Source: Streptomyces sp. V3I8 (GTDB lineage Bacteria > Actinomycetota > Actinomycetes > Streptomycetales > Streptomycetaceae). Taken from it: 64,000 nucleotides of DNA. The DNA is taken from contig NZ_JAUSZL010000002.1 of assembly GCF_030817535.1 (NCBI RefSeq), forward strand, positions 6,076,001 to 6,140,000. The letters are read 5' to 3'. Positions 1-64,000 of this stretch are shown in pieces; position 1 is the stretch's first letter, and every line of letters starts with the position of its first letter. The position numbers and the translations under genes were made by a program. The notes under the pieces were generated by a model, which saw nothing but the letters and a program-made list of their open reading frames with translations, was not told the origin of the DNA and did no database searches.

Positions 1-1203
1 GCCGTCCTCGTCCTCCTTGCCGTCCTCGTTGTCCTTGTCGCCCTTGTCGGCGGCCGATGTGCCGGTGGCCTCGGCGGCCGGGCCGGTCGCGCCGAGCTGC
101 TTCACCAGGTCGGCGCCGCCGAAGTCGCGCGGGTCCGCTCCGGTGGCGTGCGCCGCGAAGATCAGCTGCGCGTACGCGGCCGGGCCGCTCCGCGCCGCCC
201 AGTCGCCCGACTCCTTCTTCAGCCAGGCCAGGGACCTGCCGGCGTCGGCCGTCCGGCCCGCCGCCGCCAGCGCGACGACCGCGTCGGCGGTGTTGCCGTG
301 ATCGGGCTGGTCCTCGGCGCCCGCGAGGGCGGACTTCAGGTAGCCGGTCCTCGCCACCGCGCCCGCGAGATACCCGGCGCCGTTGGCCGCCGCCTGCCCG
401 GCGGTCGGGGAGTCGCCGCCCGCGCACTTCGCGGCCCCGGCGGACTTCCCGGCGGATCCCCCGTCGTCCTCGGCGTCCGCCGCCAGGCCTTCGCCGAGCG
501 CGCCCAGGACGCCCGCCGCGGTGGCGTCGGCGTTCGCCGCGAGCCCGCCCTTCTTGTCGGGCTGGAAGGCGAACGCGCCCGCGCCGTCCTCGTCGCAGGG
601 GACGGACAGGCCGCGCAGGGCGTCGTACGGCGTCCGGTCGTCCTTCGAGCGCAGGTCCTGCGTGTCGGTGCCGGCGGCCTCCAGGGCGCCGATCACGACG
701 GATGTCGAGTTGGTGTCGGTGGCCCCGCCGGGGAGGTAGCCCCAGCCGCCGTCCTCGTTCTGCGCGGACTTCAGCCACTTCACGGCCGCGCCGCTCACGG
801 CGTCGTCGGCGTCGAGCGCCTCCAGGGCCTGCAGGGCGGCGGCGGTGCTGTTCGTGTCGGCCTGCGTCCTGGTGTCGCACTTCGCGGCCGGGTCCGCGCG
901 GTAGGCCGCGAAGCCGCCGTCCGCGCACTGCTGCCCGGTGAGCCAGTCGACGGCCTTCGCGGCGGGCCGCACGCCCACGGTGTGCTGGGCGAGCAGCGCG
1001 AGCGACTGCCGCCAGACACCGTCGTACGTCGGGTCGGTGCTGCCGTACAGGCCTGAGGGGAGCGCCGGGGACGGGGAGGGCGAGGCGGAGGACGAAGCGG
1101 ACGGGGACGGGGAGGGTGACTCGTCGGCGAGGGCGGTCGGCGCGAACGCCGTGCCGATCACGGCGGTGGCGGCCAGGACCACGGCGCTGCGGCGGACAGA
1201 CAT
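1..1203 (-). CDS. Secreted prenyltransferase/squalene-oxidase-repeat (alpha/alpha barrel) protein, partial
   Basis: The reading frame starts at an ATG at 1203 and runs off the left edge, so the C-terminus is missing. The N-terminus is a clear signal peptide (RR, hydrophobic stretch, cut after about residue 26, ALA-DE), followed by a Ser/Pro linker. The body holds repeated helical units with DGGFAAY and EDGGWGY signatures, typical of prenyltransferase/squalene oxidase repeats, which fold as an alpha/alpha toroid. A cobalamin riboswitch lies directly upstream on the same strand. Human intrinsic factor and transcobalamin use the same toroid fold, so I infer a role in extracytoplasmic capture of cobalamin or cobalt. 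The function is inferred from fold and riboswitch; the exact ligand is not shown. Confidence 0.75.
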   Translation of the reverse strand, partial: MSVRRSAVVLAATAVIGTAFAPTALADESPSPSPSASSSASPSPSPALPSGLYGSTDPTYDGVWRQSLALLAQHTVGVRPAAKAVDWLTGQQCADGGFAAYRADPAAKCDTRTQADTNSTAAALQALEALDADDAVSGAAVKWLKSAQNEDGGWGYLPGGATDTNSTSVVIGALEAAGTDTQDLRSKDDRTPYDALRGLSVPCDEDGAGAFAFQPDKKGGLAANADATAAGVLGALGEGLAADAEDDGGSAGKSAGAAKCAGGDSPTAGQAAANGAGYLAGAVARTGYLKSALAGAEDQPDHGNTADAVVALAAAGRTADAGRSLAWLKKESGDWAARSGPAAYAQLIFAAHATGADPRDFGGADLVKQLGATGPAAEATGTSAADKGDKDNEDGKEDEDG

Positions 1204-1304
1204 GATCGGCGGGTGCCTCTCTGTACTCATCGGCTCGCCGACGGGGGTGCCCCTTCGGCTCGCCCTGCGGGGGGAGCGGCCGGGCAGCCCGGAACCCCGG
1301 GCGG

Positions 1305-1500
1305 CTCGGCTCCGTATGCCTCGACGGTGCCGGTCACCGGCGGTCCCGGTGACGCGAGCCGGTCACGTTCCGTACGGGGCGTTCCGGCTCGCCGCCCAGC
1401 GGGAACGGGGCGGCACACGGCTGCGGGTCAGCGCCGGATTTGCACCGGCTTCCCCCCGTACGGGTGTGATGACGACCTGCTCACTGTACCGGCCCGTAGC
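1305..1500 (-). promoter_or_regulatory. Cobalamin riboswitch
   Basis: On the minus strand the B12 box GCCGGTGCAAATCCGGCGCT lies at about 1450-1430 and is followed by GACCCGCAGCC. Further along come a GAGCCGGAACGCCCCGT segment (about 1390-1375) and a GTCGAGGCATACGG segment near 1330-1315, in the order and spacing of the AdoCbl-class aptamer. It sits 100-300 bases upstream of the secreted alpha/alpha protein. High cobalamin should reduce expression, probably by hiding the ribosome site. The edges are approximate. Confidence 0.9.
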
Positions 1501-1555
1501 GATGCCCCCCGGGGCCGGCCGGGAGCCGCCGGGGTCGAGGTGGCCGGCGGACGGG

Positions 1556-2002
1556 TCAGCAGCAGCCGGTACCGGCGGCCGCGGATTCGTCCGGGCCGGT
1601 ACAGCACGTGCTCCGGGGCTGCTCGGCGAGCGTGTCGGCGTCGGCCTTGACGACGTACACCTCCCAGGGTTCCCGGCCGGGGCCGTGGACCCACACCTTG
1701 TCCTGGAGGGCGAAGCAGCAGACGGTGTCGCGCTCCACCGCTGTGTCGAGCCCTCGGCCGGCGAGGCGGGCGGTGGCCGCGTGGACGTCTTCGGAGGAGG
1801 TGACTTCCACACCGAGGTGGTCCATGCGCGTCTCGTGCTCGGCCTCGCCCTGGATGAGGACGAGCTTGAGCGGGGGTTCGGCGATGGCGAAGTTGGCGTA
1901 GCCGTCGCGGAGTTTGGCCGGCTCGGTGTCGAACAGCTTGCGGTAGAAGGCGACCGAGGCGTCGAGGTCGGGCACGCGCAGAGCCAGTTGCACACGGGAC
2001 AT
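1556..2002 (-). CDS. arsI: ArsI/CadI-type organoarsenical C-As lyase
   Basis: A 148-residue single-domain vicinal-oxygen-chelate (glyoxalase-fold) protein. Residues that match the ArsI metal site are visible: Gln5, His62 and Glu114. The cysteine pair expected to bind trivalent methylarsenite is Cys95-Cys96 (TVCC). Two more Cys pairs lie in the tail (133-134 and 147-148). In the family the enzyme breaks the carbon-arsenic bond of methylarsenite in a dioxygen-dependent reaction. It is the second gene of an arsO-arsI operon (43-bp gap). Some relatives are annotated as cadmium-induced CadI, so metal specificity is inferred from the arsenic context. Confidence 0.88.
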   Translation of the reverse strand: MSRVQLALRVPDLDASVAFYRKLFDTEPAKLRDGYANFAIAEPPLKLVLIQGEAEHETRMDHLGVEVTSSEDVHAATARLAGRGLDTAVERDTVCCFALQDKVWVHGPGREPWEVYVVKADADTLAEQPRSTCCTGPDESAAAGTGCC

Positions 2003-2045
2003 GGCAGTCCTCCTGTCGTGGTGGGTGGCGTGGTCGTGGTGCGGG

Positions 2046-3428
2046 TCAGCAGCCGCCGGAAGCGGGAGCCCGGACGGTGCCGGGAGCGCCGAGCCGGATC
2101 AGGGCGGGGGCCGGGGCGCAGCAGCCGCCCGTCGCCTCCTGGGTGGTGTCCGCGGTGTCGAAGAGGCCGGCACCGCCGCACACGCCGGTTTCGGGGAGGG
2201 TGAGTTCGACGCGGTCGGCGGACTCCTCGTCCCCTGCGAGGGCGGCGACGACCGAGCGGACCTGCTCGTAACCGGTCATGGCGAGGAAGGTGGGGGCGCG
2301 GCCGTAGGACTTCATGCCGACCAGGTGGACACCTTGTTCGGGATGGGACAGTTCGCGGTGGCCGTGGGGGCGGACGGTGCCGCAGGAGTGCTGGTTGGGG
2401 TCGATCAGCGGTGCCAGTTCGACGGGTGCCTGCAGGCGCTCGTCGAGGCCCAGACGGAGTTCGCCGAGGAAGGTCAGGTCGGGGCGGAAGCCGGTGAGCA
2501 CGATGACCTCGTCGACCGGGTCGAGGCGCAGACCGTCCTCGGCGACCAGGACCAGGCGTCCATCGGCCGTCCGCTCGACGGCGCCGGTGCGGAAGCCGGT
2601 GACAGCGTCCGCGTGCCCGTCGTCGACGGCGGCCTTCGCCGCGAGTCCGAGGGCGCCGCGGGCGGGCAACCGGTCGGCCTCGCCACCGCCGAACGTGGAG
2701 CCGCCGATGCCGCGCCGCAGGATCCACAGTCCTTTGGTGCCCGCGCCGTCCGCGGTCTTGGCGAGGTCGGCCAGATGGGCCAGGGCGGTGAAGGCGGAGG
2801 CGCCGGAGCCGATGACGGCGGTGCGCCTGCCCGCGTAACGGGCGCGTACGGCAGGGTCGTCGAGGTCGGGGACGCGGTAGGTGATGCGGTCGGAGGCGGC
2901 GCGCTCGCCGAGGGCGGGCAGGCCGCTGCCGCCCGCCGGGGACGGGGTGGCCCAGGTGCCGGAGGCGTCGATGACGGCGCGGGCGAAGATCCGCTCCTCG
3001 TGGCCGTCGCGGTACGTGACGTGGACGACGAAGGGCTGGGTCTCGCGGTCGGCGTCGACGATGCGGTCGCGGCCGGACCGGGAGACGCCGGTGACCCTCG
3101 CGCCGGTGCGGACCTTCTCGCCGAGGGTCTCGGCGAGCGGTTGCAGGTAGGCGTCCGCCCAGTCGCCCCCCGAGGGGTAGGTGCCCGGGTCGGGATGGGT
3201 CCAGCCGGTGGGGGCGAGCAGTTTCTCGGCGGCCGGGTCGACCACTTCGGCCCAGGTGGAGAAGAGGCGCACGTGCGACCAGTCGCGCACCGCGCTGCCC
3301 GCGGAGGGCCCGGATTCCAGGACGAGCGGTTCGAGGCCGCGCACGACGAGGTGGGCGGCGGCGGCCAGGCCGATGGGGCCGGCGCCGATGATCACGGTCG
3401 GCAGGGCGGCGGGCGTGCTCTCGCTCAT
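2046..3428 (-). CDS. arsO: ArsO-like flavin-dependent monooxygenase
   Basis: About 460 residues. An N-terminal FAD-binding motif (GAGPIGLAAAAHL, near residue 15) and a second dinucleotide site (VIGSGASAFTAL, near residue 205) mark a two-domain flavoprotein monooxygenase. The C-terminus is cysteine-rich (GGCC and GGC ends), as in arsenic-island flavoproteins. ArsO genes sit in many actinobacterial ars operons; the exact reaction in this organism is inferred. The ATG at 3428 is preferred over the GTG at 3431 because GGAG lies 6 bases upstream. The gene is divergent from arsR and shares its operator region. Confidence 0.8.
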   Translation of the reverse strand: MSESTPAALPTVIIGAGPIGLAAAAHLVVRGLEPLVLESGPSAGSAVRDWSHVRLFSTWAEVVDPAAEKLLAPTGWTHPDPGTYPSGGDWADAYLQPLAETLGEKVRTGARVTGVSRSGRDRIVDADRETQPFVVHVTYRDGHEERIFARAVIDASGTWATPSPAGGSGLPALGERAASDRITYRVPDLDDPAVRARYAGRRTAVIGSGASAFTALAHLADLAKTADGAGTKGLWILRRGIGGSTFGGGEADRLPARGALGLAAKAAVDDGHADAVTGFRTGAVERTADGRLVLVAEDGLRLDPVDEVIVLTGFRPDLTFLGELRLGLDERLQAPVELAPLIDPNQHSCGTVRPHGHRELSHPEQGVHLVGMKSYGRAPTFLAMTGYEQVRSVVAALAGDEESADRVELTLPETGVCGGAGLFDTADTTQEATGGCCAPAPALIRLGAPGTVRAPASGGC

Positions 3429-3467
3429 CACGTTCTCCAGGGCGGTCGGGAGGGCATGGACCCACTG

Positions 3468-3539
3468 ATTCGATGTCTGTCGATATCAGGGACCTTGCCA
3501 CGTGGTATCGACGGATGTCAATATCGACGTATGTCGAAT
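3468..3539. promoter_or_regulatory. Paired ArsR operators between arsO and arsR
   Basis: Two sites of the same design face each other: ATTCGA-N6-TCGATAT at 3468-3486 and its mirror ATATCGA-N6-TCGAAT at 3521-3539. A weaker half-like copy (ATCGACGGATGTCAA) lies between them. The right site covers the arsR start codon at 3531, so arsR is probably transcribed with little or no leader and shut off by its own product. The left site lies 40 bases upstream of arsO. Confidence 0.8.
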
Positions 3540-3905
3540 TCGAGTGTGGTGGAGCTGCCGGTCCTGAACCAGCCGGACGGGGCGGTCGTGCCGTGCTGCC
3601 CGCCGCTGACCGAGCGCCCCTTGAGCGCCGGGGAGGCGGAGCGGACCGCGAAGATGTTCAAGGCGCTCGGGGATCCGGTGCGGCTGAGGCTGTTCTCGCT
3701 GGTCGCCTCGCACGAGGGCGGCGAGGCGTGCGTGTGCGACATCTCCGACGTCGGTGTCTCGCAGCCGACCGTCTCCCACCACTTGAAGAAGCTCAAGGAG
3801 GCCGGTCTGCTGGCCTCCGAGCGGCGCGGGACGTGGGTGTACTACCGCGTCGAGCCGGGCGTTCTGGCCGCGATGGGGCAGCTGCTCACCGCGGGGACCC
3901 GCTGA
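3531..3905 (+). CDS. arsR: ArsR/SmtB arsenic-responsive repressor
   Basis: A 124-residue winged-helix protein of the ArsR/SmtB family. The ECVCDL-type metalloid site is seen as Cys67-Val-Cys69 (EACVCDIS), directly before the recognition helix (SQPTVSHHLKKLKEAGL). An extra N-terminal Cys22-Cys23 pair may add a ligand. Binding of As(III) is expected to release it from the operators at 3468-3539. The ATG at 3531 gives the usual family length; the longer upstream extension has no coding character. Confidence 0.92.
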   Translation: MSNSSVVELPVLNQPDGAVVPCCPPLTERPLSAGEAERTAKMFKALGDPVRLRLFSLVASHEGGEACVCDISDVGVSQPTVSHHLKKLKEAGLLASERRGTWVYYRVEPGVLAAMGQLLTAGTR

Positions 3906-3986
3906 CCCGTACCGGGTCGTGCGCACCGGCGTCCGGAGCATCCCCGACGGGGCCGCCCCGGCCGCTTCCCGGTGCCGCGGCGCATG

Positions 3987-5078
3987 TCAGGCGGTGTGGA
4001 ACCGCCGGCGCCAGGCGAGCGAGACGTGGACCAGCGCCACCAGCACCGGCACCTCGATGAGCGGGCCGACCACGCCGGACAGGGCCTGGCCGCTGGTGAC
4101 GCCGAAGGTGGCGACGGCGACGGCGATGGCCAGTTCGAAGTTGTTGCCGGCCGCGGTGAAGGCGAGCGTGGCGGTGCGGTCGTAGGCCAGGCCGACGGCC
4201 TTGCCGAGCGCGAAGGTCCCGAACCACATCGCCGCGAAGTACACGAGCAGCGGAAGTGCGATCCGGGCGACGTCCAGCGGTCGTGAGGTGATCGTCCTGC
4301 CCTGCAGGGCGAAGAGGACGACGATCGTGAAGAGCAGGCCGTACAGGGCCCAAGGACCGATCCTGGAAAGGAAGCCGGACTCGTACCGCTCCTGCCCCAG
4401 CTTCTTCTCGCCGATCCGGCGGGTGAGGAACCCGGCCAGCAGGGGGACGCCGAGGAAGACGAGGACGTTCAGGGCGATCTTCCCCATGGAGATGTCGAGG
4501 TGCTCACCGTCGCCCAGGCCGAGCAGGCCGGGCAGCAGGTCGAGGTAGAACCAGCCGAGCAGGCCGAACGCCAGGACCTGGAAGACGGAGTTGAGGGCCA
4601 CCAGTACGGCGGCCGCTTCACGGTCGCCGCAGGCCAGGTCGTTCCAGATGACGACCATCGCGATGCAGCGGGCCAGCCCGACGATGATCAGCCCGGTGCG
4701 GTACTCCGGCAGATCGGCCAGGAAGATCCACGCCAGCGCGAACATCACGGCCGGGCCGACGATCCAGTTCATGAGCAGTGACGACACCATCAGCCTGCGG
4801 TCGCCGGTGACGGCGTCGAGCTTGTCGTAGCGGACCTTGGCCAGCACCGGATACATCATGACCAGCAGGCCGACGGCGATCGGCAGGGAGATCCCGCCGA
4901 TCTCGACCTTCGCGAGCGCGTCGTCCAGGCCGGGAACGAGACGGCCCAGAGCCAGGCCGAGGGACATGGCGAGCAGGATCCACACGGCGAGGAAGCGGTC
5001 CAGGGTGGAGAGCTTCGCGACGGCTCCCGCCTCCCCGCCGCCCGCTGTGCCGGCCGTCGCGGGTTCCGTGGACGTCAT
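3987..5078 (-). CDS. acr3: Acr3-family arsenite efflux permease
   Basis: A 363-residue integral membrane protein with about ten hydrophobic helices, of the BART/Acr3 type. It shows the Acr3 signature with a conserved cysteine in a helix (GLARCIAMVVIW) and the conserved NNFELAIAVA segment late in the protein. It exports arsenite at the cell membrane. The start ATG at 5078 overlaps the stop of the preceding arsR2 by one base (TGATG), so the two are translationally coupled. Confidence 0.93.
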   Translation of the reverse strand: MTSTEPATAGTAGGGEAGAVAKLSTLDRFLAVWILLAMSLGLALGRLVPGLDDALAKVEIGGISLPIAVGLLVMMYPVLAKVRYDKLDAVTGDRRLMVSSLLMNWIVGPAVMFALAWIFLADLPEYRTGLIIVGLARCIAMVVIWNDLACGDREAAAVLVALNSVFQVLAFGLLGWFYLDLLPGLLGLGDGEHLDISMGKIALNVLVFLGVPLLAGFLTRRIGEKKLGQERYESGFLSRIGPWALYGLLFTIVVLFALQGRTITSRPLDVARIALPLLVYFAAMWFGTFALGKAVGLAYDRTATLAFTAAGNNFELAIAVAVATFGVTSGQALSGVVGPLIEVPVLVALVHVSLAWRRRFHTA

Positions 5079-5389
5079 CAGCAGGCCCGCTTCCGGCCGG
5101 TCTCCACGGTCTGTCCGGCGATGGTGGCCAGCTCGGCGAACGAGTTCGCCAGGGCTTCGATGACCTCGGGCTTCAGCTTGTAGTAGATGAACCGGCCGCA
5201 CGGCTCGGTGTCCACCACGCCCGCCTCACGCAACACCTTCATGTGGTTGGACAGGTTGGTCTGCTTGGCGCCCGTCTCCGCGACCAGGTGTGTGGTGCAC
5301 AGCGTCTCGTGGGCGAGCAGGGTCACGATCCGGAGCCTGAGCGGATCGGCCAGCACCCGCATCAGATCAGTGTCGACTGACGTCATCAT
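5078..5389 (-). CDS. arsR: Second ArsR-family regulator, coupled to acr3
   Basis: A 103-residue winged-helix repressor (helix-turn-helix about residues 33-57, TGAKQTNLSNHMKVLREAGV). Cysteines at 31, 64 and 103 are candidate metalloid ligands and are placed differently from those of the first ArsR, so the two sensors are not duplicates. Start codons at 5389 and 5386 are both possible. It is first in an arsR2-acr3 operon and divergent from arsC. Confidence 0.9.
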   Translation of the reverse strand: MMTSVDTDLMRVLADPLRLRIVTLLAHETLCTTHLVAETGAKQTNLSNHMKVLREAGVVDTEPCGRFIYYKLKPEVIEALANSFAELATIAGQTVETGRKRAC

Positions 5390-5390
5390 G

Positions 5391-5428
5391 GGCTGATATT
5401 GTCACATCAGCCAAGACTGATACCAGTC
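5391..5428. promoter_or_regulatory. Operator palindromes between arsR2 and arsC
   Basis: GGCTGAT-N8-ATCAGCC at 5391-5412 is a perfect 7-bp inverted repeat that begins next to the arsR2 start codon. A second one, GACTG-ATAC-CAGTC, lies at 5415-5428. Their place between divergent arsR2 and arsC fits ArsR2 operators controlling both directions. Confidence 0.7.
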
Positions 5429-5528
5429 GGGGCTGAAGTATGGGATCCCGTCGAAGGGGACCCCATGACGTCCCCTCCCATGTCGCCCGTCCTGCCGGGC
5501 GCCCGCTCCGCGGCCGAAGGAAACGCTC

Positions 5529-5975
5529 ATGCCCGTGCCCGTGCCCGTGCCCATGCCCGCGTCCCCGCCCGCGCCGCTCGCCTCCGTGCTCTTCGTCTGC
5601 GTTCACAACGCGGGCCGCTCGCAGATGGCCGCCGCTTTCCTCGATCACCTCGCGGGCGCGCGCGTCGAGGCGCGTTCGGCCGGCTCGATCCCCGGTGACC
5701 AGGTCAATCCGGCCGCCGTCGAGGCCATGAAGGAAGTCGGCATCGACATCTCCGCCGCCATCCCCAAGGTCCTCACCACCGAGGCGGTGCAGGCGTCCGA
5801 CTACGTCATCACGATGGGCTGCGGCGACGCCTGCCCCGTCTTCCCCGGCAGGAAGTATCTCGACTGGACGCTGGAAGACCCCGCAGGCAAGGGGGTTGAA
5901 GCCGTCCGTCCGATCCGCGACGAGATCAGGACCCGCATCGAGGCCCTCGTCGCCGAGATCGACGCGCAGCGGTAG
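5529..5975 (+). CDS. arsC: Arsenate reductase, low-molecular-weight phosphatase fold
   Basis: A 148-residue protein with the CX5R loop CVHNAGR (Cys24 to Arg30) that binds arsenate, and a second cysteine motif MGCGDACP (Cys98, Cys102). This places it in the LMW-PTP-related ArsC class rather than the glutaredoxin class; whether mycothiol or thioredoxin supplies electrons cannot be decided here. It turns As(V) into As(III), which Acr3 exports. The ATG at 5529 has a GAAGGAAA ribosome site. The first 10 residues are a PV repeat coded by a hexanucleotide repeat, and the true fold starts near residue 18. Confidence 0.92.
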   Translation: MPVPVPVPMPASPPAPLASVLFVCVHNAGRSQMAAAFLDHLAGARVEARSAGSIPGDQVNPAAVEAMKEVGIDISAAIPKVLTTEAVQASDYVITMGCGDACPVFPGRKYLDWTLEDPAGKGVEAVRPIRDEIRTRIEALVAEIDAQR

Positions 5976-6020
5976 ACGCATACGGTGGACTTCGCTCCGC
6001 CGAGTGCTGCGGTCACCGGA

Positions 6021-7226
6021 CTAGAGGGCGCGGCGGGCCGTGTGCGGTGCCGGGACCGGGGCCGGTGTGGGCTGGCAGAGGACGAGGGCCAGGTCGTCGA
6101 CGGGGGCGGTGCCCGTGTGGGCGAGGAGGCGCGAGTAGAGGGTGTCGAGGGCCTCGTCGGGGAGGGGGTCGCGCAGGGCGTGGGCGGCCTCGGTGAGGAA
6201 GGGGAAGAGCGTGCCGTCGGGGGCGCGGGCCTCGGTGAGGCCGTCGGTGTAGAGGAGGAGGCGGTCGCCCGGCTGGAGGCGTACGCGGTACTGGCGCGGG
6301 TCGGGGCCGAGGCCCAACGGCAGGGTGGCGACGCCCGGTTCGAGCAGTTCGATGCGCTGGCCGGCGCGCAGGGGCGCGGGATGGCCGCAGTTGACCAGCC
6401 GGACCTCGCCCGGCGCGAACTCGGCGAGGAGCGCGGTGACGAAGTCCTCCGGGTCCAGGTCCGGCGCGAGGCGTTCGTCCAGGCCGGTGGCGACGGCGGT
6501 CAGGTCCGGGACCGTGTGGGCGAGTTCGCGGAAGCCCGCCACCGTCTCGGCGGTCAGCCGGACGGCTTCGAGACCGTGTCCGCGCACGTCACCGACGAGG
6601 ACCCGCAGGCCGAACGGGGTGACCGCGACGTCGTACAGGTCCCCGCCGAGCGTCGACTCGTGCACGGCGCAGTGGTAGCGCGTGGAGACGTGCGTGCCGG
6701 CGAAGCTGCGGGACAGCGGCCGTACGACGGCTTCCTGGGTGATCCGTACGACCTCGCGCACCTCGGCGAGCCGCGCGGTGAGCCGGTCCCGCTGCCGCAC
6801 GGTGTGCGCGGTGAGCGCGCAGCCGAGCAGCAGCTGCGACAGCGTGACGGCGGCCGGGACCCGGTCCAGCAGCAGTGCGGGCCCGGCGACGAGGACGCCG
6901 ACCGCCGAGGGCGCGAGGAACCGGGCTTCGGAGAGCCCGGAGAGCCCGGAGGGTTCGGAGGGTTCGGGCGGCCCCGGGGGTGCAGGTGGTCCGGAGGGGC
7001 TGCGGAGGTCGCGGAGGTCGCGGGGCGGACCGGACGGGCGTGGCAGGCCGTAGCCGTAGCCGCGGCCGTGGCCGCGGAGCCGTCGTCGGTCGTCGGGTCG
7101 CATCCACATCCGCATTCGCATCGGGCATCGGCAATCGCATGGGCACAGCACGGACATGGGAATCGGCGTGGGCATGGGCGGCGGCATCCGCGACCGCGTC
7201 GGCGGGCGCCACCGCTCCCGTCGCAC
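6021..7226 (-). CDS. SpoIIE/PP2C-type protein serine/threonine phosphatase, membrane-attached
   Basis: Up to 401 residues. A hydrophobic pair of helices lies near residues 103-142, followed by a SpoIIE-like PP2C domain with the metal-binding blocks GGDLYDVA, GDVRGHGLEA, YTDGLTEAR and DDLALVL. Such proteins act on anti-sigma antagonist proteins in Streptomyces. The first 40 to 100 residues are low-complexity (MPPPMP, repeated Gly-Pro and Glu-Pro-Ser), so the start is uncertain and an internal ATG near 7100 is possible. The gene converges with arsC. Confidence 0.82.
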   Translation of the reverse strand: MRRERWRPPTRSRMPPPMPTPIPMSVLCPCDCRCPMRMRMWMRPDDRRRLRGHGRGYGYGLPRPSGPPRDLRDLRSPSGPPAPPGPPEPSEPSGLSGLSEARFLAPSAVGVLVAGPALLLDRVPAAVTLSQLLLGCALTAHTVRQRDRLTARLAEVREVVRITQEAVVRPLSRSFAGTHVSTRYHCAVHESTLGGDLYDVAVTPFGLRVLVGDVRGHGLEAVRLTAETVAGFRELAHTVPDLTAVATGLDERLAPDLDPEDFVTALLAEFAPGEVRLVNCGHPAPLRAGQRIELLEPGVATLPLGLGPDPRQYRVRLQPGDRLLLYTDGLTEARAPDGTLFPFLTEAAHALRDPLPDEALDTLYSRLLAHTGTAPVDDLALVLCQPTPAPVPAPHTARRAL

Positions 7227-7430
7227 GACGGTCTCTGAATATCTCCCTCCGCACCCGTACCGACAGGGCGTTGATCACATCTCGTCGCAATATGCCCGGA
7301 AGTGGCGGTGGGGGACCGAGTTCGTGTCCGGCTCGCCGGTGCGGTCGGAGGCAGTCCCGCGGGCCCGTCACACTGACCCGTGCGGGATCCCTCCGGGCTC
7401 GCTGTCACGCTGTGCGGGGAGGGCATTGCC

Positions 7431-9653
7431 GTGCCGGAAAACAGGGCGGGCGACGGGCGGCCGGGAAACCTGCCGCCCGAGACACGGAGTTTCGTCGGCC
7501 GGCCACGGGAACTGGAACGGCTCGACGGACTCCTGGACCCCTCCGGGAGGCACGGGCGGCTGGTGACGCTCGCCGGGGCCGGTGGCGTCGGCAAGACCCG
7601 GCTCGCCCTGCGGGCCGCCCGCCGCGCCGCCCACCGGTACCGGGACGGCGTCTGGTTCGTGGAGCTCTCGCCGCTGCGGGCCCGGGGCCTGGTGGGTTTC
7701 GCCGTGGTCGAGGCGCTGCGGCTGGCCGACAGTTCGACGTCCCCGGTGACCGAGGTGCTCGCCGAGTGGCTGGCGGACAAGGAGGCGCTGATCGTCCTCG
7801 ACTCCTGCGAACACGTGCTCCCCGACTGTGCGGACCTCGTCCGCGCCCTGCTCCCCGCCGCCCCCGGGCTGCGGTTCCTGGCCACCACCCGGGAACACCT
7901 CGGCCTGCCGTCCGAGCTGCGTGTGACGGTCGCCCCGCTGCCGGTACGCGACGGCACCGGCCCGGCCCGGCCACCGGCAGAGGCCGGTGACGCCCTCGAC
8001 CTGTTCGCCCAGCGGGCCGCCGAGGCGCGCCCCGGCTTCGTCCTGGACGAGGCCTCCACCGGCACGGCCGCCGCCGTCTGCCGTCGGCTGGACGGGATCC
8101 CGCTGGCCATCGAGCTGGCCGCGGCCCGCCTCTGCGAACTCTCCCTCGCCGAACTCGACGAACGGCTCGGCGAGCGGCTGCCGTCCCCGCTGGACCTGCT
8201 CGCGGCGGGACCCGGCGAGGGGCCCGTGCGGCACCGCACGCTGCGGACGGCCATCGGCTGGAGCCACGAGCTGTGCGCGCCTCTGGAGAGGCTGCTGTGG
8301 GCAAGGCTCTCCGTGTTCAGCGGCGGCTTCGACCTGTCCGCGGCCGAGGACGTCTGCTCCGGCGGCCCCCTGCCCGCCGTACGGATCGCGGTACTGCTCG
8401 AACGGCTCGTCGAGCAGTCGATCGTGCTCCGCCACCGCCCGAGCGGCAGCGGCAGCGGCAGCGGCGGCGGGGACGGAGACGGAGCCAAAAGCGAAGGCAA
8501 AAGCGGAAACGGAAACGGGAGCGGAGACGGGGGCGGGGGCGGCGTCCGTTTCCGGCTGCTGGACAGCGTGCGGGAGTTCGGCGGCGACTGGCTGCGCGCG
8601 CTCGGCGAGGAGCGGACCCTGCGGCTGCGGCACCTCGACCACTACCGGAGCCTGGCCCGTACCGGCTGCACGGAGTGGAACACCGGCCGCCAGGTGCTGT
8701 GGTGCGAGCGCACGGTCGCCGAACACGCCAACCTCCGTACCGCGATGGACTGCGCGCTGTCCGAGCGCGACGGCGCGACCGCCCTGCGCACGGCGGCCGA
8801 CCTGGGTTTCCTGTGGCGCCACTGCGGCTACCTGCGGGACGCCCAGCACTGCCTGGACCAGGTGCTCACCGCCGATCCGGCGCCCGGCCCGGATCTCGTG
8901 CGGGCCCTGTGGGCCAGGGGCGCGGTCGCCCTGCTCCAGGGCGACCTGGACAGCGCCGGGAGCTGGGCGTCGGTGTACACGGCGGCGTCGGTGGAGCGGG
9001 GGGACCCCGTCGAGGTGGCCGCCGCGGCCTACCTCACCGGCGGGCACCTGCTCCTGCGCGGCCGGCTCGCCGAAGCGCTGGCGGTGTTCCGGGCGGCCGA
9101 ACCGCTCCCGGTCCGCGACGACTGGCTGGGGTCCGCGCAGCTCCAGGTACGGCTGGGGCTCTCCTTCGTGCACCTGCTGCTCGGCGACCTCGTCCGCGCC
9201 CGGGCGGTCGCCGACGAGGTGCGCGCGGAGAGCGCGCGGCACGGCGAGTCCTGGGCGGGCGCCTTCGCGGACTGCTTCGTCGCCCAGGCGGACCTGGCCG
9301 AGGGCGACTTCCCGGCGGCGCTGCGCAACGCCCGTACGTCCGTCGTCGGGCATCTGTCGCTGAACAGCACGCTCGGAGTCGCCCTCACCCTCGACGTGCT
9401 GGCCTCCGCGGTGGCCGCGACCGGCGACGGGCACCGCGCGGCGCGCCTGCTCGCCGTCGGCCAGCGCATCTGGGAGCGCCTGGGCAGAGCCCAGATGGAC
9501 TCACCGGACCTGACGGCCGCCCGCCGCGCCCGTGAACGACTGGTCCGCGGGAAGATCGGCGACGAGGCCTACACGAGGGCGTACGCGCAGGGCCTGGCCA
9601 TGTCGTACGAACGGGGCGTCGCCTACGCGGTGGAGGACGGCACCGGCACCTGA
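7431..9653 (+). CDS. STAND-type ATPase resembling LuxR/AfsR-family regulators but lacking a C-terminal HTH
   Basis: About 740 residues. The start chosen is a GTG at 7431 with GGGGAGGG upstream. A P-loop GAGGVGKT lies near residue 50 and a Walker B LIVLDSCEHVL near 120, as in NB-ARC/STAND ATPases of the large LuxR group. The C-terminal half is helical and TPR-like. It ends in SYERGVAYAVEDGTGT, with no LuxR helix-turn-helix and no N-terminal SARP domain, so DNA binding is not supported. A simple-repeat linker interrupts the middle. Its target is unknown. Confidence 0.78.
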   Translation: MPENRAGDGRPGNLPPETRSFVGRPRELERLDGLLDPSGRHGRLVTLAGAGGVGKTRLALRAARRAAHRYRDGVWFVELSPLRARGLVGFAVVEALRLADSSTSPVTEVLAEWLADKEALIVLDSCEHVLPDCADLVRALLPAAPGLRFLATTREHLGLPSELRVTVAPLPVRDGTGPARPPAEAGDALDLFAQRAAEARPGFVLDEASTGTAAAVCRRLDGIPLAIELAAARLCELSLAELDERLGERLPSPLDLLAAGPGEGPVRHRTLRTAIGWSHELCAPLERLLWARLSVFSGGFDLSAAEDVCSGGPLPAVRIAVLLERLVEQSIVLRHRPSGSGSGSGGGDGDGAKSEGKSGNGNGSGDGGGGGVRFRLLDSVREFGGDWLRALGEERTLRLRHLDHYRSLARTGCTEWNTGRQVLWCERTVAEHANLRTAMDCALSERDGATALRTAADLGFLWRHCGYLRDAQHCLDQVLTADPAPGPDLVRALWARGAVALLQGDLDSAGSWASVYTAASVERGDPVEVAAAAYLTGGHLLLRGRLAEALAVFRAAEPLPVRDDWLGSAQLQVRLGLSFVHLLLGDLVRARAVADEVRAESARHGESWAGAFADCFVAQADLAEGDFPAALRNARTSVVGHLSLNSTLGVALTLDVLASAVAATGDGHRAARLLAVGQRIWERLGRAQMDSPDLTAARRARERLVRGKIGDEAYTRAYAQGLAMSYERGVAYAVEDGTGT
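8441..8543. repeat. In-frame simple-sequence tract inside the STAND gene
   Basis: About 100 bases of short repeats (AGCGGC, then GACGGA, then GGAAAC) code for a Gly/Ser/Asp/Asn linker around residues 338-371. Repeats in units of six keep the frame, so the linker length could vary between strains. Confidence 0.8.
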
Positions 9654-9743
9654 CACAACCGCGCTCGACCCCTCCTCCTGCTCGCGCCGGGTGAGAACAT
9701 CGGATGCGTACGCTCATTTCGTGAGGGCTGCGAACGGAGGGTT

Positions 9744-10769
9744 GTGTTACGTATTCACTTCACCACCAGCGACCTGGCACTGACTCATGTGGCGACGGGC
9801 CCCGATCCCTGCTGGGAAACGATCCTCGGCCTGCAGCAGTTGGTGTGTGCGAGGCCGGGACGCGCCTTTCGGGACTGGCGCCTCAGAGCACGGGAAGTCG
9901 TCGCACGGAAGAAGCTGGGAAACCAGGTCCGCTATCTGAGAGCGCTTGTTCCCCAGAAAGGCTATGTTCCGGATTTCCTGACCCCGGCTGAGGCAGCCGA
10001 CGGAATGCGGACAGCGATCTCCGCGGTACGAAACACTCCGCCCGGCCGGGTTCGGAGAGAGTTGCAGATGCTGTCGTCCCAGCAGCACCGTGGAGTGCCA
10101 CGCCCGGTACGGCAGTTGGCCGACGCGGACCGCGACAACCGCCAGCTGGCCGACCTGGTGCAGGCGTTTCGATGCGTGTACGACACGGTCATCGCTCCTG
10201 ACTGGACGCAGGTGGAAGCGTACGTGGAAGCCGACCGGGCCCTACGCGCGCGTGCCCTCCGGGACGGTGGTGTCTCCCGCCTTCTCACCTCGCTGGGCAC
10301 CGCGGTGCGATGGGAACCTCCCGTGCTGTACGTGAGGTATCCCGTCGAACGCGATCTGCACCTTTCAGGCCGCGGACTTCGTCTCGTACCGTCCCGTTTC
10401 TGTTCCCGTGTTCCCGTCGCCCTGGCGGACCCGCAGCTGCGCCCGGTCCTTGTCTACCCCGTCGGTCCCACCGCGAATGAACCGGTTCCCCGGTCGGCGA
10501 GTGCCCTGGACGGGCTGCTGGGGCGCACCCGGGCCGAAGTCCTCCGAGCGCTGCGCGACGGGGCCACCACCGGTGAACTCGCCTCGCGGCTGCGGGTCTC
10601 CGCCTCCGCGGCGAGTCAGCACGTCCACGTGCTGTCCCGGGCGGGGCTGGTCCACAGCCAGCGCACCGGGGCGTCGATCCTGCACACGCTGACGCCGCTC
10701 GGCACCGCTCTTCTGACAGGCAGTGTCCCTGTTCTCACGCCTGACCAGCGGATTTCAGATGTGCCTTAA
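9744..10769 (+). CDS. Large ArsR/SmtB-fold transcriptional regulator
   Basis: A 341-residue protein starting at a GTG at 9744 with CGGAGG upstream. A long N-terminal region of unknown role is followed near residues 255-310 by a winged-helix domain with a clear recognition helix (TTGELASRLRVSASAASQHVHVL). This two-part layout is common among Streptomyces ArsR-like regulators with no metal site; no cysteine motif is seen next to the HTH. The downstream secreted small protein may be a target. Confidence 0.85.
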   Translation: MLRIHFTTSDLALTHVATGPDPCWETILGLQQLVCARPGRAFRDWRLRAREVVARKKLGNQVRYLRALVPQKGYVPDFLTPAEAADGMRTAISAVRNTPPGRVRRELQMLSSQQHRGVPRPVRQLADADRDNRQLADLVQAFRCVYDTVIAPDWTQVEAYVEADRALRARALRDGGVSRLLTSLGTAVRWEPPVLYVRYPVERDLHLSGRGLRLVPSRFCSRVPVALADPQLRPVLVYPVGPTANEPVPRSASALDGLLGRTRAEVLRALRDGATTGELASRLRVSASAASQHVHVLSRAGLVHSQRTGASILHTLTPLGTALLTGSVPVLTPDQRISDVP

Positions 10770-10903
10770 GGGTCTCGCGCCACCGCCACGATCTGCGCCA
10801 TGGTGTGGACGTGATCCACGTACGGACTGACCTACGTACGGACCGGTCACCGTACGTCCTGGCGCCAGGGACGACGGCCACGACCAGAAAACAGGGGAAC
10901 ACC

Positions 10904-11281
10904 ATGCGAAAGAAGGCTGCGGCAACGATCGCAACCGCCGCTGCGATGCTCGGTGTCATCGCTTCGGCCACCACCGCCTCCGCCGAACCGAATCCGCCCG
11001 GCTGCCCCAAGGGGTATTTCTGCGCCTACAGCGGACCGGACCAGACCGGATCGCTGGTACTGAAGACGGCGGGCAACTGGAGCGGCCAGGTGCGCTTCCA
11101 GTCCATCTTCAACAACGGATACGCGTTCCCGGGAGCCGACCACGTCGACATGACGTACTGGTACGAGGGGGACGGCACCACCACCAGCTGTATCCACTAC
11201 AACCCCGGGCCCGGCCTGTACAAGTGGACCGCTCCCTACACGGAAGTCCTCTACAGCGTCCGCTGGCGAGGCGAGTGCTGA
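10904..11281 (+). CDS. Secreted peptidase-inhibitor I36-type small protein
   Basis: A 125-residue precursor. Residues 1-27 are a signal peptide with an ASA-EP cleavage site. The mature part has four cysteines (34, 40, 96, 125), enough for two disulfides, and the short beta-rich layout of family I36 inhibitors (SMPI-like; GCPKGYFCAYSG start). Inhibition of a protease is known for the family; here it is inferred. It stands alone, with a terminator after it. Upstream, GTACGGAC is repeated within 10815-10860 and may carry a promoter or operator. Confidence 0.8.
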   Translation: MRKKAAATIATAAAMLGVIASATTASAEPNPPGCPKGYFCAYSGPDQTGSLVLKTAGNWSGQVRFQSIFNNGYAFPGADHVDMTYWYEGDGTTTSCIHYNPGPGLYKWTAPYTEVLYSVRWRGEC

Positions 11282-11305
11282 CACGGACACCCGCAGGTCC
11301 GCGGG

Positions 11306-11344
11306 AAAGCGGCGCGCCGCCCGATCCGGGCGGTGCGCCGCTTT
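11306..11344 (+). terminator. Rho-independent-like terminator after the I36 protein gene
   Basis: AAAGCGGCGC...GCGCCGCTTT, a near-perfect GC-rich stem with an inner CCGCCCG/CGGGCGG part, 25 bases after the stop codon. A-rich and T-rich ends allow use in both directions. Confidence 0.85.
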
Positions 11345-11437
11345 CTCGTCCACGGACTTTCGGCAGCGACGGCTCAGCTCCTCGGGCGGGGCGGGTGTGA
11401 GAGCCGTACAGGGGACCGGTCCCACACGAACGCCCTC

Positions 11438-12463
11438 TCAGACGGCGATGTACGTCACCGGGCCGCTCCCCGGCACCGTCTCCGCGCGGCCCAGCTTCAC
11501 CAGGCGGCGCAGGTGGGCCTCCGCCTCCGAGACCGCGATGTTCCTGGACCCGTACGGGATGTCGGCCCAGGGGCGGTTCCACTCCATGTGCTCGGCGACC
11601 TGCCACACGGTGCGCGGGGTGCCGAGGAGGGCGAGGAGACCGGTGAGGCGTTCCTCGTGGTGGTCGAGCAACTCCCGTACGCGGGACGGCGCGTCGGTGA
11701 AGGGGTGCAGATGGGCCGGGAGCACCTCGGCCGGTCCGAGGCCGCCGACCCGCTCCAGGGAGTCGAGGTAGTCGCCGAGCGGGTCGGGGACGGTGTCGTC
11801 GTCCGGATCCTCGTAGAGGCCGATGTGCGGGGTGATCCTCGGCAGGAGGTGGTCGCCGGAGAACAGGCGTCCGCGACCGGGAAGTTGGGCCGGATGGGCC
11901 TCCTCCAGGTGGAGGCAGACGTGGCCGGGCGTGTGTCCCGGGGTCCAGATCGCGCGCAGCCGCCGGCCGGCGAGGCCGAGGAGTTCGCCGGGGACGATCT
12001 CCCGGTCGGGGAGCGCGGGGGAGAGGCCGGGCAGGCGTGGGCGGCGGGCGGTGCGCAGCGGCGCCACGTGCTCCTCGGGCGCGCCGGCCGCGGTCAGCTT
12101 GTCCGCCATGTACGCCAGCCAGCGTCCCGGTTCGGTCTCGCGGGTGCGGCGTACGACGCAGATGTCGGCGGCGTGCATGGCCACCCACGCGCCCGACGCC
12201 CCACGCACCTTCTCCGACAGCCCGTGGTGGTCGGGATGGTGGTGGGTGATCACCACGCCGTGGATCTCGCCGACGGCCGTCCCGCACGCCACCAGCCCCT
12301 CGGTGAGCGCGTCCCAGGACGCCGGGTCGTCCCAGCCCGTGTCGATCAGCACCGGTCCGCGGTCGGTGTCCACGACGTACACGAGGGTGTGGCCGAGGGG
12401 GTTGTCCGGGATGGGGACCGCGACGGACCGTACGCCGCCGCCGTGGTCGGTCACCTGTGGCAT
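11438..12463 (-). CDS. Metallo-beta-lactamase-fold hydrolase
   Basis: A 341-residue protein with the zinc-binding motif THHHPDHHG, then GHTPGH and the GDHLLP block, all in the expected order for MBL hydrolases. A C-terminal helical segment (residues 270-341) resembles the winged tail of the beta-lactamase-like LACTB2/hydroxyacylglutathione hydrolase group. The substrate is unknown. It is divergent from the aldehyde dehydrogenase across a region with two palindromes, so it may share the KstR-type control. Confidence 0.88.
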   Translation of the reverse strand: MPQVTDHGGGVRSVAVPIPDNPLGHTLVYVVDTDRGPVLIDTGWDDPASWDALTEGLVACGTAVGEIHGVVITHHHPDHHGLSEKVRGASGAWVAMHAADICVVRRTRETEPGRWLAYMADKLTAAGAPEEHVAPLRTARRPRLPGLSPALPDREIVPGELLGLAGRRLRAIWTPGHTPGHVCLHLEEAHPAQLPGRGRLFSGDHLLPRITPHIGLYEDPDDDTVPDPLGDYLDSLERVGGLGPAEVLPAHLHPFTDAPSRVRELLDHHEERLTGLLALLGTPRTVWQVAEHMEWNRPWADIPYGSRNIAVSEAEAHLRRLVKLGRAETVPGSGPVTYIAV

Positions 12464-12498
12464 GGGCTCCCCTGTCGCCGGCTTCCCGCCACTATAAC

Positions 12499-12512
12499 TA
12501 GAACGGGTTCCA
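12499..12512. promoter_or_regulatory. KstR-type operator upstream of the aldehyde dehydrogenase
   Basis: TAGAACGGGTTCCA fits the published KstR consensus TNNAACNNGTTNNA at all fixed positions. It lies between the divergent MBL gene and the aldehyde dehydrogenase gene, 107 bases before the latter's ATG. Confidence 0.7.
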
Positions 12513-12549
12513 GCGGGAGTGCTGTGTGCTCCGTGGACTCCGTCCGGTG

Positions 12550-12565
12550 GAACTGATATCAGTTC
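12550..12565. promoter_or_regulatory. Perfect 16-bp palindrome before the aldehyde dehydrogenase
   Basis: GAACTGATATCAGTTC is perfectly self-complementary and lies 54 bases before the ATG at 12619. It differs from the KstR box and suggests a second regulator. The protein that binds it is not known. Confidence 0.5.
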
Positions 12566-12618
12566 AATGTCTGATGCACCGTCAGGAACGAGTGGTTCCC
12601 TCGGAGAGGCAGTCGGTC

Positions 12619-14076
12619 ATGACCGAACTCGTGGAACACGGAAAGCTGTTCATCGGCGGGGAGCTGACCGCTCCCGGCGGCCCGGACGTCATCGAGGTGG
12701 TCTCCCCGCACACCGAAGAGGTCATCGGCCGGGTGCCGCACGCCTCGCGGGAGGACGTCGACCGGGCCGTGGCCGCGGCGCGCACCGCCTTCGACGAGGG
12801 GCCCTGGCCGCGCATGACCCTCGACGAGCGCATCGGGGTGGTCACCCGGATCAAGGACGCGATCGCCGTACGGCACGAGGAGATCGCCCGGGTCATCTCC
12901 TCCGAGAACGGCTCCCCGTACTCCTGGAGCGTCCTCGCGCAGGCGCTCGGCGCGATGATGGTGTGGGACGCCGCCCTCACCGTCGCACGGGACTTCCGTT
13001 ACGAGGAGACGCGCGACGGGGTGCTCGGACGCATCCTCGTCCGGCGCGAGCCGGTGGGGGTCGTGGCCGCCGTCGTCCCGTGGAACGCGCCCCAGTTCGT
13101 GACGGCGGCCAAGCTCGGGCCCGCGCTGCTGACCGGCTGCACGGCCGTGCTCAAACCGTCGCCCGAGTCACCGCTGGACGCGTACATACTCGGCGAGATC
13201 GCGCGGGAGGCCGGGCTGCCGGAGGGCGTCCTGTCGATCCTGCCGGCGGACCGCGAGGTCAGCGAGTACCTCGTCGGACACCCCGGGATCGACAAGGTCT
13301 CCTTCACGGGGTCGGTCGCGGCCGGCCGGCGTGTCATGGAGGTGGCCTCGCGCAACCTCACCCGCGTGACCCTGGAACTGGGCGGGAAGTCGGCGGCGGT
13401 GGTCCTGCCGGACGCGGACCTGGGGACCGCCGTGCCGGGCATCGTCTCGGCGGCCTGGATGAACAACGGCCAGGCGTGCGTGGCCCAGACCCGCATCCTG
13501 CTGCCGCGCTCGCGCTACGACGAGTTCGCGGAGGCGTTCGCGGCGGCGGCCGACGCGCTGGTGGTCGGTGACCCGCTGGACCCCGCCACCCAGGTCGGCC
13601 CGCTGGTCGCCCGGCGGCAGCAGCAGCGCAGCCTCGACTACATCCGCATCGGCCAGGAGGAGGGCGCCAAGATCCTCGCCGGCGGCGGCCGTCCGGCGGG
13701 CCTGGACCGCGGCTGGTACGTCGAGCCGACGCTCTTCGGCGACGTCGACAACTCCATGCGGATCGCCCGCGAGGAGATCTTCGGCCCGGTGATCTGCCTG
13801 CTCCCGTACGGCGACGAGGAGGAGGCGGTCAAGATCGCCAACGACTCCGAGTACGGCCTGAGCGGCAGCGTCTGGACGGCCGACGTGCCCCGCGGCATCG
13901 ACGTGGCCCGCCGGGTCCGTACCGGCACGTACTCCGTCAACACCTTCAGCCTCGACATGCTCGGCCCGTTCGGCGGCTACAAGAACTCCGGGCTCGGCCG
14001 CGAGTTCGGCCCCGAGGGGTACGGGGAGTTCCTGGAGCACAAGACGATCCACCTGCCGGCCGGCTGGGAGGTCTGA
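12619..14076 (+). CDS. NAD(P)-dependent aldehyde dehydrogenase
   Basis: A 485-residue full-length ALDH-superfamily enzyme. Catalytic residues are visible: Asn156 (PWNAPQ), Glu253 (LELGGKS) and the nucleophile Cys287 (NNGQACV). It oxidises an aldehyde to an acid with NAD(P). The start ATG at 12619 follows GGAGAGG. The next gene, a ferredoxin, follows after 3 bases. A KstR-type box upstream and the TetR regulator nearby suggest lipid or steroid-like catabolism; the true substrate is not shown. Confidence 0.93.
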   Translation: MTELVEHGKLFIGGELTAPGGPDVIEVVSPHTEEVIGRVPHASREDVDRAVAAARTAFDEGPWPRMTLDERIGVVTRIKDAIAVRHEEIARVISSENGSPYSWSVLAQALGAMMVWDAALTVARDFRYEETRDGVLGRILVRREPVGVVAAVVPWNAPQFVTAAKLGPALLTGCTAVLKPSPESPLDAYILGEIAREAGLPEGVLSILPADREVSEYLVGHPGIDKVSFTGSVAAGRRVMEVASRNLTRVTLELGGKSAAVVLPDADLGTAVPGIVSAAWMNNGQACVAQTRILLPRSRYDEFAEAFAAAADALVVGDPLDPATQVGPLVARRQQQRSLDYIRIGQEEGAKILAGGGRPAGLDRGWYVEPTLFGDVDNSMRIAREEIFGPVICLLPYGDEEEAVKIANDSEYGLSGSVWTADVPRGIDVARRVRTGTYSVNTFSLDMLGPFGGYKNSGLGREFGPEGYGEFLEHKTIHLPAGWEV

Positions 14077-14079
14077 GGG

Positions 14080-14313
14080 ATGGGCGACCGCTGGCACGTC
14101 GAGGTCGACCGCTCCGTCTGCATCGGCTCGGCCCAGTGCACCCACCTCGCCCCGGACGCCTTCCGCCTCGACGCGGCCATGCAGTCCCACCCCGCGGAGT
14201 CCGAGAGCGACGCCAACGAGAAGGTCCTGGAGGCGGCGGAGGGCTGCCCGGTGGAGGCGATCACGATCACCCTGCCGGGCAGCGGGGAGGCGGTGTTCCC
14301 TCCGGAGGAGTGA
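14080..14313 (+). CDS. [3Fe-4S]-type ferredoxin
   Basis: A 77-residue acidic ferredoxin with three cysteines in the CX5C...C pattern (Cys14, Cys20, Cys56; VCIGSAQC and EGCPVEA), as in the small ferredoxins that feed cytochrome P450s. No P450 gene lies in this window. It starts 3 bases after the aldehyde dehydrogenase stop, so the two form one operon. The partner P450 probably lies elsewhere in the genome. Confidence 0.92.
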   Translation: MGDRWHVEVDRSVCIGSAQCTHLAPDAFRLDAAMQSHPAESESDANEKVLEAAEGCPVEAITITLPGSGEAVFPPEE

Positions 14314-14360
14314 GGGGGGAAGGCGCGAGGGTGTGGTCGGCCACCGGCCGGTGGGGGCTG

Positions 14361-14386
14361 GGCGCGCGGTTCCCCGCGCCCCTCAC
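14361..14386 (-). repeat. Dispersed GGGGCGCGGGGAAC intergenic repeat, copy 1
   Basis: The complement of GAGGGGCGCGGGGAACCGCG lies between the convergent ferredoxin and tetR genes. It is one of about nine near-identical copies in non-coding parts of this window. Confidence 0.75.
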
Positions 14387-15030
14387 GGGGGCGGTGACGT
14401 CAGGTCGATCAGGCGGCACACCGTCTCTATGTCTATCTTCACCTGGGCGATCGAGGCGCGGCCGGAGAGCCAGGTGATCAGCGCCGAGTGCCAGGTGTGC
14501 TCGATGACGCGGACGGCCGACAACTGGGCGGGGGTGGGATCGTCGAGACCCATGGCGTCAAGGATGATCACCGTGGTCTGGCGGGAGACCTGGTCCACCT
14601 CCGGGCTCACGCTGCGGTCGGCGAACGTCAGGGCGCGGACCATCGCGTCGGCGAGGTGCGGCTCCCGCTGCAGCGCGCGGAAGGCCCGCATCAGGGTCTC
14701 CGCGACCCGCTGCGCCGCCGTGTCGCCCGTCGGCGGCTTCTTGCGCAGCGTCCCGTGCATGTGGGCCAGCTGGTCCTGCATGGTCGCGACCAGCAGGTGC
14801 ACCTTGGACGGGAAGTAGCGGTAGAGCGTGCCCAGCGCGACCTGCGAGGACTCCGCCACCTCCCGCATCTGCACCGCGTCGAAACCGCCCCGGCTCGCCA
14901 GCTGCGCGCTCGCGTGCAGGATGCGGCGGCGGCGCGCCTCCTGGCGCTCGGTGAGCGGGGGAGTGACCGGCTGCGCCGCCCGTACGGGCGGCTGCGCGGC
15001 CTTCGCCGCAGTCTTGGCTTCCGCAGGCAT
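14383..15030 (-). CDS. KstR-like TetR-family repressor
   Basis: A 215-residue TetR protein. The HTH is seen in AVQMREVAESSQVALG followed by TLYRYFPSK. The C-terminal ligand domain (SALITWLSGRASIAQVKIDIETVCRLI) resembles the KstR subgroup, which senses 3-oxo-cholestenoyl-CoA-type ligands in mycobacteria. The ATG at 15030 is chosen because the upstream extension is not coding-like and GGAACGGGAT precedes it. Three KstR-type boxes occur in the window (12499, 15191, 31193), one in this gene's own promoter region, which supports autoregulation and a small regulon. The ligand is inferred, not shown. Confidence 0.85.
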   Translation of the reverse strand: MPAEAKTAAKAAQPPVRAAQPVTPPLTERQEARRRRILHASAQLASRGGFDAVQMREVAESSQVALGTLYRYFPSKVHLLVATMQDQLAHMHGTLRKKPPTGDTAAQRVAETLMRAFRALQREPHLADAMVRALTFADRSVSPEVDQVSRQTTVIILDAMGLDDPTPAQLSAVRVIEHTWHSALITWLSGRASIAQVKIDIETVCRLIDLTSPPP

Positions 15031-15190
15031 GGATCCCGTTCCGTGACGTTCGTACAGCAGAGGGCGGCAGGGGCGACAGGGGCGGTGGAGCGAGAGCGGG
15101 TAGAGCCCGGCCGTGGCGTGAATCACCCGATCCACCGCTCACAGGAGAGCTACCTGCCGGTAGATTCAATGCTCCCTGAACGATCAAGTC

Positions 15191-15204
15191 TGAAACTTGT
15201 TCTA
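15191..15204. promoter_or_regulatory. KstR-type operator between tetR and the GT4 gene
   Basis: TGAAACTTGTTCTA matches TNNAACNNGTTNNA exactly. It lies 160 bases before the tetR start and 55 bases before the glycosyltransferase start, so it could act on either or both. Confidence 0.7.
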
Positions 15205-15258
15205 GATTACCGTCCCGAAGTAATCTCGCGGGAAAGTGCTGGAAGAAGGGGGCCGAGA

Positions 15259-16704
15259 GTGACCCATGAGGCCATGGAGGCAGGCCTCCCCGAGGGCTCG
15301 GCCGCCGACGCCGGCCGACCGCTGCGCATCGCGCTCCTCACCTACAAGGGGAACCCGTTCTGCGGCGGCCAGGGCGTCTACGTACGGCACCTCTCGCGCG
15401 AGCTCGCCCGGCTGGGCCACCAGGTCGAGGTGATCGGCTCGCAGCCCTACCCGGTGCTCGACGAGGGCGAGGATCTCGACGGGCTCTCCCTCACCGAGCT
15501 CCCCAGCCTCGACCTGTACCGCCAGCCGGACCCCTTCCGCACCCCCCGGCGCGACGAGTTCCGCGACTGGATCGACGCCGTCGAGGTCGGCACGATGTGG
15601 ACCGGGGGCTTCCCGGAGCCGCTGACGTTCTCCCTGCGCGCCCGCCGCCATCTGCGCGCCCGGCGCGGCGACTTCGACGTCGTGCACGACAACCAGACGC
15701 TCGGGTACGGGCTGCTGGGCGATGTCGGCGCCCCGCTGGTCACCACCATCCACCACCCCATCACCGTGGACCGGCAGTTGGAACTGGACGCCGCCGCGAG
15801 CCGCCGCAAACGGGCGTCCGTGCGGCGGTGGTACGCCTTCACGCGCATGCAGAAGCGGGTCGCGCGCCGGCTGCCGTCCGTGCTCACCGTCTCCGGCACG
15901 TCCCGCCAGGAGATCGTCGACCACCTCGGCGTACGGGACGAGCGGATCCACGTCGTCCACATCGGTGCCGACGCCGACCTCTTCTCGCCCGATCCGTCCG
16001 TGCCGAAGGTACCGGGCCGAATCGTCACCACGTCCAGCGCGGACGTCCCCCTCAAGGGCCTCGTCTTCCTCGTGGAGGCGCTCGCCAAGGTCCGTACCGA
16101 GCACCCCGCGGCGCACCTCGTCGTCGTCGGCCGGCGCGCCGAGGACGGGCCGGTGGCCCAGCTCATCGAGCGGTACGGGCTGGAGGGCGCCGTCGAGTTC
16201 GTGAAGGGCATCCCGGACGCGGAGCTCGTCGACCTCGTCCGGTCCGCCGAGGTCGCCTGCGTGCCGTCCCTGTACGAGGGCTTCTCGCTGCCCGCCGCCG
16301 AGGCGATGGCGACCGGTACGCCCCTGGTGGCCACCACCGGCGGAGCCATCCCCGAGGTCGCGGGCCCCGACGGCGAGACCTGCCTCGCCGTCCCGCCCGG
16401 CGACGCGGGTTCGCTGGCCGTCGCGCTGAGCAGGCTGCTGGGCGACCCCGGCCTGCGCGCGCGGCTCGGCTCGGCCGGCCGGGCCCGCGTACTGGAACGG
16501 TTCACGTGGGCCCGCGCGGCGGAGGGCACGGTGGCCCGCTACCGCGAGGCGATCGAGTCCGCGCGCCGCTCCGCGCCGGAACCACGAGGCCGCCCCGCGG
16601 CCGAGACTCCCGGCCGCCCCGCGGCCCCACAGGAGGCGGCCCCCGCCGTCTCCTCCCCCGCCCCCGTGGACACCCCGAATCGCGAAAGCAGGACCACGTG
16701 CTGA
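15259..16704 (+). CDS. GT4-family glycosyltransferase
   Basis: About 481 residues from a GTG at 15259 (AAGGGGG upstream; an ATG at 15274 is the alternative). It is a GT-B fold enzyme with an N-terminal Rossmann part (IALLTYKGNPFCGGQGVYV) and the C-terminal EX7E motif (YEGFSLPAAEAMATG) of retaining GT4 enzymes. The last 40 residues are a Pro/Ala-rich tail. It heads a three-gene operon with 7-bp and 4-bp overlaps to a methyltransferase and an alpha/alpha-barrel protein. The acceptor is unknown; cell-envelope or secreted glycan work is possible. Confidence 0.9.
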   Translation: MTHEAMEAGLPEGSAADAGRPLRIALLTYKGNPFCGGQGVYVRHLSRELARLGHQVEVIGSQPYPVLDEGEDLDGLSLTELPSLDLYRQPDPFRTPRRDEFRDWIDAVEVGTMWTGGFPEPLTFSLRARRHLRARRGDFDVVHDNQTLGYGLLGDVGAPLVTTIHHPITVDRQLELDAAASRRKRASVRRWYAFTRMQKRVARRLPSVLTVSGTSRQEIVDHLGVRDERIHVVHIGADADLFSPDPSVPKVPGRIVTTSSADVPLKGLVFLVEALAKVRTEHPAAHLVVVGRRAEDGPVAQLIERYGLEGAVEFVKGIPDAELVDLVRSAEVACVPSLYEGFSLPAAEAMATGTPLVATTGGAIPEVAGPDGETCLAVPPGDAGSLAVALSRLLGDPGLRARLGSAGRARVLERFTWARAAEGTVARYREAIESARRSAPEPRGRPAAETPGRPAAPQEAAPAVSSPAPVDTPNRESRTTC

Positions 16705-17441
16705 CCGTCGACTTCTCCCGGTTCCCGCTCGCCCCGGGGGACCGCGTGCTGGACCTCGGGTGCGGGGCGGGACGCCACGCCTTCGAGTGCTACCGGCGCG
16801 GCGCCCAGGTCGTCGCGCTGGACCGGAACGCCGAGGAGATCCGCGAGGTCGCCAAGTGGTTCGCCGCGATGAAGGAGGCGGGGGAGGCCCCCGGGGGAGC
16901 CACCGCCACCGCCATGGAGGGTGACGCGCTGCGCCTGCCCTTCCCCGACGAGTCGTTCGACGTCGTCATCATCTCCGAGGTGATGGAGCACATCCCGGAC
17001 GACAAGGGCGTGCTCGCCGAGATGGTCCGGGTGCTCAGGCCCGGCGGGCGGATAGCGATCACCGTGCCGCGCTACGGGCCCGAGAAGGTCTGCTGGTCGC
17101 TGTCGGACGCCTACCACGAGGTCGAGGGCGGCCACATCCGCATCTACCGGGCGGACGAGTTGCTCGGCAAGATCCGCGAGGCGGGCCTGCGGCCGTACGG
17201 CACGCACCACGCCCACGCGCTGCACAGCCCCTACTGGTGGCTCAAGTGTGCGTTCGGCGTCGACAACGACAAGGCGCTGCCGGTACGGGCGTACCACAAG
17301 CTCCTCGTCTGGGACATCATGAAGAAGCCCCTCGCGACCCGGATCGCCGAACAGGCGCTCAACCCGCTGATCGGCAAGAGCTTCGTGGCGTACGCGACCA
17401 AGCCGCACCTGCCCGCCGCCACCCTCACGGACGCTTCGTGA
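16698..17441 (+). CDS. Class I SAM-dependent methyltransferase
   Basis: A 247-residue protein starting at a GTG at 16698 inside the end of the GT4 gene. SAM motif I is VLDLGCGAGRHAFE, with an acidic end to strand 2 (VVALDRN), EGDALRLPF and the HIPDD block. It is a Methyltransferase_11 type enzyme. Its substrate is probably the glycan or lipid handled by its operon partners. Confidence 0.9.
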   Translation: MLTVDFSRFPLAPGDRVLDLGCGAGRHAFECYRRGAQVVALDRNAEEIREVAKWFAAMKEAGEAPGGATATAMEGDALRLPFPDESFDVVIISEVMEHIPDDKGVLAEMVRVLRPGGRIAITVPRYGPEKVCWSLSDAYHEVEGGHIRIYRADELLGKIREAGLRPYGTHHAHALHSPYWWLKCAFGVDNDKALPVRAYHKLLVWDIMKKPLATRIAEQALNPLIGKSFVAYATKPHLPAATLTDAS

Positions 17442-18508
17442 CGACTCCGCGTACCGAACACCTCGTCCTCGCGGGGGTGCTCACCGCGGAGGAGGCCGCG
17501 CAGACCGTCCGGGGCATCCTGGCCGTGCAGCGTGCGGACGGCGCCATCCCGTGGTTCCGCGGCCACCACCTCGACCCGTGGGACCACACCGAGGCCGCCA
17601 TGGCCCTGGACGCGGCCGGCGAGCACGAGGCCGCCGCCCGCGCGTACGAGTGGCTGGCCCGGCACCAGAACCAGGACGGCTCCTGGTACGCGGCCTACGC
17701 CGACGGGGACGCCGCCGACGTCACCGACCGCGGGCGCGAGACCAACTTCTGCGCGTACGTCGCCGTCGGTGTGTGGCACCACTACCAGGCGACCGGCGAC
17801 GACACCTTCCTGGACCGCATGTGGCCGACGGTGTTCGCCGCGGTGGAGTTCGTCCTGGCGCTGCAGCGGCCGGGCGGCCAGATCGGCTGGAAGCGCGAGG
17901 ACGACGGCACGGCCGTCGAGGACGCGCTGCTGACCGGGAGTTCGTCGGTCCACCACGCGCTGCGCTGCGCGCTCGCCATCGCCGAGGAGCGCGAGGAGCC
18001 GCAGCCCGACTGGGAGTTGGCGGTGGGCGCGCTGCGCCACGCGATCCGCCGGCACCCCGAGCGGTTCCTCGACAAGGGCCGCTACTCGATGGACTGGTAC
18101 TACCCGGTGCTGGGCGGCGCGCTGACCGGCACCGAGGCGAAGGAACGCATCGAGCGGGACTGGGACCGGTTCGTGGTCCCGGGTCTCGGTGTGCGGTGCG
18201 TGGTGCCCAACCCGTGGGTGACGGGCGGCGAGTCGGCCGAACTCGCCCTGGCCCTGTGGGCCGTGGGCGAGTCCGACCGCGCGCTGGAGATCCTGCAGTC
18301 GATCCAGCACCTGCGGGACCCGCGGACGGGCCTGTACTGGACCGGTTACGTCTTCGACTCACGGGCCGTGTGGCCCGAGGAGCTCACCTCGTGGACGGCG
18401 GGCTCCCTGCTCCTCGCCGTCGCCGCGCTGGGCGGCGACGAGGCGACCTGCGCGGTCTTCGGCGGCGACCGCCTGCCGCTGGGACTGGACCCCGACTGCT
18501 GCCGGTAG
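17438..18508 (+). CDS. Prenyltransferase/squalene-oxidase-like alpha/alpha-barrel protein
   Basis: A 356-residue protein starting at a GTG that overlaps the methyltransferase stop by 4 bases. Repeats such as QRADGAIPWF, NQDGSWYAA and DPRTGLYWTGYVF form helical toroid units, as in prenyltransferase or glycan-processing alpha/alpha barrels. Its usual label is prenyltransferase, but the acid-rich pocket could equally fit a glycosidase. There is no signal peptide, so it acts in the cytoplasm. It is the last gene of the GT4-methyltransferase operon. Confidence 0.75.
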   Translation: MTTPRTEHLVLAGVLTAEEAAQTVRGILAVQRADGAIPWFRGHHLDPWDHTEAAMALDAAGEHEAAARAYEWLARHQNQDGSWYAAYADGDAADVTDRGRETNFCAYVAVGVWHHYQATGDDTFLDRMWPTVFAAVEFVLALQRPGGQIGWKREDDGTAVEDALLTGSSSVHHALRCALAIAEEREEPQPDWELAVGALRHAIRRHPERFLDKGRYSMDWYYPVLGGALTGTEAKERIERDWDRFVVPGLGVRCVVPNPWVTGGESAELALALWAVGESDRALEILQSIQHLRDPRTGLYWTGYVFDSRAVWPEELTSWTAGSLLLAVAALGGDEATCAVFGGDRLPLGLDPDCCR

Positions 18509-18541
18509 TCCGCGTGGTGCGCGAGCTGCGGGCCCGAGGGC

Positions 18542-18835
18542 TCAGTGGCGTGCCACGCGATTGGCGATCGCGTGACCGATGAAGAGGTAGACGACGGCCG
18601 CGAGACCGTAGCCCGCGACGACGCGTGCCCACTGCTCGTCGAACGTGAACAGGTCGTGCGACCAGCCGGCGAGCCAGCGGGCGGCGTCATGGATGAACTG
18701 GACGAACGAGTTGCCCTGGTTGGCGTCCAGCAGGTACATGAGGATCCAGAGGCCGAGGATGGCGGCCATGATGTCGGCAACGATCGCGACGACCGTGCCG
18801 GCTTGATTCGAACCGTTGCGATATCGAGGGGACAT
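18542..18835 (-). CDS. Small two-helix membrane protein
   Basis: A 97-residue protein with hydrophobic helices near residues 12-36 and 70-92. It starts at an ATG at 18835; the ribosome site is weak. There is no known motif. It is similar in kind to small conserved Streptomyces membrane proteins, and no function can be given. Confidence 0.65.
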   Translation of the reverse strand: MSPRYRNGSNQAGTVVAIVADIMAAILGLWILMYLLDANQGNSFVQFIHDAARWLAGWSHDLFTFDEQWARVVAGYGLAAVVYLFIGHAIANRVARH

Positions 18836-19213
18836 GTCATGCAGATGACCCTTGAACCGCGTATGAAACCTCCGGCACCTCTCGCATTGAATCCCCACCC
18901 TCTGAAATCGCCCCCAACTACCCTTATCCGCAGGGTGGTTCGGCGGGGCAGCCCCGACGGCCCCGCCAGCCCGGAGCTTCTCGGGGCCGCGGGCAACCGC
19001 ACGCTCGACCCCGGCGAACCGGCACCCGGAGCTTCTCAGGGGCGCGGGGAACTGCGCGCTCAGCCACGACGGGCCGGCACCTGACGCCGCACGTCGGCCC
19101 GGGGCTTTTCAGGGGCGCGGGGAACTGCGCGACCAGCCACGACGCGCCCGCGCCCGACGGACCGGACCAGCCAGACCGAACCGGCACAGCACAGCGCAGC
19201 GCAGCCGCAGCGT
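18836..19213. repeat. Gene-free region with three copies of the GGGGCGCGGGGAAC repeat
   Basis: A 378-base non-coding stretch. Two good copies lie at about 19031-19080 and 19104-19143 (AGGGGCGCGGGGAACTGCGC, each followed by a CAGCCACGAC box) and one degenerate copy lies near 18972-19003. The far end has an ACAGCACAGCGCAGCGCAGC simple repeat. No open reading frame is convincing. Confidence 0.75.
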
Positions 19214-20221
19214 TCAGTTCAGGTCGGCCAGCGTCCGCAGCGTATGACGGTCCGGAGACAGGAGCAGCAGGTCGGTCACCGGCCCCGCCCGCCACAACTC
19301 CAGCCGCTCGGCGATCCGTTCACGCGGCCCCACCAACGAGATCTCGTCGGCGAAGGCATCCGGCACGGCACGCACCGCCTCCTCCCGCCGTCCCGCCAGG
19401 AACAGCTCCTGGATCCGCCGCGCCTCCTCCGCGAACCCCATCCGCGCCATCAGATCGGCATGGAAGTTGCGCGCCGCGTGCCCCATCCCCCCGATGTAGA
19501 AGCCGAGCATCGCCTTCACCGGCAGCAGCCCCTCGGCGACGTCGTCACAGACCTTCGCCCGGGCCATCGGGGCGACCAGGAAACCGCCGGGCGCCCCGCC
19601 CAGGGAGGCCTCGTACACGTCCGCCCTCATCGGCGACCAGTACAACGGCAGCCACCCGTCCGCGATCCGCGTCGTCTGCGCGATGTTCTTCGGCCCCTCG
19701 GCCCCCAGCAGCACGGGCAGTTCGGCCCGCAGCGGGTGCGTGATCGGTTTGAGGGCCTTGCCGAGCCCGGTCCCGTCCGCCCCCCGGTACGGGTGCGGGT
19801 GGAAGCGCCCGTCCAGCTCGACCGGCCCCTCGCGCCGCAGCACCTGGCGTACGACGTCGACGTACTCCCGCGTCGCCGTGAGCGGCGACGCGGGGAACGG
19901 GCGCCCGTACCACCCCTCGACGACCTGCGGCCCCGACAGCCCGAGGCCGAGCAGCACACGCCCGCCCGACAGGTGGTCCAGCGTGAGCGCGTGCATCGCG
20001 GTCGTGGTGGGGGAGCGGGCCGCCATCTGCGCGACCGCCGTACCCAGCTTGATCCTTGACGTCCGCGCGGCGATCCAGGTCAGCGGGGTGAAGGCGTCGG
20101 ACCCCCAGGACTCGGCGGTCCACACCGAGTCGTAGCCGAGCCGCTCCGCCTCCTGGGCGAGGGACACCTGGTCGGCGGAGGGTCCGCGGCCCCAGTAACC
20201 GAGGGCGAGTCCGAGTCGCAT
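19214..20221 (-). CDS. LLM-class F420-dependent oxidoreductase
   Basis: A 335-residue luciferase-like TIM-barrel protein. Family signatures are seen at the start (LGLALGYWGRGPSADQV, EAERLGYDSVWTAESWG) and in GRVLLGLGLSGPQVVEGWYG. Such proteins use coenzyme F420 (or FMN) for hydride transfer to small molecules. The substrate is unknown. It appears to be a single-gene unit. Confidence 0.9.
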   Translation of the reverse strand: MRLGLALGYWGRGPSADQVSLAQEAERLGYDSVWTAESWGSDAFTPLTWIAARTSRIKLGTAVAQMAARSPTTTAMHALTLDHLSGGRVLLGLGLSGPQVVEGWYGRPFPASPLTATREYVDVVRQVLRREGPVELDGRFHPHPYRGADGTGLGKALKPITHPLRAELPVLLGAEGPKNIAQTTRIADGWLPLYWSPMRADVYEASLGGAPGGFLVAPMARAKVCDDVAEGLLPVKAMLGFYIGGMGHAARNFHADLMARMGFAEEARRIQELFLAGRREEAVRAVPDAFADEISLVGPRERIAERLELWRAGPVTDLLLLSPDRHTLRTLADLN

Positions 20222-20275
20222 GCACTACTCCTGACGGTGCGTCAGAAAAGAGAAGGCCGCGCCGACTGTACGGGA

Positions 20276-20326
20276 ACGGCCCCCCACCCGGAAGAGCTCC
20301 GAAGAGCTCTGGGGGTGGAGGGCCGT
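20276..20326. terminator. Hairpin terminator between two minus-strand genes
   Basis: ACGGCCC-CCCACCC pairs with GGGTGG-AGGGCCGT around a loop with two copies of GAAGAGCTC. It ends transcription from the membrane-protein gene (stop near 20349) before the LLM oxidoreductase gene. Confidence 0.75.
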
Positions 20327-20348
20327 GACGGACCTGCGGCGACGGAAT

Positions 20349-21194
20349 TCAGCCGCGCTGGATCCCGGACGTGTCCTGCAGTACACCGCGGCGGCCGTCC
20401 TGCGTCTGCGCCACCAGGCTCGGGCCGCGCTGCTCGACGGCCAGGTACCAGGTGCCCGGCGCCAGCTCGGCGATCGGCGTCGGCGAACCGTCCTCCGCGA
20501 ACAGCGGACGCGCCACCGGCACCGCGAACCAGAACGGGGAGAACTCCCCGCCGGGCTGCGGAGCCTGCGGGGCCTGCGCCTGCTGCGGCTGGCCGGGCTG
20601 CGGCTGGCCGGGCTGGGCGCCGAACGGCTGGCCCTGCTGCGGCTGGCCGCCGAAGGACGGACCCGGCTGCTGGGCGCCCGGGTAGCCGTAACCACCCTGC
20701 GGCTGACCGCCGTAGGGCTGCGGGGCGGCGGGCTTGGGCGGCGGGAGGAGGGAGCCCCTGAGCGCCGGGACGAGAGGGGTGGCGATCGCGCCGCCGGCCA
20801 GGACCAGCGTGGCGATCAGGATCAGGATCAGACCGGTGCCGACGTCCGGGCCGGACGAGCCCTCACCGACGTTGTTGAGGCCGCCGGCCGGGTCGAAGAT
20901 GTTCGCGAGGGCGCTCCACGCGGAGAAGATGCTGAGGGCGATACCGAAGTGGCCGAGGTCGATGCCGATGACCTTGGGCGCCTGCGGGAGACCGCGTGCG
21001 AGGACGATGAGCGCGGCGCCGGCGATGCCCGTGAGGACAACTCCGAGCAGCAGAGGAGCGCTCGACCACGCGTTCGGCATGTCGAGGTTGGCGGCCCCGT
21101 CGTACGAGTAGATGTCGAGGAACGACGCGATCAACAGCAGTACCGCTGCTCCGATCACCACGCCGTCGCCTCGAGTGAGGGAGCGGATATTCAC
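20349..21194 (-). CDS. Four-helix membrane protein with Gln/Pro/Gly-rich tail (DUF5336-like)
   Basis: A 281-residue protein. Four hydrophobic helices lie about residues 12-27, 44-67, 80-100 and 118-142, then a QPGQPQQ-rich cytoplasmic repeat (about 150-215), then a short folded end. The layout resembles DUF5336-type actinobacterial membrane proteins. No activity is known. The repeat region is coded by CTGCGGCTGGCCGGG-like units and is likely flexible. Confidence 0.75.
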   Translation of the reverse strand: MNIRSLTRGDGVVIGAAVLLLIASFLDIYSYDGAANLDMPNAWSSAPLLLGVVLTGIAGAALIVLARGLPQAPKVIGIDLGHFGIALSIFSAWSALANIFDPAGGLNNVGEGSSGPDVGTGLILILIATLVLAGGAIATPLVPALRGSLLPPPKPAAPQPYGGQPQGGYGYPGAQQPGPSFGGQPQQGQPFGAQPGQPQPGQPQQAQAPQAPQPGGEFSPFWFAVPVARPLFAEDGSPTPIAELAPGTWYLAVEQRGPSLVAQTQDGRRGVLQDTSGIQRG

Positions 21195-21352
21195 TTCAGG
21201 TCCTTCGTCAGTCGTCTCGTCGTCGGTGGAGGCGTCGCTGTCACCTTGTCCCCGTGAGGCCGCGGTGCCATGCGCGGGGGTGGCCCCTCATCGTAGGGAG
21301 GACACTATCGTCCGCCCCACCTGGGTGTCCGCCCCGATCCGCACGCTCTTCC

Positions 21353-22336
21353 CTACCCGCGCAGGAAACTCACGATTCCCTCAGAGATTCCCTGTGCCGC
21401 CTTCTGGCGCCAGGCACCACTGGTCAGCCGCGCGGAGTCCTTGCTGTCGCGCATGTTGCCGCACTCGATGAAGACCTTCGGAACCGTTGACAGATTGAGA
21501 CCGCCGAGGTCTTTGCGCACGTCGAGGCCGGTGCCGTCACCGATGTAGTTGGAAGGGGGGCTGCCGGTGACGCTCAGGAAGCGGCCGGCGATGCGCTCGC
21601 CCAGGTCACGGGAGGAGGCCACGATGGGCCGGGTGTCGGCGGCGCCCGAGTGCACGGAGCCCGGCAGGATCACGTGGAAGCCGCGGTTGCCGGCCGCCGA
21701 ACCGTCCGCGTGGACCGACACGACGGCGTCCGCCGCGGCCTTGTTGCCGATCTCGGCCCGCTCGTCCACGCACGGACCCCAGGCGCGGTCGTCGTCCTGG
21801 GTGAACTTCACGGTGGCGCCCTCCTTCTCCAGGAGGGTGCGCAGCCGGCGCGAGACGTCGAGCGTGAACCGGGCTTCCGTGTAACCGGCGTTGGTCGCCG
21901 TACCCGTCGTGTCGCATTCCTTCGAGTTCGTCCCGATGTCCACCTCGCGGTTGATCTCGGACGGGTGCCGGAAGTTGCCGGGGTTGTGGCCGGGGTCGAC
22001 GACGACCACCTTGCCCTTGAGGGGGCCGGGCTCCGCGCCGCCGGACCGGCCGTCACCGGACCCGCCGCCACCGGACCGGCCGGTGCCGCCGTCCGGCCGC
22101 TCCTTGCCGTCGTCCTTGCCGCCGTCCGGGGCGCCCGGTGCGGTGGAACGGTTCGCCGGGGCCGACGTCGACGCCTGCGCGGCGGAGCCGTCCCCGTCGT
22201 CGTTCCCCACGGACTGCCACACCAGCCAGCCCGCCAGGGCGCCGGGCACGAGGGCTGCGACGGCGACGGTCAGGGGGCCGCGCAGGGCGCGGCGCGGGGG
22301 GCGGGGGGGTTCGAAGTCCGGGCCTACGTATGACAC
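21353..22336 (-). CDS. N-acetylmuramoyl-L-alanine amidase (Amidase_3), membrane-anchored
   Basis: A 327-residue protein with one N-terminal helix (LTVAVAALVPGALAGWLVW), a disordered Gly/Ser/Asp linker and a C-terminal Amidase_3 zinc hydrolase domain. Zinc and catalytic blocks are VVVDPGHN, INREVDIG, VVSVHADG and VFIECGNMRD. It cuts the amide bond between muramic acid and the stem peptide in the cell wall. The GTG at 22336 is chosen because AAGGTG stands 8 bases ahead; a GTG at 22345 is possible. Confidence 0.9.
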   Translation of the reverse strand: MSYVGPDFEPPRPPRRALRGPLTVAVAALVPGALAGWLVWQSVGNDDGDGSAAQASTSAPANRSTAPGAPDGGKDDGKERPDGGTGRSGGGGSGDGRSGGAEPGPLKGKVVVVDPGHNPGNFRHPSEINREVDIGTNSKECDTTGTATNAGYTEARFTLDVSRRLRTLLEKEGATVKFTQDDDRAWGPCVDERAEIGNKAAADAVVSVHADGSAAGNRGFHVILPGSVHSGAADTRPIVASSRDLGERIAGRFLSVTGSPPSNYIGDGTGLDVRKDLGGLNLSTVPKVFIECGNMRDSKDSARLTSGAWRQKAAQGISEGIVSFLRG

Positions 22337-22362
22337 GGCCAACACCTTACGGGTCGGCCGGG

Positions 22363-22425
22363 CCGGACGCGGTGAACGAAGGACCGGACGCGGTGAAGGA
22401 AAGACCGGATGCGCTGAAGGAGGGG
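22363..22425. repeat. Three tandem 21-bp repeats upstream of the amidase
   Basis: CCGGACGCGGTGAACGAAGG and two variant copies are joined head to tail. They lie between the amidase start and the methyltransferase stop. Confidence 0.8.
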
Positions 22426-22432
22426 CCCCGGG

Positions 22433-23083
22433 TCAGATGCCCTTGCCCGTACGCCGCAGCACGCGCAGCGAATCGGTGGCGGACACCTCCGTGAACGCGC
22501 CGGACCGCAGCGCGCGGAGGTAGACGCGGTACGGCGCCTGCCCGGTGAACTCGTCCACCGGATCCGGGAACACGTCGTGGATGAGCAGCAGCCCGCCCTC
22601 GGCGACGTGGGGCGCCCAGCCCTCGTAGTCCCCGCCCGCGTGCTCGTCGGTGTGGCCGCCGTCGATGAAGACGAGGCCGAGGGGGGAGCTCCAGAATGCG
22701 GCGACCTGCGGCGACCGTCCGACGACGGCGACCACGTGGTCCTCGAGACCGGCCCGGTGGAGCGTACGGCGGAAGGCCGGCAGGGTGTCCATGAGCCCGA
22801 GCTCCGGATCGACCGTGGCCGGGTCGTGGTACTCCCACCCGGGCTGCTGCTCCTCGCTGCCCCGGTGGTGGTCGACGGTGACGGCGGTGACCCCGGCCCC
22901 CCGCGCCGCGTCGGCCAGCAGGACGGTGGAGCGCCCGCAGTAGGTACCGACCTCCAGCAGCGGCAGCCCCAGCCGCCCGGCCTCGACGGCGGCGGCGTAC
23001 AGGGCGAGCCCCTCCCCCACGGGCATGAACCCCTTGGCCCCCTCGAAGGCGGCGAGGATCTCGGGCTCAGGTGCCGTGGCCAT
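22433..23083 (-). CDS. Class I SAM methyltransferase (Methyltransf_24-like)
   Basis: A 217-residue protein starting at an ATG at 23083 with GGAGG upstream. Motif I is LLEVGTYCGRST. VTVDHHRGS follows, then FIDGGHTDEHAGGD, as in the O-methyltransferase-like group with a C-terminal GGLLLIHDVF block. The substrate is unknown. Longer upstream starts run through the dispersed intergenic repeat and are rejected. Confidence 0.85.
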   Translation of the reverse strand: MATAPEPEILAAFEGAKGFMPVGEGLALYAAAVEAGRLGLPLLEVGTYCGRSTVLLADAARGAGVTAVTVDHHRGSEEQQPGWEYHDPATVDPELGLMDTLPAFRRTLHRAGLEDHVVAVVGRSPQVAAFWSSPLGLVFIDGGHTDEHAGGDYEGWAPHVAEGGLLLIHDVFPDPVDEFTGQAPYRVYLRALRSGAFTEVSATDSLRVLRRTGKGI

Positions 23084-23156
23084 GGGGTTCCTCCAGGTAG
23101 TACGTCCACGCATACGGGCGCCATGGTGCCGCATGCATGAGGGCGAGCGCCCCACC

Positions 23157-23190
23157 AGGGGCGCGGGGAACCGCACGCCCGGCCATGACG
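23157..23190 (+). repeat. Dispersed GGGGCGCGGGGAAC repeat, copy upstream of the methyltransferase
   Basis: AGGGGCGCGGGGAACCGCAC followed by GCCCGGCCATGAC, within the short gap between the MFS and methyltransferase genes. Confidence 0.75.
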
Positions 23191-23228
23191 TACGCCCGGC
23201 CACGACGCACCCGCGCCCTACGACTCGG

Positions 23229-24989
23229 CTAGGCCAGGACCTCCGCACCGGGCAGCGCGAGGTCCACATCGAGGACCCGCACCCCGCCGGGGTGGCTCGC
23301 CCCGGACGCGAGCGGCCCGTGCCCACCCGCCGTGACGGCCAGCACGTACGCCCCCTCGCCGGGCACGGCGAGCGTGTAGGCGCCGTCCACGGAGGACAGC
23401 GTCGCCCCCGCCTGCCGCCCCCGCCGGTCGATCAGCGTCACCTTGGCCCGGGCGACCGGAACACCGTCGGCGGTCAGCACACGCCCACGGAAACCGGCCC
23501 GGTCCGCGGAGCCGGCGGCGGCCGGTCCCGTCCCGGGGACGTCCTCGCTGGACGCCACCAGATGCGGCTTCGCCGTGTTCGCCGCCGCCCGCCGCCCCGG
23601 CAGGAACGCCGCGAACGCCAGGCCGAGCAGCACCGCACCCGTGGCGATCATGAACGACACGCGGAAGCCGTGCATCGAGGGGACCGCGGTCCCGCCCACC
23701 TGGTTGGCCGTGTTCGCCAGGACCATGCCGATGACGGCACTGGAGACGGACGTACCGATGGAGCGCATCAGCGTGTTCAGCCCGTTGGCCGCGCCGGTCT
23801 CCGACGCGGGCACGGCGCCGATGATCAGCGCGGGCAGCGAGGAGTACGCGAGGCCGATGCCCGCGCCCAGCACCACGGCGATGACGATGGTCTGCCAGGC
23901 GGCGCTCATCAGGCCGAGCCCGGCGCCGTACCCGACCGCGATGATCAGCAGGCCGATCATCAGGGTGACCTTGGGGCCGTACTTGGCGGACAGCCGCGCG
24001 TACACCGGCGCCGTGAACATCATCGTCAGGCCGAGCGGCGCCACGCACAGACCCGCCACGACCATGGACTGGCCGAGGCCGTACCCGGTCGACGCGGGCA
24101 GCTGGAGCAGCTGCGGCAGGACGAGGGAGACGGCGTAGAAGGCGACGCCGACCATGATCGAGGCGAGGTTGGTGAAGAGCACCGCGGGCCGGGCCGTGGT
24201 GCGCAGGTCGACCAGCGGCGCCTTGATCCGCAGCTCCATCACGCCCCACAGCAGGAGCACGGCCGCCGCGGCGCCGAACAGACCGAGCGTCGTGCCGGAC
24301 GTCCAGCCCCAGTCGCTGCCCTTGGTGATGGGCAGGAGGAAGAGGACCAGTCCGGCGGAGAGGCCGAACGCGCCGAGGACGTCGAAGGTGCCGGCGGCGC
24401 GCATCGGGGACTCGGGGACGAAGACCAGGGTGAGCAGGATCGCCAGGACGCCGAGGCCCGCCGAGGCGAAGAACAGCGCGTGCCAGTCGGCGTGCTGCGC
24501 CACGAGCGCCGCGACCGGCAGTGCCAGCCCGCCGCCGACGCCGATCGAGGAGCTCATCAGGGCCATCGCCGAGCCGAGCTTCTCCAGCGGCAGCTCGTCG
24601 CGCATCAGTCCGATGCCGAGCGGGATGGCGCCCATCGCGAAGCCCTGCAGGGCGCGGCCGACGATCATCACGAGCAGTTCGCTGGTGAATCCGGCGACGA
24701 GCGAGCCCACCACCATCACGGCGAGGCTGGCGATCAGCATGCGCCGCTTGCCGTAGAGGTCGCCGAGGCGGCCCATGATCGGCGTGGAGACGGCGCCCGC
24801 GAGCAGGGTGGAGGTCATGACCCAGGTGGCGTTGCCGGGGGAGGTGCCCAGCAGCTGCGGCAGGTCCTTGATGACCGGCACCAGCAGGGTCTGCATCACC
24901 GCGACAACGATGCCCGCGAAGGCCAGTACGGGGACGATTCCGCTGCCGCCGGGCCCTCGGGTGTGCGGATCCGTCGTTGTCCGGGTCAT
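23229..24989 (-). CDS. MFS (DHA2-type) exporter with a fused carboxypeptidase-regulatory-like domain
   Basis: A 586-residue protein starting at an ATG at 24989 with GGAGG upstream. Fourteen helices of the DHA2 type fill residues 15-490, with the motif A segment GRLGDLYGKRRM. After a linker, residues about 510-586 form a small beta-sandwich (GFRGRVLTADGVPVARAKVT, DGAYTLAVPGEGAYVLAVTA) of the carboxypeptidase regulatory-like family. The transporter half probably exports drugs or metabolites. A soluble domain on an exporter is unusual, and its role is not known. Confidence 0.88.
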   Translation of the reverse strand: MTRTTTDPHTRGPGGSGIVPVLAFAGIVVAVMQTLLVPVIKDLPQLLGTSPGNATWVMTSTLLAGAVSTPIMGRLGDLYGKRRMLIASLAVMVVGSLVAGFTSELLVMIVGRALQGFAMGAIPLGIGLMRDELPLEKLGSAMALMSSSIGVGGGLALPVAALVAQHADWHALFFASAGLGVLAILLTLVFVPESPMRAAGTFDVLGAFGLSAGLVLFLLPITKGSDWGWTSGTTLGLFGAAAAVLLLWGVMELRIKAPLVDLRTTARPAVLFTNLASIMVGVAFYAVSLVLPQLLQLPASTGYGLGQSMVVAGLCVAPLGLTMMFTAPVYARLSAKYGPKVTLMIGLLIIAVGYGAGLGLMSAAWQTIVIAVVLGAGIGLAYSSLPALIIGAVPASETGAANGLNTLMRSIGTSVSSAVIGMVLANTANQVGGTAVPSMHGFRVSFMIATGAVLLGLAFAAFLPGRRAAANTAKPHLVASSEDVPGTGPAAAGSADRAGFRGRVLTADGVPVARAKVTLIDRRGRQAGATLSSVDGAYTLAVPGEGAYVLAVTAGGHGPLASGASHPGGVRVLDVDLALPGAEVLA

Positions 24990-25285
24990 GCGTGCGGCCT
25001 CCAGAGGCGGGAAGGGGGTAGGTGCAGGGTGAACCCCGTGTGCCCAGGCAACTATTCCGTTGCTTCGAGCCGCTAACGATTTCTTGACCTTCTCATTACA
25101 TCCGAACATCTGACGTCCGATCCGGACTCGGGTCCGGACTCGGGGCCGGGTTCGGGGCCGGGCTGAGACCCGGTTCCGGGCTCGGACCCGGCCCCGGGCT
25201 CGGACTGAGGTCCTACGGCTTACGCCCGGTGCCCGACGGCCGTGCGGCGAAAAGACGATGTACGGGGCAGGGGGCCGCTGCGACC

Positions 25286-26824
25286 ATGACCTCTATGCCC
25301 ACGCTCAGAGTCGCCGAAGAGATACCCGCGTCCCGCTCCCGTCGTCCCGCGCCGCCCGCCTGGCTGGTGGTCGCCCTGGCCTGCGCGGGCCAGTTCCTCG
25401 TCGTCCTCGACGTGTCCGTCGTCAATGTGGCGCTGCCGTCGATGCGTTCCGACCTGGGACTGAGCGCCCCGGGACTGCAGTGGGTCGTCAACGCGTACAC
25501 CATCGCCTTCGCCGGCTTCATGCTGCTCGGCGGCCGGGCCGGCGACCTGTACGGGCGCAAGCTGATGTTCCTGGTCGGGCTGGCGCTGTTCACGCTGGCC
25601 TCGCTGGCGGGCGGGCTCGCCCAGGCGGAGTGGCAGCTGCTGGCCGCGCGGGCCGTGCAGGGACTCGGCGCGGCCGTGCTCGCCCCCTCGACCCTGACGA
25701 TCCTCACGTCGGCCGTGCCCGAGGGGGCCCCGCGTGCGCGCGCCATCGCGACCTGGACCGCGGTCGGCGGAGGCGGCGGCGCGGCGGGCGGGCTCGTCGG
25801 CGGGCTCCTGGTGGACGGCCTGAACTGGCGGTGGGTCCTGCTGATCAACGTCCCGATCGGCGCCGTGGTGCTGGCCGGCGCCCTGTTCTGGCTCGTGGAG
25901 AGCCGGGCCGGCGGCGGGCGGCGGCTCGACCTGCCGGGCGCCGTACTGGTGACGTCGGGGCTCGCGACCCTCGCGTACGGGATCGTGCAGACCGAGGCCG
26001 CGGGGTGGGCGTCCGCCGCGACCCTGGTCCCGCTGGCCGGCGGGGCCGCGCTGATCGGGCTGTTCCTGCTCGTCGAGGCGCGGACGCAGGCGCCGCTGAT
26101 GCCGCTGGGACTGTTCCGGGTGCGGTCCGTGTCCTCGGCGAACGTGGCGATGTTCCTGTGCGGCTCGGCGATGTTCTGCATGTGGTTCTTCATGACGCTG
26201 TACGCGCAGAACGTGCTCGGCTACACACCCCTGGAGGCCGGGCTGGCGCTCGTGCCCAGCTCGCTCGCGGTGGTCCTGGGCTCGAAGGCCGCACCCGGGT
26301 TCATGCGGGTCGTGGGGGCGCGCAACGTCGCGGTGACCGGCGCGCTGGTGGCGGCGGCCGGGTTCGGATGGCAGTCCACGATGAGCGCGGACGGGGCGTA
26401 CGTCACCACGATCATGCTGCCCGGTGTCCTGATGATGCTCGGCGCGGGACTCTCCGCGACGCCGCTCGCCGCCGTTGCCACGTCCGGGGCGGCGGCGGGG
26501 GACGCGGGGCTGGTGTCCGGGCTCGTCAACACCTCGCGGACGATGGGGGGTTCGCTCGGGTTGTCCGTGATGGCGACGATCGCCGCGGCGCGGAGCGGGG
26601 GAGAGGGGTCGGCCGCGGCGCTCACGCAGGGGTATGCGCTGGTGTTCCGCACGGGGTGCCTCGTGCTGCTCGGCGGGGCGGTGCTGATGCTGGTGTGGCT
26701 GCCGCGCGGCTCCGCCGGGCCGCGGGGGACGGGGCGGGGGACGGGACGGGAGACGGGACGGGGGAAGGCGCGTCGTCCGCCGCGGGTGCGTCGTGGCCGG
26801 TCGAGCGGTTCCCCGCGCCCCTGA
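25286..26824 (+). CDS. MFS (DHA2/EmrB-QacA-type) exporter
   Basis: About 512 residues, fourteen helices. The motif A segment GRAGDLYGRKLM and the motif C segment (APSTLTILTSAVPEG area) mark a drug:H+ antiporter. The start is taken at ATG 25286 (AGGGGG upstream); 25229 and 25295 are alternatives. The C-terminal tail is a Gly/Arg repeat (RGTGRGTGRETGRG), and its last codons lie inside a copy of the dispersed repeat, so the tail has been lengthened or replaced by that element. It is divergent from the other MFS exporter. Confidence 0.9.
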   Translation: MTSMPTLRVAEEIPASRSRRPAPPAWLVVALACAGQFLVVLDVSVVNVALPSMRSDLGLSAPGLQWVVNAYTIAFAGFMLLGGRAGDLYGRKLMFLVGLALFTLASLAGGLAQAEWQLLAARAVQGLGAAVLAPSTLTILTSAVPEGAPRARAIATWTAVGGGGGAAGGLVGGLLVDGLNWRWVLLINVPIGAVVLAGALFWLVESRAGGGRRLDLPGAVLVTSGLATLAYGIVQTEAAGWASAATLVPLAGGAALIGLFLLVEARTQAPLMPLGLFRVRSVSSANVAMFLCGSAMFCMWFFMTLYAQNVLGYTPLEAGLALVPSSLAVVLGSKAAPGFMRVVGARNVAVTGALVAAAGFGWQSTMSADGAYVTTIMLPGVLMMLGAGLSATPLAAVATSGAAAGDAGLVSGLVNTSRTMGGSLGLSVMATIAAARSGGEGSAAALTQGYALVFRTGCLVLLGGAVLMLVWLPRGSAGPRGTGRGTGRETGRGKARRPPRVRRGRSSGSPRP

Positions 26825-26827
26825 AAC
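26790..26827 (-). repeat. Dispersed repeat overlapping the 3' end of the MFS gene
   Basis: The complement of CAGGGGCGCGGGGAACCGCT supplies the last residues (SSGSPRP) and the stop of the exporter at 25286-26824. Confidence 0.75.
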
Positions 26828-26860
26828 GCGAAATCCCCTCACCGGAGGGGGGAGGAGGGA

Positions 26861-27502
26861 CTACAGCCAGCCCTGGTGGCGGGCTTCCCTCATGGCCTCC
26901 ATCCGGTTTCGGGTGGACGTCTTGCCGATGGCCGAGGAGAGGTAGTTGCGGACCGTCGATTCGGAGAGGTGGAGCCTGGCGGCGATGTCGGCGACGGTCG
27001 CGCCGTCCGCCGAGGCCTTCAGCACGTCGCACTCGCGGGCGGTGAGCGGGCTGGGGCCGGCGCCCAGCGCGGCCGCCGCCAGCGCCGGGTCGATGACGAC
27101 CTCCCCGGTCAGCACCTGGCGGATCGCCCGGGCCAGCTCCTCCACGGGCCCGTCCTTGACCAGGAACCCGGCGGCGCCCGCCTCCATGGCCCGCCGCAGG
27201 TAACCGGGGCGGCCGAAGGTGGTGAGGATCAGCACCCGGCAGTCGGGCGTCTCCTCCCGCAGCAGTGCGGCGGCGTCCAGCCCGCTGATCCCGGGCAGTT
27301 CGATGTCCAGCAGCGCCACATCGGGCCGCGACTCCAGGGCCGCCCCCACGATGGCGTCCCCCGTCCCGACCTGTGCCACGACCTCGATGTCGGTCTCCAT
27401 CCCGAGGAGCAGGGCGAGCGCGCCCCGCATCATCCCCTGGTCCTCGGCGAGCAGAACACGGATGGACTTGGCAGGCCGATACTCCCGGGGCATCTCGTTC
27501 AC
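26861..27502 (-). CDS. NarL/DesR-type response regulator
   Basis: A 213-residue two-domain protein. The receiver has Asp66 as the phosphate acceptor (VALLDIELPG) and the late Lys in FLVKDG. The C-terminal LuxR-type HTH (TARECDVLKASADGATVADI then ARLHLSESTVRNYLSSAI) binds DNA. It pairs with the histidine kinase at 28013-29317 and follows it on the same strand, but 510 bases of repeats separate them. Its likely target is the neighbouring ABC exporter operon. Confidence 0.92.
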   Translation of the reverse strand: MNEMPREYRPAKSIRVLLAEDQGMMRGALALLLGMETDIEVVAQVGTGDAIVGAALESRPDVALLDIELPGISGLDAAALLREETPDCRVLILTTFGRPGYLRRAMEAGAAGFLVKDGPVEELARAIRQVLTGEVVIDPALAAAALGAGPSPLTARECDVLKASADGATVADIAARLHLSESTVRNYLSSAIGKTSTRNRMEAMREARHQGWL

Positions 27503-27539
27503 ACGCCCACACTAGGCCGGACCTGCCCTTGAAGGCCGC

Positions 27540-28010
27540 GCGAACCCACGCGCCCCGCGCCCGCGCGATTCGGGCCCGCGCGATCCGGGGTCTGCGCCCC
27601 GGGCCTGTGCGATCCGGGCCGCCAGCCGGGGCCCGCGCCCCGGACCCATGCGGCCCGGGCCCGCGCGACCTGGGATCTATGCTCCGGGCCCACGCGGCCT
27701 GGGCCCGCGCGATTCGAGGTCTACGCCCCGGGCCTGTGCGATTCGGGGGCCGCCAGCCGGGGCCCGCGCCCCGGACCCATGCGCCCCGGGCCCGCGCGAT
27801 TCAGGATCTACGCTCCGGACCCACGCGACCTGGGCCCGCGCGATTCGGGGTCTACGCCCCGGGCCCGCGCCCCGGACCCATACGGCCGGGGCCCGCACGA
27901 TCCGGGGCCCGCTACCCGGACCTATACGGCCAGGGGCCCGCGGCCTGGGATCTGCGGCCCGCGGCCAGGAACCCGCGGCCCGCAGCCCGGGCTGCCTCCC
28001 GGCCGGTAGG
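27540..28010. repeat. Imperfect tandem-repeat array between kinase and response regulator
   Basis: About 470 bases of alternating near-44-base units (GCCCGCGCGA, TCTACGCTCCGG, ACCTGG) and longer 57-87-base units (with GCCAGCCGGGGCCCGC). GC content is near 75 percent. No frame is convincing as a gene on either strand, although the repeat leaves long open frames. It lacks the even spacers of a CRISPR array. Confidence 0.85.
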
Positions 28011-28012
28011 CC

Positions 28013-29317
28013 TCACGCCGCGGTCGGCTCCGGCTCCGGCTCCAGGACCGGTAGCTCCGCCGTCACCACGAACCCGCCCCGGGTCCCCGCCCCCGCCCCC
28101 AGCGCCCCGCCCGCCGCCGCGAGCCGCTCCGCCAGCCCCTTCAGCCCGGTGCCGGCGGGACCGGTGCCCGAGGTGTCGGAGACGCCGGTGCCGTCGTCCG
28201 AGACGCTGACCCGGACGCGTTCCGCGGAGCCGTCCACCGCGATCTCGCACCGCGTCGCCCCGCTGTGCCGCACCGCGTTGGTCACCGCCTCCCGCACCAC
28301 CCACCCCAGCAACGCCTCCGCCCGCGCGGGCAGCGGCGGCCCCGACTGCCGTACGACCGGCTCGATCCCCGCCGCCAGCAGCGCCGACCGCGCCCGGTCC
28401 AGGTCCGCCGCGAGGCTGCCCTCGCGGTACCCCGTGACCGCCTCGCGTATCTCCGTCAGCGCCTGCCGGCCGACCGACTCGATGTCGCAGACCTGGACGA
28501 GCGCCGCGTCCAGGTCCCGGGGGGCCAGGCGCCGGGCCGCCTCCGACTTGACCACGATGACGGACAGCGTGTGGCCCAGCAGGTCGTGCAGGTCGCGCGA
28601 GAACCGCAGACGCTCCTCCTCGACGGCCCGCCGCGCCAACTCCTCGCGGGCCGAACGCAGTTCACGTACGGCATCCGACAGGGACAGGATCGCTGCGGTC
28701 ACCATGGTGGACAGGAACGTGCCGTACGCGACGTTCACCGCGCCCCACCCGTCCCGCAGCCCGGCCACGACACCCGCGAGCACGCTCAGTCCGATACCGG
28801 TCCTGCCCAGCCACGGTCCCCGCACGACCGCCCCCGCGGCCAGCCCGAGCAGCGGGAAGAAGAGCAGCCAGCTGCCCCCGTACAGGCCGCCGAGCAGACA
28901 GGTCACCACGCCCAGGGCGAGCAGCGCACGCCGGGTGGAACGGGATTCGCGGGCCTCCTTCGAGAAGGCGCGGAACACCACGTGGATGTAGAGGGAGTTG
29001 AAGACGAAGAGGCCGATGCCGCCGACCCAGGGGTTCGGGGCCTTGCCCTGGAGGAGGTTGGAGAAGGCGCCCATGCCCATGAGGAGCCAGGGCAGGAGCG
29101 CGAAACCGCTGGGCGGCGGGCCCAGGTGCTCCGGCAGCTTCCCCGCCCGGCGTGCCTTCCGCCGGCCGGCGACGAACCCCCGGCCCGCGTCGAACGTGCC
29201 CAGGCCCGCGTCGAACGCGCCCAGGCCCGCGTCGAACGCGCCCCGGCCGGCCCCGCACCGGGCCCGGTTCTCCCGTCGCGCCGACATCCGACGACCGATC
29301 CTTCGCAACCAGGACAT
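28013..29317 (-). CDS. DesK-type sensor histidine kinase
   Basis: A 434-residue membrane kinase. There are about five hydrophobic helices (residues 70-205), then a HisKA_3 dimerisation box with the phospho-His in RFSRDLHDLLGHTLSVIVVK, and a HATPase domain (GWVVREAVTNAVRHSGA, GTGLKGLAERLAAAGG). Near residue 25-50 the chain carries three copies of the unit FDAGLGA, coded by a 30-base tandem repeat at 29170-29250. It is the third gene of an ABC-ABC-kinase-regulator block. Confidence 0.9.
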   Translation of the reverse strand: MSWLRRIGRRMSARRENRARCGAGRGAFDAGLGAFDAGLGTFDAGRGFVAGRRKARRAGKLPEHLGPPPSGFALLPWLLMGMGAFSNLLQGKAPNPWVGGIGLFVFNSLYIHVVFRAFSKEARESRSTRRALLALGVVTCLLGGLYGGSWLLFFPLLGLAAGAVVRGPWLGRTGIGLSVLAGVVAGLRDGWGAVNVAYGTFLSTMVTAAILSLSDAVRELRSAREELARRAVEEERLRFSRDLHDLLGHTLSVIVVKSEAARRLAPRDLDAALVQVCDIESVGRQALTEIREAVTGYREGSLAADLDRARSALLAAGIEPVVRQSGPPLPARAEALLGWVVREAVTNAVRHSGATRCEIAVDGSAERVRVSVSDDGTGVSDTSGTGPAGTGLKGLAERLAAAGGALGAGAGTRGGFVVTAELPVLEPEPEPTAA

Positions 29318-29332
29318 GTCCTCAACCCCCGT

Positions 29333-30055
29333 TCAGACGGTCCGCGCGGTCCTGCGGTACGAGACCACAGCGTACGAGCCGAAGACCAGCAGCCAGCCGG
29401 TCAGCACCAGCACCGCTCCCGGGGCGGGCGCCCGCCCGTCGGCGACGGCCGTACCGAGCTGCGCGAAGCGGTTCGTGGGTGTGTAGGCGGACAGGGACCG
29501 CAGCCAGCCCGGGAAGAGGACCAGGGGGAACCACAGTCCGCCGACCACCGCGAGCGTCAGGTTGCACACCATGTTCACCACGCCCGTGCCCTGCGCGGTC
29601 AGCCGGTAGCCGTTGCCGAGGCCGAGCAGCGTGAAGGGGACCGAGCCGAGCCACAGCGACAGCGCGATCACCGCCCACTTCCAGGCGTCGAGGCGTACGC
29701 CGTTGACCAGGCCGCCCGCCGCGAGGACCGCCACGATCGCGGGCAGGACGGTCACCGCGCCCGTCAGCGCGCGCCCCGCCACCACCTGGCGCGGGCTCAT
29801 CGGGGTGATCCTCAGTTGCCGCAGCCAGCCGGTCGACCGGTCCTCGGCGACCCCGCCGCCGGTGTTCAGGGCCGAACCCATCGCCCCGTACGCGGCCATG
29901 CCGATCATGGAAGCGGTCTTCCAGTCGCTGTCGGCACCGCCGCCGAGGTTGGTGAACAGCAGGTACATCACCACCGGCATCACGACACCGCCGATCATGA
30001 AACCGACGTCGCGCAGTGTCCGGCGCACTTCGAGCCGCAGATAGCCGATCATCAC
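29333..30055 (-). CDS. ABC-2-type transporter permease
   Basis: A 240-residue membrane protein with six helices of the ABC-2 type (LRLEVRRTLRDVGFMIGGVV start). It forms an exporter with the ATPase upstream; the two genes overlap by 4 bases. The pair, with the two-component system below, resembles a drug or lipid sensing and efflux unit. Confidence 0.9.
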   Translation of the reverse strand: MMIGYLRLEVRRTLRDVGFMIGGVVMPVVMYLLFTNLGGGADSDWKTASMIGMAAYGAMGSALNTGGGVAEDRSTGWLRQLRITPMSPRQVVAGRALTGAVTVLPAIVAVLAAGGLVNGVRLDAWKWAVIALSLWLGSVPFTLLGLGNGYRLTAQGTGVVNMVCNLTLAVVGGLWFPLVLFPGWLRSLSAYTPTNRFAQLGTAVADGRAPAPGAVLVLTGWLLVFGSYAVVSYRRTARTV

Positions 30056-31020
30056 ACCGACTCCAGGGAAGCGGGCCGGGCCACCGTGCCGGAGGCCGTG
30101 GCGGTCAGGGCCAGGAACGCGTCGTCCAGTGAGGCCGGGGCGACCTCCAGGTCCCGTACCGCGCCGCGCTCCGCGAGCGCGACCACCGTCGCGTCCGGGT
30201 CGTCGCTCCGCAGCCTGGCCCGGTCCCCGCGGACCTCCAGGGAGACCACCCCGGGCAGCGCGGACAGCCAGGCCGTGCCGGCGCCCGCGAGGTCGAAGGC
30301 GACGAGGCTGCCGCCGGCCGCGCGCCGCAGCTGCTCGCCGGTGCCGTCGGCGACGATCCGCCCGTGGTCGACGACGACGATCCGGTCGGCGTTGGCGTCC
30401 GCCTCCTCCAGGTGGTGCGTGGAGAAGAGGACGGTGTGGCCGTGGCGCGCGTAGGCCCGCATCGAGTCCCAGAAGGCGTACCGGGCCTCCACGTCCAGCG
30501 CGGCGGTCGGCTCGTCGAGCACGATCAGCGAGGGGTTCCCGACGAGCGCGACCGCGAACCGCACCCGCTGCGTCTGGCCCCCGGAAAGCCGGTCCACGCG
30601 CCGCCCGGCGAGTTCCGCGACGCCCGCCAGCCGCAGCGCCTCCGTGACGGGCATCGGCGCGGGATACGTACCCGCCACGAACCCGACCAGCTCACCGACC
30701 GTCACCCGCGGCACCGGCCGGCCGTCCTGCAGCATGGCGCCGACGCGGCCGGCCCGTACGGCGTGCTCCGGAGCGGCGCCGAAGAGGCGGACGGTGCCCT
30801 CGTCGGGTGTGTCCAGGCCCAGCAGGAGCGCGATCGCGGTGGACTTGCCCGCGCCGTTGCGGCCGAGCAGCGCGACCGTCTCGCCGGGTGCGATCTCCAG
30901 GTCGATCCCGTCCACGGCCCGTACGGCGCCGAACGTCCTGACCGCTCCCGTGAGGGACACGGCCCCCACCCCGGTCGCTGCCCTCGTCCTCGTTCCCGTT
31001 CCCGTCCCCGTCTTCGTCAT
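30052..31020 (-). CDS. ABC transporter ATP-binding protein
   Basis: A 322-residue ATPase. The Walker A motif is GRNGAGKST, the signature is LSGGQTQRVRFA and the Walker B is LIVLDEPTAAL, with the H-loop in FSTHHLEE. The C-terminal segment is the extra domain common to exporter ATPases. Its first 15 residues are a GTGTGTRTR repeat coded by a hexanucleotide repeat and may be non-essential. Confidence 0.93.
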   Translation of the reverse strand: MTKTGTGTGTRTRAATGVGAVSLTGAVRTFGAVRAVDGIDLEIAPGETVALLGRNGAGKSTAIALLLGLDTPDEGTVRLFGAAPEHAVRAGRVGAMLQDGRPVPRVTVGELVGFVAGTYPAPMPVTEALRLAGVAELAGRRVDRLSGGQTQRVRFAVALVGNPSLIVLDEPTAALDVEARYAFWDSMRAYARHGHTVLFSTHHLEEADANADRIVVVDHGRIVADGTGEQLRRAAGGSLVAFDLAGAGTAWLSALPGVVSLEVRGDRARLRSDDPDATVVALAERGAVRDLEVAPASLDDAFLALTATASGTVARPASLESV

Positions 31021-31192
31021 GGGTACGACGCTACGGAGGGGCGGGCGGGGCGCGGCAGAGGCGCATGTACGGACCCGGGCAGGACAAATGTCACGGCCCG
31101 GGACCCACGAGGTGCGCGCCCGACGCTATCTGACATGGCGTCAGGAGGCTTCACATGTGCCCGGGGCTCGGCTATACAGAAGGCGCCGGGAC

Positions 31193-31206
31193 TGGAACGC
31201 GTTCTA
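31193..31206. promoter_or_regulatory. KstR-type operator upstream of the MaoC-ADH-SDR operon
   Basis: TGGAACGCGTTCTA matches TNNAACNNGTTNNA at every fixed position and is 145 bases before the MaoC-type gene's ATG. It lies in a 330-base gap between divergent genes. Confidence 0.7.
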
Positions 31207-31281
31207 GAACGGGTGAAGGGTTCCCGGCCCGGAGTCGACCTCGGTGCGACCGACGGTGCGGACGGCCGCACCGGGGTCTTT

Positions 31282-31341
31282 CCGTTCAGCAGCCCGTTCA
31301 GCAGCCGGTTCAGCAGTCCGTTCAGCAGTCCGTTCGGAGTC
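31282..31341. repeat. 12-bp tandem repeats in the leader of the MaoC-type gene
   Basis: CCGTTCAGCAGC occurs four times (last copies CCGTTCAGCAGT), plus a fifth, degenerate unit that runs into the CAGGAG ribosome site at 31341. Copy number could change spacing in the leader and so affect expression. Confidence 0.85.
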
Positions 31342-31350
31342 AGGAGCCCC

Positions 31351-32208
31351 ATGCCCATCGACGTTGCCCAGGCCCTCGCGGCCGAGCCCCGGTCGGCCGG
31401 GATCGCCTGGGGCCACAAGGACGTCCAGCTCTACCACCTCGGCCTCGGCGCCGGCGTGCCGGCGACCGACCCCGACGAACTGCGCTACACGCTGGAGTCC
31501 CGGCTGCACGTCCTGCCGAGCTTCGCGACCGTCGCGGGCGCGGGCTCCCCGGGGGTGATCGGCGGCCTGTCCATGCCGGGCGTCGACGTCGACCTCGCGC
31601 GCGTCCTGCACGGCGGCCAGACCGTCACGCTGCACCGGCCGATCCCGGTCACCGGCGAGGCGGTGGCCACCGCCCGGATCGCCGCCGTGTACGACAAGGG
31701 CAAGGCCGCCGTCCTCGTCCTGCGCACCGAGGTCGCCGACGACGAAGGCCCGTTGTGGACCAGCGACGCCCAGATCTTCGTACGCGGCGAGGGCGGCTTC
31801 GGCGGCGACCGCGGCCCCTCGGTCCGCGCCGAACCGCCGACGGGCGCGCCCGACCGGACGATCGAGCGCCCGGTCCGCGAGGACCAGGCGCTCCTCTACC
31901 GGCTCTCCGGCGACCGGAACCCGCTGCACGCCGATCCCGGGTTCGCCAAGCTCGCGGGCTTCGACCGTCCGATCCTGCACGGGCTGTGCACGTACGGGAT
32001 GACGCTGAAGGCGGTCGTGGACACCGTGCTCGGCGGTGACGTCGGCCGGGTCCGCTCCTACGCCGCGCGCTTCGCCGGGGTGGTGTACCCGGGCGAGACC
32101 CTGCGCATCCGCCTGTGGCGGGAGGAGGGCAGGGTCCGGGTGACGGTGGGCGCGGCCGGCCGAGGCGACGCGCCGGTCCTCACCGACACCGTCGTCGAGC
32201 ACGCCTGA
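31351..32208 (+). CDS. MaoC-type (R)-specific enoyl-CoA hydratase / 3-hydroxyacyl-CoA dehydratase
   Basis: A 285-residue double hot-dog protein of the eukaryotic-type hydratase-2 group. The catalytic Asp-His pair is seen in YRLSGDRNPLHADPGFAK and the C-terminal hot-dog ends in RFAGVVYPGETLRI. It adds water to trans-2-enoyl-CoA. The start ATG at 31351 follows CAGGAG. It is followed by an alcohol dehydrogenase and an SDR in the same direction, which fits one beta-oxidation-like cycle. Confidence 0.88.
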   Translation: MPIDVAQALAAEPRSAGIAWGHKDVQLYHLGLGAGVPATDPDELRYTLESRLHVLPSFATVAGAGSPGVIGGLSMPGVDVDLARVLHGGQTVTLHRPIPVTGEAVATARIAAVYDKGKAAVLVLRTEVADDEGPLWTSDAQIFVRGEGGFGGDRGPSVRAEPPTGAPDRTIERPVREDQALLYRLSGDRNPLHADPGFAKLAGFDRPILHGLCTYGMTLKAVVDTVLGGDVGRVRSYAARFAGVVYPGETLRIRLWREEGRVRVTVGAAGRGDAPVLTDTVVEHA

Positions 32209-32309
32209 GCGCCGGACGGGCCCGGGAGCCGGGCGCGCCTGACCGCTGAGCCGCCCGGGAGCCGGGCGCGCCCGAACGCCGTACGTACGTTTCCGAGGGG
32301 AGCCGCATC

Positions 32310-33404
32310 ATGCGCGCAGCCGTACTGCAGGAGATCGGCCAGGACAAGCTGGAGGTGTTCGACGACATCGAGACGAAGGGCTTCGGCCCCGGCCGGGTAC
32401 GGATCCGGGTACGGGCCACCGGCCTGTGCCACTCGGACCTGTCGGCGATGGCGGGCGTGCTGCCGCAGCCGGCGCCGTTCGTCCCCGGACACGAGGGCGC
32501 CGGTGAGGTCCTGGAGGTCGGTGAGGGCGTCACGGGTGTGCGGCCCGGCGACCGGGTCGTCGTCTGCTGGCTGCCCGCGTGCGGGGAGTGCGCCGCCTGC
32601 AAACGCGGGCAGACGCAGCTGTGTCTCGCCGGGTTCATGAACGCCGGCACCCCCAACTTCGCGCGCGGCGGACAGGCCGGGGGCGGTTCCTCGGACCTGT
32701 TCGGCTTCGCGGGCACCGGGACCTTCGCCGAGGAGGTCGTGGTCGACGCGGGCTGCGCGGTGCCGATCCCGGACGACGTGCCCTTCGACATCGCCGCCCT
32801 CATCGGCTGCGGGGTCACCACCGGGCTCGGTGCCGCCCTCAACACCGCGGATGTGGAGGCCGGTTCGTCGGTCGCCGTGATCGGGTGCGGAGGCGTCGGC
32901 ATCAGCGCGATCCAGGGCGCCCGGCTCAAGGGGGCCGCGGAGATCGTCGCCGTCGACCCCGTCCTCTCGCGCCGCGAGGCCGCGCTGAGGTTCGGCGCCA
33001 CCCGGGCCGTCTCACCCGAGGAACTCCCCGACGCCAAGCAGTCGGTGACCGCGGGCGAGGGCTTCGACTACGTCTTCGAGGTCGTCGGCCGCTCCGCCAC
33101 CGCCCGCACGGCGTACGACCACACCCGCCGCGGCGGCACGCTGGTCGTCGTCGGCGCGGGAGCCATGGACGACTTCCTGCAGCTCAACATGTTCGAGCTG
33201 TTCTTCGACGAGAAGCGGATCCTGCCGTCCATGTACGGCGGAGGGGACGTCCTGCGGTCGTACGAGCGGACCGTCGCCCTGTGGCGGGCTGGCCGCATCG
33301 ACCTGGAGAGCCTGATCACGCACCGGGTGCCGCTGAGCGACATCAACGAGGCGCTCGACCAGATGCGTACGGGTGTGGCGCTGCGGACCTGCATCGAGAT
33401 CTGA
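32310..33404 (+). CDS. Zinc-dependent alcohol dehydrogenase
   Basis: A 364-residue medium-chain dehydrogenase. Catalytic zinc residues are Cys40 (GLCHSD) and His61-Glu62 (GHEGAG). The structural zinc uses Cys91, Cys94, Cys97 and Cys105. The NAD-binding motif is GCGGVGISAIQGA. It belongs to the class III/mycothiol-like group by shape. It probably oxidises an alcohol made within this operon. The 100-base gap before it carries two copies of CCGGGAGCCGGGCGCGCC. Confidence 0.92.
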   Translation: MRAAVLQEIGQDKLEVFDDIETKGFGPGRVRIRVRATGLCHSDLSAMAGVLPQPAPFVPGHEGAGEVLEVGEGVTGVRPGDRVVVCWLPACGECAACKRGQTQLCLAGFMNAGTPNFARGGQAGGGSSDLFGFAGTGTFAEEVVVDAGCAVPIPDDVPFDIAALIGCGVTTGLGAALNTADVEAGSSVAVIGCGGVGISAIQGARLKGAAEIVAVDPVLSRREAALRFGATRAVSPEELPDAKQSVTAGEGFDYVFEVVGRSATARTAYDHTRRGGTLVVVGAGAMDDFLQLNMFELFFDEKRILPSMYGGGDVLRSYERTVALWRAGRIDLESLITHRVPLSDINEALDQMRTGVALRTCIEI

Positions 33405-33456
33405 CGCCACCGCGAAGCACCGCTCCTGCCGGCCGAGTTGAGTTGAAGGGACTTCG

Positions 33457-34431
33457 ATGTCACTGCCACTTGAGGGACGGGCGGCGGTCGTGACGGGCGC
33501 GGGCCGCGGCCTCGGCCGGGCCGAGGCGCTGGAGCTCGCCCGGCTCGGCGCGGCCGTCGTCGTCAACGACTTCGGACAGTCCGGCCGGGACGGCTCGGGC
33601 GAGGCGTCGGCCGCGCCCGCCGAGGAGGTCGCCGCCGAGATCCGGGCGGCGGGCGGCCGGGCGGTCGCACACACCGGGGACGTGGCCGACCTGGAACAGG
33701 CCTGGCAGCTGGTCGAGTTGGCGGTCGCGGAGTTCGGACAGCTGGACGTCCTCGTCAACAACGCGGGCATCCTGCGCGACCGGATGGTCTTCTCGATGTC
33801 CGAGGACGAATGGGACTCCGTGATCCGGGTCCATCTGAAGGGCCACTTCAACACGACCCGCTTCGCGTCCGCGCACTGGCGGTCGCGGTCCAAGGCGGCG
33901 GGCGCGCCGGTGTACGGGCGGATCGTGAACACCAGCTCGGAGGCGTTCCTCGCGGGCTCCGCCGGGCAGCCCAACTACGCGGCCGCCAAGGGCGGGATCG
34001 TCGGTCTCACGACCTCCACGGCGCTGGCGCTCGCGAAGTACGGCGTCACGGCGAACGTGATCTGCCCGCGCGCCCGGACCCGTATGACGGCGGACGTGTT
34101 CGCGGGCGTGCCCGCAGGTGTCCGGGAGTCGCAGGGTGCCCGGACGGAGGGGGGCGCGGGGCGGCTGGATCCACTCGCTCCCGAGCATGTCGCTCCGCTC
34201 GTCGGCTACTTGGCCTCTCCGGCGGCCGCGGGCGTCAACGGGCAGCTGCTCGTCGTGCACGGCGGGATGGTCGCGGTCGTCGAACGTCCGCGGGTGGCGG
34301 CGAAGTTCGACACCCGACAGGGCGTCTTCACGTACGACGAGCTGGACGCGCTGCTCACGCCCCACTACGCGGACCGGCCGGCGGGAGAGACGTTCGCGGC
34401 GGCGGAGGTGCTGAGCCTCAAGCACGGCTGA
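33457..34431 (+). CDS. Short-chain dehydrogenase, 3-hydroxyacyl-CoA dehydrogenase type
   Basis: A 324-residue SDR. The cofactor motif is TGAGRGLGRA, then NNAG, with the catalytic Tyr and Lys in YAAAKGG. A 60-residue C-terminal extension follows, as in the dehydrogenase part of the peroxisomal multifunctional enzyme (HSD17B4-like). With the MaoC and ADH genes it could complete a side-chain or steroid-like beta-oxidation round. Confidence 0.9.
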   Translation: MSLPLEGRAAVVTGAGRGLGRAEALELARLGAAVVVNDFGQSGRDGSGEASAAPAEEVAAEIRAAGGRAVAHTGDVADLEQAWQLVELAVAEFGQLDVLVNNAGILRDRMVFSMSEDEWDSVIRVHLKGHFNTTRFASAHWRSRSKAAGAPVYGRIVNTSSEAFLAGSAGQPNYAAAKGGIVGLTTSTALALAKYGVTANVICPRARTRMTADVFAGVPAGVRESQGARTEGGAGRLDPLAPEHVAPLVGYLASPAAAGVNGQLLVVHGGMVAVVERPRVAAKFDTRQGVFTYDELDALLTPHYADRPAGETFAAAEVLSLKHG

Positions 34432-34482
34432 AGCGGGCTTCGACCGCCCGCGCCAGTGGTGCGCCCGGTGAGTGCCCGATGC

Positions 34483-34526
34483 GCGGAACGGCCCCGCCCG
34501 ACGGGTGTCGGGCGGGGCCGTTCCGC
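34483..34526. terminator. Strong bidirectional terminator
   Basis: GCGGAACGGCCCCGCCCGAC-GGGT-GTCGGGCGGGGCCGTTCCGC: a perfect 20-bp stem with a 4-base loop. It separates the SDR gene from the convergent 58-residue protein gene. Confidence 0.9.
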
Positions 34527-34550
34527 GGTCCGCTGCGGCCTGTGGTGCGG

Positions 34551-34727
34551 TCAGACGCCGGTGCCGTTCTGCTCGGCCGGCCTGCGGTGCCGGCCACGGG
34601 GGATCGCCCCGTCCTCCTGGGCGGCGACGGGCCCCCGATGCCGGCCGTGGCCGTCGTCGTCGCCGGCTTGCGCCGACGTCCCCCGTGGGTTGGTGGCCGT
34701 CATTTCCATGGTGTTCGTGTCACTCAT
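34551..34727 (-). CDS. Small hydrophilic protein, 58 residues
   Basis: Not recognised. The frame runs from an ATG at 34727 (GGGGTGA upstream) to a TGA at 34551. The third codon positions are almost all G or C, as in the true genes here, which supports coding. The product begins MSDTNTMEMTATNPRG and is rich in Asp, Gly, Arg and His. A near-mirror segment (GRHRGPV, later PRGRHRRP) occurs around DGAI. A terminator follows 25 bases downstream. It may be a regulator or a peptide precursor; neither is shown. Confidence 0.62.
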   Translation of the reverse strand: MSDTNTMEMTATNPRGTSAQAGDDDGHGRHRGPVAAQEDGAIPRGRHRRPAEQNGTGV

Positions 34728-34824
34728 CCGTATTCACCCCGTCAACAAGATCCTTCGGTACAGCGCCGGAGATTCTAACGGTCGCCCCTGCCCGCCCGGA
34801 GGGGCGGGAGGGGCTACTCGGGGG

Positions 34825-36450
34825 TCACTTCGAGGGGCTGGGGGCGGGGCTGGCGGAGGAGGCGCTTCCGGCGGTCGCCCAGAGGGTGCGGAGGGCCGCC
34901 GGCGCCTCGTCGCTCACGTGCTCGATGCGCAGGGGGTTCGCGGGGACAGGGCCGGTGTCCGTGCGGGTGCGGGTGTCGGTGTCGGCACCGGGACGGCGGT
35001 CAGGACGACGGCCGGGACCGTCGGAACCGTTGGAACTGTCGGGGCCGTCGGAACCGTCGGGGACCCAGGGCGGGGCCTCCCCGGAACCCCGCCCCCGGCC
35101 CATCCCCGCCTGGGCCAGCCGGCGTCCCGTGAACGCGTTCGCCATCACCCGGCCCGTCAGGGGGGCCTGCTGGAGCGGCACCGGACGGGTCACCGCAGGG
35201 TCCGGGGGACCCGTGACCGACGGTTCCCGCGGCGCTTCCCCCGACACCCCGACCGTATGATCCGGGCTCCCCGCAGCCGAGTCCCCGGCGCCCGGGCTCC
35301 CCGCACCCATGTGCCCCGCACCCGTGAGCCCTGGACCCGCGTCCCCCGGACCGGCGTCCCACGCCTCCATGGACGCCTCGACCCGTGCCACCCCGCACGG
35401 CACCTCCCGCGTCGCGTACGGCAGGTGGAGCACCCCGTCCCCGGTCCACCGGCCGCAACCGGTCAACCATCCCTCCGGCGCCGGAAACTGGTGGAGGTGG
35501 CGTTCCGCCGGCCGCCACACCCCGACCCAGCTGCCCGAGGCGCCGTCGATCCGCAGCGCGACCCCGCAGCTCTCCGGCGTCAGCATCAGCCCCGGCTGGA
35601 TCGCGAACGGCGTGACCGTGCAGCCGGCCGGCCGCAGGCACTCGGGGAACCGGACCGGAAGCGTGCTCCCCAGCACACCCCAGCCGAGCCGCTCCCGCCC
35701 CGGCGAGGGCGCGTCCGAGCGGACCAGGAGCAGCCCGCTGTCGGCGTCCGCGAGCAGCAGCCGGTCGTTGCTCTCCTCCGCGATCTGCAGCAGCGGCGAC
35801 AGCTCGCCCCCGCGCTGCAGATCGACCACCACCGTCTTGGTCCTGCCCTGCGACCGCCGGTCCAGCGCCAGCAGCCGGTCCCCGCCGCCCAGCCACACCC
35901 CGCCCGAGCAGTGGCCCGGGACCTCCGCGAGGTGCTCGGGCCCGAAGGCGCCGCCCGCCACCAGCCACACGGAGGTCGACAGGGGCCCCACGGCAAGGGC
36001 GTACGCGCGCAGGCCGTCCGGGGCGGGCGGCAGCAGCCGCAGCTCCGTCCCCGGATCGGGGCACTCCACGGCGCCGAGCGGGACCTCGCCCGTCCCGGGG
36101 CCCGTCGGGTACAGCAGGGAGAACGCGTGCCGCCCGTCGGTGAACCGGTGGATGAGCACCCGCCCGTCCGCCATCGGGAGCACCTCCGTGCCGGGCTCCT
36201 CCGGCTGGTTGCCGGGCAGGGGCACCGCGTACGGTTCGGGACCGTCCAGCGTCCAGCGCTCCGGGAACCAGGACTCGCCGCTGCGGGCCAGCCGGGCCGC
36301 GTAGGCCCCGTCGACGCTGATCACGCACCCTGCCGAGGCGGCCGACCCGTTCGCCCTCCCGTCGCCGCCCCCGCCCCCGCTTCCGCCGTCGTTCCCGTTC
36401 CCGTTGCCGTTCCCGGACGCCGCCGCGGGCTCGATCACACAGGCCGCCAT
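34825..36450 (-). CDS. Conserved Streptomyces protein of unknown function, probable beta-propeller-like
   Basis: A 541-residue protein starting at an ATG at 36450. Repeated WxxG, LLALDRRSQG and GGVWLGGGDR units suggest a beta-rich repeat fold in residues 50-380. The C-terminal 150 residues are disordered Gly/Ser/Asp/Arg. The N-terminus has a Gly-Asn repeat (GNGNGNGNDGG), coded by hexanucleotide repeats. No signal peptide or catalytic motif is seen, and no function can be given. Confidence 0.72.
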   Translation of the reverse strand: MAACVIEPAAASGNGNGNGNDGGSGGGGGDGRANGSAASAGCVISVDGAYAARLARSGESWFPERWTLDGPEPYAVPLPGNQPEEPGTEVLPMADGRVLIHRFTDGRHAFSLLYPTGPGTGEVPLGAVECPDPGTELRLLPPAPDGLRAYALAVGPLSTSVWLVAGGAFGPEHLAEVPGHCSGGVWLGGGDRLLALDRRSQGRTKTVVVDLQRGGELSPLLQIAEESNDRLLLADADSGLLLVRSDAPSPGRERLGWGVLGSTLPVRFPECLRPAGCTVTPFAIQPGLMLTPESCGVALRIDGASGSWVGVWRPAERHLHQFPAPEGWLTGCGRWTGDGVLHLPYATREVPCGVARVEASMEAWDAGPGDAGPGLTGAGHMGAGSPGAGDSAAGSPDHTVGVSGEAPREPSVTGPPDPAVTRPVPLQQAPLTGRVMANAFTGRRLAQAGMGRGRGSGEAPPWVPDGSDGPDSSNGSDGPGRRPDRRPGADTDTRTRTDTGPVPANPLRIEHVSDEAPAALRTLWATAGSASSASPAPSPSK

Positions 36451-36692
36451 CGTTCGGTCACCTCCGGCGACGAAACTAGTTTTCGCACGCACAGTCGTGG
36501 GACCCACAGGCAGCCGCTTCACACATAAGAGTGGCCGGCTTTCGATTCGCCGGTGGGAACGGGGACGCGTGTGCTGAGGGTGATGCGGGGTGCGCACGGT
36601 CCGGCCCGCCCGCGGGTGGGCCCGTGCCCCGGGCCAAGTGATCACCGGAGCGGCCGGTGGGACGGGGGCGCGAGGCAGGTAGCCTTTTGTAC

Positions 36693-37532
36693 GTGCCCCG
36701 TCTGTCTGAAGCAACCGCCGCGCTCGACGCCCTCTGGCCTCCCGGGAGCGCGGAGGCGTGGGACGCGGTCGGGACGGTCTGCGGAGACCCCGACCAGGAG
36801 GTCTCCCGCGTCCTGTTCGCCGTCGACCCGGTCCAGGAGATCGTGGACGAGGCGGTGAAGCTGGGCGCGGACCTGCTGGTCACCCACCACCCGCTCTACC
36901 TGCGCGGTACGACGACGGTGGCGGCCTCGACCTTCAAGGGCCGCGTCGTGCACACCCTGATCAGGAACGACATCGCGCTGCACGTGGCCCACACGAACGC
37001 CGACCGCGCCGACCCGGGGGTGAGCGACGCCCTCGCCGGCGCGCTGGACCTGAGGGTCGTACGCCCGCTGGTGCCGGACCCCGCCGACCCCGAGGGCCGT
37101 CGGGGCCTCGGGCGGGTCTGCGAGCCGGACCGCCCGCTGACGGTCCGCGAGTTCGCCGCGCGTGCCGCCGAGCGGCTGCCCGCGACGGCACAGGGCATCC
37201 GGGTGGCGGGCGACCCGGATGCGCCGGTGCGGACCGTGGCGGTCAGCGGCGGCTCCGGCGACAGCCTGTTCGACGACGCACGCGCCGCGGGCGTGGACGC
37301 CTTCCTCACCGCGGACCTGCGCCACCATCCGGTGTCCGAGGCCCGTGCCCAGAGCCCCCTCGCGCTGCTCGACGCGGCGCACTGGGCCACCGAGTGGCCC
37401 TGGTGCGAGCTGGCCGCAGCCCAGCTCGACGAGATTTCCGACCGTCACGGCTGGGGCCTGCGGGTCCACGTCTCGAAGACGGTCACCGACCCGTGGAACT
37501 TCCACTCCCCTTCACCTGGAGCCCCCAACTGA
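36693..37532 (+). CDS. Nif3-like dinuclear-metal protein
   Basis: A 279-residue Nif3/YbgI family protein. The metal-binding His pair is in LLVTHHPLYLRG, with further ligands in VAHTNADRA. The GTG at 36693 fits the family start (MPRLSE). A TAGCCT -10-like box 8 bases ahead suggests a leaderless transcript. The stop overlaps the next gene's start. Confidence 0.92.
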   Translation: MPRLSEATAALDALWPPGSAEAWDAVGTVCGDPDQEVSRVLFAVDPVQEIVDEAVKLGADLLVTHHPLYLRGTTTVAASTFKGRVVHTLIRNDIALHVAHTNADRADPGVSDALAGALDLRVVRPLVPDPADPEGRRGLGRVCEPDRPLTVREFAARAAERLPATAQGIRVAGDPDAPVRTVAVSGGSGDSLFDDARAAGVDAFLTADLRHHPVSEARAQSPLALLDAAHWATEWPWCELAAAQLDEISDRHGWGLRVHVSKTVTDPWNFHSPSPGAPN

Positions 37533-38272
37533 ACGCCGCGCCCGCCGACCAGATCCGACTTCTCGACGTCCAGTCCCTCGACGCCCGCCTGCAGCAGCTC
37601 GCGCACAAGCGGCGGTCGCTGCCGGAGCACGACGAGATCGAGTCGCTGACCAAGGACCTCACGCAGCTGCGCGACCTGCTCGTGGCCGCACAGACCGAGG
37701 AGAGCGACTGCTCCCGCGAGCAGACCAAGGCGGAGCAGGACGTCGACCAGGTGCGCCAGCGCGCCTCGCGCGACCAGCAGCGCCTGGACTCCGGTGCCGT
37801 CACGTCCTCCAAGGACCTGGAGAACCTCCAGCGCGAGATCACCTCGCTGGCCAAGCGGCAGGGTGACCTCGAGGACGTCGTCCTGGAGATCATGGAGCGC
37901 CGTGAGTCCGCGCAGGAGCGGGTCGCCGAGCTGACCGAGCGGGTCTCGTCCGTCCAGTCGAAGATCGACGACGCGACGGCCCGCCGGGACGCGGCCTTCG
38001 AGTCCTTCGACGGCGAGAGCGCGACCCTGACCAAGGAGCGCGAGGTCGTGGCCGCCTCCGTGCCCGCGGACCTCCTGAAGCTGTACGAGAAGCTCCGCGA
38101 GCAGCAGGGCGGCGTCGGCGCGGCCCGCCTCTACCAGCGCCGCTGCGAGGGCTGCCGCCTGGAGCTCAACATCACCGAGGTCAACGAGGTGAAGGCGGCG
38201 GCCCCCGACACGGTCCTGCGCTGCGAGAACTGCCGCCGCATCCTGATCCGCACATCGGAGTCGGGCCTGTAA
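37529..38272 (+). CDS. Coiled-coil zinc-ribbon protein
   Basis: A 247-residue protein: a long coiled coil (residues 15-180) and a C4 zinc ribbon at the end (CEGCRLEL...CENCRRIL). The only start that keeps the family N-terminus (NAAPADQIRLLDVQ) is a CTG at 37529. It makes a 4-base overlap with the Nif3 stop and has GGAG 7 bases ahead, so a rare CTG start is likely. It may act in RNA or DNA metabolism; this is unproven. Confidence 0.88.
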   Translation: MNAAPADQIRLLDVQSLDARLQQLAHKRRSLPEHDEIESLTKDLTQLRDLLVAAQTEESDCSREQTKAEQDVDQVRQRASRDQQRLDSGAVTSSKDLENLQREITSLAKRQGDLEDVVLEIMERRESAQERVAELTERVSSVQSKIDDATARRDAAFESFDGESATLTKEREVVAASVPADLLKLYEKLREQQGGVGAARLYQRRCEGCRLELNITEVNEVKAAAPDTVLRCENCRRILIRTSESGL

Positions 38273-38300
38273 CCGGGCCCCCACCCGCGCCCCATCCACC

Positions 38301-38412
38301 CAGGGGCGCGGGGAACGGCGCGCTGAGCCACGGCGGACGGTCAGTGGTCAGACGACCGCGGGTCCCGCTCACCCAGGGGCGCGGGGAACTGCGCGCTCAG
38401 CCACGACCGGCC
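38301..38412 (+). repeat. Two dispersed GGGGCGCGGGGAAC repeats in front of the phosphatase
   Basis: Copies at 38301-38334 and 38373-38412 (CAGGGGCGCGGGGAACTGCG and a variant, each followed by a GAGCCACG/CAGCCACG box) fill the 181-base gap between the zinc-ribbon gene and the phosphatase. They sit where the RNase HI half of the related fusion protein would be expected. Confidence 0.8.
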
Positions 38413-38453
38413 GTCAGCCGACAGACGGCCCTCACACCCACGGCGGCCCCGAC

Positions 38454-39101
38454 ATGACCGACCAGCCCCCGGACCTGGGCACCCCCACCACCTTCGTCCT
38501 CCTCCGCCACGGCGAAACCCCGCTCACCCCCGAGAAGCGCTTCTCGGGCAGCGGAGGAAGCGACCCGTCGCTCTCGGAGACGGGCCGCCACCAGGCGAAA
38601 CGCGTCGCCGACGAACTGGCCGGACGCGGCACCGTACAGGCCGTCGTCACGTCCCCCCTGACCCGCTGCCGCGAAACCGCCGACATCGTGGCCGCCCGCC
38701 TGGGCCTGGACGTACAGACGGAAGCCGACCTCCGCGAAACCCACTTCGGCGCCTGGGAAGGCCTCACCTTCGCCGAGGTCCGCGACCGCCACCCCGCCGA
38801 CATGAACGCCTGGCTGGCGTCCCCCGACGCCGAACCCACCGGCGGAGGCGAGAGCTTCGACGCGGTCGCCCACCGCGTGGCGGCGGCCCGCGACACGCTG
38901 CTCGCGGCCCACGCGGGCCGCACCGTACTGGTCGTCTCCCACGTCACGCCGATCAAGACCCTCATACGACTGGCCCTGGGCGCACCACCCGAGTCGCTGT
39001 TCCGCATGGAGCTGTCGGCGGCCTCGCTGTCGTCGGTGGCGTACTACGGGGACGGCAACGCGAGCGTGCGTTCGCTGAACGACACGGCTGCGCTGCGCTG
39101 A
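38454..39101 (+). CDS. Histidine phosphatase, C-terminal half of the usual RNase H/phosphatase fusion
   Basis: A 215-residue histidine-phosphatase-superfamily protein (CobC-like). The catalytic RHG triad lies in VLLRHGETP; later blocks are FGAWEGLTFAEV and VSHVTPIKT. In Streptomyces coelicolor and relatives the same chain is fused after an RNase HI domain (SCO2299 type). Here no RNase HI sequence stands before the start and the ribosome site is weak. It probably removes phosphate from small molecules; the RNase HI activity must come from elsewhere or be lost. Confidence 0.85.
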   Translation: MTDQPPDLGTPTTFVLLRHGETPLTPEKRFSGSGGSDPSLSETGRHQAKRVADELAGRGTVQAVVTSPLTRCRETADIVAARLGLDVQTEADLRETHFGAWEGLTFAEVRDRHPADMNAWLASPDAEPTGGGESFDAVAHRVAAARDTLLAAHAGRTVLVVSHVTPIKTLIRLALGAPPESLFRMELSAASLSSVAYYGDGNASVRSLNDTAALR

Positions 39102-39149
39102 AGCCGGGCTGAGCCGCGGCGATGTCGGCTGCGGACTGGCGGGGGGCGG

Positions 39150-39177
39150 GCCGCGCAGTTCCCCGCGCCCCTTACGG
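39150..39177 (-). repeat. Dispersed GGGGCGCGGGGAAC repeat, copy after the phosphatase
   Basis: The complement of AAGGGGCGCGGGGAACTGCG lies between the convergent phosphatase and aldolase genes. Confidence 0.75.
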
Positions 39178-39193
39178 GGACGGGGCTACGGGG

Positions 39194-39853
39194 CTACGGG
39201 GCGAGCCCCGCGGCCTCCCGCGCCAGCTTCTCCACCCGCGCCCAGTCCCCGTCCGCTATCGCATCGGCGGGGAGCATCCAACTCCCGCCCACGCACAGCA
39301 CGTTGGGCAGCGCCAGATACTCCGGCGCGACCGCGGGGCCGATACCCCCCGTCGGGCAGAAGCGGGCCTGCGGAAGCGGCCCGCCCAGCGACTTCAGGTA
39401 CGCCGTGCCACCGGCCGCCTCCGCCGGGAAGAACTTCATGTCGGTGACGCCCCGTTCCAGCAGCGCCACGACCTCCGAGGTCGTCGACACCCCCGGCAGG
39501 AACGGCACCCCGGACCCCTTCATCGCGTCGAGCAGCGCGTCCGTCCAGCCGGGACTGACGAGGAAACGCGCCCCGGCGGCCACGGAATCAGCGACCTGAG
39601 CAGGCGAGATGACCGTGCCGGCCCCGACCACCGCGTCCGGCACGGCGTCCGCGATCGCCCGGATCGCGTCGAGCGCCACGGGCGTCCGGAGCGTCACCTC
39701 GATCGCGGGCAGCCCGCCCGCGACGAGCGCCCGCGCCAGCGGAACGGCGTCGGAGACGTCCTCGACGACGACCACGGGCACGACGGGCGCGAGCTCGAGA
39801 ACGGACGGAAGCGGCGACAAAGAAGCTGAGGGCGAGGACGGAGGCGAGACCAT
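39194..39853 (-). CDS. eda: KDPG/KHG aldolase
   Basis: A 219-residue TIM-barrel aldolase. The Schiff-base lysine region is MKFFPAEAAGG, the phosphate-binding end is CVGGSWMLP, and the general base Glu lies in LPAIEVTLRT. It cuts 2-keto-3-deoxy-6-phosphogluconate or 4-hydroxy-2-oxoglutarate. The ATG at 39853 is the start; the upstream extension is not coding-like. Confidence 0.92.
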   Translation of the reverse strand: MVSPPSSPSASLSPLPSVLELAPVVPVVVVEDVSDAVPLARALVAGGLPAIEVTLRTPVALDAIRAIADAVPDAVVGAGTVISPAQVADSVAAGARFLVSPGWTDALLDAMKGSGVPFLPGVSTTSEVVALLERGVTDMKFFPAEAAGGTAYLKSLGGPLPQARFCPTGGIGPAVAPEYLALPNVLCVGGSWMLPADAIADGDWARVEKLAREAAGLAP

Positions 39854-39938
39854 GCCCACATCCTGCCCGCGCCACGCACGCTCCGCAAAGCCCATTGCAC
39901 ATGCTGCAACAAGTGGGAAGACCGGCGCTCCCGCGCAC

Positions 39939-40733
39939 TCAGTGCACCTCGTCCACCAGCACATCCAGCATCCGGACCTTGCCCGCACCCGCTGCCCCGG
40001 CGGCCGGCGCCGCCGCCTCCACCACGTACCCGAGATCCCGCAACGCCTCGATCAACTCCGCGGGCCCCGACGGCACGGCCCCGGACTCCATGAGGCTGCG
40101 TACGATGCGCCCCTTGGTCGCCTTGTTGAAGTGGCTGACGACCTTGCGGGTCGGCGCGTGCAGCACCCGTACGCTCGCCGTCCGCTCCGCGACCTCACCC
40201 TTCGGCTTCCACGCCGCCGCGTACGCCGAGGACCGCAGGTCCAGTACGAGCCCGCTCCCGGCCGCCTCCGGCAGCACCGCGGCCATCGGCGCCCGCCAGT
40301 GCGACCCCAGCGCCCCGAGCGCCGGCAGCCGCACCCCCATCGAGCAGCGGTACGAGGGAATCCGGTCCGTCACCCGGACCGCGCCCCAGAGCCCGGAGAA
40401 GACGAGCAGCGACCGCGCGGCCCGCCGCTTGGCCGCCGCATCGAGCGAGGCCAGGTCAAGGGCGTCGTACAGCACGCCCGTGTAGATCTCCCCGGCGGGC
40501 CGCGCCCCCGCGGTCCGCAGCTCCGTGTTCTTGGCGACCTCGCCGCGCAGCCCCTCGCTCAGCCCGAGCACCTCGCGCGCCTTCTCCTCGTCGGCCGCGC
40601 ACAGCTCGACCAGCTCGTCCAGGACCGCCTGCCGCGCCCCGGCGAGCCCCGGCAGCGACAGCGACTCCGGCTTCAACGGCGCGCCCCGCCCGGAGGGAGC
40701 CTTTCCTTCGGACGGCGGCAACAACACGAGCAC
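39939..40733 (-). CDS. yaaA: YaaA-family peroxide-stress protein
   Basis: A 264-residue member of the YaaA/DUF328 family, recognised by LPPSEGKAP at the start, the YTGVLYDALD and FSGLWG blocks, and VSHFNKATKGR. In E. coli it lowers free iron and limits peroxide damage to DNA. It precedes rnpB on the opposite strand. Confidence 0.9.
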   Translation of the reverse strand: MLVLLPPSEGKAPSGRGAPLKPESLSLPGLAGARQAVLDELVELCAADEEKAREVLGLSEGLRGEVAKNTELRTAGARPAGEIYTGVLYDALDLASLDAAAKRRAARSLLVFSGLWGAVRVTDRIPSYRCSMGVRLPALGALGSHWRAPMAAVLPEAAGSGLVLDLRSSAYAAAWKPKGEVAERTASVRVLHAPTRKVVSHFNKATKGRIVRSLMESGAVPSGPAELIEALRDLGYVVEAAAPAAGAAGAGKVRMLDVLVDEVH

Positions 40734-40910
40734 GGCGGTTCTCCCTGGAGCTTTCGGTACGGGGCTCTCGGCACGTACGCACGAAGAGCACCCGCCAGCC
40801 TACGGCGCACGCGACCCGCCCCGGGAACGGCGAAGGCACCGCCCACTCCGCGTCGTGACGCCGACACCGACGCCGACGGCGGGGCGAACGCCCGGTAGCA
40901 TGGTCGGTAC

Positions 40911-41323
40911 GGCAGACGAGCCGGGCGGACGGCCGCGTGGAGTCCCCTTCGGGGGCGCTTCCCGAGGAACGTCCGGGCTCCACAGGGCAGGGTGATGGCT
41001 AACGGCCACCCGGGGTGACCCGCGGGACAGTGCCACAGAAAACAGACCGCCGGGGACCTCGGTCCCCGGTAAGGGTGAAACGGTGGTGTAAGAGACCACC
41101 AGCGCCTGAGGTGACTCAGGCGGCTAGGTAAACCCCACCCGGAGCAAGGTCAAAAGGAGACACCCCGGTGTCTCTGCGCGGACGTTCGAGGGCTGCCCGC
41201 CCGAGTCCGTGGGTAGACCGCACGAGGCCGGCGGCAACGCCGGCCCTAGATGGATGGCCGTCTCCCCGGCCGCCGCGAGGCAGCCGGGCGACAGAACCCG
41301 GCGTACAGCCCGACTCGTCTGCC
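40911..41323 (+). ncRNA. rnpB: RNase P RNA (class A)
   Basis: The 5' end GGCAGACGAG pairs with the 3' end CTCGTCTGCC (P1). Universal parts are present: GAGGAACGTCCGGGCTCCAC, CAGGGTGATGGCTAACGGCC, GTGCCACAGAAAACAGACCG, AAGGGTGAAACGGTG and GACAGAACCCGGCGTACAGC. Length is about 413 bases. It matures the 5' ends of tRNAs together with RnpA. It marks the last clear core gene before the biosynthetic cluster. Confidence 0.97.
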
Positions 41324-41849
41324 GCCACCTGCGGCCTTGCCTTCGAAAGGGTCTCCGGCCTGCCTCGGAACTCCTGTCGGTGCGCCGGCCCGGGGACTTC
41401 GCCGAGCGGCCCCACGCGCACACGGCGTGCAGCGGCACAGTGCCGCCTGCGAGGGCTTCGGTCAGGTCCAGCAGCCCTGAGGCCGTGCGCCGAGACGCCG
41501 GGTAGCGCGGCTCCGCGCCGCGGGCAGGGGCCCTTCTTCGTGTTCAGCCGCATGGACACCCAGCCCTCCCTTCGTCCGTGGCGGCAAGGCGGTCGACACC
41601 GGACACCGCCACGACACCGGATACCTCCAGGGGCGACGGCAGGATCGGTCGGCGAAAGGGAATCCGGTCAGAGCGCGACCACCGGCCGAGTCGCTCATTT
41701 CTTTATCGCCATGGCACCCGCGCATAACCCGTCCACAGGTGCAGGACTTTCACCCCGGCATGGATGCGCCCATTCCCGATCGTGCTCGCACTTCCTTACC
41801 GATTCTGCTTCAATGTTCCAAAATTTTCCGCAGACGAGACGGGATCAAG
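41324..41849. other. Non-coding gap between rnpB and the biosynthetic cluster
   Basis: 526 bases. The first part continues GC-rich; from about 41690 the base composition falls (TTTCTTTATCGCC, AAAATTTTCCG), as in a promoter region for the amidinohydrolase gene. No reading frame looks coding, no tRNA or attachment repeat was found, and no rho-independent terminator stands out. Confidence 0.6.
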
Positions 41850-42692
41850 GTGGCAGACATAAATATGGAACGGTCGACGGAAAGTGCTCGTGCGGCATCG
41901 CCGCGGCGTTATCTGATGTGTCGCCCCACACACTTTGATGTCACGTATTCGATCAACCCGTGGATGGACCCGAGCAAGCCCACCTCGGCAGAGGTCGGGC
42001 TGGCCCAGTGGGAGGAGCTGCACGACACGTTCGTCGAACTCGGCCACGAGGTGCAGCTCATAGAGCCGGTGCCGGGACTGCCCGACATGGTGTTCGCCGC
42101 GAACGGTGCCATCGTCATAGACAACAAGGTGCTCGTCGCCCGCTTCCGGCATTCCCAGCGTGTCGACGAGTCGGCCGCCTACCTCGAGTGGTTCAGCCGT
42201 GGCGGCTGGTCGGAGGTTCGGCAGGCCGAGTACGTCAATGAGGGCGAAGGCGACTTCCTCTTCGCGGGTGGGGAGATCCTCGCCGGCAGCGGGTTCCGCT
42301 CCGACCTGCGGTCGCACGACGAGGTGAGCGAGTTCTTCGGCCGTCCCGTGGTGACCTTGACACTGGTCGATCCGCGGTTCTACCACCTCGACACGGCGTT
42401 GTCGGTGCTCGCGGACGGGGAGATCATGTACAACCGGGCGGCGTTCTCCCCGGAGAGCCAGTCGGTTCTGGCCGAGCGTTTCCCCGACGCGATCCTGGCT
42501 GACCGGGCCGACGCGGTCACCTTCGGCCTGAACGCCCTGTCGGACGGTCGGAACGTGATACTGCCGCAGCAGGCCGTGGGTCTCGCGGCGCAGTTGCGCG
42601 AGCGCGGCTATCACCCCGTCGGGGCCGACCTGACCGAGCTCCTGAAGGCGGGCGGCAGCGTCAAGTGCTGCACGCTCGAGCTGCGGGGCTAG
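41850..42692 (+). CDS. Pentein-family amidinohydrolase (dimethylargininase-like)
   Basis: About 280 residues from a GTG at 41850 (an ATG at 41865 is the alternative). It has the DDAH-like blocks FAANGAIVID, NEGEGDFLFAGG, FYHLDTALSVL with the catalytic His, and the nucleophile Cys in SVKCCTLELRG. The family hydrolyses arginine or methylated arginines to citrulline, or moves amidino groups. It is the first gene on the cluster side of rnpB. It could be a core gene or supply a precursor; a guanidino or citrulline unit in the product is one idea. Confidence 0.82.
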   Translation: MADINMERSTESARAASPRRYLMCRPTHFDVTYSINPWMDPSKPTSAEVGLAQWEELHDTFVELGHEVQLIEPVPGLPDMVFAANGAIVIDNKVLVARFRHSQRVDESAAYLEWFSRGGWSEVRQAEYVNEGEGDFLFAGGEILAGSGFRSDLRSHDEVSEFFGRPVVTLTLVDPRFYHLDTALSVLADGEIMYNRAAFSPESQSVLAERFPDAILADRADAVTFGLNALSDGRNVILPQQAVGLAAQLRERGYHPVGADLTELLKAGGSVKCCTLELRG

Positions 42693-42734
42693 GCGTGTTC
42701 CGGGCACCGGCCGAACGTGGCCGGGCCGTCCGGT

Positions 42735-42761
42735 TGTCCTGTTGACGGGACGGCCCCGCCG
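42735..42761. promoter_or_regulatory. Palindromic site shared with the NRPS upstream region, copy 1
   Basis: TGTCCTGT-TG-ACGGGACG (one mismatch in each arm), followed by GCCCCGCCG. A nearly identical 21-base segment (GTTGACGGGACGGCCCNGCCG) recurs at 62474-62494, upstream of the NRPS gene. Confidence 0.5.
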
Positions 42762-42960
42762 ACTGGTCCGGCTGATCCTGCACAAAGCGCTTTCCGGTTC
42801 ACCGGACATCCGTCGGAGGGTATATTCGGGCGCAGCCGGAATCAGAAACCGGAAATGCGGGAGCGTGTGCGGTCAGTGCTTGCCGGTCGGAAATTCGGTC
42901 GGCACCGGACAATCAGTCGAATATATCGGGTGATTGCTGTGTCGTTCGTATTTCAGGCGC

Positions 42961-42992
42961 ACCTTCCGGGTCGTTCTGTCGACCCGGAAGGT
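42961..42992. terminator. Perfect hairpin upstream of the thioesterase
   Basis: ACCTTCCGGGTCG-TTCTGT-CGACCCGGAAGGT: 13-bp perfect stem, 6-base loop, no U tract. It lies 110 bases before the thioesterase ATG and may be a terminator, attenuator or protein site. The whole gap 42693-43101 holds no convincing gene. Confidence 0.6.
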
Positions 42993-43101
42993 TCTCCCGA
43001 AGGCCAATATTTTAGCGATTTCGGCAGCCTACCGAGCGCGCCGGCGAGTAATACGCGCAGAGCCCTCCGCGATCGTGCCCCGGAACACGGAGGAAGAAGC
43101 G

Positions 43102-43923
43102 ATGAAGAGCATGCGCCGCCACGACGCCGTGCGCAGCAGCTGGATACGCCAGTTCCACGAACCGCGAGACGACGGTCGTCTGACGGTGATCTGCTTTCCG
43201 CACGCCGGAGGATCCGCGTCGGCCTACTTCTCCCTGTCGGAGGCGCTGTCCGCCACGGCCGATGTGCTGATCGTGCAGTATCCCGGCAGGCAGGACCGTC
43301 TGGACGAACCCCCTCTGGAGGATCTGCTGGAGATGGCGGACCGCGCCACCGAGGCTCTGGAACCCTGGCGGGACAGGCCGGTAGCCCTTTTCGGGCACAG
43401 CATGGGATCCGCCCTGGCTTACGAGGTCGCGCTGCGGATGGAACGGCGACCGGGCAGCGACCTGTCGGGTCTGATCGTCTCGGGCCGTGCGGCGCCGTCC
43501 GTCCGCCAGGACCGCGGCCTCCACCGGCTGGACGACGAGGGCATCACCAAGCGCATGGTGGAGCTCGCGGGGACACCGCCGGCCCTGCTGGCCGACAAGG
43601 AGCTTCTGGCGACGGTCATCCCGCCCCTGCGCGCCGACTTCAAGGCAGTGGAGACGTACCAGGGACTCCCGGGCGACAAGGTCGGTTGCCCCATCAGCGG
43701 TTACTGCGGGGAGCAGGACACGGACGTGCCGCGCGACGGATTCCTCAAGTGGCGCGAACACACGACGGCGCAGTGCACGACCAGGTTCTTCGACGGCGGT
43801 CACTTCTATCTCCAGTCACAGGTGCCTGAGGTGGCCCGGACCATCTCGCGGGACCTGGCGGCCTTCTCCCTCGCGTACCGCGGTGAGGAACCGCTTTCCG
43901 CGGCCGGTCGACGCAGCGTGTGA
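43102..43923 (+). CDS. Type II thioesterase
   Basis: A 273-residue alpha/beta hydrolase. The nucleophile elbow is GHSMGS, the start motif is CFPHAGGSASAYF, and the late His is in FFDGGHFYL. Type II thioesterases clear misprimed carrier proteins of NRPS or PKS lines. The ATG at 43102 has AGGAAGAA ahead. This supports an NRPS cluster beginning in this area. Confidence 0.93.
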   Translation: MKSMRRHDAVRSSWIRQFHEPRDDGRLTVICFPHAGGSASAYFSLSEALSATADVLIVQYPGRQDRLDEPPLEDLLEMADRATEALEPWRDRPVALFGHSMGSALAYEVALRMERRPGSDLSGLIVSGRAAPSVRQDRGLHRLDDEGITKRMVELAGTPPALLADKELLATVIPPLRADFKAVETYQGLPGDKVGCPISGYCGEQDTDVPRDGFLKWREHTTAQCTTRFFDGGHFYLQSQVPEVARTISRDLAAFSLAYRGEEPLSAAGRRSV

Positions 43924-44056
43924 GGCGAGCGGCCGGCCCGGCCCGGCGGAAGGATCCGGTCGACGCTTTCCGTGCCCGGGACGTCGGGGAACCGCGGGGG
44001 AGACGATGGGATCCGGACGTCGCACGGGGAACTGACCGAAACCGCCCTCTCGCGGC

Positions 44057-44086
44057 TTGACGCGATGTATCGCGTTTCCCTAATCT
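44057..44086 (+). promoter_or_regulatory. Exporter promoter with an embedded palindrome
   Basis: TTGACG at 44057-44062 and TAATCT at 44081-44086, 18 bases apart: a strong vegetative-type promoter. The spacer holds CGCGAT-GT-ATCGCG (44061-44074), a perfect 6-bp inverted repeat, which a repressor could use to block the promoter. It lies about 95 bases before the DrrA-like gene. Confidence 0.75.
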
Positions 44087-44179
44087 CGCATCGCTGCTCA
44101 ATCGGCCCTTCGGGTAAGGGCGTCAGCGATTCCGACGACCACTCATGCCCGAAACCACTCGTACTTGGGGAGATCCTTC

Positions 44180-45186
<1,007 letters not shown>

Positions 45187-45190
<4 letters not shown>

Positions 45191-46053
45191 CCACCCCCAC
45201 CGTCCCGACCACCCCGACCGCCCCGGTGCCCGCGCCGCCGCGCGCCAGGGACGGTTTCGGACAGTCCGTCCGTGACTCGATCGTCATCGCCAAGACCAAC
45301 CTGCTCCGACTGACGCGGGTCCCCGAGGTCGTCATCTTCACGATGATCCAGCCGGTCATCTTCGTCGTGATGTTCTCGTACGTGTTCGGCGGGTCCATGA
45401 GCGTCGGCGGGACCGCGGCCCCCAGCGTCTATCGCGAGTTCCTGATGGTCGGCATCTTCGCCCAGACCGTCGTCTTCGCCACCGTGACCTCCAGTGGTGC
45501 CATCGCCCACGACATGAGCAAGGGACTCATCGACCGGTTCCGGTCGCTGCCGATGGCGCGCGGCGCGGTGCTCAGCGGCCGGACGTTCGCCGACCTGGTG
45601 CTGATGACGTTCACCGTGATCGTGCTGGCGATCGTCGGGGCACTGGTCGGCTGGCGCTTCCACGAAGGCGTACCCAAGGCGCTGGCGGCCTTCGGCCTGG
45701 TCGTTCTGCTCGGGTACGCGTTCACCTGGGTCGGCGCGCTGATCGGTGTGTCGGTCCGTAGCCCCGAAGCCGCGTCCTCCGCGCCGATGCTCTGGATCCT
45801 TCCGGTCACGTTCATCTCCAACGCCTTCGTGGACCCCGGACAGATGACACCCTGGCTGCGGCACGTGGCTGACTGGAACCCCTTCAGCGCCACCGTGCAG
45901 GCCGGCCGGGAGCTGTTCGGCAACCCGGGTGTCCGGACGTCGGACGCCTGGCCGATGGAGAACGCGGTGCTCGCCTCGCTGATCTACTCGGTCGTCATCA
46001 TCGTCGTCTGCCGCACCCTCGCCGTGCGCAAGTACCGGAATTCCACTTCGTAG
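45187..46053 (+). CDS. DrrB-like ABC-2 permease
   Basis: A 288-residue membrane protein with six helices and the DrrB/ABC-2 layout (PEVVIFTMIQPVIFVVMF, GAIAHDMSKGLIDRFRSLPM, LPVTFISNAFVDP). Its GTG overlaps the ATPase stop by four bases. It forms the export channel of the pair. Confidence 0.92.
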
Positions 46054-46185
46054 CCGAGCTGCCGGAACACCGCCTGCGGCTCGGCTCGCCCCCCGCTGTG
46101 CGCGCCGTGTCACCGTCGCACCCGGCTCCGGTCCTCGCGCCGGCATCCGTACCGCTGCCCTGGACCCGCGTTCCCCCGCCGGTGT

Positions 46186-47403
46186 TCAGGGCAGCACGCA
46201 TGGGGTGGGCACACCGGCGCACGGATCCCGCGGACTGCTCGGCGGAGGGCTGAAAGAAGCATCGAGGCGCCGGTACGCGTAAGCGGAGGAGACAAGGGCC
46301 ATGTGGCGGTGCCAGCCGGGAAAGGAGCGGCCCTCGAAGTCGCCGAGGCCGAAGTCGCGCTTCATGATGCCGATGGAGGTGGTGACACTCGTTCTCAGCG
46401 TGGACAGGGACATGACCTCGTCGAGGGGCCGGTCGGTGAGGTTGGTGATCCAGACGGGGCCGGAGCGGTGGTCCTGGGTCACTTCGGCCAGGAGGCGAAA
46501 GGGGACATCGGGCCCGGCGGTTCGGCCACCGGGCAGGCGGATCAGCGCGGACCGGACCTGTGCGCGCCGCTGCTGGCCGCCCTCCGAGGTGACCACCACG
46601 TCGTGGGTGGTGGAGGCGGAGGCCACGCACTCGGCGGCACTGAGGAGCACCCGGGTGGGCGGAGCGCCCTCGCCGGTGGGATGGACCCTCAGATGCGGGG
46701 GCAGCGTGACGACGAAATCGCGCTCTCGCCGGCTGAGCCCACGCACGAACGGGTCCGCGTCGGGAGTGCCGCTCATGTCGGCCACGAGAGGAACGGAAGG
46801 GCAAACCGTGCGGTCGGCCAAGGTGTCGACGAGATCGAGCATCTGAGCTCCCAGCGGGCGGTACTCCACCGCTTCCGGGACGCGTGCGCGCCGGCGCAGC
46901 TGCTCGTCCTTCGTCCACATCGCGGGCAGATGCAGCCGCCACTCGACGGGTACCTGCACCGATCCTATGGAGACGAACGCGCCAATTCCCAATTGGCAGT
47001 TGAGGGTGCGCTCAGAGATCGGGTCGAAGTAGCGGTGCACGCCGACCGACTGCTCACCCGACTTGGGTATGACCACGCGTTGGATCGTCCACGCGGAGGC
47101 GGGTCTGCACGCCTCGGCCCAGCGGGTGAGGTTGCGCATGACCGAATCCCAGTCCCATGGGCTGGTGGAGACGAACTGGCGAAGCGACTGGGCGGCAGTG
47201 GGCGAGGTGGACACGCAGAGGGCCAGGCGCCGCACGGACTTGTTCCCCGGCGTGATGAGCAGTCCCGACAAGTAGGCCCGCGCCCACCTTCGTTGGTCGG
47301 CCCGTCTCATACCGCTGAAGATTTCGTCGGAAAAGGCGACCAAGTCTGAGTCGAGGTCGGCAAGGGTCCGCTGTTCACTCGCGGCTGCGCCGAGCCTGGT
47401 CAT
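46186..47403 (-). CDS. IS701-transposase-like protein lacking the first catalytic Asp
   Basis: A 405-residue protein from an ATG at 47403 (AAGGGGAA ahead). It aligns by eye with IS701 DDE transposases. The block usually written IDDTGFPKKGKHSVGV reads IQRVVIPKSGEQSVGV here, so the first DD is lost. The second Asp (LVADMSG) and the late Glu (FGLGDFEGRSFPGWHRH) remain. No terminal inverted repeats were noticed around it. It is therefore probably a domesticated, non-cutting protein, perhaps a DNA-binding regulator of the cluster. Confidence 0.8.
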   Translation of the reverse strand: MTRLGAAASEQRTLADLDSDLVAFSDEIFSGMRRADQRRWARAYLSGLLITPGNKSVRRLALCVSTSPTAAQSLRQFVSTSPWDWDSVMRNLTRWAEACRPASAWTIQRVVIPKSGEQSVGVHRYFDPISERTLNCQLGIGAFVSIGSVQVPVEWRLHLPAMWTKDEQLRRRARVPEAVEYRPLGAQMLDLVDTLADRTVCPSVPLVADMSGTPDADPFVRGLSRRERDFVVTLPPHLRVHPTGEGAPPTRVLLSAAECVASASTTHDVVVTSEGGQQRRAQVRSALIRLPGGRTAGPDVPFRLLAEVTQDHRSGPVWITNLTDRPLDEVMSLSTLRTSVTTSIGIMKRDFGLGDFEGRSFPGWHRHMALVSSAYAYRRLDASFSPPPSSPRDPCAGVPTPCVLP

Positions 47404-48064
47404 GGTGCAATTCCCCTTACGGCCGATCGGTGCACGGTCACCAGAGTCGAAGCACGAATCGTGATGCGACGCAACCGACGAGCAGGACTTGGCTGAAATG
47501 CATCGCGTCGGGCGGGTGTGCTTCATCCCTGAAGCCATGAGGGCGCGTATCAGTCAAGCACTACCGGCTCTGACGGCCCCCGAAGCCGATGAAATCCTGC
47601 CACCTCCGAACCGGAACCGCACCCCCTACTTGCGAGTTATCGACGTTCCGGTCCGGTGAAGCGGCCTATCGGGGACGCTCGTGCCGTGCTCGGCCGCGCT
47701 GCGGAAGCCGACTGTCCGTTTGGTGTGGCTTGATGGCTGGATGGGGAAATTGCGGAATAGCTGAGGTTGTCGAGCGCCGTAACGATTCGGCGTTATTTCT
47801 CATTGTATGGGCCGCGTTAGCTCCGTCCGAACGGAACGCGATCTTCCTGTTTTGGTGTGGGAGTTCCCAGCGGGGGTACGTACTGCGAACTTCAACAAGT
47901 ACGTGCAGTCAGAGCAACGCGCTTGATATCGACATTACCTTGAGTTTTACTCGACTCTGACGGCTCAGGCGGTCGCAACGCCTGGTGCTCGTCAACGTGA
48001 AGTACCGCATCGACAGCCGCGTACTTGCGGAAATCAAGTCGAGGTGAACGGGGGATAATTCGTC
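47404..48064. other. Long AT-richer regulatory gap before lmbU
   Basis: 661 bases of lower GC than the surrounding genes, between divergent genes. It holds ACGTACT-N13-AGTACGT at 47878-47904, a candidate regulator site. A 123-codon frame at 47589-47960 lacks coding bias and was not accepted. Confidence 0.6.
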
Positions 48065-48739
48065 ATGTCGAAAACCGACGCAACGAAGTCTGTGCTGTTC
48101 CGAAAGAGAGCGGAATCCGTCCCGAGGCAGGGCGGTGGCGTCAATGAAGTCGGACAACCCGCTCAGGTCCTCACCACGAAAGTAGGTCTGCAGTTACCTG
48201 CTGGACTCACCTTTGAGAACTGGGAGTCGGCGGGACGTCAGCTCTCCGGAATCGTCAACTCGACCTCCTGGTGGCTCGGTGACTGGCTGGTGTACGGGAA
48301 GGACCACTACAGCGACCGGTACGAGCGAGGAGTTCGTGCGGCCGGCCTTCAGTACCAGACGCTGCGGAATTACGCCTGGGTGTCCCGTCGGTTCCCCATG
48401 GACCGGCGACGAGCCGCGCTGAGTTTTCAACACCACGCCGAGCTGGCTTCCCGGCCGGTCGAGGAGCAGGAGCGGTGGCTCGATCAGGCCGAGCAGCAGG
48501 GCTGGAGCACCAAGCAGTTGCGCCGGGCCATGCGCGTCGCGCGCGGGGAAGAGGCGCGGGAGACACTGCAGGCCGATCTGACAAGGCGGCTCGCCGTACC
48601 TGACAACCGTCTTCAGTGGTGGCACAAGGCGGCGACGCAGTCCGGGGTCGAACTCGAGCAGTGGGTTCTCGCCACGCTCGACCACGCGGCTGGACAGGTC
48701 CTGGAAGAACTGCAGGAGCAGGCCAGCGTCAGTGCCTGA
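48065..48739 (+). CDS. LmbU-family transcriptional regulator
   Basis: A 224-residue member of the LmbU family (lincomycin LmbU, novobiocin NovE, himastatin HmtD). The family core is readable: WESAGRQLSGIVNSTSWWLG, then DWLVYGKDHYSDRYERGV and YAWVSRRFPMDRRR. The basic, helical C-terminal half (RRAMRVARGEE) ends in HAAGQVLEELQEQ. These proteins are cluster-situated activators. The start ATG at 48065 lies after GGGGGA. Confidence 0.9.
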   Translation: MSKTDATKSVLFRKRAESVPRQGGGVNEVGQPAQVLTTKVGLQLPAGLTFENWESAGRQLSGIVNSTSWWLGDWLVYGKDHYSDRYERGVRAAGLQYQTLRNYAWVSRRFPMDRRRAALSFQHHAELASRPVEEQERWLDQAEQQGWSTKQLRRAMRVARGEEARETLQADLTRRLAVPDNRLQWWHKAATQSGVELEQWVLATLDHAAGQVLEELQEQASVSA

Positions 48740-48753
48740 TGCGCCGGAGTGAC

Positions 48754-48804
48754 GCAGAACCGCGGGGCCCGTCTCCCTTCGGAGTCCGGGTCCTGCGGTT
48801 CTGC
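48754..48804. terminator. Bidirectional terminator between lmbU and the piperazate synthase gene
   Basis: GCAGAACCGC pairs perfectly with GCGGTTCTGC; a G/C-rich inner part with a TTCG-like tip fills the middle. It lies between two convergent genes. Confidence 0.85.
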
Positions 48805-48827
48805 CGGGTCTGGGGCGGGCGGGAAGC

Positions 48828-49484
48828 TCAGGGACCTGTGTGTGGCAGCCGGCTCATCAGCTCCGCGGTCTCGCGGTGCCGGGTGCACTCGCGCCCGCCG
48901 AACGACTTCTGCACGCGGTCGCGGACCTCGGTGGGCTGCTCCTGGCTGAGCTTGAACATGCCCTCGGCCCCGGTCACCGTCACCCGGAACGCGCCGACGG
49001 CCGGGACGATCTTGCGGAAGTAGTCGACCGACTCCGATTGGTCCCAGCCGTCCCCGAACCGTGCCTCGAAGGTCAGCGCAGTGGCCTGTACGACGTCGAG
49101 CGTCTCCTCGAGGGAATCGATTTTCTCCACCACGCCGCGCACGTGTACCGACGTGAAGTTCCACGTCGGCGCGGCCGGCGTCACCTCGTACACCGCCGGC
49201 GAGACATATGCATGCGGTCCGGTGAAAGAAAGCAGAATGACGTCTTCGGTCTCCAGGGCCCGCCAATGAGGATTGGCTCTGTTCATGTGTCCCAGCAGAG
49301 TGGCCCCTGTCAGGTCGTCCGGCCATTTGTCGGCCGCTTGGGGATCGGGGATGACAGGAAGATGCGTGGCATAGGGCCCGTCGTCGGCGCTGCCGTTGAT
49401 CACCGCAAGTGCCAACGGATTTTCGCGGATCAGATCGGCCATCCACGAGCTGTCCGGCTCGCGGTAGTGGCTGGGAACGAACAC
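48828..49484 (-). CDS. PaiB/KtzT-like piperazate synthase
   Basis: A 218-residue protein of the PaiB/FMN-binding split-barrel group, to which piperazate synthases (KtzT, PipS) belong. Visible family blocks are GATLLGHMNRANPHW, SFTGPHAYVSPAVYE and PTWNFTSVHVRG. In the pathway a heme-dependent member closes N5-hydroxy-ornithine to L-piperazic acid with N-N bond formation. The divergent neighbour is an ornithine N-hydroxylase, which fits. A simple PaiB-type regulator is possible but less likely in this setting. Confidence 0.82.
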   Translation of the reverse strand: MFVPSHYREPDSSWMADLIRENPLALAVINGSADDGPYATHLPVIPDPQAADKWPDDLTGATLLGHMNRANPHWRALETEDVILLSFTGPHAYVSPAVYEVTPAAPTWNFTSVHVRGVVEKIDSLEETLDVVQATALTFEARFGDGWDQSESVDYFRKIVPAVGAFRVTVTGAEGMFKLSQEQPTEVRDRVQKSFGGRECTRHRETAELMSRLPHTGP

Positions 49485-49875
49485 TTGGAAATCACACCCC
49501 TCGTTGGTTTAGTGGTCATGACGCGGATCCAAGTCGCCGAAGACTACCGGCAGATTGTGTGCGGCGAGCACGGCATCAAAGCCTATTCCTGTCCTGTCGC
49601 CAGGACAGCCGGTGCTTCAGAGGCACTATGGTGGGGTCTCTTGCAATGGCTTTCCCCGGGCATCTATGTTGGCCTCGCGATGGTCTCCAGTGCAACACTG
49701 AACGGGTGACTTTCAGGTCGCCGGTCGCGATATTCCGCGGGCATTCGAGACCTGATCAAAAATGATCTCGACGCGAGTAGATAGAATTTCCGGTCGGGAT
49801 TTCCTGGACTACCGCAATTTGCCCATCGAAGATGTGGAAGTCCCTGTCGCGCGAGGCTAGCGGGAGAAAAATTCT
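49485..49875. other. Divergent promoter region between the two piperazate genes
   Basis: 391 bases with AT-rich ends. A 63-codon frame (49518-49709, MTRIQVAEDYRQIVCGEHG) has no ribosome site and mixed codon use, so it is not called. One promoter on each strand is expected. Confidence 0.55.
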
Positions 49876-51195
49876 ATGGGTACCAGTGCACAACAGATAT
49901 ACGACGTGGTCGGCATCGGCTTCGGCCCGTCCAACCTGTCACTCGCCATCGCTCTGGAGGAGCACCGGGCCAACTCCTCCGCGCACCCGGTCACCGCCGC
50001 GTTCTTCGAGCGCCAGCCCGCGTTCGGCTGGCACCGCAACATGCTGTTGCCGTCGACGACGATGCAGGTGTCCTTCCTGAAGGACCTGGCCACCTTCCGT
50101 AACCCGGTTTCCCGGTTCAGTTTCGTCTCGTATCTGCACGCCACCGGTCGGCTGGCGAAATTCGTCAACACCCAGACGTTCTTCCCGACACGGCACCAAT
50201 TCCATCAGTACCTCGAGTGGGCGGAGTCGAGTCTCGCGGACCGCGTCTCGTACAACGCGTCGGTCACGCGGATCGGACTGCCGCCGGAGGGCGTTTCCGG
50301 GGCATCCCCGTACGTACAGGTGGAAGTGGAGAACGGGGACGGATCAGGCACCCGGCTGGTCAACGCGCGCAACGTGGCCATCTCGACAGGGCTCGTGCCG
50401 AGGCTGCCGGAAGGCGTGGAGCGCGATGAACGCGTGTGGCACAGCTCGGAGTTCCTGGAGAGGTTCCGGCGGATGGCCCCCGACGAGCTGAGGAGGGTGG
50501 CGGTGGTCGGCGCCGGCCAGAGCGCGGCCGAGATCACCAGGTTCCTGTACGACAGCCTCCCGCATGCCCAGGTCTCCGCGATCATCCCGTCCTACGGGTA
50601 CTCCGTCGCCGACGACACTCCCTTCGCCAACCAGGTGTTCGACGCCGGTGCCGTCGACGACTACTACTTCGGCACGGCCCGTACCCGCGAAGCCTTCTGG
50701 CACTATCACAAGAACACGAACTACTCCGTGGTCGACGACGAGGTCATCAGGGACCTGCACCGACGGGCGTACGACGAGGAGGTGAGCGGCGTCAAGCGCC
50801 TTCACTTCCTGAACCTGACCAGGGTCGACGAAGTCAAGCGGGTCGGCCACGAGACACGCGTCTCGATGGAGTCGCTGCTCGACAGCGGTTCGCAGGAACT
50901 CGACGTGGACGCGCTCGTCTTCGCGAGCGGCTACGACGCCATGGAGCCGAGCGGGCTCCTCGGCGACCTCGACCGGTACTGCCTGCGTGATGCGGCGGGC
51001 CGGCACCAGGTGGAGCGCGACTACCGACTCGTCACCACACCGGAGCTGCCCTGCGGCATCTATCTCCAGGGCGGCACCGAGCACACGCACGGACTCAGCT
51101 CGTCGCTGCTCTCGAACATCGCGGTGCGCAGCGGTGAGATAGCCGACTCCATCGTCGGAGCACGCGTCCGGAGCGAATTGGCGACGGCGCCGTAG
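49876..51195 (+). CDS. L-ornithine N5-hydroxylase (KtzI-like)
   Basis: A 439-residue flavin-dependent N-monooxygenase. The FAD motif is VGIGFGPSNLSLAIAL (near residue 13), the NADPH motif VGAGQSAAEITRFLY, and later blocks are FASGYD and GGTEHTHGLSSSLLSN, all typical of ornithine/lysine N-hydroxylases. It makes N5-hydroxy-L-ornithine, the substrate of the piperazate synthase. The same type makes siderophores, but the PaiB-type neighbour points to piperazate. Confidence 0.9.
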   Translation: MGTSAQQIYDVVGIGFGPSNLSLAIALEEHRANSSAHPVTAAFFERQPAFGWHRNMLLPSTTMQVSFLKDLATFRNPVSRFSFVSYLHATGRLAKFVNTQTFFPTRHQFHQYLEWAESSLADRVSYNASVTRIGLPPEGVSGASPYVQVEVENGDGSGTRLVNARNVAISTGLVPRLPEGVERDERVWHSSEFLERFRRMAPDELRRVAVVGAGQSAAEITRFLYDSLPHAQVSAIIPSYGYSVADDTPFANQVFDAGAVDDYYFGTARTREAFWHYHKNTNYSVVDDEVIRDLHRRAYDEEVSGVKRLHFLNLTRVDEVKRVGHETRVSMESLLDSGSQELDVDALVFASGYDAMEPSGLLGDLDRYCLRDAAGRHQVERDYRLVTTPELPCGIYLQGGTEHTHGLSSSLLSNIAVRSGEIADSIVGARVRSELATAP

Positions 51196-51225
51196 CCGAG
51201 CGCTGATCCGCCCGAGCAGTGAGAG

Positions 51226-51250
51226 CGCCCCCTACCGGTAAGGGGGTGCC
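51226..51250 (+). terminator. Hairpin after the ornithine hydroxylase gene
   Basis: GCGCCCCCT-ACCGGTA-AGGGGGTGC: a short strong stem about 30 bases past the stop codon. Confidence 0.65.
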
Positions 51251-51306
51251 ACATGTGTGCGCTTTACCGATTCCTGGTGAAGGACGGACACCTGTGCAGG
51301 GACTGT

Positions 51307-51348
51307 CTGCCGCCGAACTCCGTGCAGGGTGAAACCGTTCGGTGGCAG
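51307..51348 (+). ncRNA. Structured leader-RNA candidate upstream of rmlA
   Basis: CTGCCGCCGAAC at 51307-51318 pairs with GTTCGGTGGCAG at 51337-51348 (one G-U pair), closing a loop with GTGCAGGGTGAAACC. A second hairpin, TACCG-CACGG-CGGTA, follows near 51359. It lies between the hydroxylase terminator and the rmlA start, so it probably belongs to the rmlA leader. No known riboswitch class fits well. Confidence 0.45.
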
Positions 51349-51510
51349 TCGGTGAGAGTACCGCACGGCGGTATCCGGTCGGTTGCACAGAGTTGCGAAA
51401 TCCTGCTGTTTTCCGCTGGAAGTGATCCGGTTTTGACTCACTCAAGACCAGCTTTGGACGGGCGGCCGAAGATTGGCTGATCCCAGTGGTCTGTGACAAT
51501 TGGAGGAGAC

Positions 51511-51582
51511 GTGGTCCACCCGATGTTCCGGGCGGTGCGCCGAACGGCCGCATGCCCCTCTCGTACGGTGTCAATCCGGTGA
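51511..51582 (+). CDS. Short leader ORF coupled to the rmlA start
   Basis: A 23-codon frame from a GTG at 51511, with a strong GGAGGAG site, to a TGA at 51580-51582 that overlaps the GTG start of rmlA (GTGA). The rmlA start has no good site of its own, so the ribosome may be delivered by this leader. The peptide (VVHPMFRAVRRTAACPSR...) has no known relative. Confidence 0.6.
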   Translation: MVHPMFRAVRRTAACPSRTVSIR

Positions 51583-52484
51583 AGGGCGTAGTTCTGGCGG
51601 GCGGGAACGGGACACGACTGCAGCCCCTCACCCTCGTGGGCTCCAAACAGCTCGCCCCGGTCTACGACAAACCCATGATCTATTACCCGCTGTCCATGCT
51701 CATGCTCGCGGGAATTGACGACGTCCTCATCATCGCGCGCCCCACAGAGATCGATCTGTTCCGGAAGCTGTTCGGAGACGGCAACAGACTGGGTATGCGC
51801 ATCGACTATGCGGTCCAGGAACAGCCGCGGGGCATCGCCGATGCCTTCCGGGTCGGGGCCGACCACATCAAGGGCGAGGAGTGCGCCCTCATCCTGGGCG
51901 ACAACCTCTTCCACGGCGCGAAGCTGCCCACCATGCTGCGAAAGGCGGCAAGGGACCTGCGAGGCTGTGTGCTCTTCGGCCACCAGGTCGCCGAGCCGCA
52001 GCACTTCGGCGTCGCCGAGATCGACGCGAAGGGCCAGCTCATCTCCATCGAGGAGAAGCCGGAGCACCCGCGCTCGAACCTCGCGATTCCGGGGCTCTAC
52101 TTCTTCGACCACACCGTGAACGACATCGCGCGGAACCTGCAGCCCTCCGCACGCGGCGAACTGGAGATCACGGACGTCCTGACGTCGTATCTGGCGGAGG
52201 GCCGCGCCGACCTGGTCTGGCTGGGCAGGGGCGTCACCTGGCTGGACACCGGGACGCACGAATCCCTGCTGGACGCCGGCCGGTTCGTCCGGGACATGCA
52301 GCACCACCAGGGAATGAGCATCGGCTGTGTCGAGGAGATCGCCATGCTCATGGACTTCATCAGTGCGGAGGAGTGCTACGAACTCGGCGCCGCGATGGAT
52401 ACGTCGCCCTACGGCCAGTACGTCATGGCGACCGCCCGCGAGTACCGCCTGAACCCGGGATTCGCCAACTTCCTGGAGGACTGA
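51579..52484 (+). CDS. rmlA: Glucose-1-phosphate thymidylyltransferase
   Basis: A 301-residue RmlA-type nucleotidyltransferase. The signature is GVVLAGGNGTRLQPLT, then KQLAPVYDKPMIYYPLSMLM and LILGDNLFHG. It makes dTDP-glucose from dTTP and glucose-1-phosphate. The GTG at 51579 fits the family start; the ATG at 51552 would add nine unusual residues. The stop overlaps the rmlB start by one base (TGATG). Confidence 0.94.
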   Translation: MKGVVLAGGNGTRLQPLTLVGSKQLAPVYDKPMIYYPLSMLMLAGIDDVLIIARPTEIDLFRKLFGDGNRLGMRIDYAVQEQPRGIADAFRVGADHIKGEECALILGDNLFHGAKLPTMLRKAARDLRGCVLFGHQVAEPQHFGVAEIDAKGQLISIEEKPEHPRSNLAIPGLYFFDHTVNDIARNLQPSARGELEITDVLTSYLAEGRADLVWLGRGVTWLDTGTHESLLDAGRFVRDMQHHQGMSIGCVEEIAMLMDFISAEECYELGAAMDTSPYGQYVMATAREYRLNPGFANFLED

Positions 52485-53467
52485 TGCATCTCCTGGTCAC
52501 CGGCGCCGCCGGTTTCATCGGGTCCCAGTACGCACGCATGCTGCTCGCGCCCGACCGCGTGGAGACGGCGGCAGACGTCTCCCACGTCACCGTGCTCGAC
52601 AAGCTCACCTACGCCGGCCGGCTCGACAACCTCGACCTCACCGACCCCCGGCTGACCTTCGTCCAGGGCGACATCTGCGACCCCGAGGTCGTCGACCGGG
52701 TCATGGCCCGGGCCGACCAGGTGGTCCACTTCGCCGCGGAATCCCATGTGGACCGTTCCATCGCCGGCGCGGACGCGTTCGTACACACCAACGTGAGCGG
52801 AACCCAGACGCTCCTCGACGCCGCGCTGCGCCACGCCGTCGACCGTTTCGTGCACGTGTCCACCGACGAGGTCTACGGATCCATCGCGACCGGCTCCTTC
52901 ACCGAGACGGACATCCTGAGCCCCAACTCACCGTATGCGGCGTCCAAGGCATCCTCCGATCTCATCGCCCTCTCCTACCACCGCACACACGGCCTGGACG
53001 TCCGGGTCACCCGTTGCTGCAACAACTACGGCCCCCGGCAGTTCCCCGAGAAGGTCATTCCGCTGTTCGTCACGCGCCTGCTCGACGCCGGCGAGGTACC
53101 GCTGTACGGCGACGGCGAGAACGTACGCGACTGGCTGCACGTCGAGGACCACTGCCGCGGCGTGGACCTGGTGCGCGCCGGCGGCACCGCCGGTGAGATC
53201 TACAACATCAGCGGCGGCACCGAGCTGACCAACCTCGAACTGACCGGACTGCTGCTCAAGGCGTGCGGCAGCAGCTGGGACCAGGTGCGCCACGTGGAGG
53301 ACCGCAAGGGCCACGACCGGCGCTACTCGGTCGACGACAACAAGGCCCGCACCGAACTCGGCTACCGTCCTCGGCGGGACTTCGAAGCCGGTCTCGCCGA
53401 GACGGTCGCCTGGTACCGGGACAACCGCGCCTGGTGGGAACCGCCCGGCCGCGGCGCCACGACATGA
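52484..53467 (+). CDS. rmlB: dTDP-glucose 4,6-dehydratase
   Basis: A 327-residue extended SDR. The cofactor motif is VTGAAGFIGSQY, the catalytic region HVSTDEVYGS and SPYAASKASSD, with the Tyr-x3-Lys pair. It converts dTDP-glucose to dTDP-4-keto-6-deoxyglucose, the branch point for deoxysugars. It follows rmlA directly. Confidence 0.95.
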   Translation: MHLLVTGAAGFIGSQYARMLLAPDRVETAADVSHVTVLDKLTYAGRLDNLDLTDPRLTFVQGDICDPEVVDRVMARADQVVHFAAESHVDRSIAGADAFVHTNVSGTQTLLDAALRHAVDRFVHVSTDEVYGSIATGSFTETDILSPNSPYAASKASSDLIALSYHRTHGLDVRVTRCCNNYGPRQFPEKVIPLFVTRLLDAGEVPLYGDGENVRDWLHVEDHCRGVDLVRAGGTAGEIYNISGGTELTNLELTGLLLKACGSSWDQVRHVEDRKGHDRRYSVDDNKARTELGYRPRRDFEAGLAETVAWYRDNRAWWEPPGRGATT

Positions 53468-53531
53468 CCGAGCGGCCCACTCGGACCCACCAGGGCTGAC
53501 CTCATCGAACCAGTGTTCCTCAGGAGGATCT

Positions 53532-54521
53532 GTGGCACCACCACGCCCGCTGCGCTTCGGCGTCCTGGGCTGCGCGGACATCGCGTGGCGCCGTACCCTC
53601 CCGGCCATGGTCGCGGCGCCCGACGTCGAGGTGGCCGCCGTCGCCAGCCGGGACCTGGACAAGGCGGCCCGCTTCGCCGCCGCGTTCGGCTGTGCGTCGG
53701 TGTCGGGGTACGAGGCGCTCCTCGCATCCCCCGACATCGACGCCGTCTACCTGCCGCTGCCGGCGATGCTGCATGCGAAGTGGGTCGGGAAGGCGTTGCG
53801 CGCGGGAAAGCACGTCCTGGCCGAGAAGCCGCTGACCGGGGACGCGGAGAGCACCGGACAACTGCTGCGGCTCGCCGACTCGCTGGGGCTGGTGCTCCTG
53901 GAGAACGTCGCCTTCCCGCATCACGCACAGCATGCCCGGGTGGGAAAACTGATCGCCGACGGCGCCATCGGTGACGTACGGGACTTCACGAGTGTGTTCA
54001 CGATTCCGCCGCTGCCCGAGAACGACATCCGCCACCGGCCGGATGTCGGCGGTGGCGCCCTGCTGGACATGGGCATCTACCCGCTCCACGTGGCCCTCCA
54101 CCACCTCGGATCCGACATCGAGGTGGTCCACGCCGTGCTGCGGGTCCGCGCCCGAACCGGCGCTGTGGTGTCCGGTCGGATCCTCGCGTGCACGCCCGGC
54201 GGAGTGACAGCCGACCTGTTCTTCGGAATGGAGCACTCCTACCGGACGAGCTGCGAGTTCGCGGGGACCCGCGGGCGGCTTCGGCTCGACCGCCCGTTCA
54301 CGCCGTCGCCGACGTTCCAGCCGGTGGTGCGCATCGATCGGCAGGATCACCACGAGGAGATCACGCTCCGCGCCGATGACCAGTTCTCCAACGTCGTCCG
54401 GTATTTCGCCGCGGCGGTCCGCAAGGGGGAGGACACGGCCGACCGGACGGCGGCGAGCCTGCGCCAGGCTCAGCTCGTCGGGGATGTCGAGCGGGCGGCG
54501 ATGCGGATCGAGATCCCGTAG
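53532..54521 (+). CDS. NDP-hexose 3-ketoreductase (Gfo/Idh/MocA family)
   Basis: A 329-residue oxidoreductase from a GTG at 53532 with AGGAGG ahead. The N-terminal Rossmann motif is FGVLGCADIAWRR and the catalytic Lys block AEKPLTGDAE. The family includes KijD10- and OleW-type sugar 3-ketoreductases, which act after 2,3-dehydration. It is the third gene of rmlA-rmlB-3KR and is convergent with the 2,3-dehydratase. Confidence 0.88.
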   Translation: MAPPRPLRFGVLGCADIAWRRTLPAMVAAPDVEVAAVASRDLDKAARFAAAFGCASVSGYEALLASPDIDAVYLPLPAMLHAKWVGKALRAGKHVLAEKPLTGDAESTGQLLRLADSLGLVLLENVAFPHHAQHARVGKLIADGAIGDVRDFTSVFTIPPLPENDIRHRPDVGGGALLDMGIYPLHVALHHLGSDIEVVHAVLRVRARTGAVVSGRILACTPGGVTADLFFGMEHSYRTSCEFAGTRGRLRLDRPFTPSPTFQPVVRIDRQDHHEEITLRADDQFSNVVRYFAAAVRKGEDTADRTAASLRQAQLVGDVERAAMRIEIP

Positions 54522-54529
54522 CCGCGACT

Positions 54530-54601
54530 CGCCGCGTGCACCACGCACTGTGGCCGGGCCCCGTCCACGGGGCCCGGCCACAGTGCGTGGTGCACGCGGC
54601 G
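54530..54601. terminator. Perfect 35-bp hairpin, bidirectional terminator
   Basis: A 72-base segment whose first 35 bases (CGCCGCGTGCACCACGC...) are the exact complement of its last 35, with a CC turn. It lies between the convergent 3-ketoreductase and 2,3-dehydratase genes. Confidence 0.9.
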
Positions 54602-54608
54602 ACAGGCT

Positions 54609-55994
54609 TCAGGCCTTCAGCGTGTTCAGGCAGATCAGGAGCGTCCGTGCCTGGACGCTGACGTAGTGGCTGTACTGAACGAGGGCGGCCAGCTGGTCGC
54701 GCGAGACCCAGCGGAATCCGGGCGGAGCGTCGAGCGGCGCCTCGCTCTCGTCGGCCTCCACGACGAGGTAGCGGCTCACCGCGTCCAGGAAGCGTCCGCC
54801 CTCCTCGGAGTGCAGCGCCGAGTAACGGATCCGGGACGGGTCGGCCGCCGTCACCAGGTCGAGGAAGCGCGGTCTGTCCTCGGCGGGCAGATGCGCGTAG
54901 TTGCCGGGCGTGCACTGGACGGTGGGGCCGAGCTCGGCGTCCAGGAAGCCGCCCTCCGCGCAGGCGCGCACGAGCACATGCGGCACGCCCTCGACGGAGC
55001 GGGTCAGGAAGGCGACGATGCCTTGTCCACGGGGTTCGAACAGGGGCTGGGTCCAGCGGCTGACCTCGCGGTTGCCCGCCTCCACGGACACGGCCACGAC
55101 ACGGAAGTACCGGTCGTCCTCGTGGTCGACCGTGTGGGTGCCGGTCGTCCAGCCGGGAAGGCCGGACAGCGGGACGCGTTCCGCGCGGATCGGGGTCACG
55201 GAGCGCACGGCGGAGAGCCAGGAGAGCAGCTCCGTGTCGGAGTGCAGGGCATGGGAAGCGCTCGGGCCGTACAGGCCGGCCAGGGCCGAGCGGGCGTCCA
55301 TGTTCACCGTGTTGTCGTGGCCGAGGAGTTCATGGATCTGGCCCAGGGTGAGCCAGCGGAAGTCCTCGTGCTCCGGCACCGGACCGATCGCCTCGACGAC
55401 CATGTTGCGGTTGCGCTTGCGGTGGAACCAGGAACCGTGCTCGGACTGCAACACGTCCGACAGGACGCGGCCCCGGGACGGGTCGGTGAAGTACTCCAGA
55501 TGACGGACGGCCGCGCCCTTGTGGACCTTGGTGTAATTGCTGTACGTCGCCTGCACCGTGGGCGACAGCTGCAGCAGCTCGGGGTTGCCGGGCTCCATCT
55601 TGGCCTGCATCAGGAAGTGCAGGGTCCCGTCGAACTCCCGGGCCAGGATGCCCAGGATGCCGACCTCGGGCTGGACGATGATGGGTTGATGCCACTGGGC
55701 GCGACCGGGTTCCTCACCGACGCCGACGCGCAGCCCCTCCACGGTGAAGAAGCGACCGCTGCGGTGCACGAGATTTCCGGTCCCCGGGGCGAACGACCAG
55801 CCGTCGAGGGAGTCGAAGGGGATGCGGTCCACCGTGAAACGGACTTCCTTGCGGCGCTGGTGGAGCCAACCGCGGATCTCGTCCGCGGACTCGCCCGTCA
55901 GCGCGGCAGCGGACCGTGCGACGCGGTCGGGCAGCGTGGCATCCTGCCTGGCCCTGAGCGCCGGCCGCGGCGACGTGTCCCCCGTCGCGGTCAT
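54609..55994 (-). CDS. NDP-hexose 2,3-dehydratase
   Basis: A 461-residue protein made of two similar halves, as in this family: [20 protein letters not shown] then [11 protein letters not shown], and later [20 protein letters not shown] then [11 protein letters not shown]. It removes water from dTDP-4-keto-6-deoxyglucose to start C2 deoxygenation. The ATG at 55994 overlaps the stop of the 3-dehydratase gene by four bases, so they share an operon. Confidence 0.93.
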
Positions 55995-57295
55995 CGGTGG
56001 CTTCCCACGAAGTCGGACACGGAGGAGATGATGTAGTCGAGCATCTCGTCGGTGAGGCCGGGATAGACGCCTACCCAGAAGGTGTGCTCGGTCACGATGT
56101 CGCTGTTCGTGAGCGTGCCGGAGACCCTGAACTCGCGGTCGGAGTAAGCCGGGTGGCGCGTCAGGTTCCCGGCGAACAGCCTGCGCGTGCCGATCTTCCG
56201 GCTCTCCAGGAAGTGCACGAGTTCCGAGCGGTGGAAGGGCGCCTCGGGGTCGACGGTGATGACGAAGCCGAACCAGCTCGGGTCGCTGCCCGGAGTGGGC
56301 TCCGGCAGCAGGAGCCACGGAACATCCGCGAGGCCCTCCCGCAGCCGGCTCCAGTTGCGCCGCCGCGCCGCGCAGAAGTCGTCGAGTTTCTCCAACTGGG
56401 CCAGACCGAGCGCGGCCTGGAGGTCGGTCGCCTTCAGGTTGTAACCCACGTGCGAGAAGATGTACTTGTGGTCGTAGCCGGCCGGCAGCGTCCCCATCTG
56501 GTAGCCGAACCGCTTGCGGCAGGTGTCGTTCTCGCCCGGTTCGCACCAGCAGTCCCGGCCCCAGTCCCGCAGCGACTCCACGATCCGGGCCAGTGCCAGG
56601 TTCGAGGTGAGCACACAGCCGCCCTCGCCCATGGTGAGGTGGTGGGCCGGATAGAAGCTGACGGTGGTGAGGTCGCCGAACGTGCCGACGAGCTGCCCGT
56701 TGTAAGTGGTGCCGACGGCGTCGCAGGAGTCCTCGATCAGCAGGAGGTCGTGTTCCTCGGCGAGCTGTGCCACCTCCGCGACCTCGAAGGGATTGCCGAG
56801 GGCGTGCGCGAGGATGACGGCTCGGGTGCGGGGACCGATCGCCTTCTCGATGCGTTCGGCCGTGGTGTTGTACGTGTGCAGGTCGATGTCCACGAAGACG
56901 GGGACGAGACCGTTCTGCAGGATCGGGTTCACGGTGGTGGGGAAGCCCGCCGCCACCGTGATCACCTCATCGCCGGGCCTGAGCCTGCGGTCCCCGAGCT
57001 GCGGAGACGTCAGGGCGGTGATGGCCAGGAGGTTCGCCGAGGAGCCGGAGTTGGTCAGATGCGCCTTGCGCCGCTTCATTCTGCGGGCGAACGACGACTC
57101 GAACTTGCGGGACGACTTGCCCGCCGCGATGCGCATGTCCAGGGCGGCCTCGACGAGAGCTGCCCGGTCGTTCTCGTCGAGCACCGCACCGGACGGCCAG
57201 ATCTCCGTGACGCCGGGAACGAAGGCCCGGTCGTCCTGGATGTCCAGATGGTGCTTGCGGACCTCATCGAGGATGTGCGCGGCCCGATCACTCAT
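55991..57295 (-). CDS. E1-type PLP/iron-sulfur NDP-hexose 3-dehydratase (SpnQ/UrdQ-like)
   Basis: A 434-residue aspartate-aminotransferase-fold enzyme. The usual PLP lysine is replaced by His ([14 protein letters not shown], His218-His219), the mark of C3-dehydratases. Cysteines at 191, 249, 251 and 259 ([20 protein letters not shown]) fit the [2Fe-2S] ligands of the E1 class. With an external reductase it removes the C3 oxygen to give a 2,3,6-trideoxy sugar. The 4-ketoreductase gene overlaps by 8 bases. Confidence 0.93.
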
Positions 57296-58328
57296 TGCTG
57301 TCCTTCCCTCGGCCGTTGGCCGTCGCGGAGTTGGGTCCTTGTGGCACCTCGGGGGCGGGCACTCCCGCGGTCGCGAGCAGATCGCGGACGGAGTCCGCCA
57401 GGACGCGACGCGGTGCCCAGCCGAGCAGTCGACGTGCCCGTGAGATGTCCAGGCGCTGCCACAGGGTGTCCGAGCGGCTCGCCTGTGCGGCCTGTTCCTC
57501 CTGTACGAGGACGGAGCGGCCACTGCACGTGATCATCAGGTCGACGAGCTTGCGGATCGGAACGGTTTCGCCCCGCCCGATGTTGACGACGGCCCCCGCG
57601 TCGGCGATCGCGGCCGCCGGAATCCGGGCCGCCGCCACGACGGCCTCGGCCACGTCCCGCACATCCACCACGTCGCGATGGGCGAGCAGGGGTGCGAGCC
57701 GCAGCACGTCGTGCCCCGCCGCCAGGTTGGCGGCCACGGTCCCGGGCAGGCTGCCCGGCGGGGCGCCCGGTCCGCACGTGACGGAGACACGCAGCACGAG
57801 TCCGTTGACCTCCCGTTCCCGGACGGCGCGGACGACGGTGCGGGTGCCTGCCAGTTTGGTGCGGCCGTAGGCGGTCGCCGGTGCGGGCGGCCAGTCCTCG
57901 TCGATGAAGTCGTCAGGACCGGCCGGTCCGTACTCGTGGGTGCTGCCGAGCTGGATGAGACGGGGCCGATGCGGCAAGGTGGCGACGGCGTCCGTCAGCC
58001 GCTCCACCAGGCGGGTGTTGAGCTCGGTCATCTCGTTCTCGGTGCCCTCCCAGACCGCGCCCACGGCGTTCACCACGACCTGCGCCCCGGAGTCGACGCA
58101 CAGGCGGACGAGTTCGGCGGAGCCGGCGGCCGTGAGGTCGAGGTGCACGGTGTCGGGCACGACGTCCCGGGGCACACCGCCCGATCCGTTCGCACCGTCA
58201 CGGTGGGCGCCCCGGCTGACCCGGATCACCCGGGCGCCCGCCGCGGCGAACGCCGTGCAGATGTGCTGGCCCAGGTAGCCGGTCGCACCCAGTACGAGGA
58301 CCGACTGGCCGGTCAGTACTCGGTTCAC
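57288..58328 (-). CDS. NDP-hexose 4-ketoreductase
   Basis: A 346-residue extended SDR from a GTG at 58328. The cofactor motif is [13 protein letters not shown], and the Tyr-x3-Lys catalytic pair is [10 protein letters not shown]. It reduces the C4 keto group to finish the sugar and sets its C4 configuration. It is the first gene of the minus-strand operon 4KR - 3-dehydratase - 2,3-dehydratase. Confidence 0.88.
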
Positions 58329-58679
58329 GGGCGGGCACTGTCCTTGTCGTAAGCCGTGCCCGTAGTGAGCGCGGTGGCGATGGCGTCGACTTGGACGCAT
58401 TGAACCTGTGCGAACTGAGGCTGAAAGCTCCCTGCCATCCGGCCCTCCCACTCTGTAAGTGCTCCACACGAACCGGTGCGGCGAGTCTGGCGCGCGCGGC
58501 TAAAGCCGATCTAGGCCCGGTCTTTCGCGCCGTAGGCCGAAGGAGGAGGGGGAAGGGGAGGGGATCACAGCGGTGCCACGGCCCACGGTTCGGTTCGAGG
58601 CGGGTCAAGAACAGTTCAAGGTCCGCTTAAGCCGGGTCGGCGACGGTTCGACGTAACGAATTCTATGGAGGAGTTGACT
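58329..58679. promoter_or_regulatory. Divergent promoter region with SARP-like direct repeats
   Basis: A 351-base gap between the 4-ketoreductase and the first glycosyltransferase. TTCGAGG at 58594, GTCAAGA at 58604 and TTCAAGG at 58615 form heptamers 10-11 bases apart, the spacing used by SARP activators. A CTTAAG-containing segment follows. The SARP gene in this cluster could bind here. Confidence 0.55.
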
Positions 58680-59984
58680 GTGCGCGTCTTGTTCGTGACA
58701 TGGCCTTGGCAGACTCACTTTCAGCCCACCGTGCCGCTGGCCTGGGCGCTGCAGACGGCGGGGCACGAGGTGCGTGTCGCCAGTGGTCCGGAACTGACGG
58801 ATGTCATCACCAAGTCCGGCCTGACGGCGGTGCCGGTGGGCTCCGACGTGCCCGTCCTGCAGAAGCTGACCGAGACCTTCACCGAAGAGCACCAGGAGAT
58901 CGTCGACACCCTGGAGAAGCTCGGCCCGCGGGACGACCTCCTCTTCGAATTCGCCGACAACCGCGAGGAGATGCTCACCTGGGACCGGATGCGGTGGCTG
59001 ACACGCTACCTCGCCGAGATCCTCAAGGGCATGAACGACTCGATGGTCGAGGACCTGGTGGAGTACAGCCGCTGGTGGAAGCCCGACCTGGTCGTCTGGG
59101 ACTGGCTGAGCTACGCGGGCTCGATCGCGGCCACCGCGGTCGGTGCGGCCCACGCGCGCATCCACGCCGAGATCGATGTGGACGCACGGTTCCGGCGCAA
59201 CTTCGTGCGGGTGCGCGAGGAGCAGGCCCCGGAGGTCCGCGAGGACGCGATGGCGGACTGGCTCGGCGGCTGGGCGGAGAAGTACGGAAAGTCCTTCTCC
59301 GAGGAGATGGTGTCCGGACAGTTCACCATCGACCACATGCTCGGTTCGCTCCACCTGGAGACGAACGTGCCACACGTCGCGGTCCGTTATGTTCCGTACA
59401 ACGGGACCTCCGTCGTGCCGGACTGGATCCGCCGGGACCCCGCCAAGCGCCGCGTGCTCGCGACCTTCGGAGTGAGTCAGGAGAAGAGCGGCGACTACCA
59501 GGCTTTCTCCATCGAGCAGTTGCAGGACATGCTGGACTCCCTGGCCGACCTCGACATCGAGCTCGTGGTGACCCTGCCCGAGCAACTCCAGAAGGAACTC
59601 AAGCGCGTTCCCGACAACACGCGCCTGGTGGAGTTCGTGCCGCTGCACACCATCATCCCGTCGTGCTCGGCCGTGATCCATCACGGAGGGGTCCCCGCCT
59701 TCCTGGACTCGGTCGCCCATGAGGTGCCCCAGCTGTTCGTCGGCCGTGTCGTTCCGGACGTCGAGGAGCGCGGTGAGCGCATGGAGGAGGCCGGGGCCGG
59801 TCTGAGCATCCCGCCCGCGGAACTGAGCGGGAAGCGGATCAAGGAGAGCCTGGTGCGGCTCCTGGACGAGCCGGCGTTCCGCGAAGGCGCGGCGCGGCTG
59901 CGGGAAGAGCGGCTCACCCAGCCGACGCCCGCCGAAGCGGTCCGGGAACTGGAGGCGATGGTGGAGCGCCTGCGTTCCCGCTGA
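58680..59984 (+). CDS. Activator-type GT-B glycosyltransferase 1
   Basis: A 434-residue glycosyltransferase of the DesVII/EryCIII-like family. It has the N-terminal RVLFVTWPWQTHFQPTVPLA and the sugar-nucleotide region with SAVIHHGGVPAFLDSVAHEVPQL. The GTG at 58680 has GGAGGAG six bases ahead, so the ATG at 58665 within that site is rejected. It probably attaches the trideoxyhexose to the peptide or to a first sugar. It is the same length as, and strongly similar to, the next gene. No P450-like helper gene is seen in the window. Confidence 0.92.
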   Translation: MRVLFVTWPWQTHFQPTVPLAWALQTAGHEVRVASGPELTDVITKSGLTAVPVGSDVPVLQKLTETFTEEHQEIVDTLEKLGPRDDLLFEFADNREEMLTWDRMRWLTRYLAEILKGMNDSMVEDLVEYSRWWKPDLVVWDWLSYAGSIAATAVGAAHARIHAEIDVDARFRRNFVRVREEQAPEVREDAMADWLGGWAEKYGKSFSEEMVSGQFTIDHMLGSLHLETNVPHVAVRYVPYNGTSVVPDWIRRDPAKRRVLATFGVSQEKSGDYQAFSIEQLQDMLDSLADLDIELVVTLPEQLQKELKRVPDNTRLVEFVPLHTIIPSCSAVIHHGGVPAFLDSVAHEVPQLFVGRVVPDVEERGERMEEAGAGLSIPPAELSGKRIKESLVRLLDEPAFREGAARLREERLTQPTPAEAVRELEAMVERLRSR

Positions 59985-60076
59985 GCCCGTCATCGTCAGG
60001 TGTCCGCCGGGGGTCCCGAAGCACCGGCGGAGAAGCGGGTCCCGATGATGCTGTGTCTACGGAGGAGTTGACCGCT

Positions 60077-61381
60077 GTGCGCGTTTTGTTCGTCACCATT
60101 CCCTGGCGAAGCCATCTCCACCTCGTCGTGCCGACGGGCTGGGCCCTGCAGAGCGCCGGGCACGAGGTGCGTGTGGCCAGTGGCCCCGAGCTGACCGAGG
60201 TCATCACCAGCTCGGGTCTGACAGCGGTCCCGGTCGGTTCCGACGAGCCCGTCATGGAGAAACTGGAACGGCTGCAGGACGCGGAGGTCCTGAAGAAGGT
60301 CGAGGAACTCGCGGAGCGCGGCGACCTCCTGGTCGACATGTCGGAGAACCGCGAGGAGGAGCTCACCTGGGAGCGTCTGCGATGGGCGTACCGGATGTAC
60401 CGAAAGACCCATGCGGCCATGAACGACTCGATGGTCGAGGATCTGGTGGAGTACTGCCGTTGGTGGAAGCCCGACCTGGTCGTCTGGGACTGGCTGAGCT
60501 ACGCGGGCCCGATCGCGGCCACCGTGGTGGGAGCGGCCCACGCACGCATGCCGATCGGGCTGAACGTCGAGGCTCAGATGCGGGCGAACTACCTGAGGGT
60601 GCGGGAGCAGCAGGCCCCGGAGAACCGCGAGGACCCGTTGGGGGATTGGCTGGGAGAGTGGGCGCAGAAGTACGGTAAGTCGTTCTCCGAGGAGATGGCG
60701 ACCGGACAGTTCACCATCGACCAGATGGTGGGGTCGATGGTGCTGACGTCGGACGTTCCTCACCTGCCCATCGACTACGTCCCGTACAACGGTCCCTCCG
60801 TCGTGCCGGACTGGACCCGCAGCACTCCGTCCAGGCCGCGAGTTCTGGCCACGTTCGGAGTGAGCCTGGAGCAGGCGGTGCGGCATCAGGCCCTGTCCGT
60901 CGAGCAGTTGCAGGGGATGCTGGACTCCGTCGCCGACCTCGACATCGAGCTGGTGCTGACCCTGCCCGAGCAACTGCAGAAGGAACTGGAGCGCGTTCCC
61001 GACAACACGCGCCTGGTGGAGTTCGTGCCGTTGCACGTCATCATCCCGTCGTGCTCGGCCGTGCTCCACCACGGTGGCATCGGCCCCTTCCTGGACTCCA
61101 TCGCCCATGAGGTGCCCCAGCTGATGGTCAGCCGGGTTCTGCCCGACATCGGCGAGCGTGGTCCGCGACTGCAGAGGGCCGGGGCCGGCCTGTGGGTTTC
61201 GGGCGATGATCCGGAAGAGCTGAGCGGGGCGCGGATCAGGGAACACCTGGTGCGCCTCCTGGAGGAGCCGGCGTTCCGCGAAGGTGCCGCGCGACTGCGC
61301 CGGGAACTGGCCGCCCAGCCGACACCCGGCGAAGCGGTCCGGGAACTGGAGTCGCTCACCGACCGCTTCCGTACCCGCTAA
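60077..61381 (+). CDS. Activator-type GT-B glycosyltransferase 2
   Basis: A 434-residue paralog of the preceding enzyme (RVLFVTIPWRSHLHLVVPTG start, VLHHGGIGPFLDSIAHEVPQL). The GTG at 60077 follows GGAGGAG. Even the leader bases (TACGGAGGAGTTGACC) match gene 1, so this is a tandem duplication. The most different part is residues 55-110 and 175-200, where acceptor binding is expected. It may add a second sugar or act on another acceptor. Its stop codon overlaps the SARP gene's stop. Confidence 0.92.
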   Translation: MRVLFVTIPWRSHLHLVVPTGWALQSAGHEVRVASGPELTEVITSSGLTAVPVGSDEPVMEKLERLQDAEVLKKVEELAERGDLLVDMSENREEELTWERLRWAYRMYRKTHAAMNDSMVEDLVEYCRWWKPDLVVWDWLSYAGPIAATVVGAAHARMPIGLNVEAQMRANYLRVREQQAPENREDPLGDWLGEWAQKYGKSFSEEMATGQFTIDQMVGSMVLTSDVPHLPIDYVPYNGPSVVPDWTRSTPSRPRVLATFGVSLEQAVRHQALSVEQLQGMLDSVADLDIELVLTLPEQLQKELERVPDNTRLVEFVPLHVIIPSCSAVLHHGGIGPFLDSIAHEVPQLMVSRVLPDIGERGPRLQRAGAGLWVSGDDPEELSGARIREHLVRLLEEPAFREGAARLRRELAAQPTPGEAVRELESLTDRFRTR

Positions 61382-62130
61382 CGCCCCTCGTCCATCAGGA
61401 TCGCCCGTTGGACGTCCTGGAGTGCGGGGCCGGGCTCGACGCCCAGCTCGTCCCGGAGGGTGCGGCGCGCCCGCTGGTACACGAGCAGGGCGTCGCCCCG
61501 GCACTCGCTGCGGTGCAGCGCCATCATGAGCTGCCGGTGAAAGGCCTCCCGCAAGGGGTGCTCCGTACTGAGGAGATAGAGGTCGCTGACGAGTTCGCGG
61601 TGGTACCCGAGGGCCATGCGCGCTTCGATCAGGCTCTCCATGCACTCCAACTGGGCTTCGCTGAGCCAGGTGCGCAGCCCCTTGAGGATCGGTCCCGGTA
61701 CCCCGTCCGAGAGGAAGGGGCCCCGGCACAGGGTCAGCGCGACCTCGAAGCCGCTCATCGCGGCCTCGTACGCGCCGCTCCTGAGGTGGGCCCGGCCCTC
61801 CCTCATCAGGCGCTTGAAGTCGAGGAGGTCGATCTCGTCGGACCCCAGCGTCAGCAGCATGTACCCCGGGGGTCTGGTGAGGACGGGACTCGTCTCCTCC
61901 CCGGGGCGGCCGAGCATTTTGCGGATCTGGGAGATGTACACGTACAGGCCCGCGGTGGCGCTGCGCGGCGGGTCGTCGCCCCAGATCTCCCTGATGAGCT
62001 GGTCGGCGCCGACGACCTGGTCGGAGCGGGCGACCAGCGCGGCGAGAAGGGTTTCCACCTTCTGCGCCTTGATGGTTTTCGTGCTCGTTCCGTCGATGAC
62101 GCGGAGCTGCCCCAGAATCTCGTATCGCAC
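61378..62130 (-). CDS. SARP-family transcriptional activator
   Basis: A 250-residue SARP: an N-terminal winged helix (VRYEILGQLRV, QKVETLLAALVARSDQVVGA then YVYISQIRKML) and a bacterial transcriptional activation domain (YEAAMSGFEVALTLCRGPFL, HRQLMMALHRSECRGDALLV). It is a pathway-specific activator without an ATPase part. The GTG at 62130 has GGGAG eight bases ahead; a GTG at 62139 is possible. It points away from the NRPS gene. Confidence 0.92.
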   Translation of the reverse strand: MRYEILGQLRVIDGTSTKTIKAQKVETLLAALVARSDQVVGADQLIREIWGDDPPRSATAGLYVYISQIRKMLGRPGEETSPVLTRPPGYMLLTLGSDEIDLLDFKRLMREGRAHLRSGAYEAAMSGFEVALTLCRGPFLSDGVPGPILKGLRTWLSEAQLECMESLIEARMALGYHRELVSDLYLLSTEHPLREAFHRQLMMALHRSECRGDALLVYQRARRTLRDELGVEPGPALQDVQRAILMDEGR

Positions 62131-63012
62131 GCTGTGCACTCCCAATTCCTGGAAAGACGTTCGTCCGGGCCGGGCGACGCTGCTGCCCGAGAGAGCGCTT
62201 CGTCTGCACGGCAGAGAATTCATGCCGAAGCCAGTGAATTCGGAACGGCAATCCTTCTGCTTCTGGAATGTCTGCGGTGTGATCGTGCGCAATTCGGCAG
62301 ATGCATGAAAGTCAGGACGACGTCACGCGAACTTCGATCGAGGAGTTCAGTGCCTGCCGGCCCGGAAGACTTGGGGATCGGTGTCGAAGCACGGTCGGAC
62401 CTCACTTCGGCTGGGGTCGAACATACCTCAGGTCGGCCGTGGTGGACCGGGCGAAGCGGGCGCTCGACGTCCCGTTGACGGGACGGCCCTGCCGGACGGG
62501 ATGAAGTCGATTCAGGGGTCCCGGCCGAGCATTGACAGGCTGCCGGGTCGACGTGCTTACCTGATGGCACCGTGCGGGGCGATCAAGGTGGAAGCCGGGT
62601 CGTAAGGGGGGCGGAAGCCTACGGGAGAGGCGAAGTGCGGTAGTCCTGGCGTTGACCGAGACGCTCAGGAAGGCTGTTGTATCGTCATTCCCCGTCAATT
62701 TCCGGTGACGCTGGTCGGATTTTGTAATGCATCCCGTACTCCCGGAGACTGTTGTGCCACAGGAATGAGCGGAAAACTCTCAACGAAGAGTCGTCCTCTT
62801 TCCCTGCCGCTTTCCGCTGACCGTCGGCATCCGGGTGGCGATTCCAGGCCGGCGAACCGCCTCGGCGGCAGGATCGGCAGGACGCCCGGGGCGGCGTGTT
62901 CAACCGGGCGGTGTGTACGAGGCTTATGGCGTCGCCGAATCGGCGCACACGGTGAAGGACGCACCATCGGCGAATCGCCGCGTCTGCGCAGGATGAACAG
63001 GAGTTCCTAGTA
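62131..63012. other. Promoter region between SARP and the NRPS gene
   Basis: An 882-base non-coding gap with two promoters facing outwards. It holds the palindrome at 62468-62485 and a TTGACC / TTGTAT pair (62652-62657, 62677-62682, 19 bases apart). No reading frame on either strand looks coding, and no MbtH-like gene is present. Confidence 0.6.
62468..62494. promoter_or_regulatory. Palindromic site shared with the thioesterase upstream region, copy 2
   Basis: CGTCCCGT-TG-ACGGGACG is a perfect 8-bp inverted repeat (62468-62485). With GCCCTGCCG after it, it matches 20 of 21 bases of the site at 42741-42761. Confidence 0.55.
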
Positions 63013-64000
63013 ATGATCCCACTGTCTTTCGCGCAGCGGCGTCTGTGGTTCATCGACAAGTTCGAGGGCCCCTCCGCGACCTACAACGTGCCCTTCCTCG
63101 TACAGCTCACCGGGGAACTGAACACCGCGGCGCTCACGGCGGCGGTCCGCGACGTGGTGGCCCGTCACGAGAGCCTGCGCACCCTGATCGTGGAGAACGC
63201 CGAAGGGATTCCGGCGCAACAGGTGGTCCCGGTCGAGGAAGCCCTCCTGGACATCCCGCTCGTCGAGATCGGCCCCGAAGAGGTGGACGAGGCGGTACGG
63301 CGGGCCGCCGGCCGCACGATCACGTTGTCGGTGGAGATACCCGTCCGTGCGACCCTGTTCCGCACGGGCGCACAGGAACACCAGCTGCTGCTCCTGATCC
63401 ACCACATCGCCAGCGACGGCGAGTCCATCCTCCCGCTCGCGCGCGATCTGGACGCCGCCTATACGGCCCGGGTCAAGGGTGAGGCACCCGGCTGGCCCGA
63501 ACTCCCGGTCCAGTACACCGACTACACACTGTGGCAGCGCGAACTGCTCGGCGACGACCGGGATCCTGGCAGCGTTCTGGCGACTCAGCTCGACTACTGG
63601 CGTGACGAGCTGTCCGGTGTGCCTCAGCCTCTGCGCCTGTCCACGGACCGGCCGCGCCCCCCGGTGGTCAGCCACCGGGGCGATGTCGTCGAAGGCGGTG
63701 TCGGCGAGGATGTGCTCGACAAGGTCGAGAAGCTCGCCAGGCGCACCGGGGTGTCGGCACCGATGGTGTTCCAGGCCGCGCTCTCGGTCCTCCTGCAGCA
63801 GCTCGGTGCGGGCCAGGACGTCGCGATCGGCTCCACCATCGCGGGCCGGCGGGACGCCGACCTGGCGGATCTGGTGGGCTTCTTCGTCAACACGTGGGTT
63901 CTGCGTACCGACCTGTCGGGCGCCCCCTCCTTCGAGCAGGTCCTGGAGCAGGTGCAGCACAAGGCGCTGGCCGCGTACGACAACCAGGACGCCCCCTTCG
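63013..64000 (+). CDS. Nonribosomal peptide synthetase, N-terminal condensation domain, partial
   Basis: It begins at an ATG at 63013 (AGGAG nine bases ahead) and runs off the right edge. The 329 residues in the window are one condensation domain: the C1 block SFAQRRLWFI, the active-site HHIASDG (His130, His131, Asp135), and the later VGFFVNTWVLRTDL. A condensation domain at the very start suggests either a starter condensation domain that takes an acyl group or a synthetase that works after another one. Substrates cannot be read because no adenylation domain is in the window. Confidence 0.93.
   Translation, partial: MIPLSFAQRRLWFIDKFEGPSATYNVPFLVQLTGELNTAALTAAVRDVVARHESLRTLIVENAEGIPAQQVVPVEEALLDIPLVEIGPEEVDEAVRRAAGRTITLSVEIPVRATLFRTGAQEHQLLLLIHHIASDGESILPLARDLDAAYTARVKGEAPGWPELPVQYTDYTLWQRELLGDDRDPGSVLATQLDYWRDELSGVPQPLRLSTDRPRPPVVSHRGDVVEGGVGEDVLDKVEKLARRTGVSAPMVFQAALSVLLQQLGAGQDVAIGSTIAGRRDADLADLVGFFVNTWVLRTDLSGAPSFEQVLEQVQHKALAAYDNQDAPF

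Follow-up and report, generated by a model that had tools for sequence, protein, structure and literature searches.

The biosynthetic pathway of mollemycin A was reportedly described by Jin et al. in 2024 (Synth Syst Biotechnol 9:445-452). In the review passages available, mollemycin A is a glyco-hexadepsipeptide-polyketide that contains two piperazic acids and shows nanomolar antimalarial and antibacterial activity, and the reviewed part of PMC12339860 cites a publication on its pathway. Two further groups of piperazate clusters are close. The azinothricin-type clusters, such as those of diperamycin (dpn) and aurantimycin (art), combine a polyketide synthase (PKS), a six-module nonribosomal peptide synthetase (NRPS) and two piperazates, with KtzI and KtzT in dpn; they differ from the locus described here in a starter condensation domain and an acyl chain, and sugar genes are unmentioned in the sections covered (PMC10888640). 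The lunaemycin cluster of S. lunaelactis MM109 has KtzI, KtzT, LmbU and MbtH in common with the present locus, whereas lunaemycin A has four piperazates and its cluster a separate one-module NRPS, Lun20; the himastatin and kutzneride synthetases are named as homologues of the lunaemycin synthetases (PMC9866976, in the sections covered).

The window, that is, the whole 64-kb stretch of DNA that was analysed, holds the left part of a locus that probably forms one mollemycin-type cluster of about 78 kb (approximately 41964-119492, window coordinates continued rightward in the same genome). Its predicted product is a cyclic hexa(depsi)peptide that bears sugars and contains two piperazates and a residue of polyketide origin. 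This reading is based on gene families, domain order, piperazate codes and the fact that two other genomes keep most of the gene set. The right edge of the window cuts the cluster, and the rest was followed in the same Streptomyces chromosome. The features of the window part (41964-64000) are as follows.

41964-42692, +, arginine dihydrolase-like (ArgZ/AgrE type), left end of the cluster; 6jv0 Sll1336, 149 bits
43075-43923, +, type II thioesterase; PF00975, 183 bits, scored on the longer frame 42934-43923
44180-45190, +, DrrA-type ABC transporter ATPase; PF00005, PF13732
45187-46053, +, DrrB-type ABC transporter permease; PF01061
46186-47403, -, IS701-like gene, divergent from LmbU; PF13546, 153 bits, NF033540
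48065-48739, +, LmbU-family regulator; NF038070, 225 bits (cut-off 125)
48828-49484, -, predicted piperazate synthase, KtzT type (FMN_bind_2/PaiB-type protein); 9ebk, 404 bits, MFKLSQE
49876-51195, +, L-ornithine N-hydroxylase, KtzI type; PF13434, 352 bits
51552-52484, +, glucose-1-phosphate thymidylyltransferase (RmlA); TIGR01207, 378 bits (cut-off 361)
52484-53467, +, dTDP-glucose 4,6-dehydratase; TIGR01181, 415 bits (cut-off 365)
53532-54521, +, sugar 3-ketoreductase; 3rbv Sugar 3-ketoreductase, 361 bits
54609-55994, -, NDP-hexose 2,3-dehydratase; PF03559, 495 bits
55991-57295, -, 3-dehydrase, ColD/E1 (SpnQ) type; 3bcx, 519 bits, SFYPAHH and C-x-C-x7-C present
57288-58328, -, SDR, probable sugar 4-ketoreductase; PF01370, 124 bits, and context
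58665-59984, +, glycosyltransferase 1, activator-dependent family; TIGR04516, 482 bits (cut-off 440)
60053-61381, +, glycosyltransferase 2, activator-dependent family; TIGR04516, 471 bits (cut-off 440)
61378-62139, -, SARP regulator; PF03704, 149 bits
63013-64000, +, NRPS1 start (gene runs on to 79350); domain scans, 58% to Lun22 over full length

GC content in 2-kb windows is 0.63-0.71 in 42001-64000 versus 0.71-0.75 in 20001-42000. In 41000-64000, the RNA families yielded only an RNase P RNA, located at the left edge, and no tRNA gene was found in the 64-kb window.

Every gene named by the first-pass annotation was found in its place as an intact open frame, and the NRPS that starts at 63013(+) does not end at once, as NRPS1 is 5445 aa long. 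The arginine dihydrolase-like gene at 41964-42692 and the IS701-like gene at 46186-47403 come in addition to that annotation. Extension to the right, with adenylation-domain specificity, brought in the rest of NRPS1 (four modules and a thioesterase, to 79350), a two-module NRPS2, two PKS genes, an aminotransferase, three P450s and, for the sugars, one more glycosyltransferase (the third), an AknOx-like oxidase and a 3,5-epimerase at 118851. Among the six A domains, two have the piperazate code. The glycosylated piperazate nonribosomal peptide predicted by that annotation thus holds as far as it goes, but it missed the polyketide part, since the PKS genes lie outside the window. Because these genes belong to the cluster beyond the window edge, the product would be a peptide-polyketide.

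The gene at the left end is a probable source of ornithine, since it matches Sll1336 (6jv0), which we take to be an arginine dihydrolase; relatives of it occur in 18 of 63 KtzT loci. Ornithine formed from arginine would then be N-hydroxylated by the 49876 enzyme and closed to piperazic acid by the product of 48828-49484. The latter had already been called a piperazate synthase from the letters alone, and the call is borne out: the protein scores 404 bits to the PDB entry 'Piperazate synthase' 9ebk versus 87 bits to 2ol5 (PAI 2/PaiB). It also carries the motif MFKLSQE, and KLSQ flanked by M and E sets piperazate synthases apart from PaiB-like regulators (PMC10888640, in the sections covered). 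By score and motif, it is a predicted piperazate synthase closer to KtzT than to PaiB. A siderophore role of the ornithine hydroxylase was rejected, because this piperazate synthase adjoins it. Elsewhere in the same genome, a separate 6534-aa NRPS lies with an ornithine hydroxylase-like gene (C2:1384410-1411851), which is likely a hydroxamate siderophore locus.

The assembly line has six modules, four in NRPS1 and two in NRPS2, corresponding to a six-residue core. In domain scans and motifs, NRPS1 reads C-A(Pip)-T-E-C-A(Pip)-T-C-A-T-E-C-A-T-TE and NRPS2 reads A-T-E-C-A[FkbM methyltransferase]-T, starting with an A domain and without an N-terminal condensation domain. As judged from domain order, this layout is of the lunaemycin type (A-T-E-C-A-T, then C-A-T-E-C-A-T-C-A-T-E-C-A-T-TE): Lun22 has the domain order of NRPS1 and is 58% identical to it end to end, and Lun23 shares the A-T-E-C start of NRPS2 with 55% identity over the first 1568 columns. 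Unlike the present locus, the lunaemycin cluster has no annotated PKS gene and no sugar-gene match in the 47 kb read. Both A1 and A2 of NRPS1 carry the code DVFSVAAYAK, which is the code of HmtL-A1 and of the four Lun22 domains (PMC9866976, in the sections covered); the remaining four codes are DMWTVGAVWK, DFWNVGGVF, DAWMTGAVCK and DTYAWVGAAK. For six of the seven lunaemycin A domains, the script used gave the published code over its first nine letters; the seventh domain was missed by motif.

We propose that NRPS2 acts before NRPS1 and passes it a dipeptide, that the first two modules of NRPS1 load piperazate, and that the NRPS1 thioesterase closes the ring. The stereochemistry is uncertain, because two E domains deviate from HHxxxDG (HQFVVDA in NRPS2 and NHLVVDG in the second E domain of NRPS1). 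Asp235 is kept in all six A domains and domain scans of NRPS1 and NRPS2 revealed no ketoreductase domain, thus leaving the depsipeptide ester unexplained; the ring ester could be formed through a side-chain hydroxyl.

The 2,3,6-trideoxyhexose set comprises a 2,3-dehydratase, a 3-ketoreductase, a PMP-dependent 3-dehydrase and a probable 4-ketoreductase, the last assigned by context because the best solved structure for the SDR at 57288-58328 gives just 50 bits. The genes at 51552-58328, together with the 3,5-epimerase at 118851 (134 bits, below the equivalog cut-off of 156), would supply a dTDP-2,3,6-trideoxyhexose, as suggested by their families. All three glycosyltransferases are related and score above the TIGR04516 cut-off, and none of the 30 activator-family matches in the whole genome is above cut-off. 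The FAD oxidase matches AknOx with 552 bits; AknOx and GcnQ act on a terminal L-rhodinose and oxidise it (PMC11375781, in the sections covered). The three glycosyltransferases would attach the trideoxyhexose and the AknOx-like enzyme would oxidise a terminal sugar. DrrAB would export the product, and LmbU and SARP would act as regulators.

The polyketide part is encoded by an operon running from 108320 down to 84223, in the order aminotransferase, P450, PKS1, PKS2 and a thioesterase/FMN hydroxyacid oxidase fusion. PKS1 and PKS2 comprise a loading part and three extension modules and have no thioesterase domain. This five-gene cassette probably turns a polyketide into an alpha-amino acid: a short polyketide chain would be hydroxylated at the alpha carbon, oxidised to the alpha-keto acid and transaminated, and the amino acid may feed one of the non-piperazate modules. 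Order and direction of the cassette are kept in all five copies that are complete in the stretches read, and these lie beside different NRPSs. The ilamycin route to L-2-amino-4-hexenoic acid is a parallel, in that a PKS without thioesterase, a P450, a type II thioesterase and an aminotransferase (IlaE, IlaD, IlaF, IlaH) provide an amino acid for an NRPS (PMC5577134, in the sections covered). There, IlaD is proposed for the alpha-oxidation to the keto level, whereas in the present operon the thioesterase is joined in one protein with an FMN hydroxyacid oxidase; a precedent combining an FMN-dependent enzyme, PKS and aminotransferase was not found in the open-licence PMC literature, where absence is a weak sign. 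No A code is common to all cassette-bearing clusters among the domains read (the S. boncukensis contig yielded no A domain, and G247 five of the six expected). DMWTVGAVW is restricted to the present cluster, S. orinoci and G247 among these domains, and the cassette clusters G399, G400, G403, G136, G234, G131 and G555 have other codes. This neither proves nor kills the cassette reading, because the cassette products may differ.

The two genomes just named, S. orinoci NRRL B-3379 (G392:C43) and Streptomyces G247:C1, hold orthologous clusters. Their NRPS1 proteins are 74% and 71% identical over full length, their type II thioesterases 61% and 63%, and they share KtzT, KtzI, three glycosyltransferases, 2,3-dehydratase, 3-dehydrase, P450s, DrrAB, LmbU and SARP. 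They differ in gene order, in a shorter PKS with two KS motifs each, in an oxidase without fused thioesterase and in a 4-ketoreductase that is about 30% identical. The 3,5-epimerase, the AknOx-like oxidase and the IS701-like gene gave no match at E <= 1e-5 in 120 + 140 kb of S. orinoci and G247. Part of the S. orinoci cluster may be broken or miscalled, because its 3-ketoreductase matches over 165 of 329 residues.

The locus could itself be the mom cluster published for mollemycin A, or a copy making the same product, in which case the product would not be new; we see slightly less than an even chance of this. In the passages available, mollemycin A from Streptomyces sp. CMB-M0244 agrees with the locus in four class respects (six modules, two piperazates, polyketide and glycosylation), and its pathway is already published. 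Class identity is no proof of product identity, however, because near relatives with a different PKS and sugar set exist in S. orinoci and G247. With a published pathway for mollemycin A and orthologous clusters in two further genomes, the view that the cluster looks undescribed is not supported.

It is unlikely that the product is instead of the azinothricin type, with a polyketide acyl chain placed on the hexapeptide N-terminus by a starter condensation domain and sugars on that chain. A PKS with six NRPS modules and two piperazates is also the composition of diperamycin and aurantimycin, as covered sections of PMC10888640 describe, and the KtzT relatives include one from S. aurantiacus JA 4570 (L076). 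However, NRPS2 opens with an A domain where the diperamycin line opens with the starter domain, the PKS operon is bounded by an aminotransferase and P450 at its start and the thioesterase/hydroxyacid oxidase at its end, and NRPS1 has the Lun22 layout. Two touching clusters, a piperazate NRPS and an unrelated glycosylated polyketide, are highly improbable: sugar and PKS genes flank the NRPS genes on both sides, relatives differ in gene order and S. sp. DH41 (G195) has a sugar/PKS block beside a piperazate NRPS block, but the parts remain together in S. orinoci and G247 despite the rearrangement, and in all three clusters the sugar genes are intermingled with those for piperazate and the NRPSs.

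Within the mollemycin-type cluster, the IS701-like gene at 46186-47403 is hidden from view, because automatic annotation names it a transposase. Its protein has a Tn5 fold. All 18 distinct rows read lack DDT and the glutamate of R-x3-E-x6-K, two of the three catalytic positions, whereas L208 and L209, DDE_5 genes from the same genome, have both. The gene is single copy in the genome at E <= 1e-20, and in other genomes its relatives adjoin LmbU in piperazate clusters, in divergent pairing. From the lost DDE catalytic acids, it seems not to be an active IS701 transposase, and it is probably domesticated. We give an even chance to the combined proposal that it is a catalytically dead, DNA-binding LmbU partner that helps to control Streptomyces piperazate clusters, and that the five-gene amino-acid cassette is portable and moves between unrelated NRPS clusters. 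No paper on such an LmbU-partner transposase was among the matches listed (title and start of abstract) in open-licence PMC, where absence weighs little.

The cluster is a good but not an unprecedented one. At least three related clusters (the present one, S. orinoci and G247), with varying polyketide length and sugar sets, form a natural series, which would teach the roles of the polyketide and the sugars and offers more strains for a congener search. The cassette, if the proposal is true, would offer a general way to find NRPS products that contain amino acids of polyketide origin, and the LmbU partner would be an insertion-sequence protein that bacteria have taken over to regulate an antibiotic pathway, which is uncommon.

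The cluster covers about 78 kb of a 9.32-Mb genome in four contigs. Its left edge lies near the RNase P RNA, which ends at 41321, and by our reading the genes to the right of 119492 look unrelated to it. A codon-usage gene caller and Pfam/NCBIfam scans confirmed every gene that the first-pass annotation had named, and the product class proposed there, a glycosylated piperazate-containing peptide, proved largely right. On extension to the right, the NRPS that starts in the window (NRPS1) continues past it, to 79350, and is followed by the genes below (window coordinates, continued rightward; the window is G000:C2:6076001-6140000, and 6,076,000 is subtracted from each C2 position):

63013-79350, + strand, NRPS1, 5445 aa; C-A-T-E, C-A-T, C-A-T-E, C-A-T-TE
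79360, + strand, MbtH
79665, + strand, P450a
81057-82529, + strand, FAD oxidase
82822-84126, + strand, glycosyltransferase 3
84223-86220, - strand, thioesterase/FMN hydroxyacid oxidase fusion
86217-92684, - strand, PKS2; KS-AT-DH-ER-KR-ACP
92681 to ~105802, - strand, PKS1 (locus L009); shortened KS without active-site motif, AT, ACP, then two KS-AT-DH-KR-ACP
105962-107128, - strand, P450b
107142-108320, - strand, aminotransferase
109059-110279, + strand, P450c
110367-118661, + strand, NRPS2, 2764 aa; A-T-E-C-A with FkbM methyltransferase-T
118851-119492, + strand, dTDP-4-keto sugar 3,5-epimerase

The cluster, first described as one of unrecognised gene order, belongs to an already known kind. 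Jin et al. 2024 published the biosynthetic pathway of mollemycin A, a glyco-hexadepsipeptide-polyketide with two piperazic acids, and their abstract reportedly presents the first identification of the mollemycin cluster. That our cluster makes mollemycin A itself is a serious possibility, falling a little short of probable. At E <= 1e-30, the piperazate synthase KtzT was found in 50/392 genomes of the genus, our own among them, and a search of the named genome collection gave 63 loci. A 2,3-dehydratase was present at E <= 1e-60 in 35 of the 55 genome handles searched, which comprise 49 KtzT relatives and six genomes behind named loci; the pairs G195/G394, G200/G393 and G073/G395 each appear to be one genome entered twice. 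When the KtzT regions of G247, S. orinoci (G392), G326, Streptomyces sp. DH41 (G195) and Embleya (G396) were compared, the orthologous clusters were those of S. orinoci and G247. G326 and G195 have piperazate and deoxysugar genes close together, with other NRPS/PKS genes, and in G122 KtzT and the 2,3-dehydratase lie on one contig, 79 kb apart; thus, from this survey, the combination is uncommon, not unique. In Embleya, NRPS1 has a relative (76% over 0.45), and none of the eight sugar genes searched for from our cluster has a match in the 80 kb covered there. The G326 stretch (L128-L130, G326:C1:2742892-2799621) holds KtzT/KtzI, a 2,3-dehydratase, RmlA, a glycosyltransferase, PKS and NRPS, and is not orthologous to our cluster.

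The gene at 48828-49484 scores 404 bits to the PDB entry 'Piperazate synthase' 9ebk versus 87 bits to 2ol5 and contains MFKLSQE; a motif of the type M[FY]KLSQ[ED] is present in 63/63 related loci. The protein of 41964-42692 scores 149 bits to Sll1336 and 23 bits to human DDAH1 entries; Sll1336 (ArgZ) and Alr4995 (AgrE) are, we assume, arginine dihydrolases yielding ornithine. This arginine dihydrolase-like gene forms the cluster edge and has relatives in 18/63 KtzT loci. Elsewhere in the genome, G000:C2:1117090-1121253 carries a second KtzI-like (47%) and KtzT-like (50%, with MFKLSQE) gene pair, possibly another N-N bond pathway, and G000:C2:1384410-1411851 has the appearance of a locus for a hydroxamate siderophore, carrying a 6534-aa NRPS and a gene that resembles ornithine hydroxylases (44% to KtzI).

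In the window, LmbU and KtzT together take up 48065-49484. With up to 10 kb covered on each side, LmbU occurs in 46/63 KtzT loci; because no more than 3 kb separates the two genes in 42/63, it looks like the standing regulator of piperazate genes. Beside it lies a gene (46186-47403) assigned to IS701 transposases by NCBIfam (18/18 aligned members) and to DDE_5 by Pfam, the sole copy in the genome at E <= 1e-20. Relatives 45-70% identical occur in 16/63 KtzT loci, all 16 with LmbU. Counting these, G555 and the window, the IS701-like gene is divergent from LmbU in 18/18, and 17/18 show the arrangement KtzT> <LmbU IS-like>, KtzT being flipped in L080. All 18 distinct sequences lack DDT and the glutamate of R-x3-E-x6-K, which we take to be catalytic residues of IS701/IS4 transposases, with one aspartate (D209) left. 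The genome has two further DDE_5 genes, interrupted by stops, which retain DDTG and the glutamate. The AlphaFold model (mean pLDDT 84.3, pTM 0.83) resembles complexes of Tn5 transposase with DNA (E 2.9e-12 at best, TM ~0.6). Given its conservation beside LmbU, the lost catalytic positions and the Tn5-like model, we read the protein as a retained, non-transposing one that probably binds DNA and may have a regulatory role. It is not essential to the product class or to LmbU, since it is absent from 30/46 LmbU-bearing loci (up to 10 kb covered on each side) and unmatched in the examined stretches of S. orinoci, G247, lunaemycin's plasmid, NBC_00212 and Embleya.

NRPS2 has neither an N-terminal C domain nor a TE, and NRPS1 has both; we therefore infer that NRPS2 acts before NRPS1. 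Both resemble the lunaemycin synthetases, NRPS1 at 58% to Lun22 when aligned end to end and NRPS2 at 55% to Lun23 across 1568 columns. A-domain codes were obtained by aligning each domain to GrsA PheA. As a control, the seven lunaemycin domains were read likewise: six agreed with their published codes through the ninth letter, and the seventh was missed by the motif. NRPS1 A3 and A4 read DAWMTGAVCK and DTYAWVGAAK; NRPS2 A1 and A2 read DMWTVGAVWK and DFWNVGGVF, and the S. orinoci counterpart of the latter reads DFWNVGMVH, presumably a threonine-type code. NRPS1 A1 and A2 share DVFSVAAYAK, which PMC9866976 gives for HmtL-A1 and the four Lun22 domains. The HHxxxDG motif is altered in two E domains (HQFVVDA, NHLVVDG), and therefore no configuration is predicted for their residues.

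The trideoxysugar gene set includes RmlA, a 4,6-dehydratase, a 2,3-dehydratase, a 3-ketoreductase (361 bits to 3rbv) and a 3-dehydrase (519 bits to 3bcx) with SFYPAHH, whose His presumably sits where aminotransferases carry Lys, and C-x-C-x7-C; an SDR is taken, by context, as the 4-ketoreductase. Together with the 3,5-epimerase, which scores under its equivalog cut-off, these genes would, from what is known of deoxysugar pathways, suffice to make a 2,3,6-trideoxyhexose of the L type, for example rhodinose or amicetose. The three glycosyltransferases (58665-61381; 82822-84126), 68-73% identical to each other, are of the activator-dependent type, and a search for the P450-derived activator gave 0/30 matches in the genome above the family cut-off. 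The FAD oxidase scores 552 bits to AknOx; AknOx and GcnQ, according to PMC11375781, oxidise a terminal L-rhodinose to cinerulose or aculose. Neither the epimerase nor the AknOx-like oxidase is matched at E <= 1e-5 in S. orinoci and G247 (120 and 140 kb covered), and their 4-ketoreductase is only ~30% identical, suggesting a different sugar there. The S. orinoci 3-ketoreductase (L123, G392:C43:72727 onward) aligns across only 165/329 residues and thus may be broken or frameshifted.

The aminotransferase, P450b, PKS1, PKS2 and thioesterase/oxidase genes form a cassette on one strand (G000:C2:6160223-6184320, window coordinates 84223-108320), and at two junctions neighbouring genes overlap by 4 bases. 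PKS1 opens with a shortened KS in which DTACSSSL is missing, making its loading part unusual; no thioesterase domain was found in the cassette PKS. The fusion keeps GHSMG in its thioesterase part, and its oxidase is an FMN_dh (425 bits) with SNHGGRQ and VKG. We propose that the cassette would follow the logic of the ilamycin amino-acid route, the hydroxyacid oxidase performing the second oxidation. In PMC5577134, unusual KS1 motifs are mentioned for IlaE too; from knock-outs, labelling and feeding its authors conclude that L-2-amino-4-hexenoic acid depends on both a PKS and a P450; for the remaining steps they propose an aminotransferase together with either a hydrolase or a thioesterase, and the product persisted in aminotransferase and hydrolase mutants. 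The lack of an A-domain code common to cassette-bearing clusters counts against a simple reading of the cassette.

At E <= 1e-140, the fused protein has matches in 8/392 genus and 4/394 family genomes, our genome and G131 included in both. The fusion is near full length in our genome, S. boncukensis, G399, G400, G131, G136 and G555; G403 matches 0.72 of its length, G329 also has a match, the match in S. orinoci and G247 is confined to the oxidase part, and in G234 thioesterase and oxidase are separate neighbouring genes. Gene order and direction are identical in the five complete cassettes among the stretches examined (own, S. orinoci, G247, whose PKS the gene caller split into four pieces, G136 and G234), a conservation that supports the proposed route. 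Cassette parts are spread over separate contigs in S. boncukensis, NRRL F-2664 and S. virginiae, and the G131, G403 and G555 sequences start within PKS1. In other genomes, the five-gene cassette adjoins other NRPSs. It is not tied to piperazate, because no KtzT was called beside it in the examined stretches of G136, G234 and G131. The compound class is of value, and the cassette and the probably domesticated transposase may come as a surprise to a specialist.
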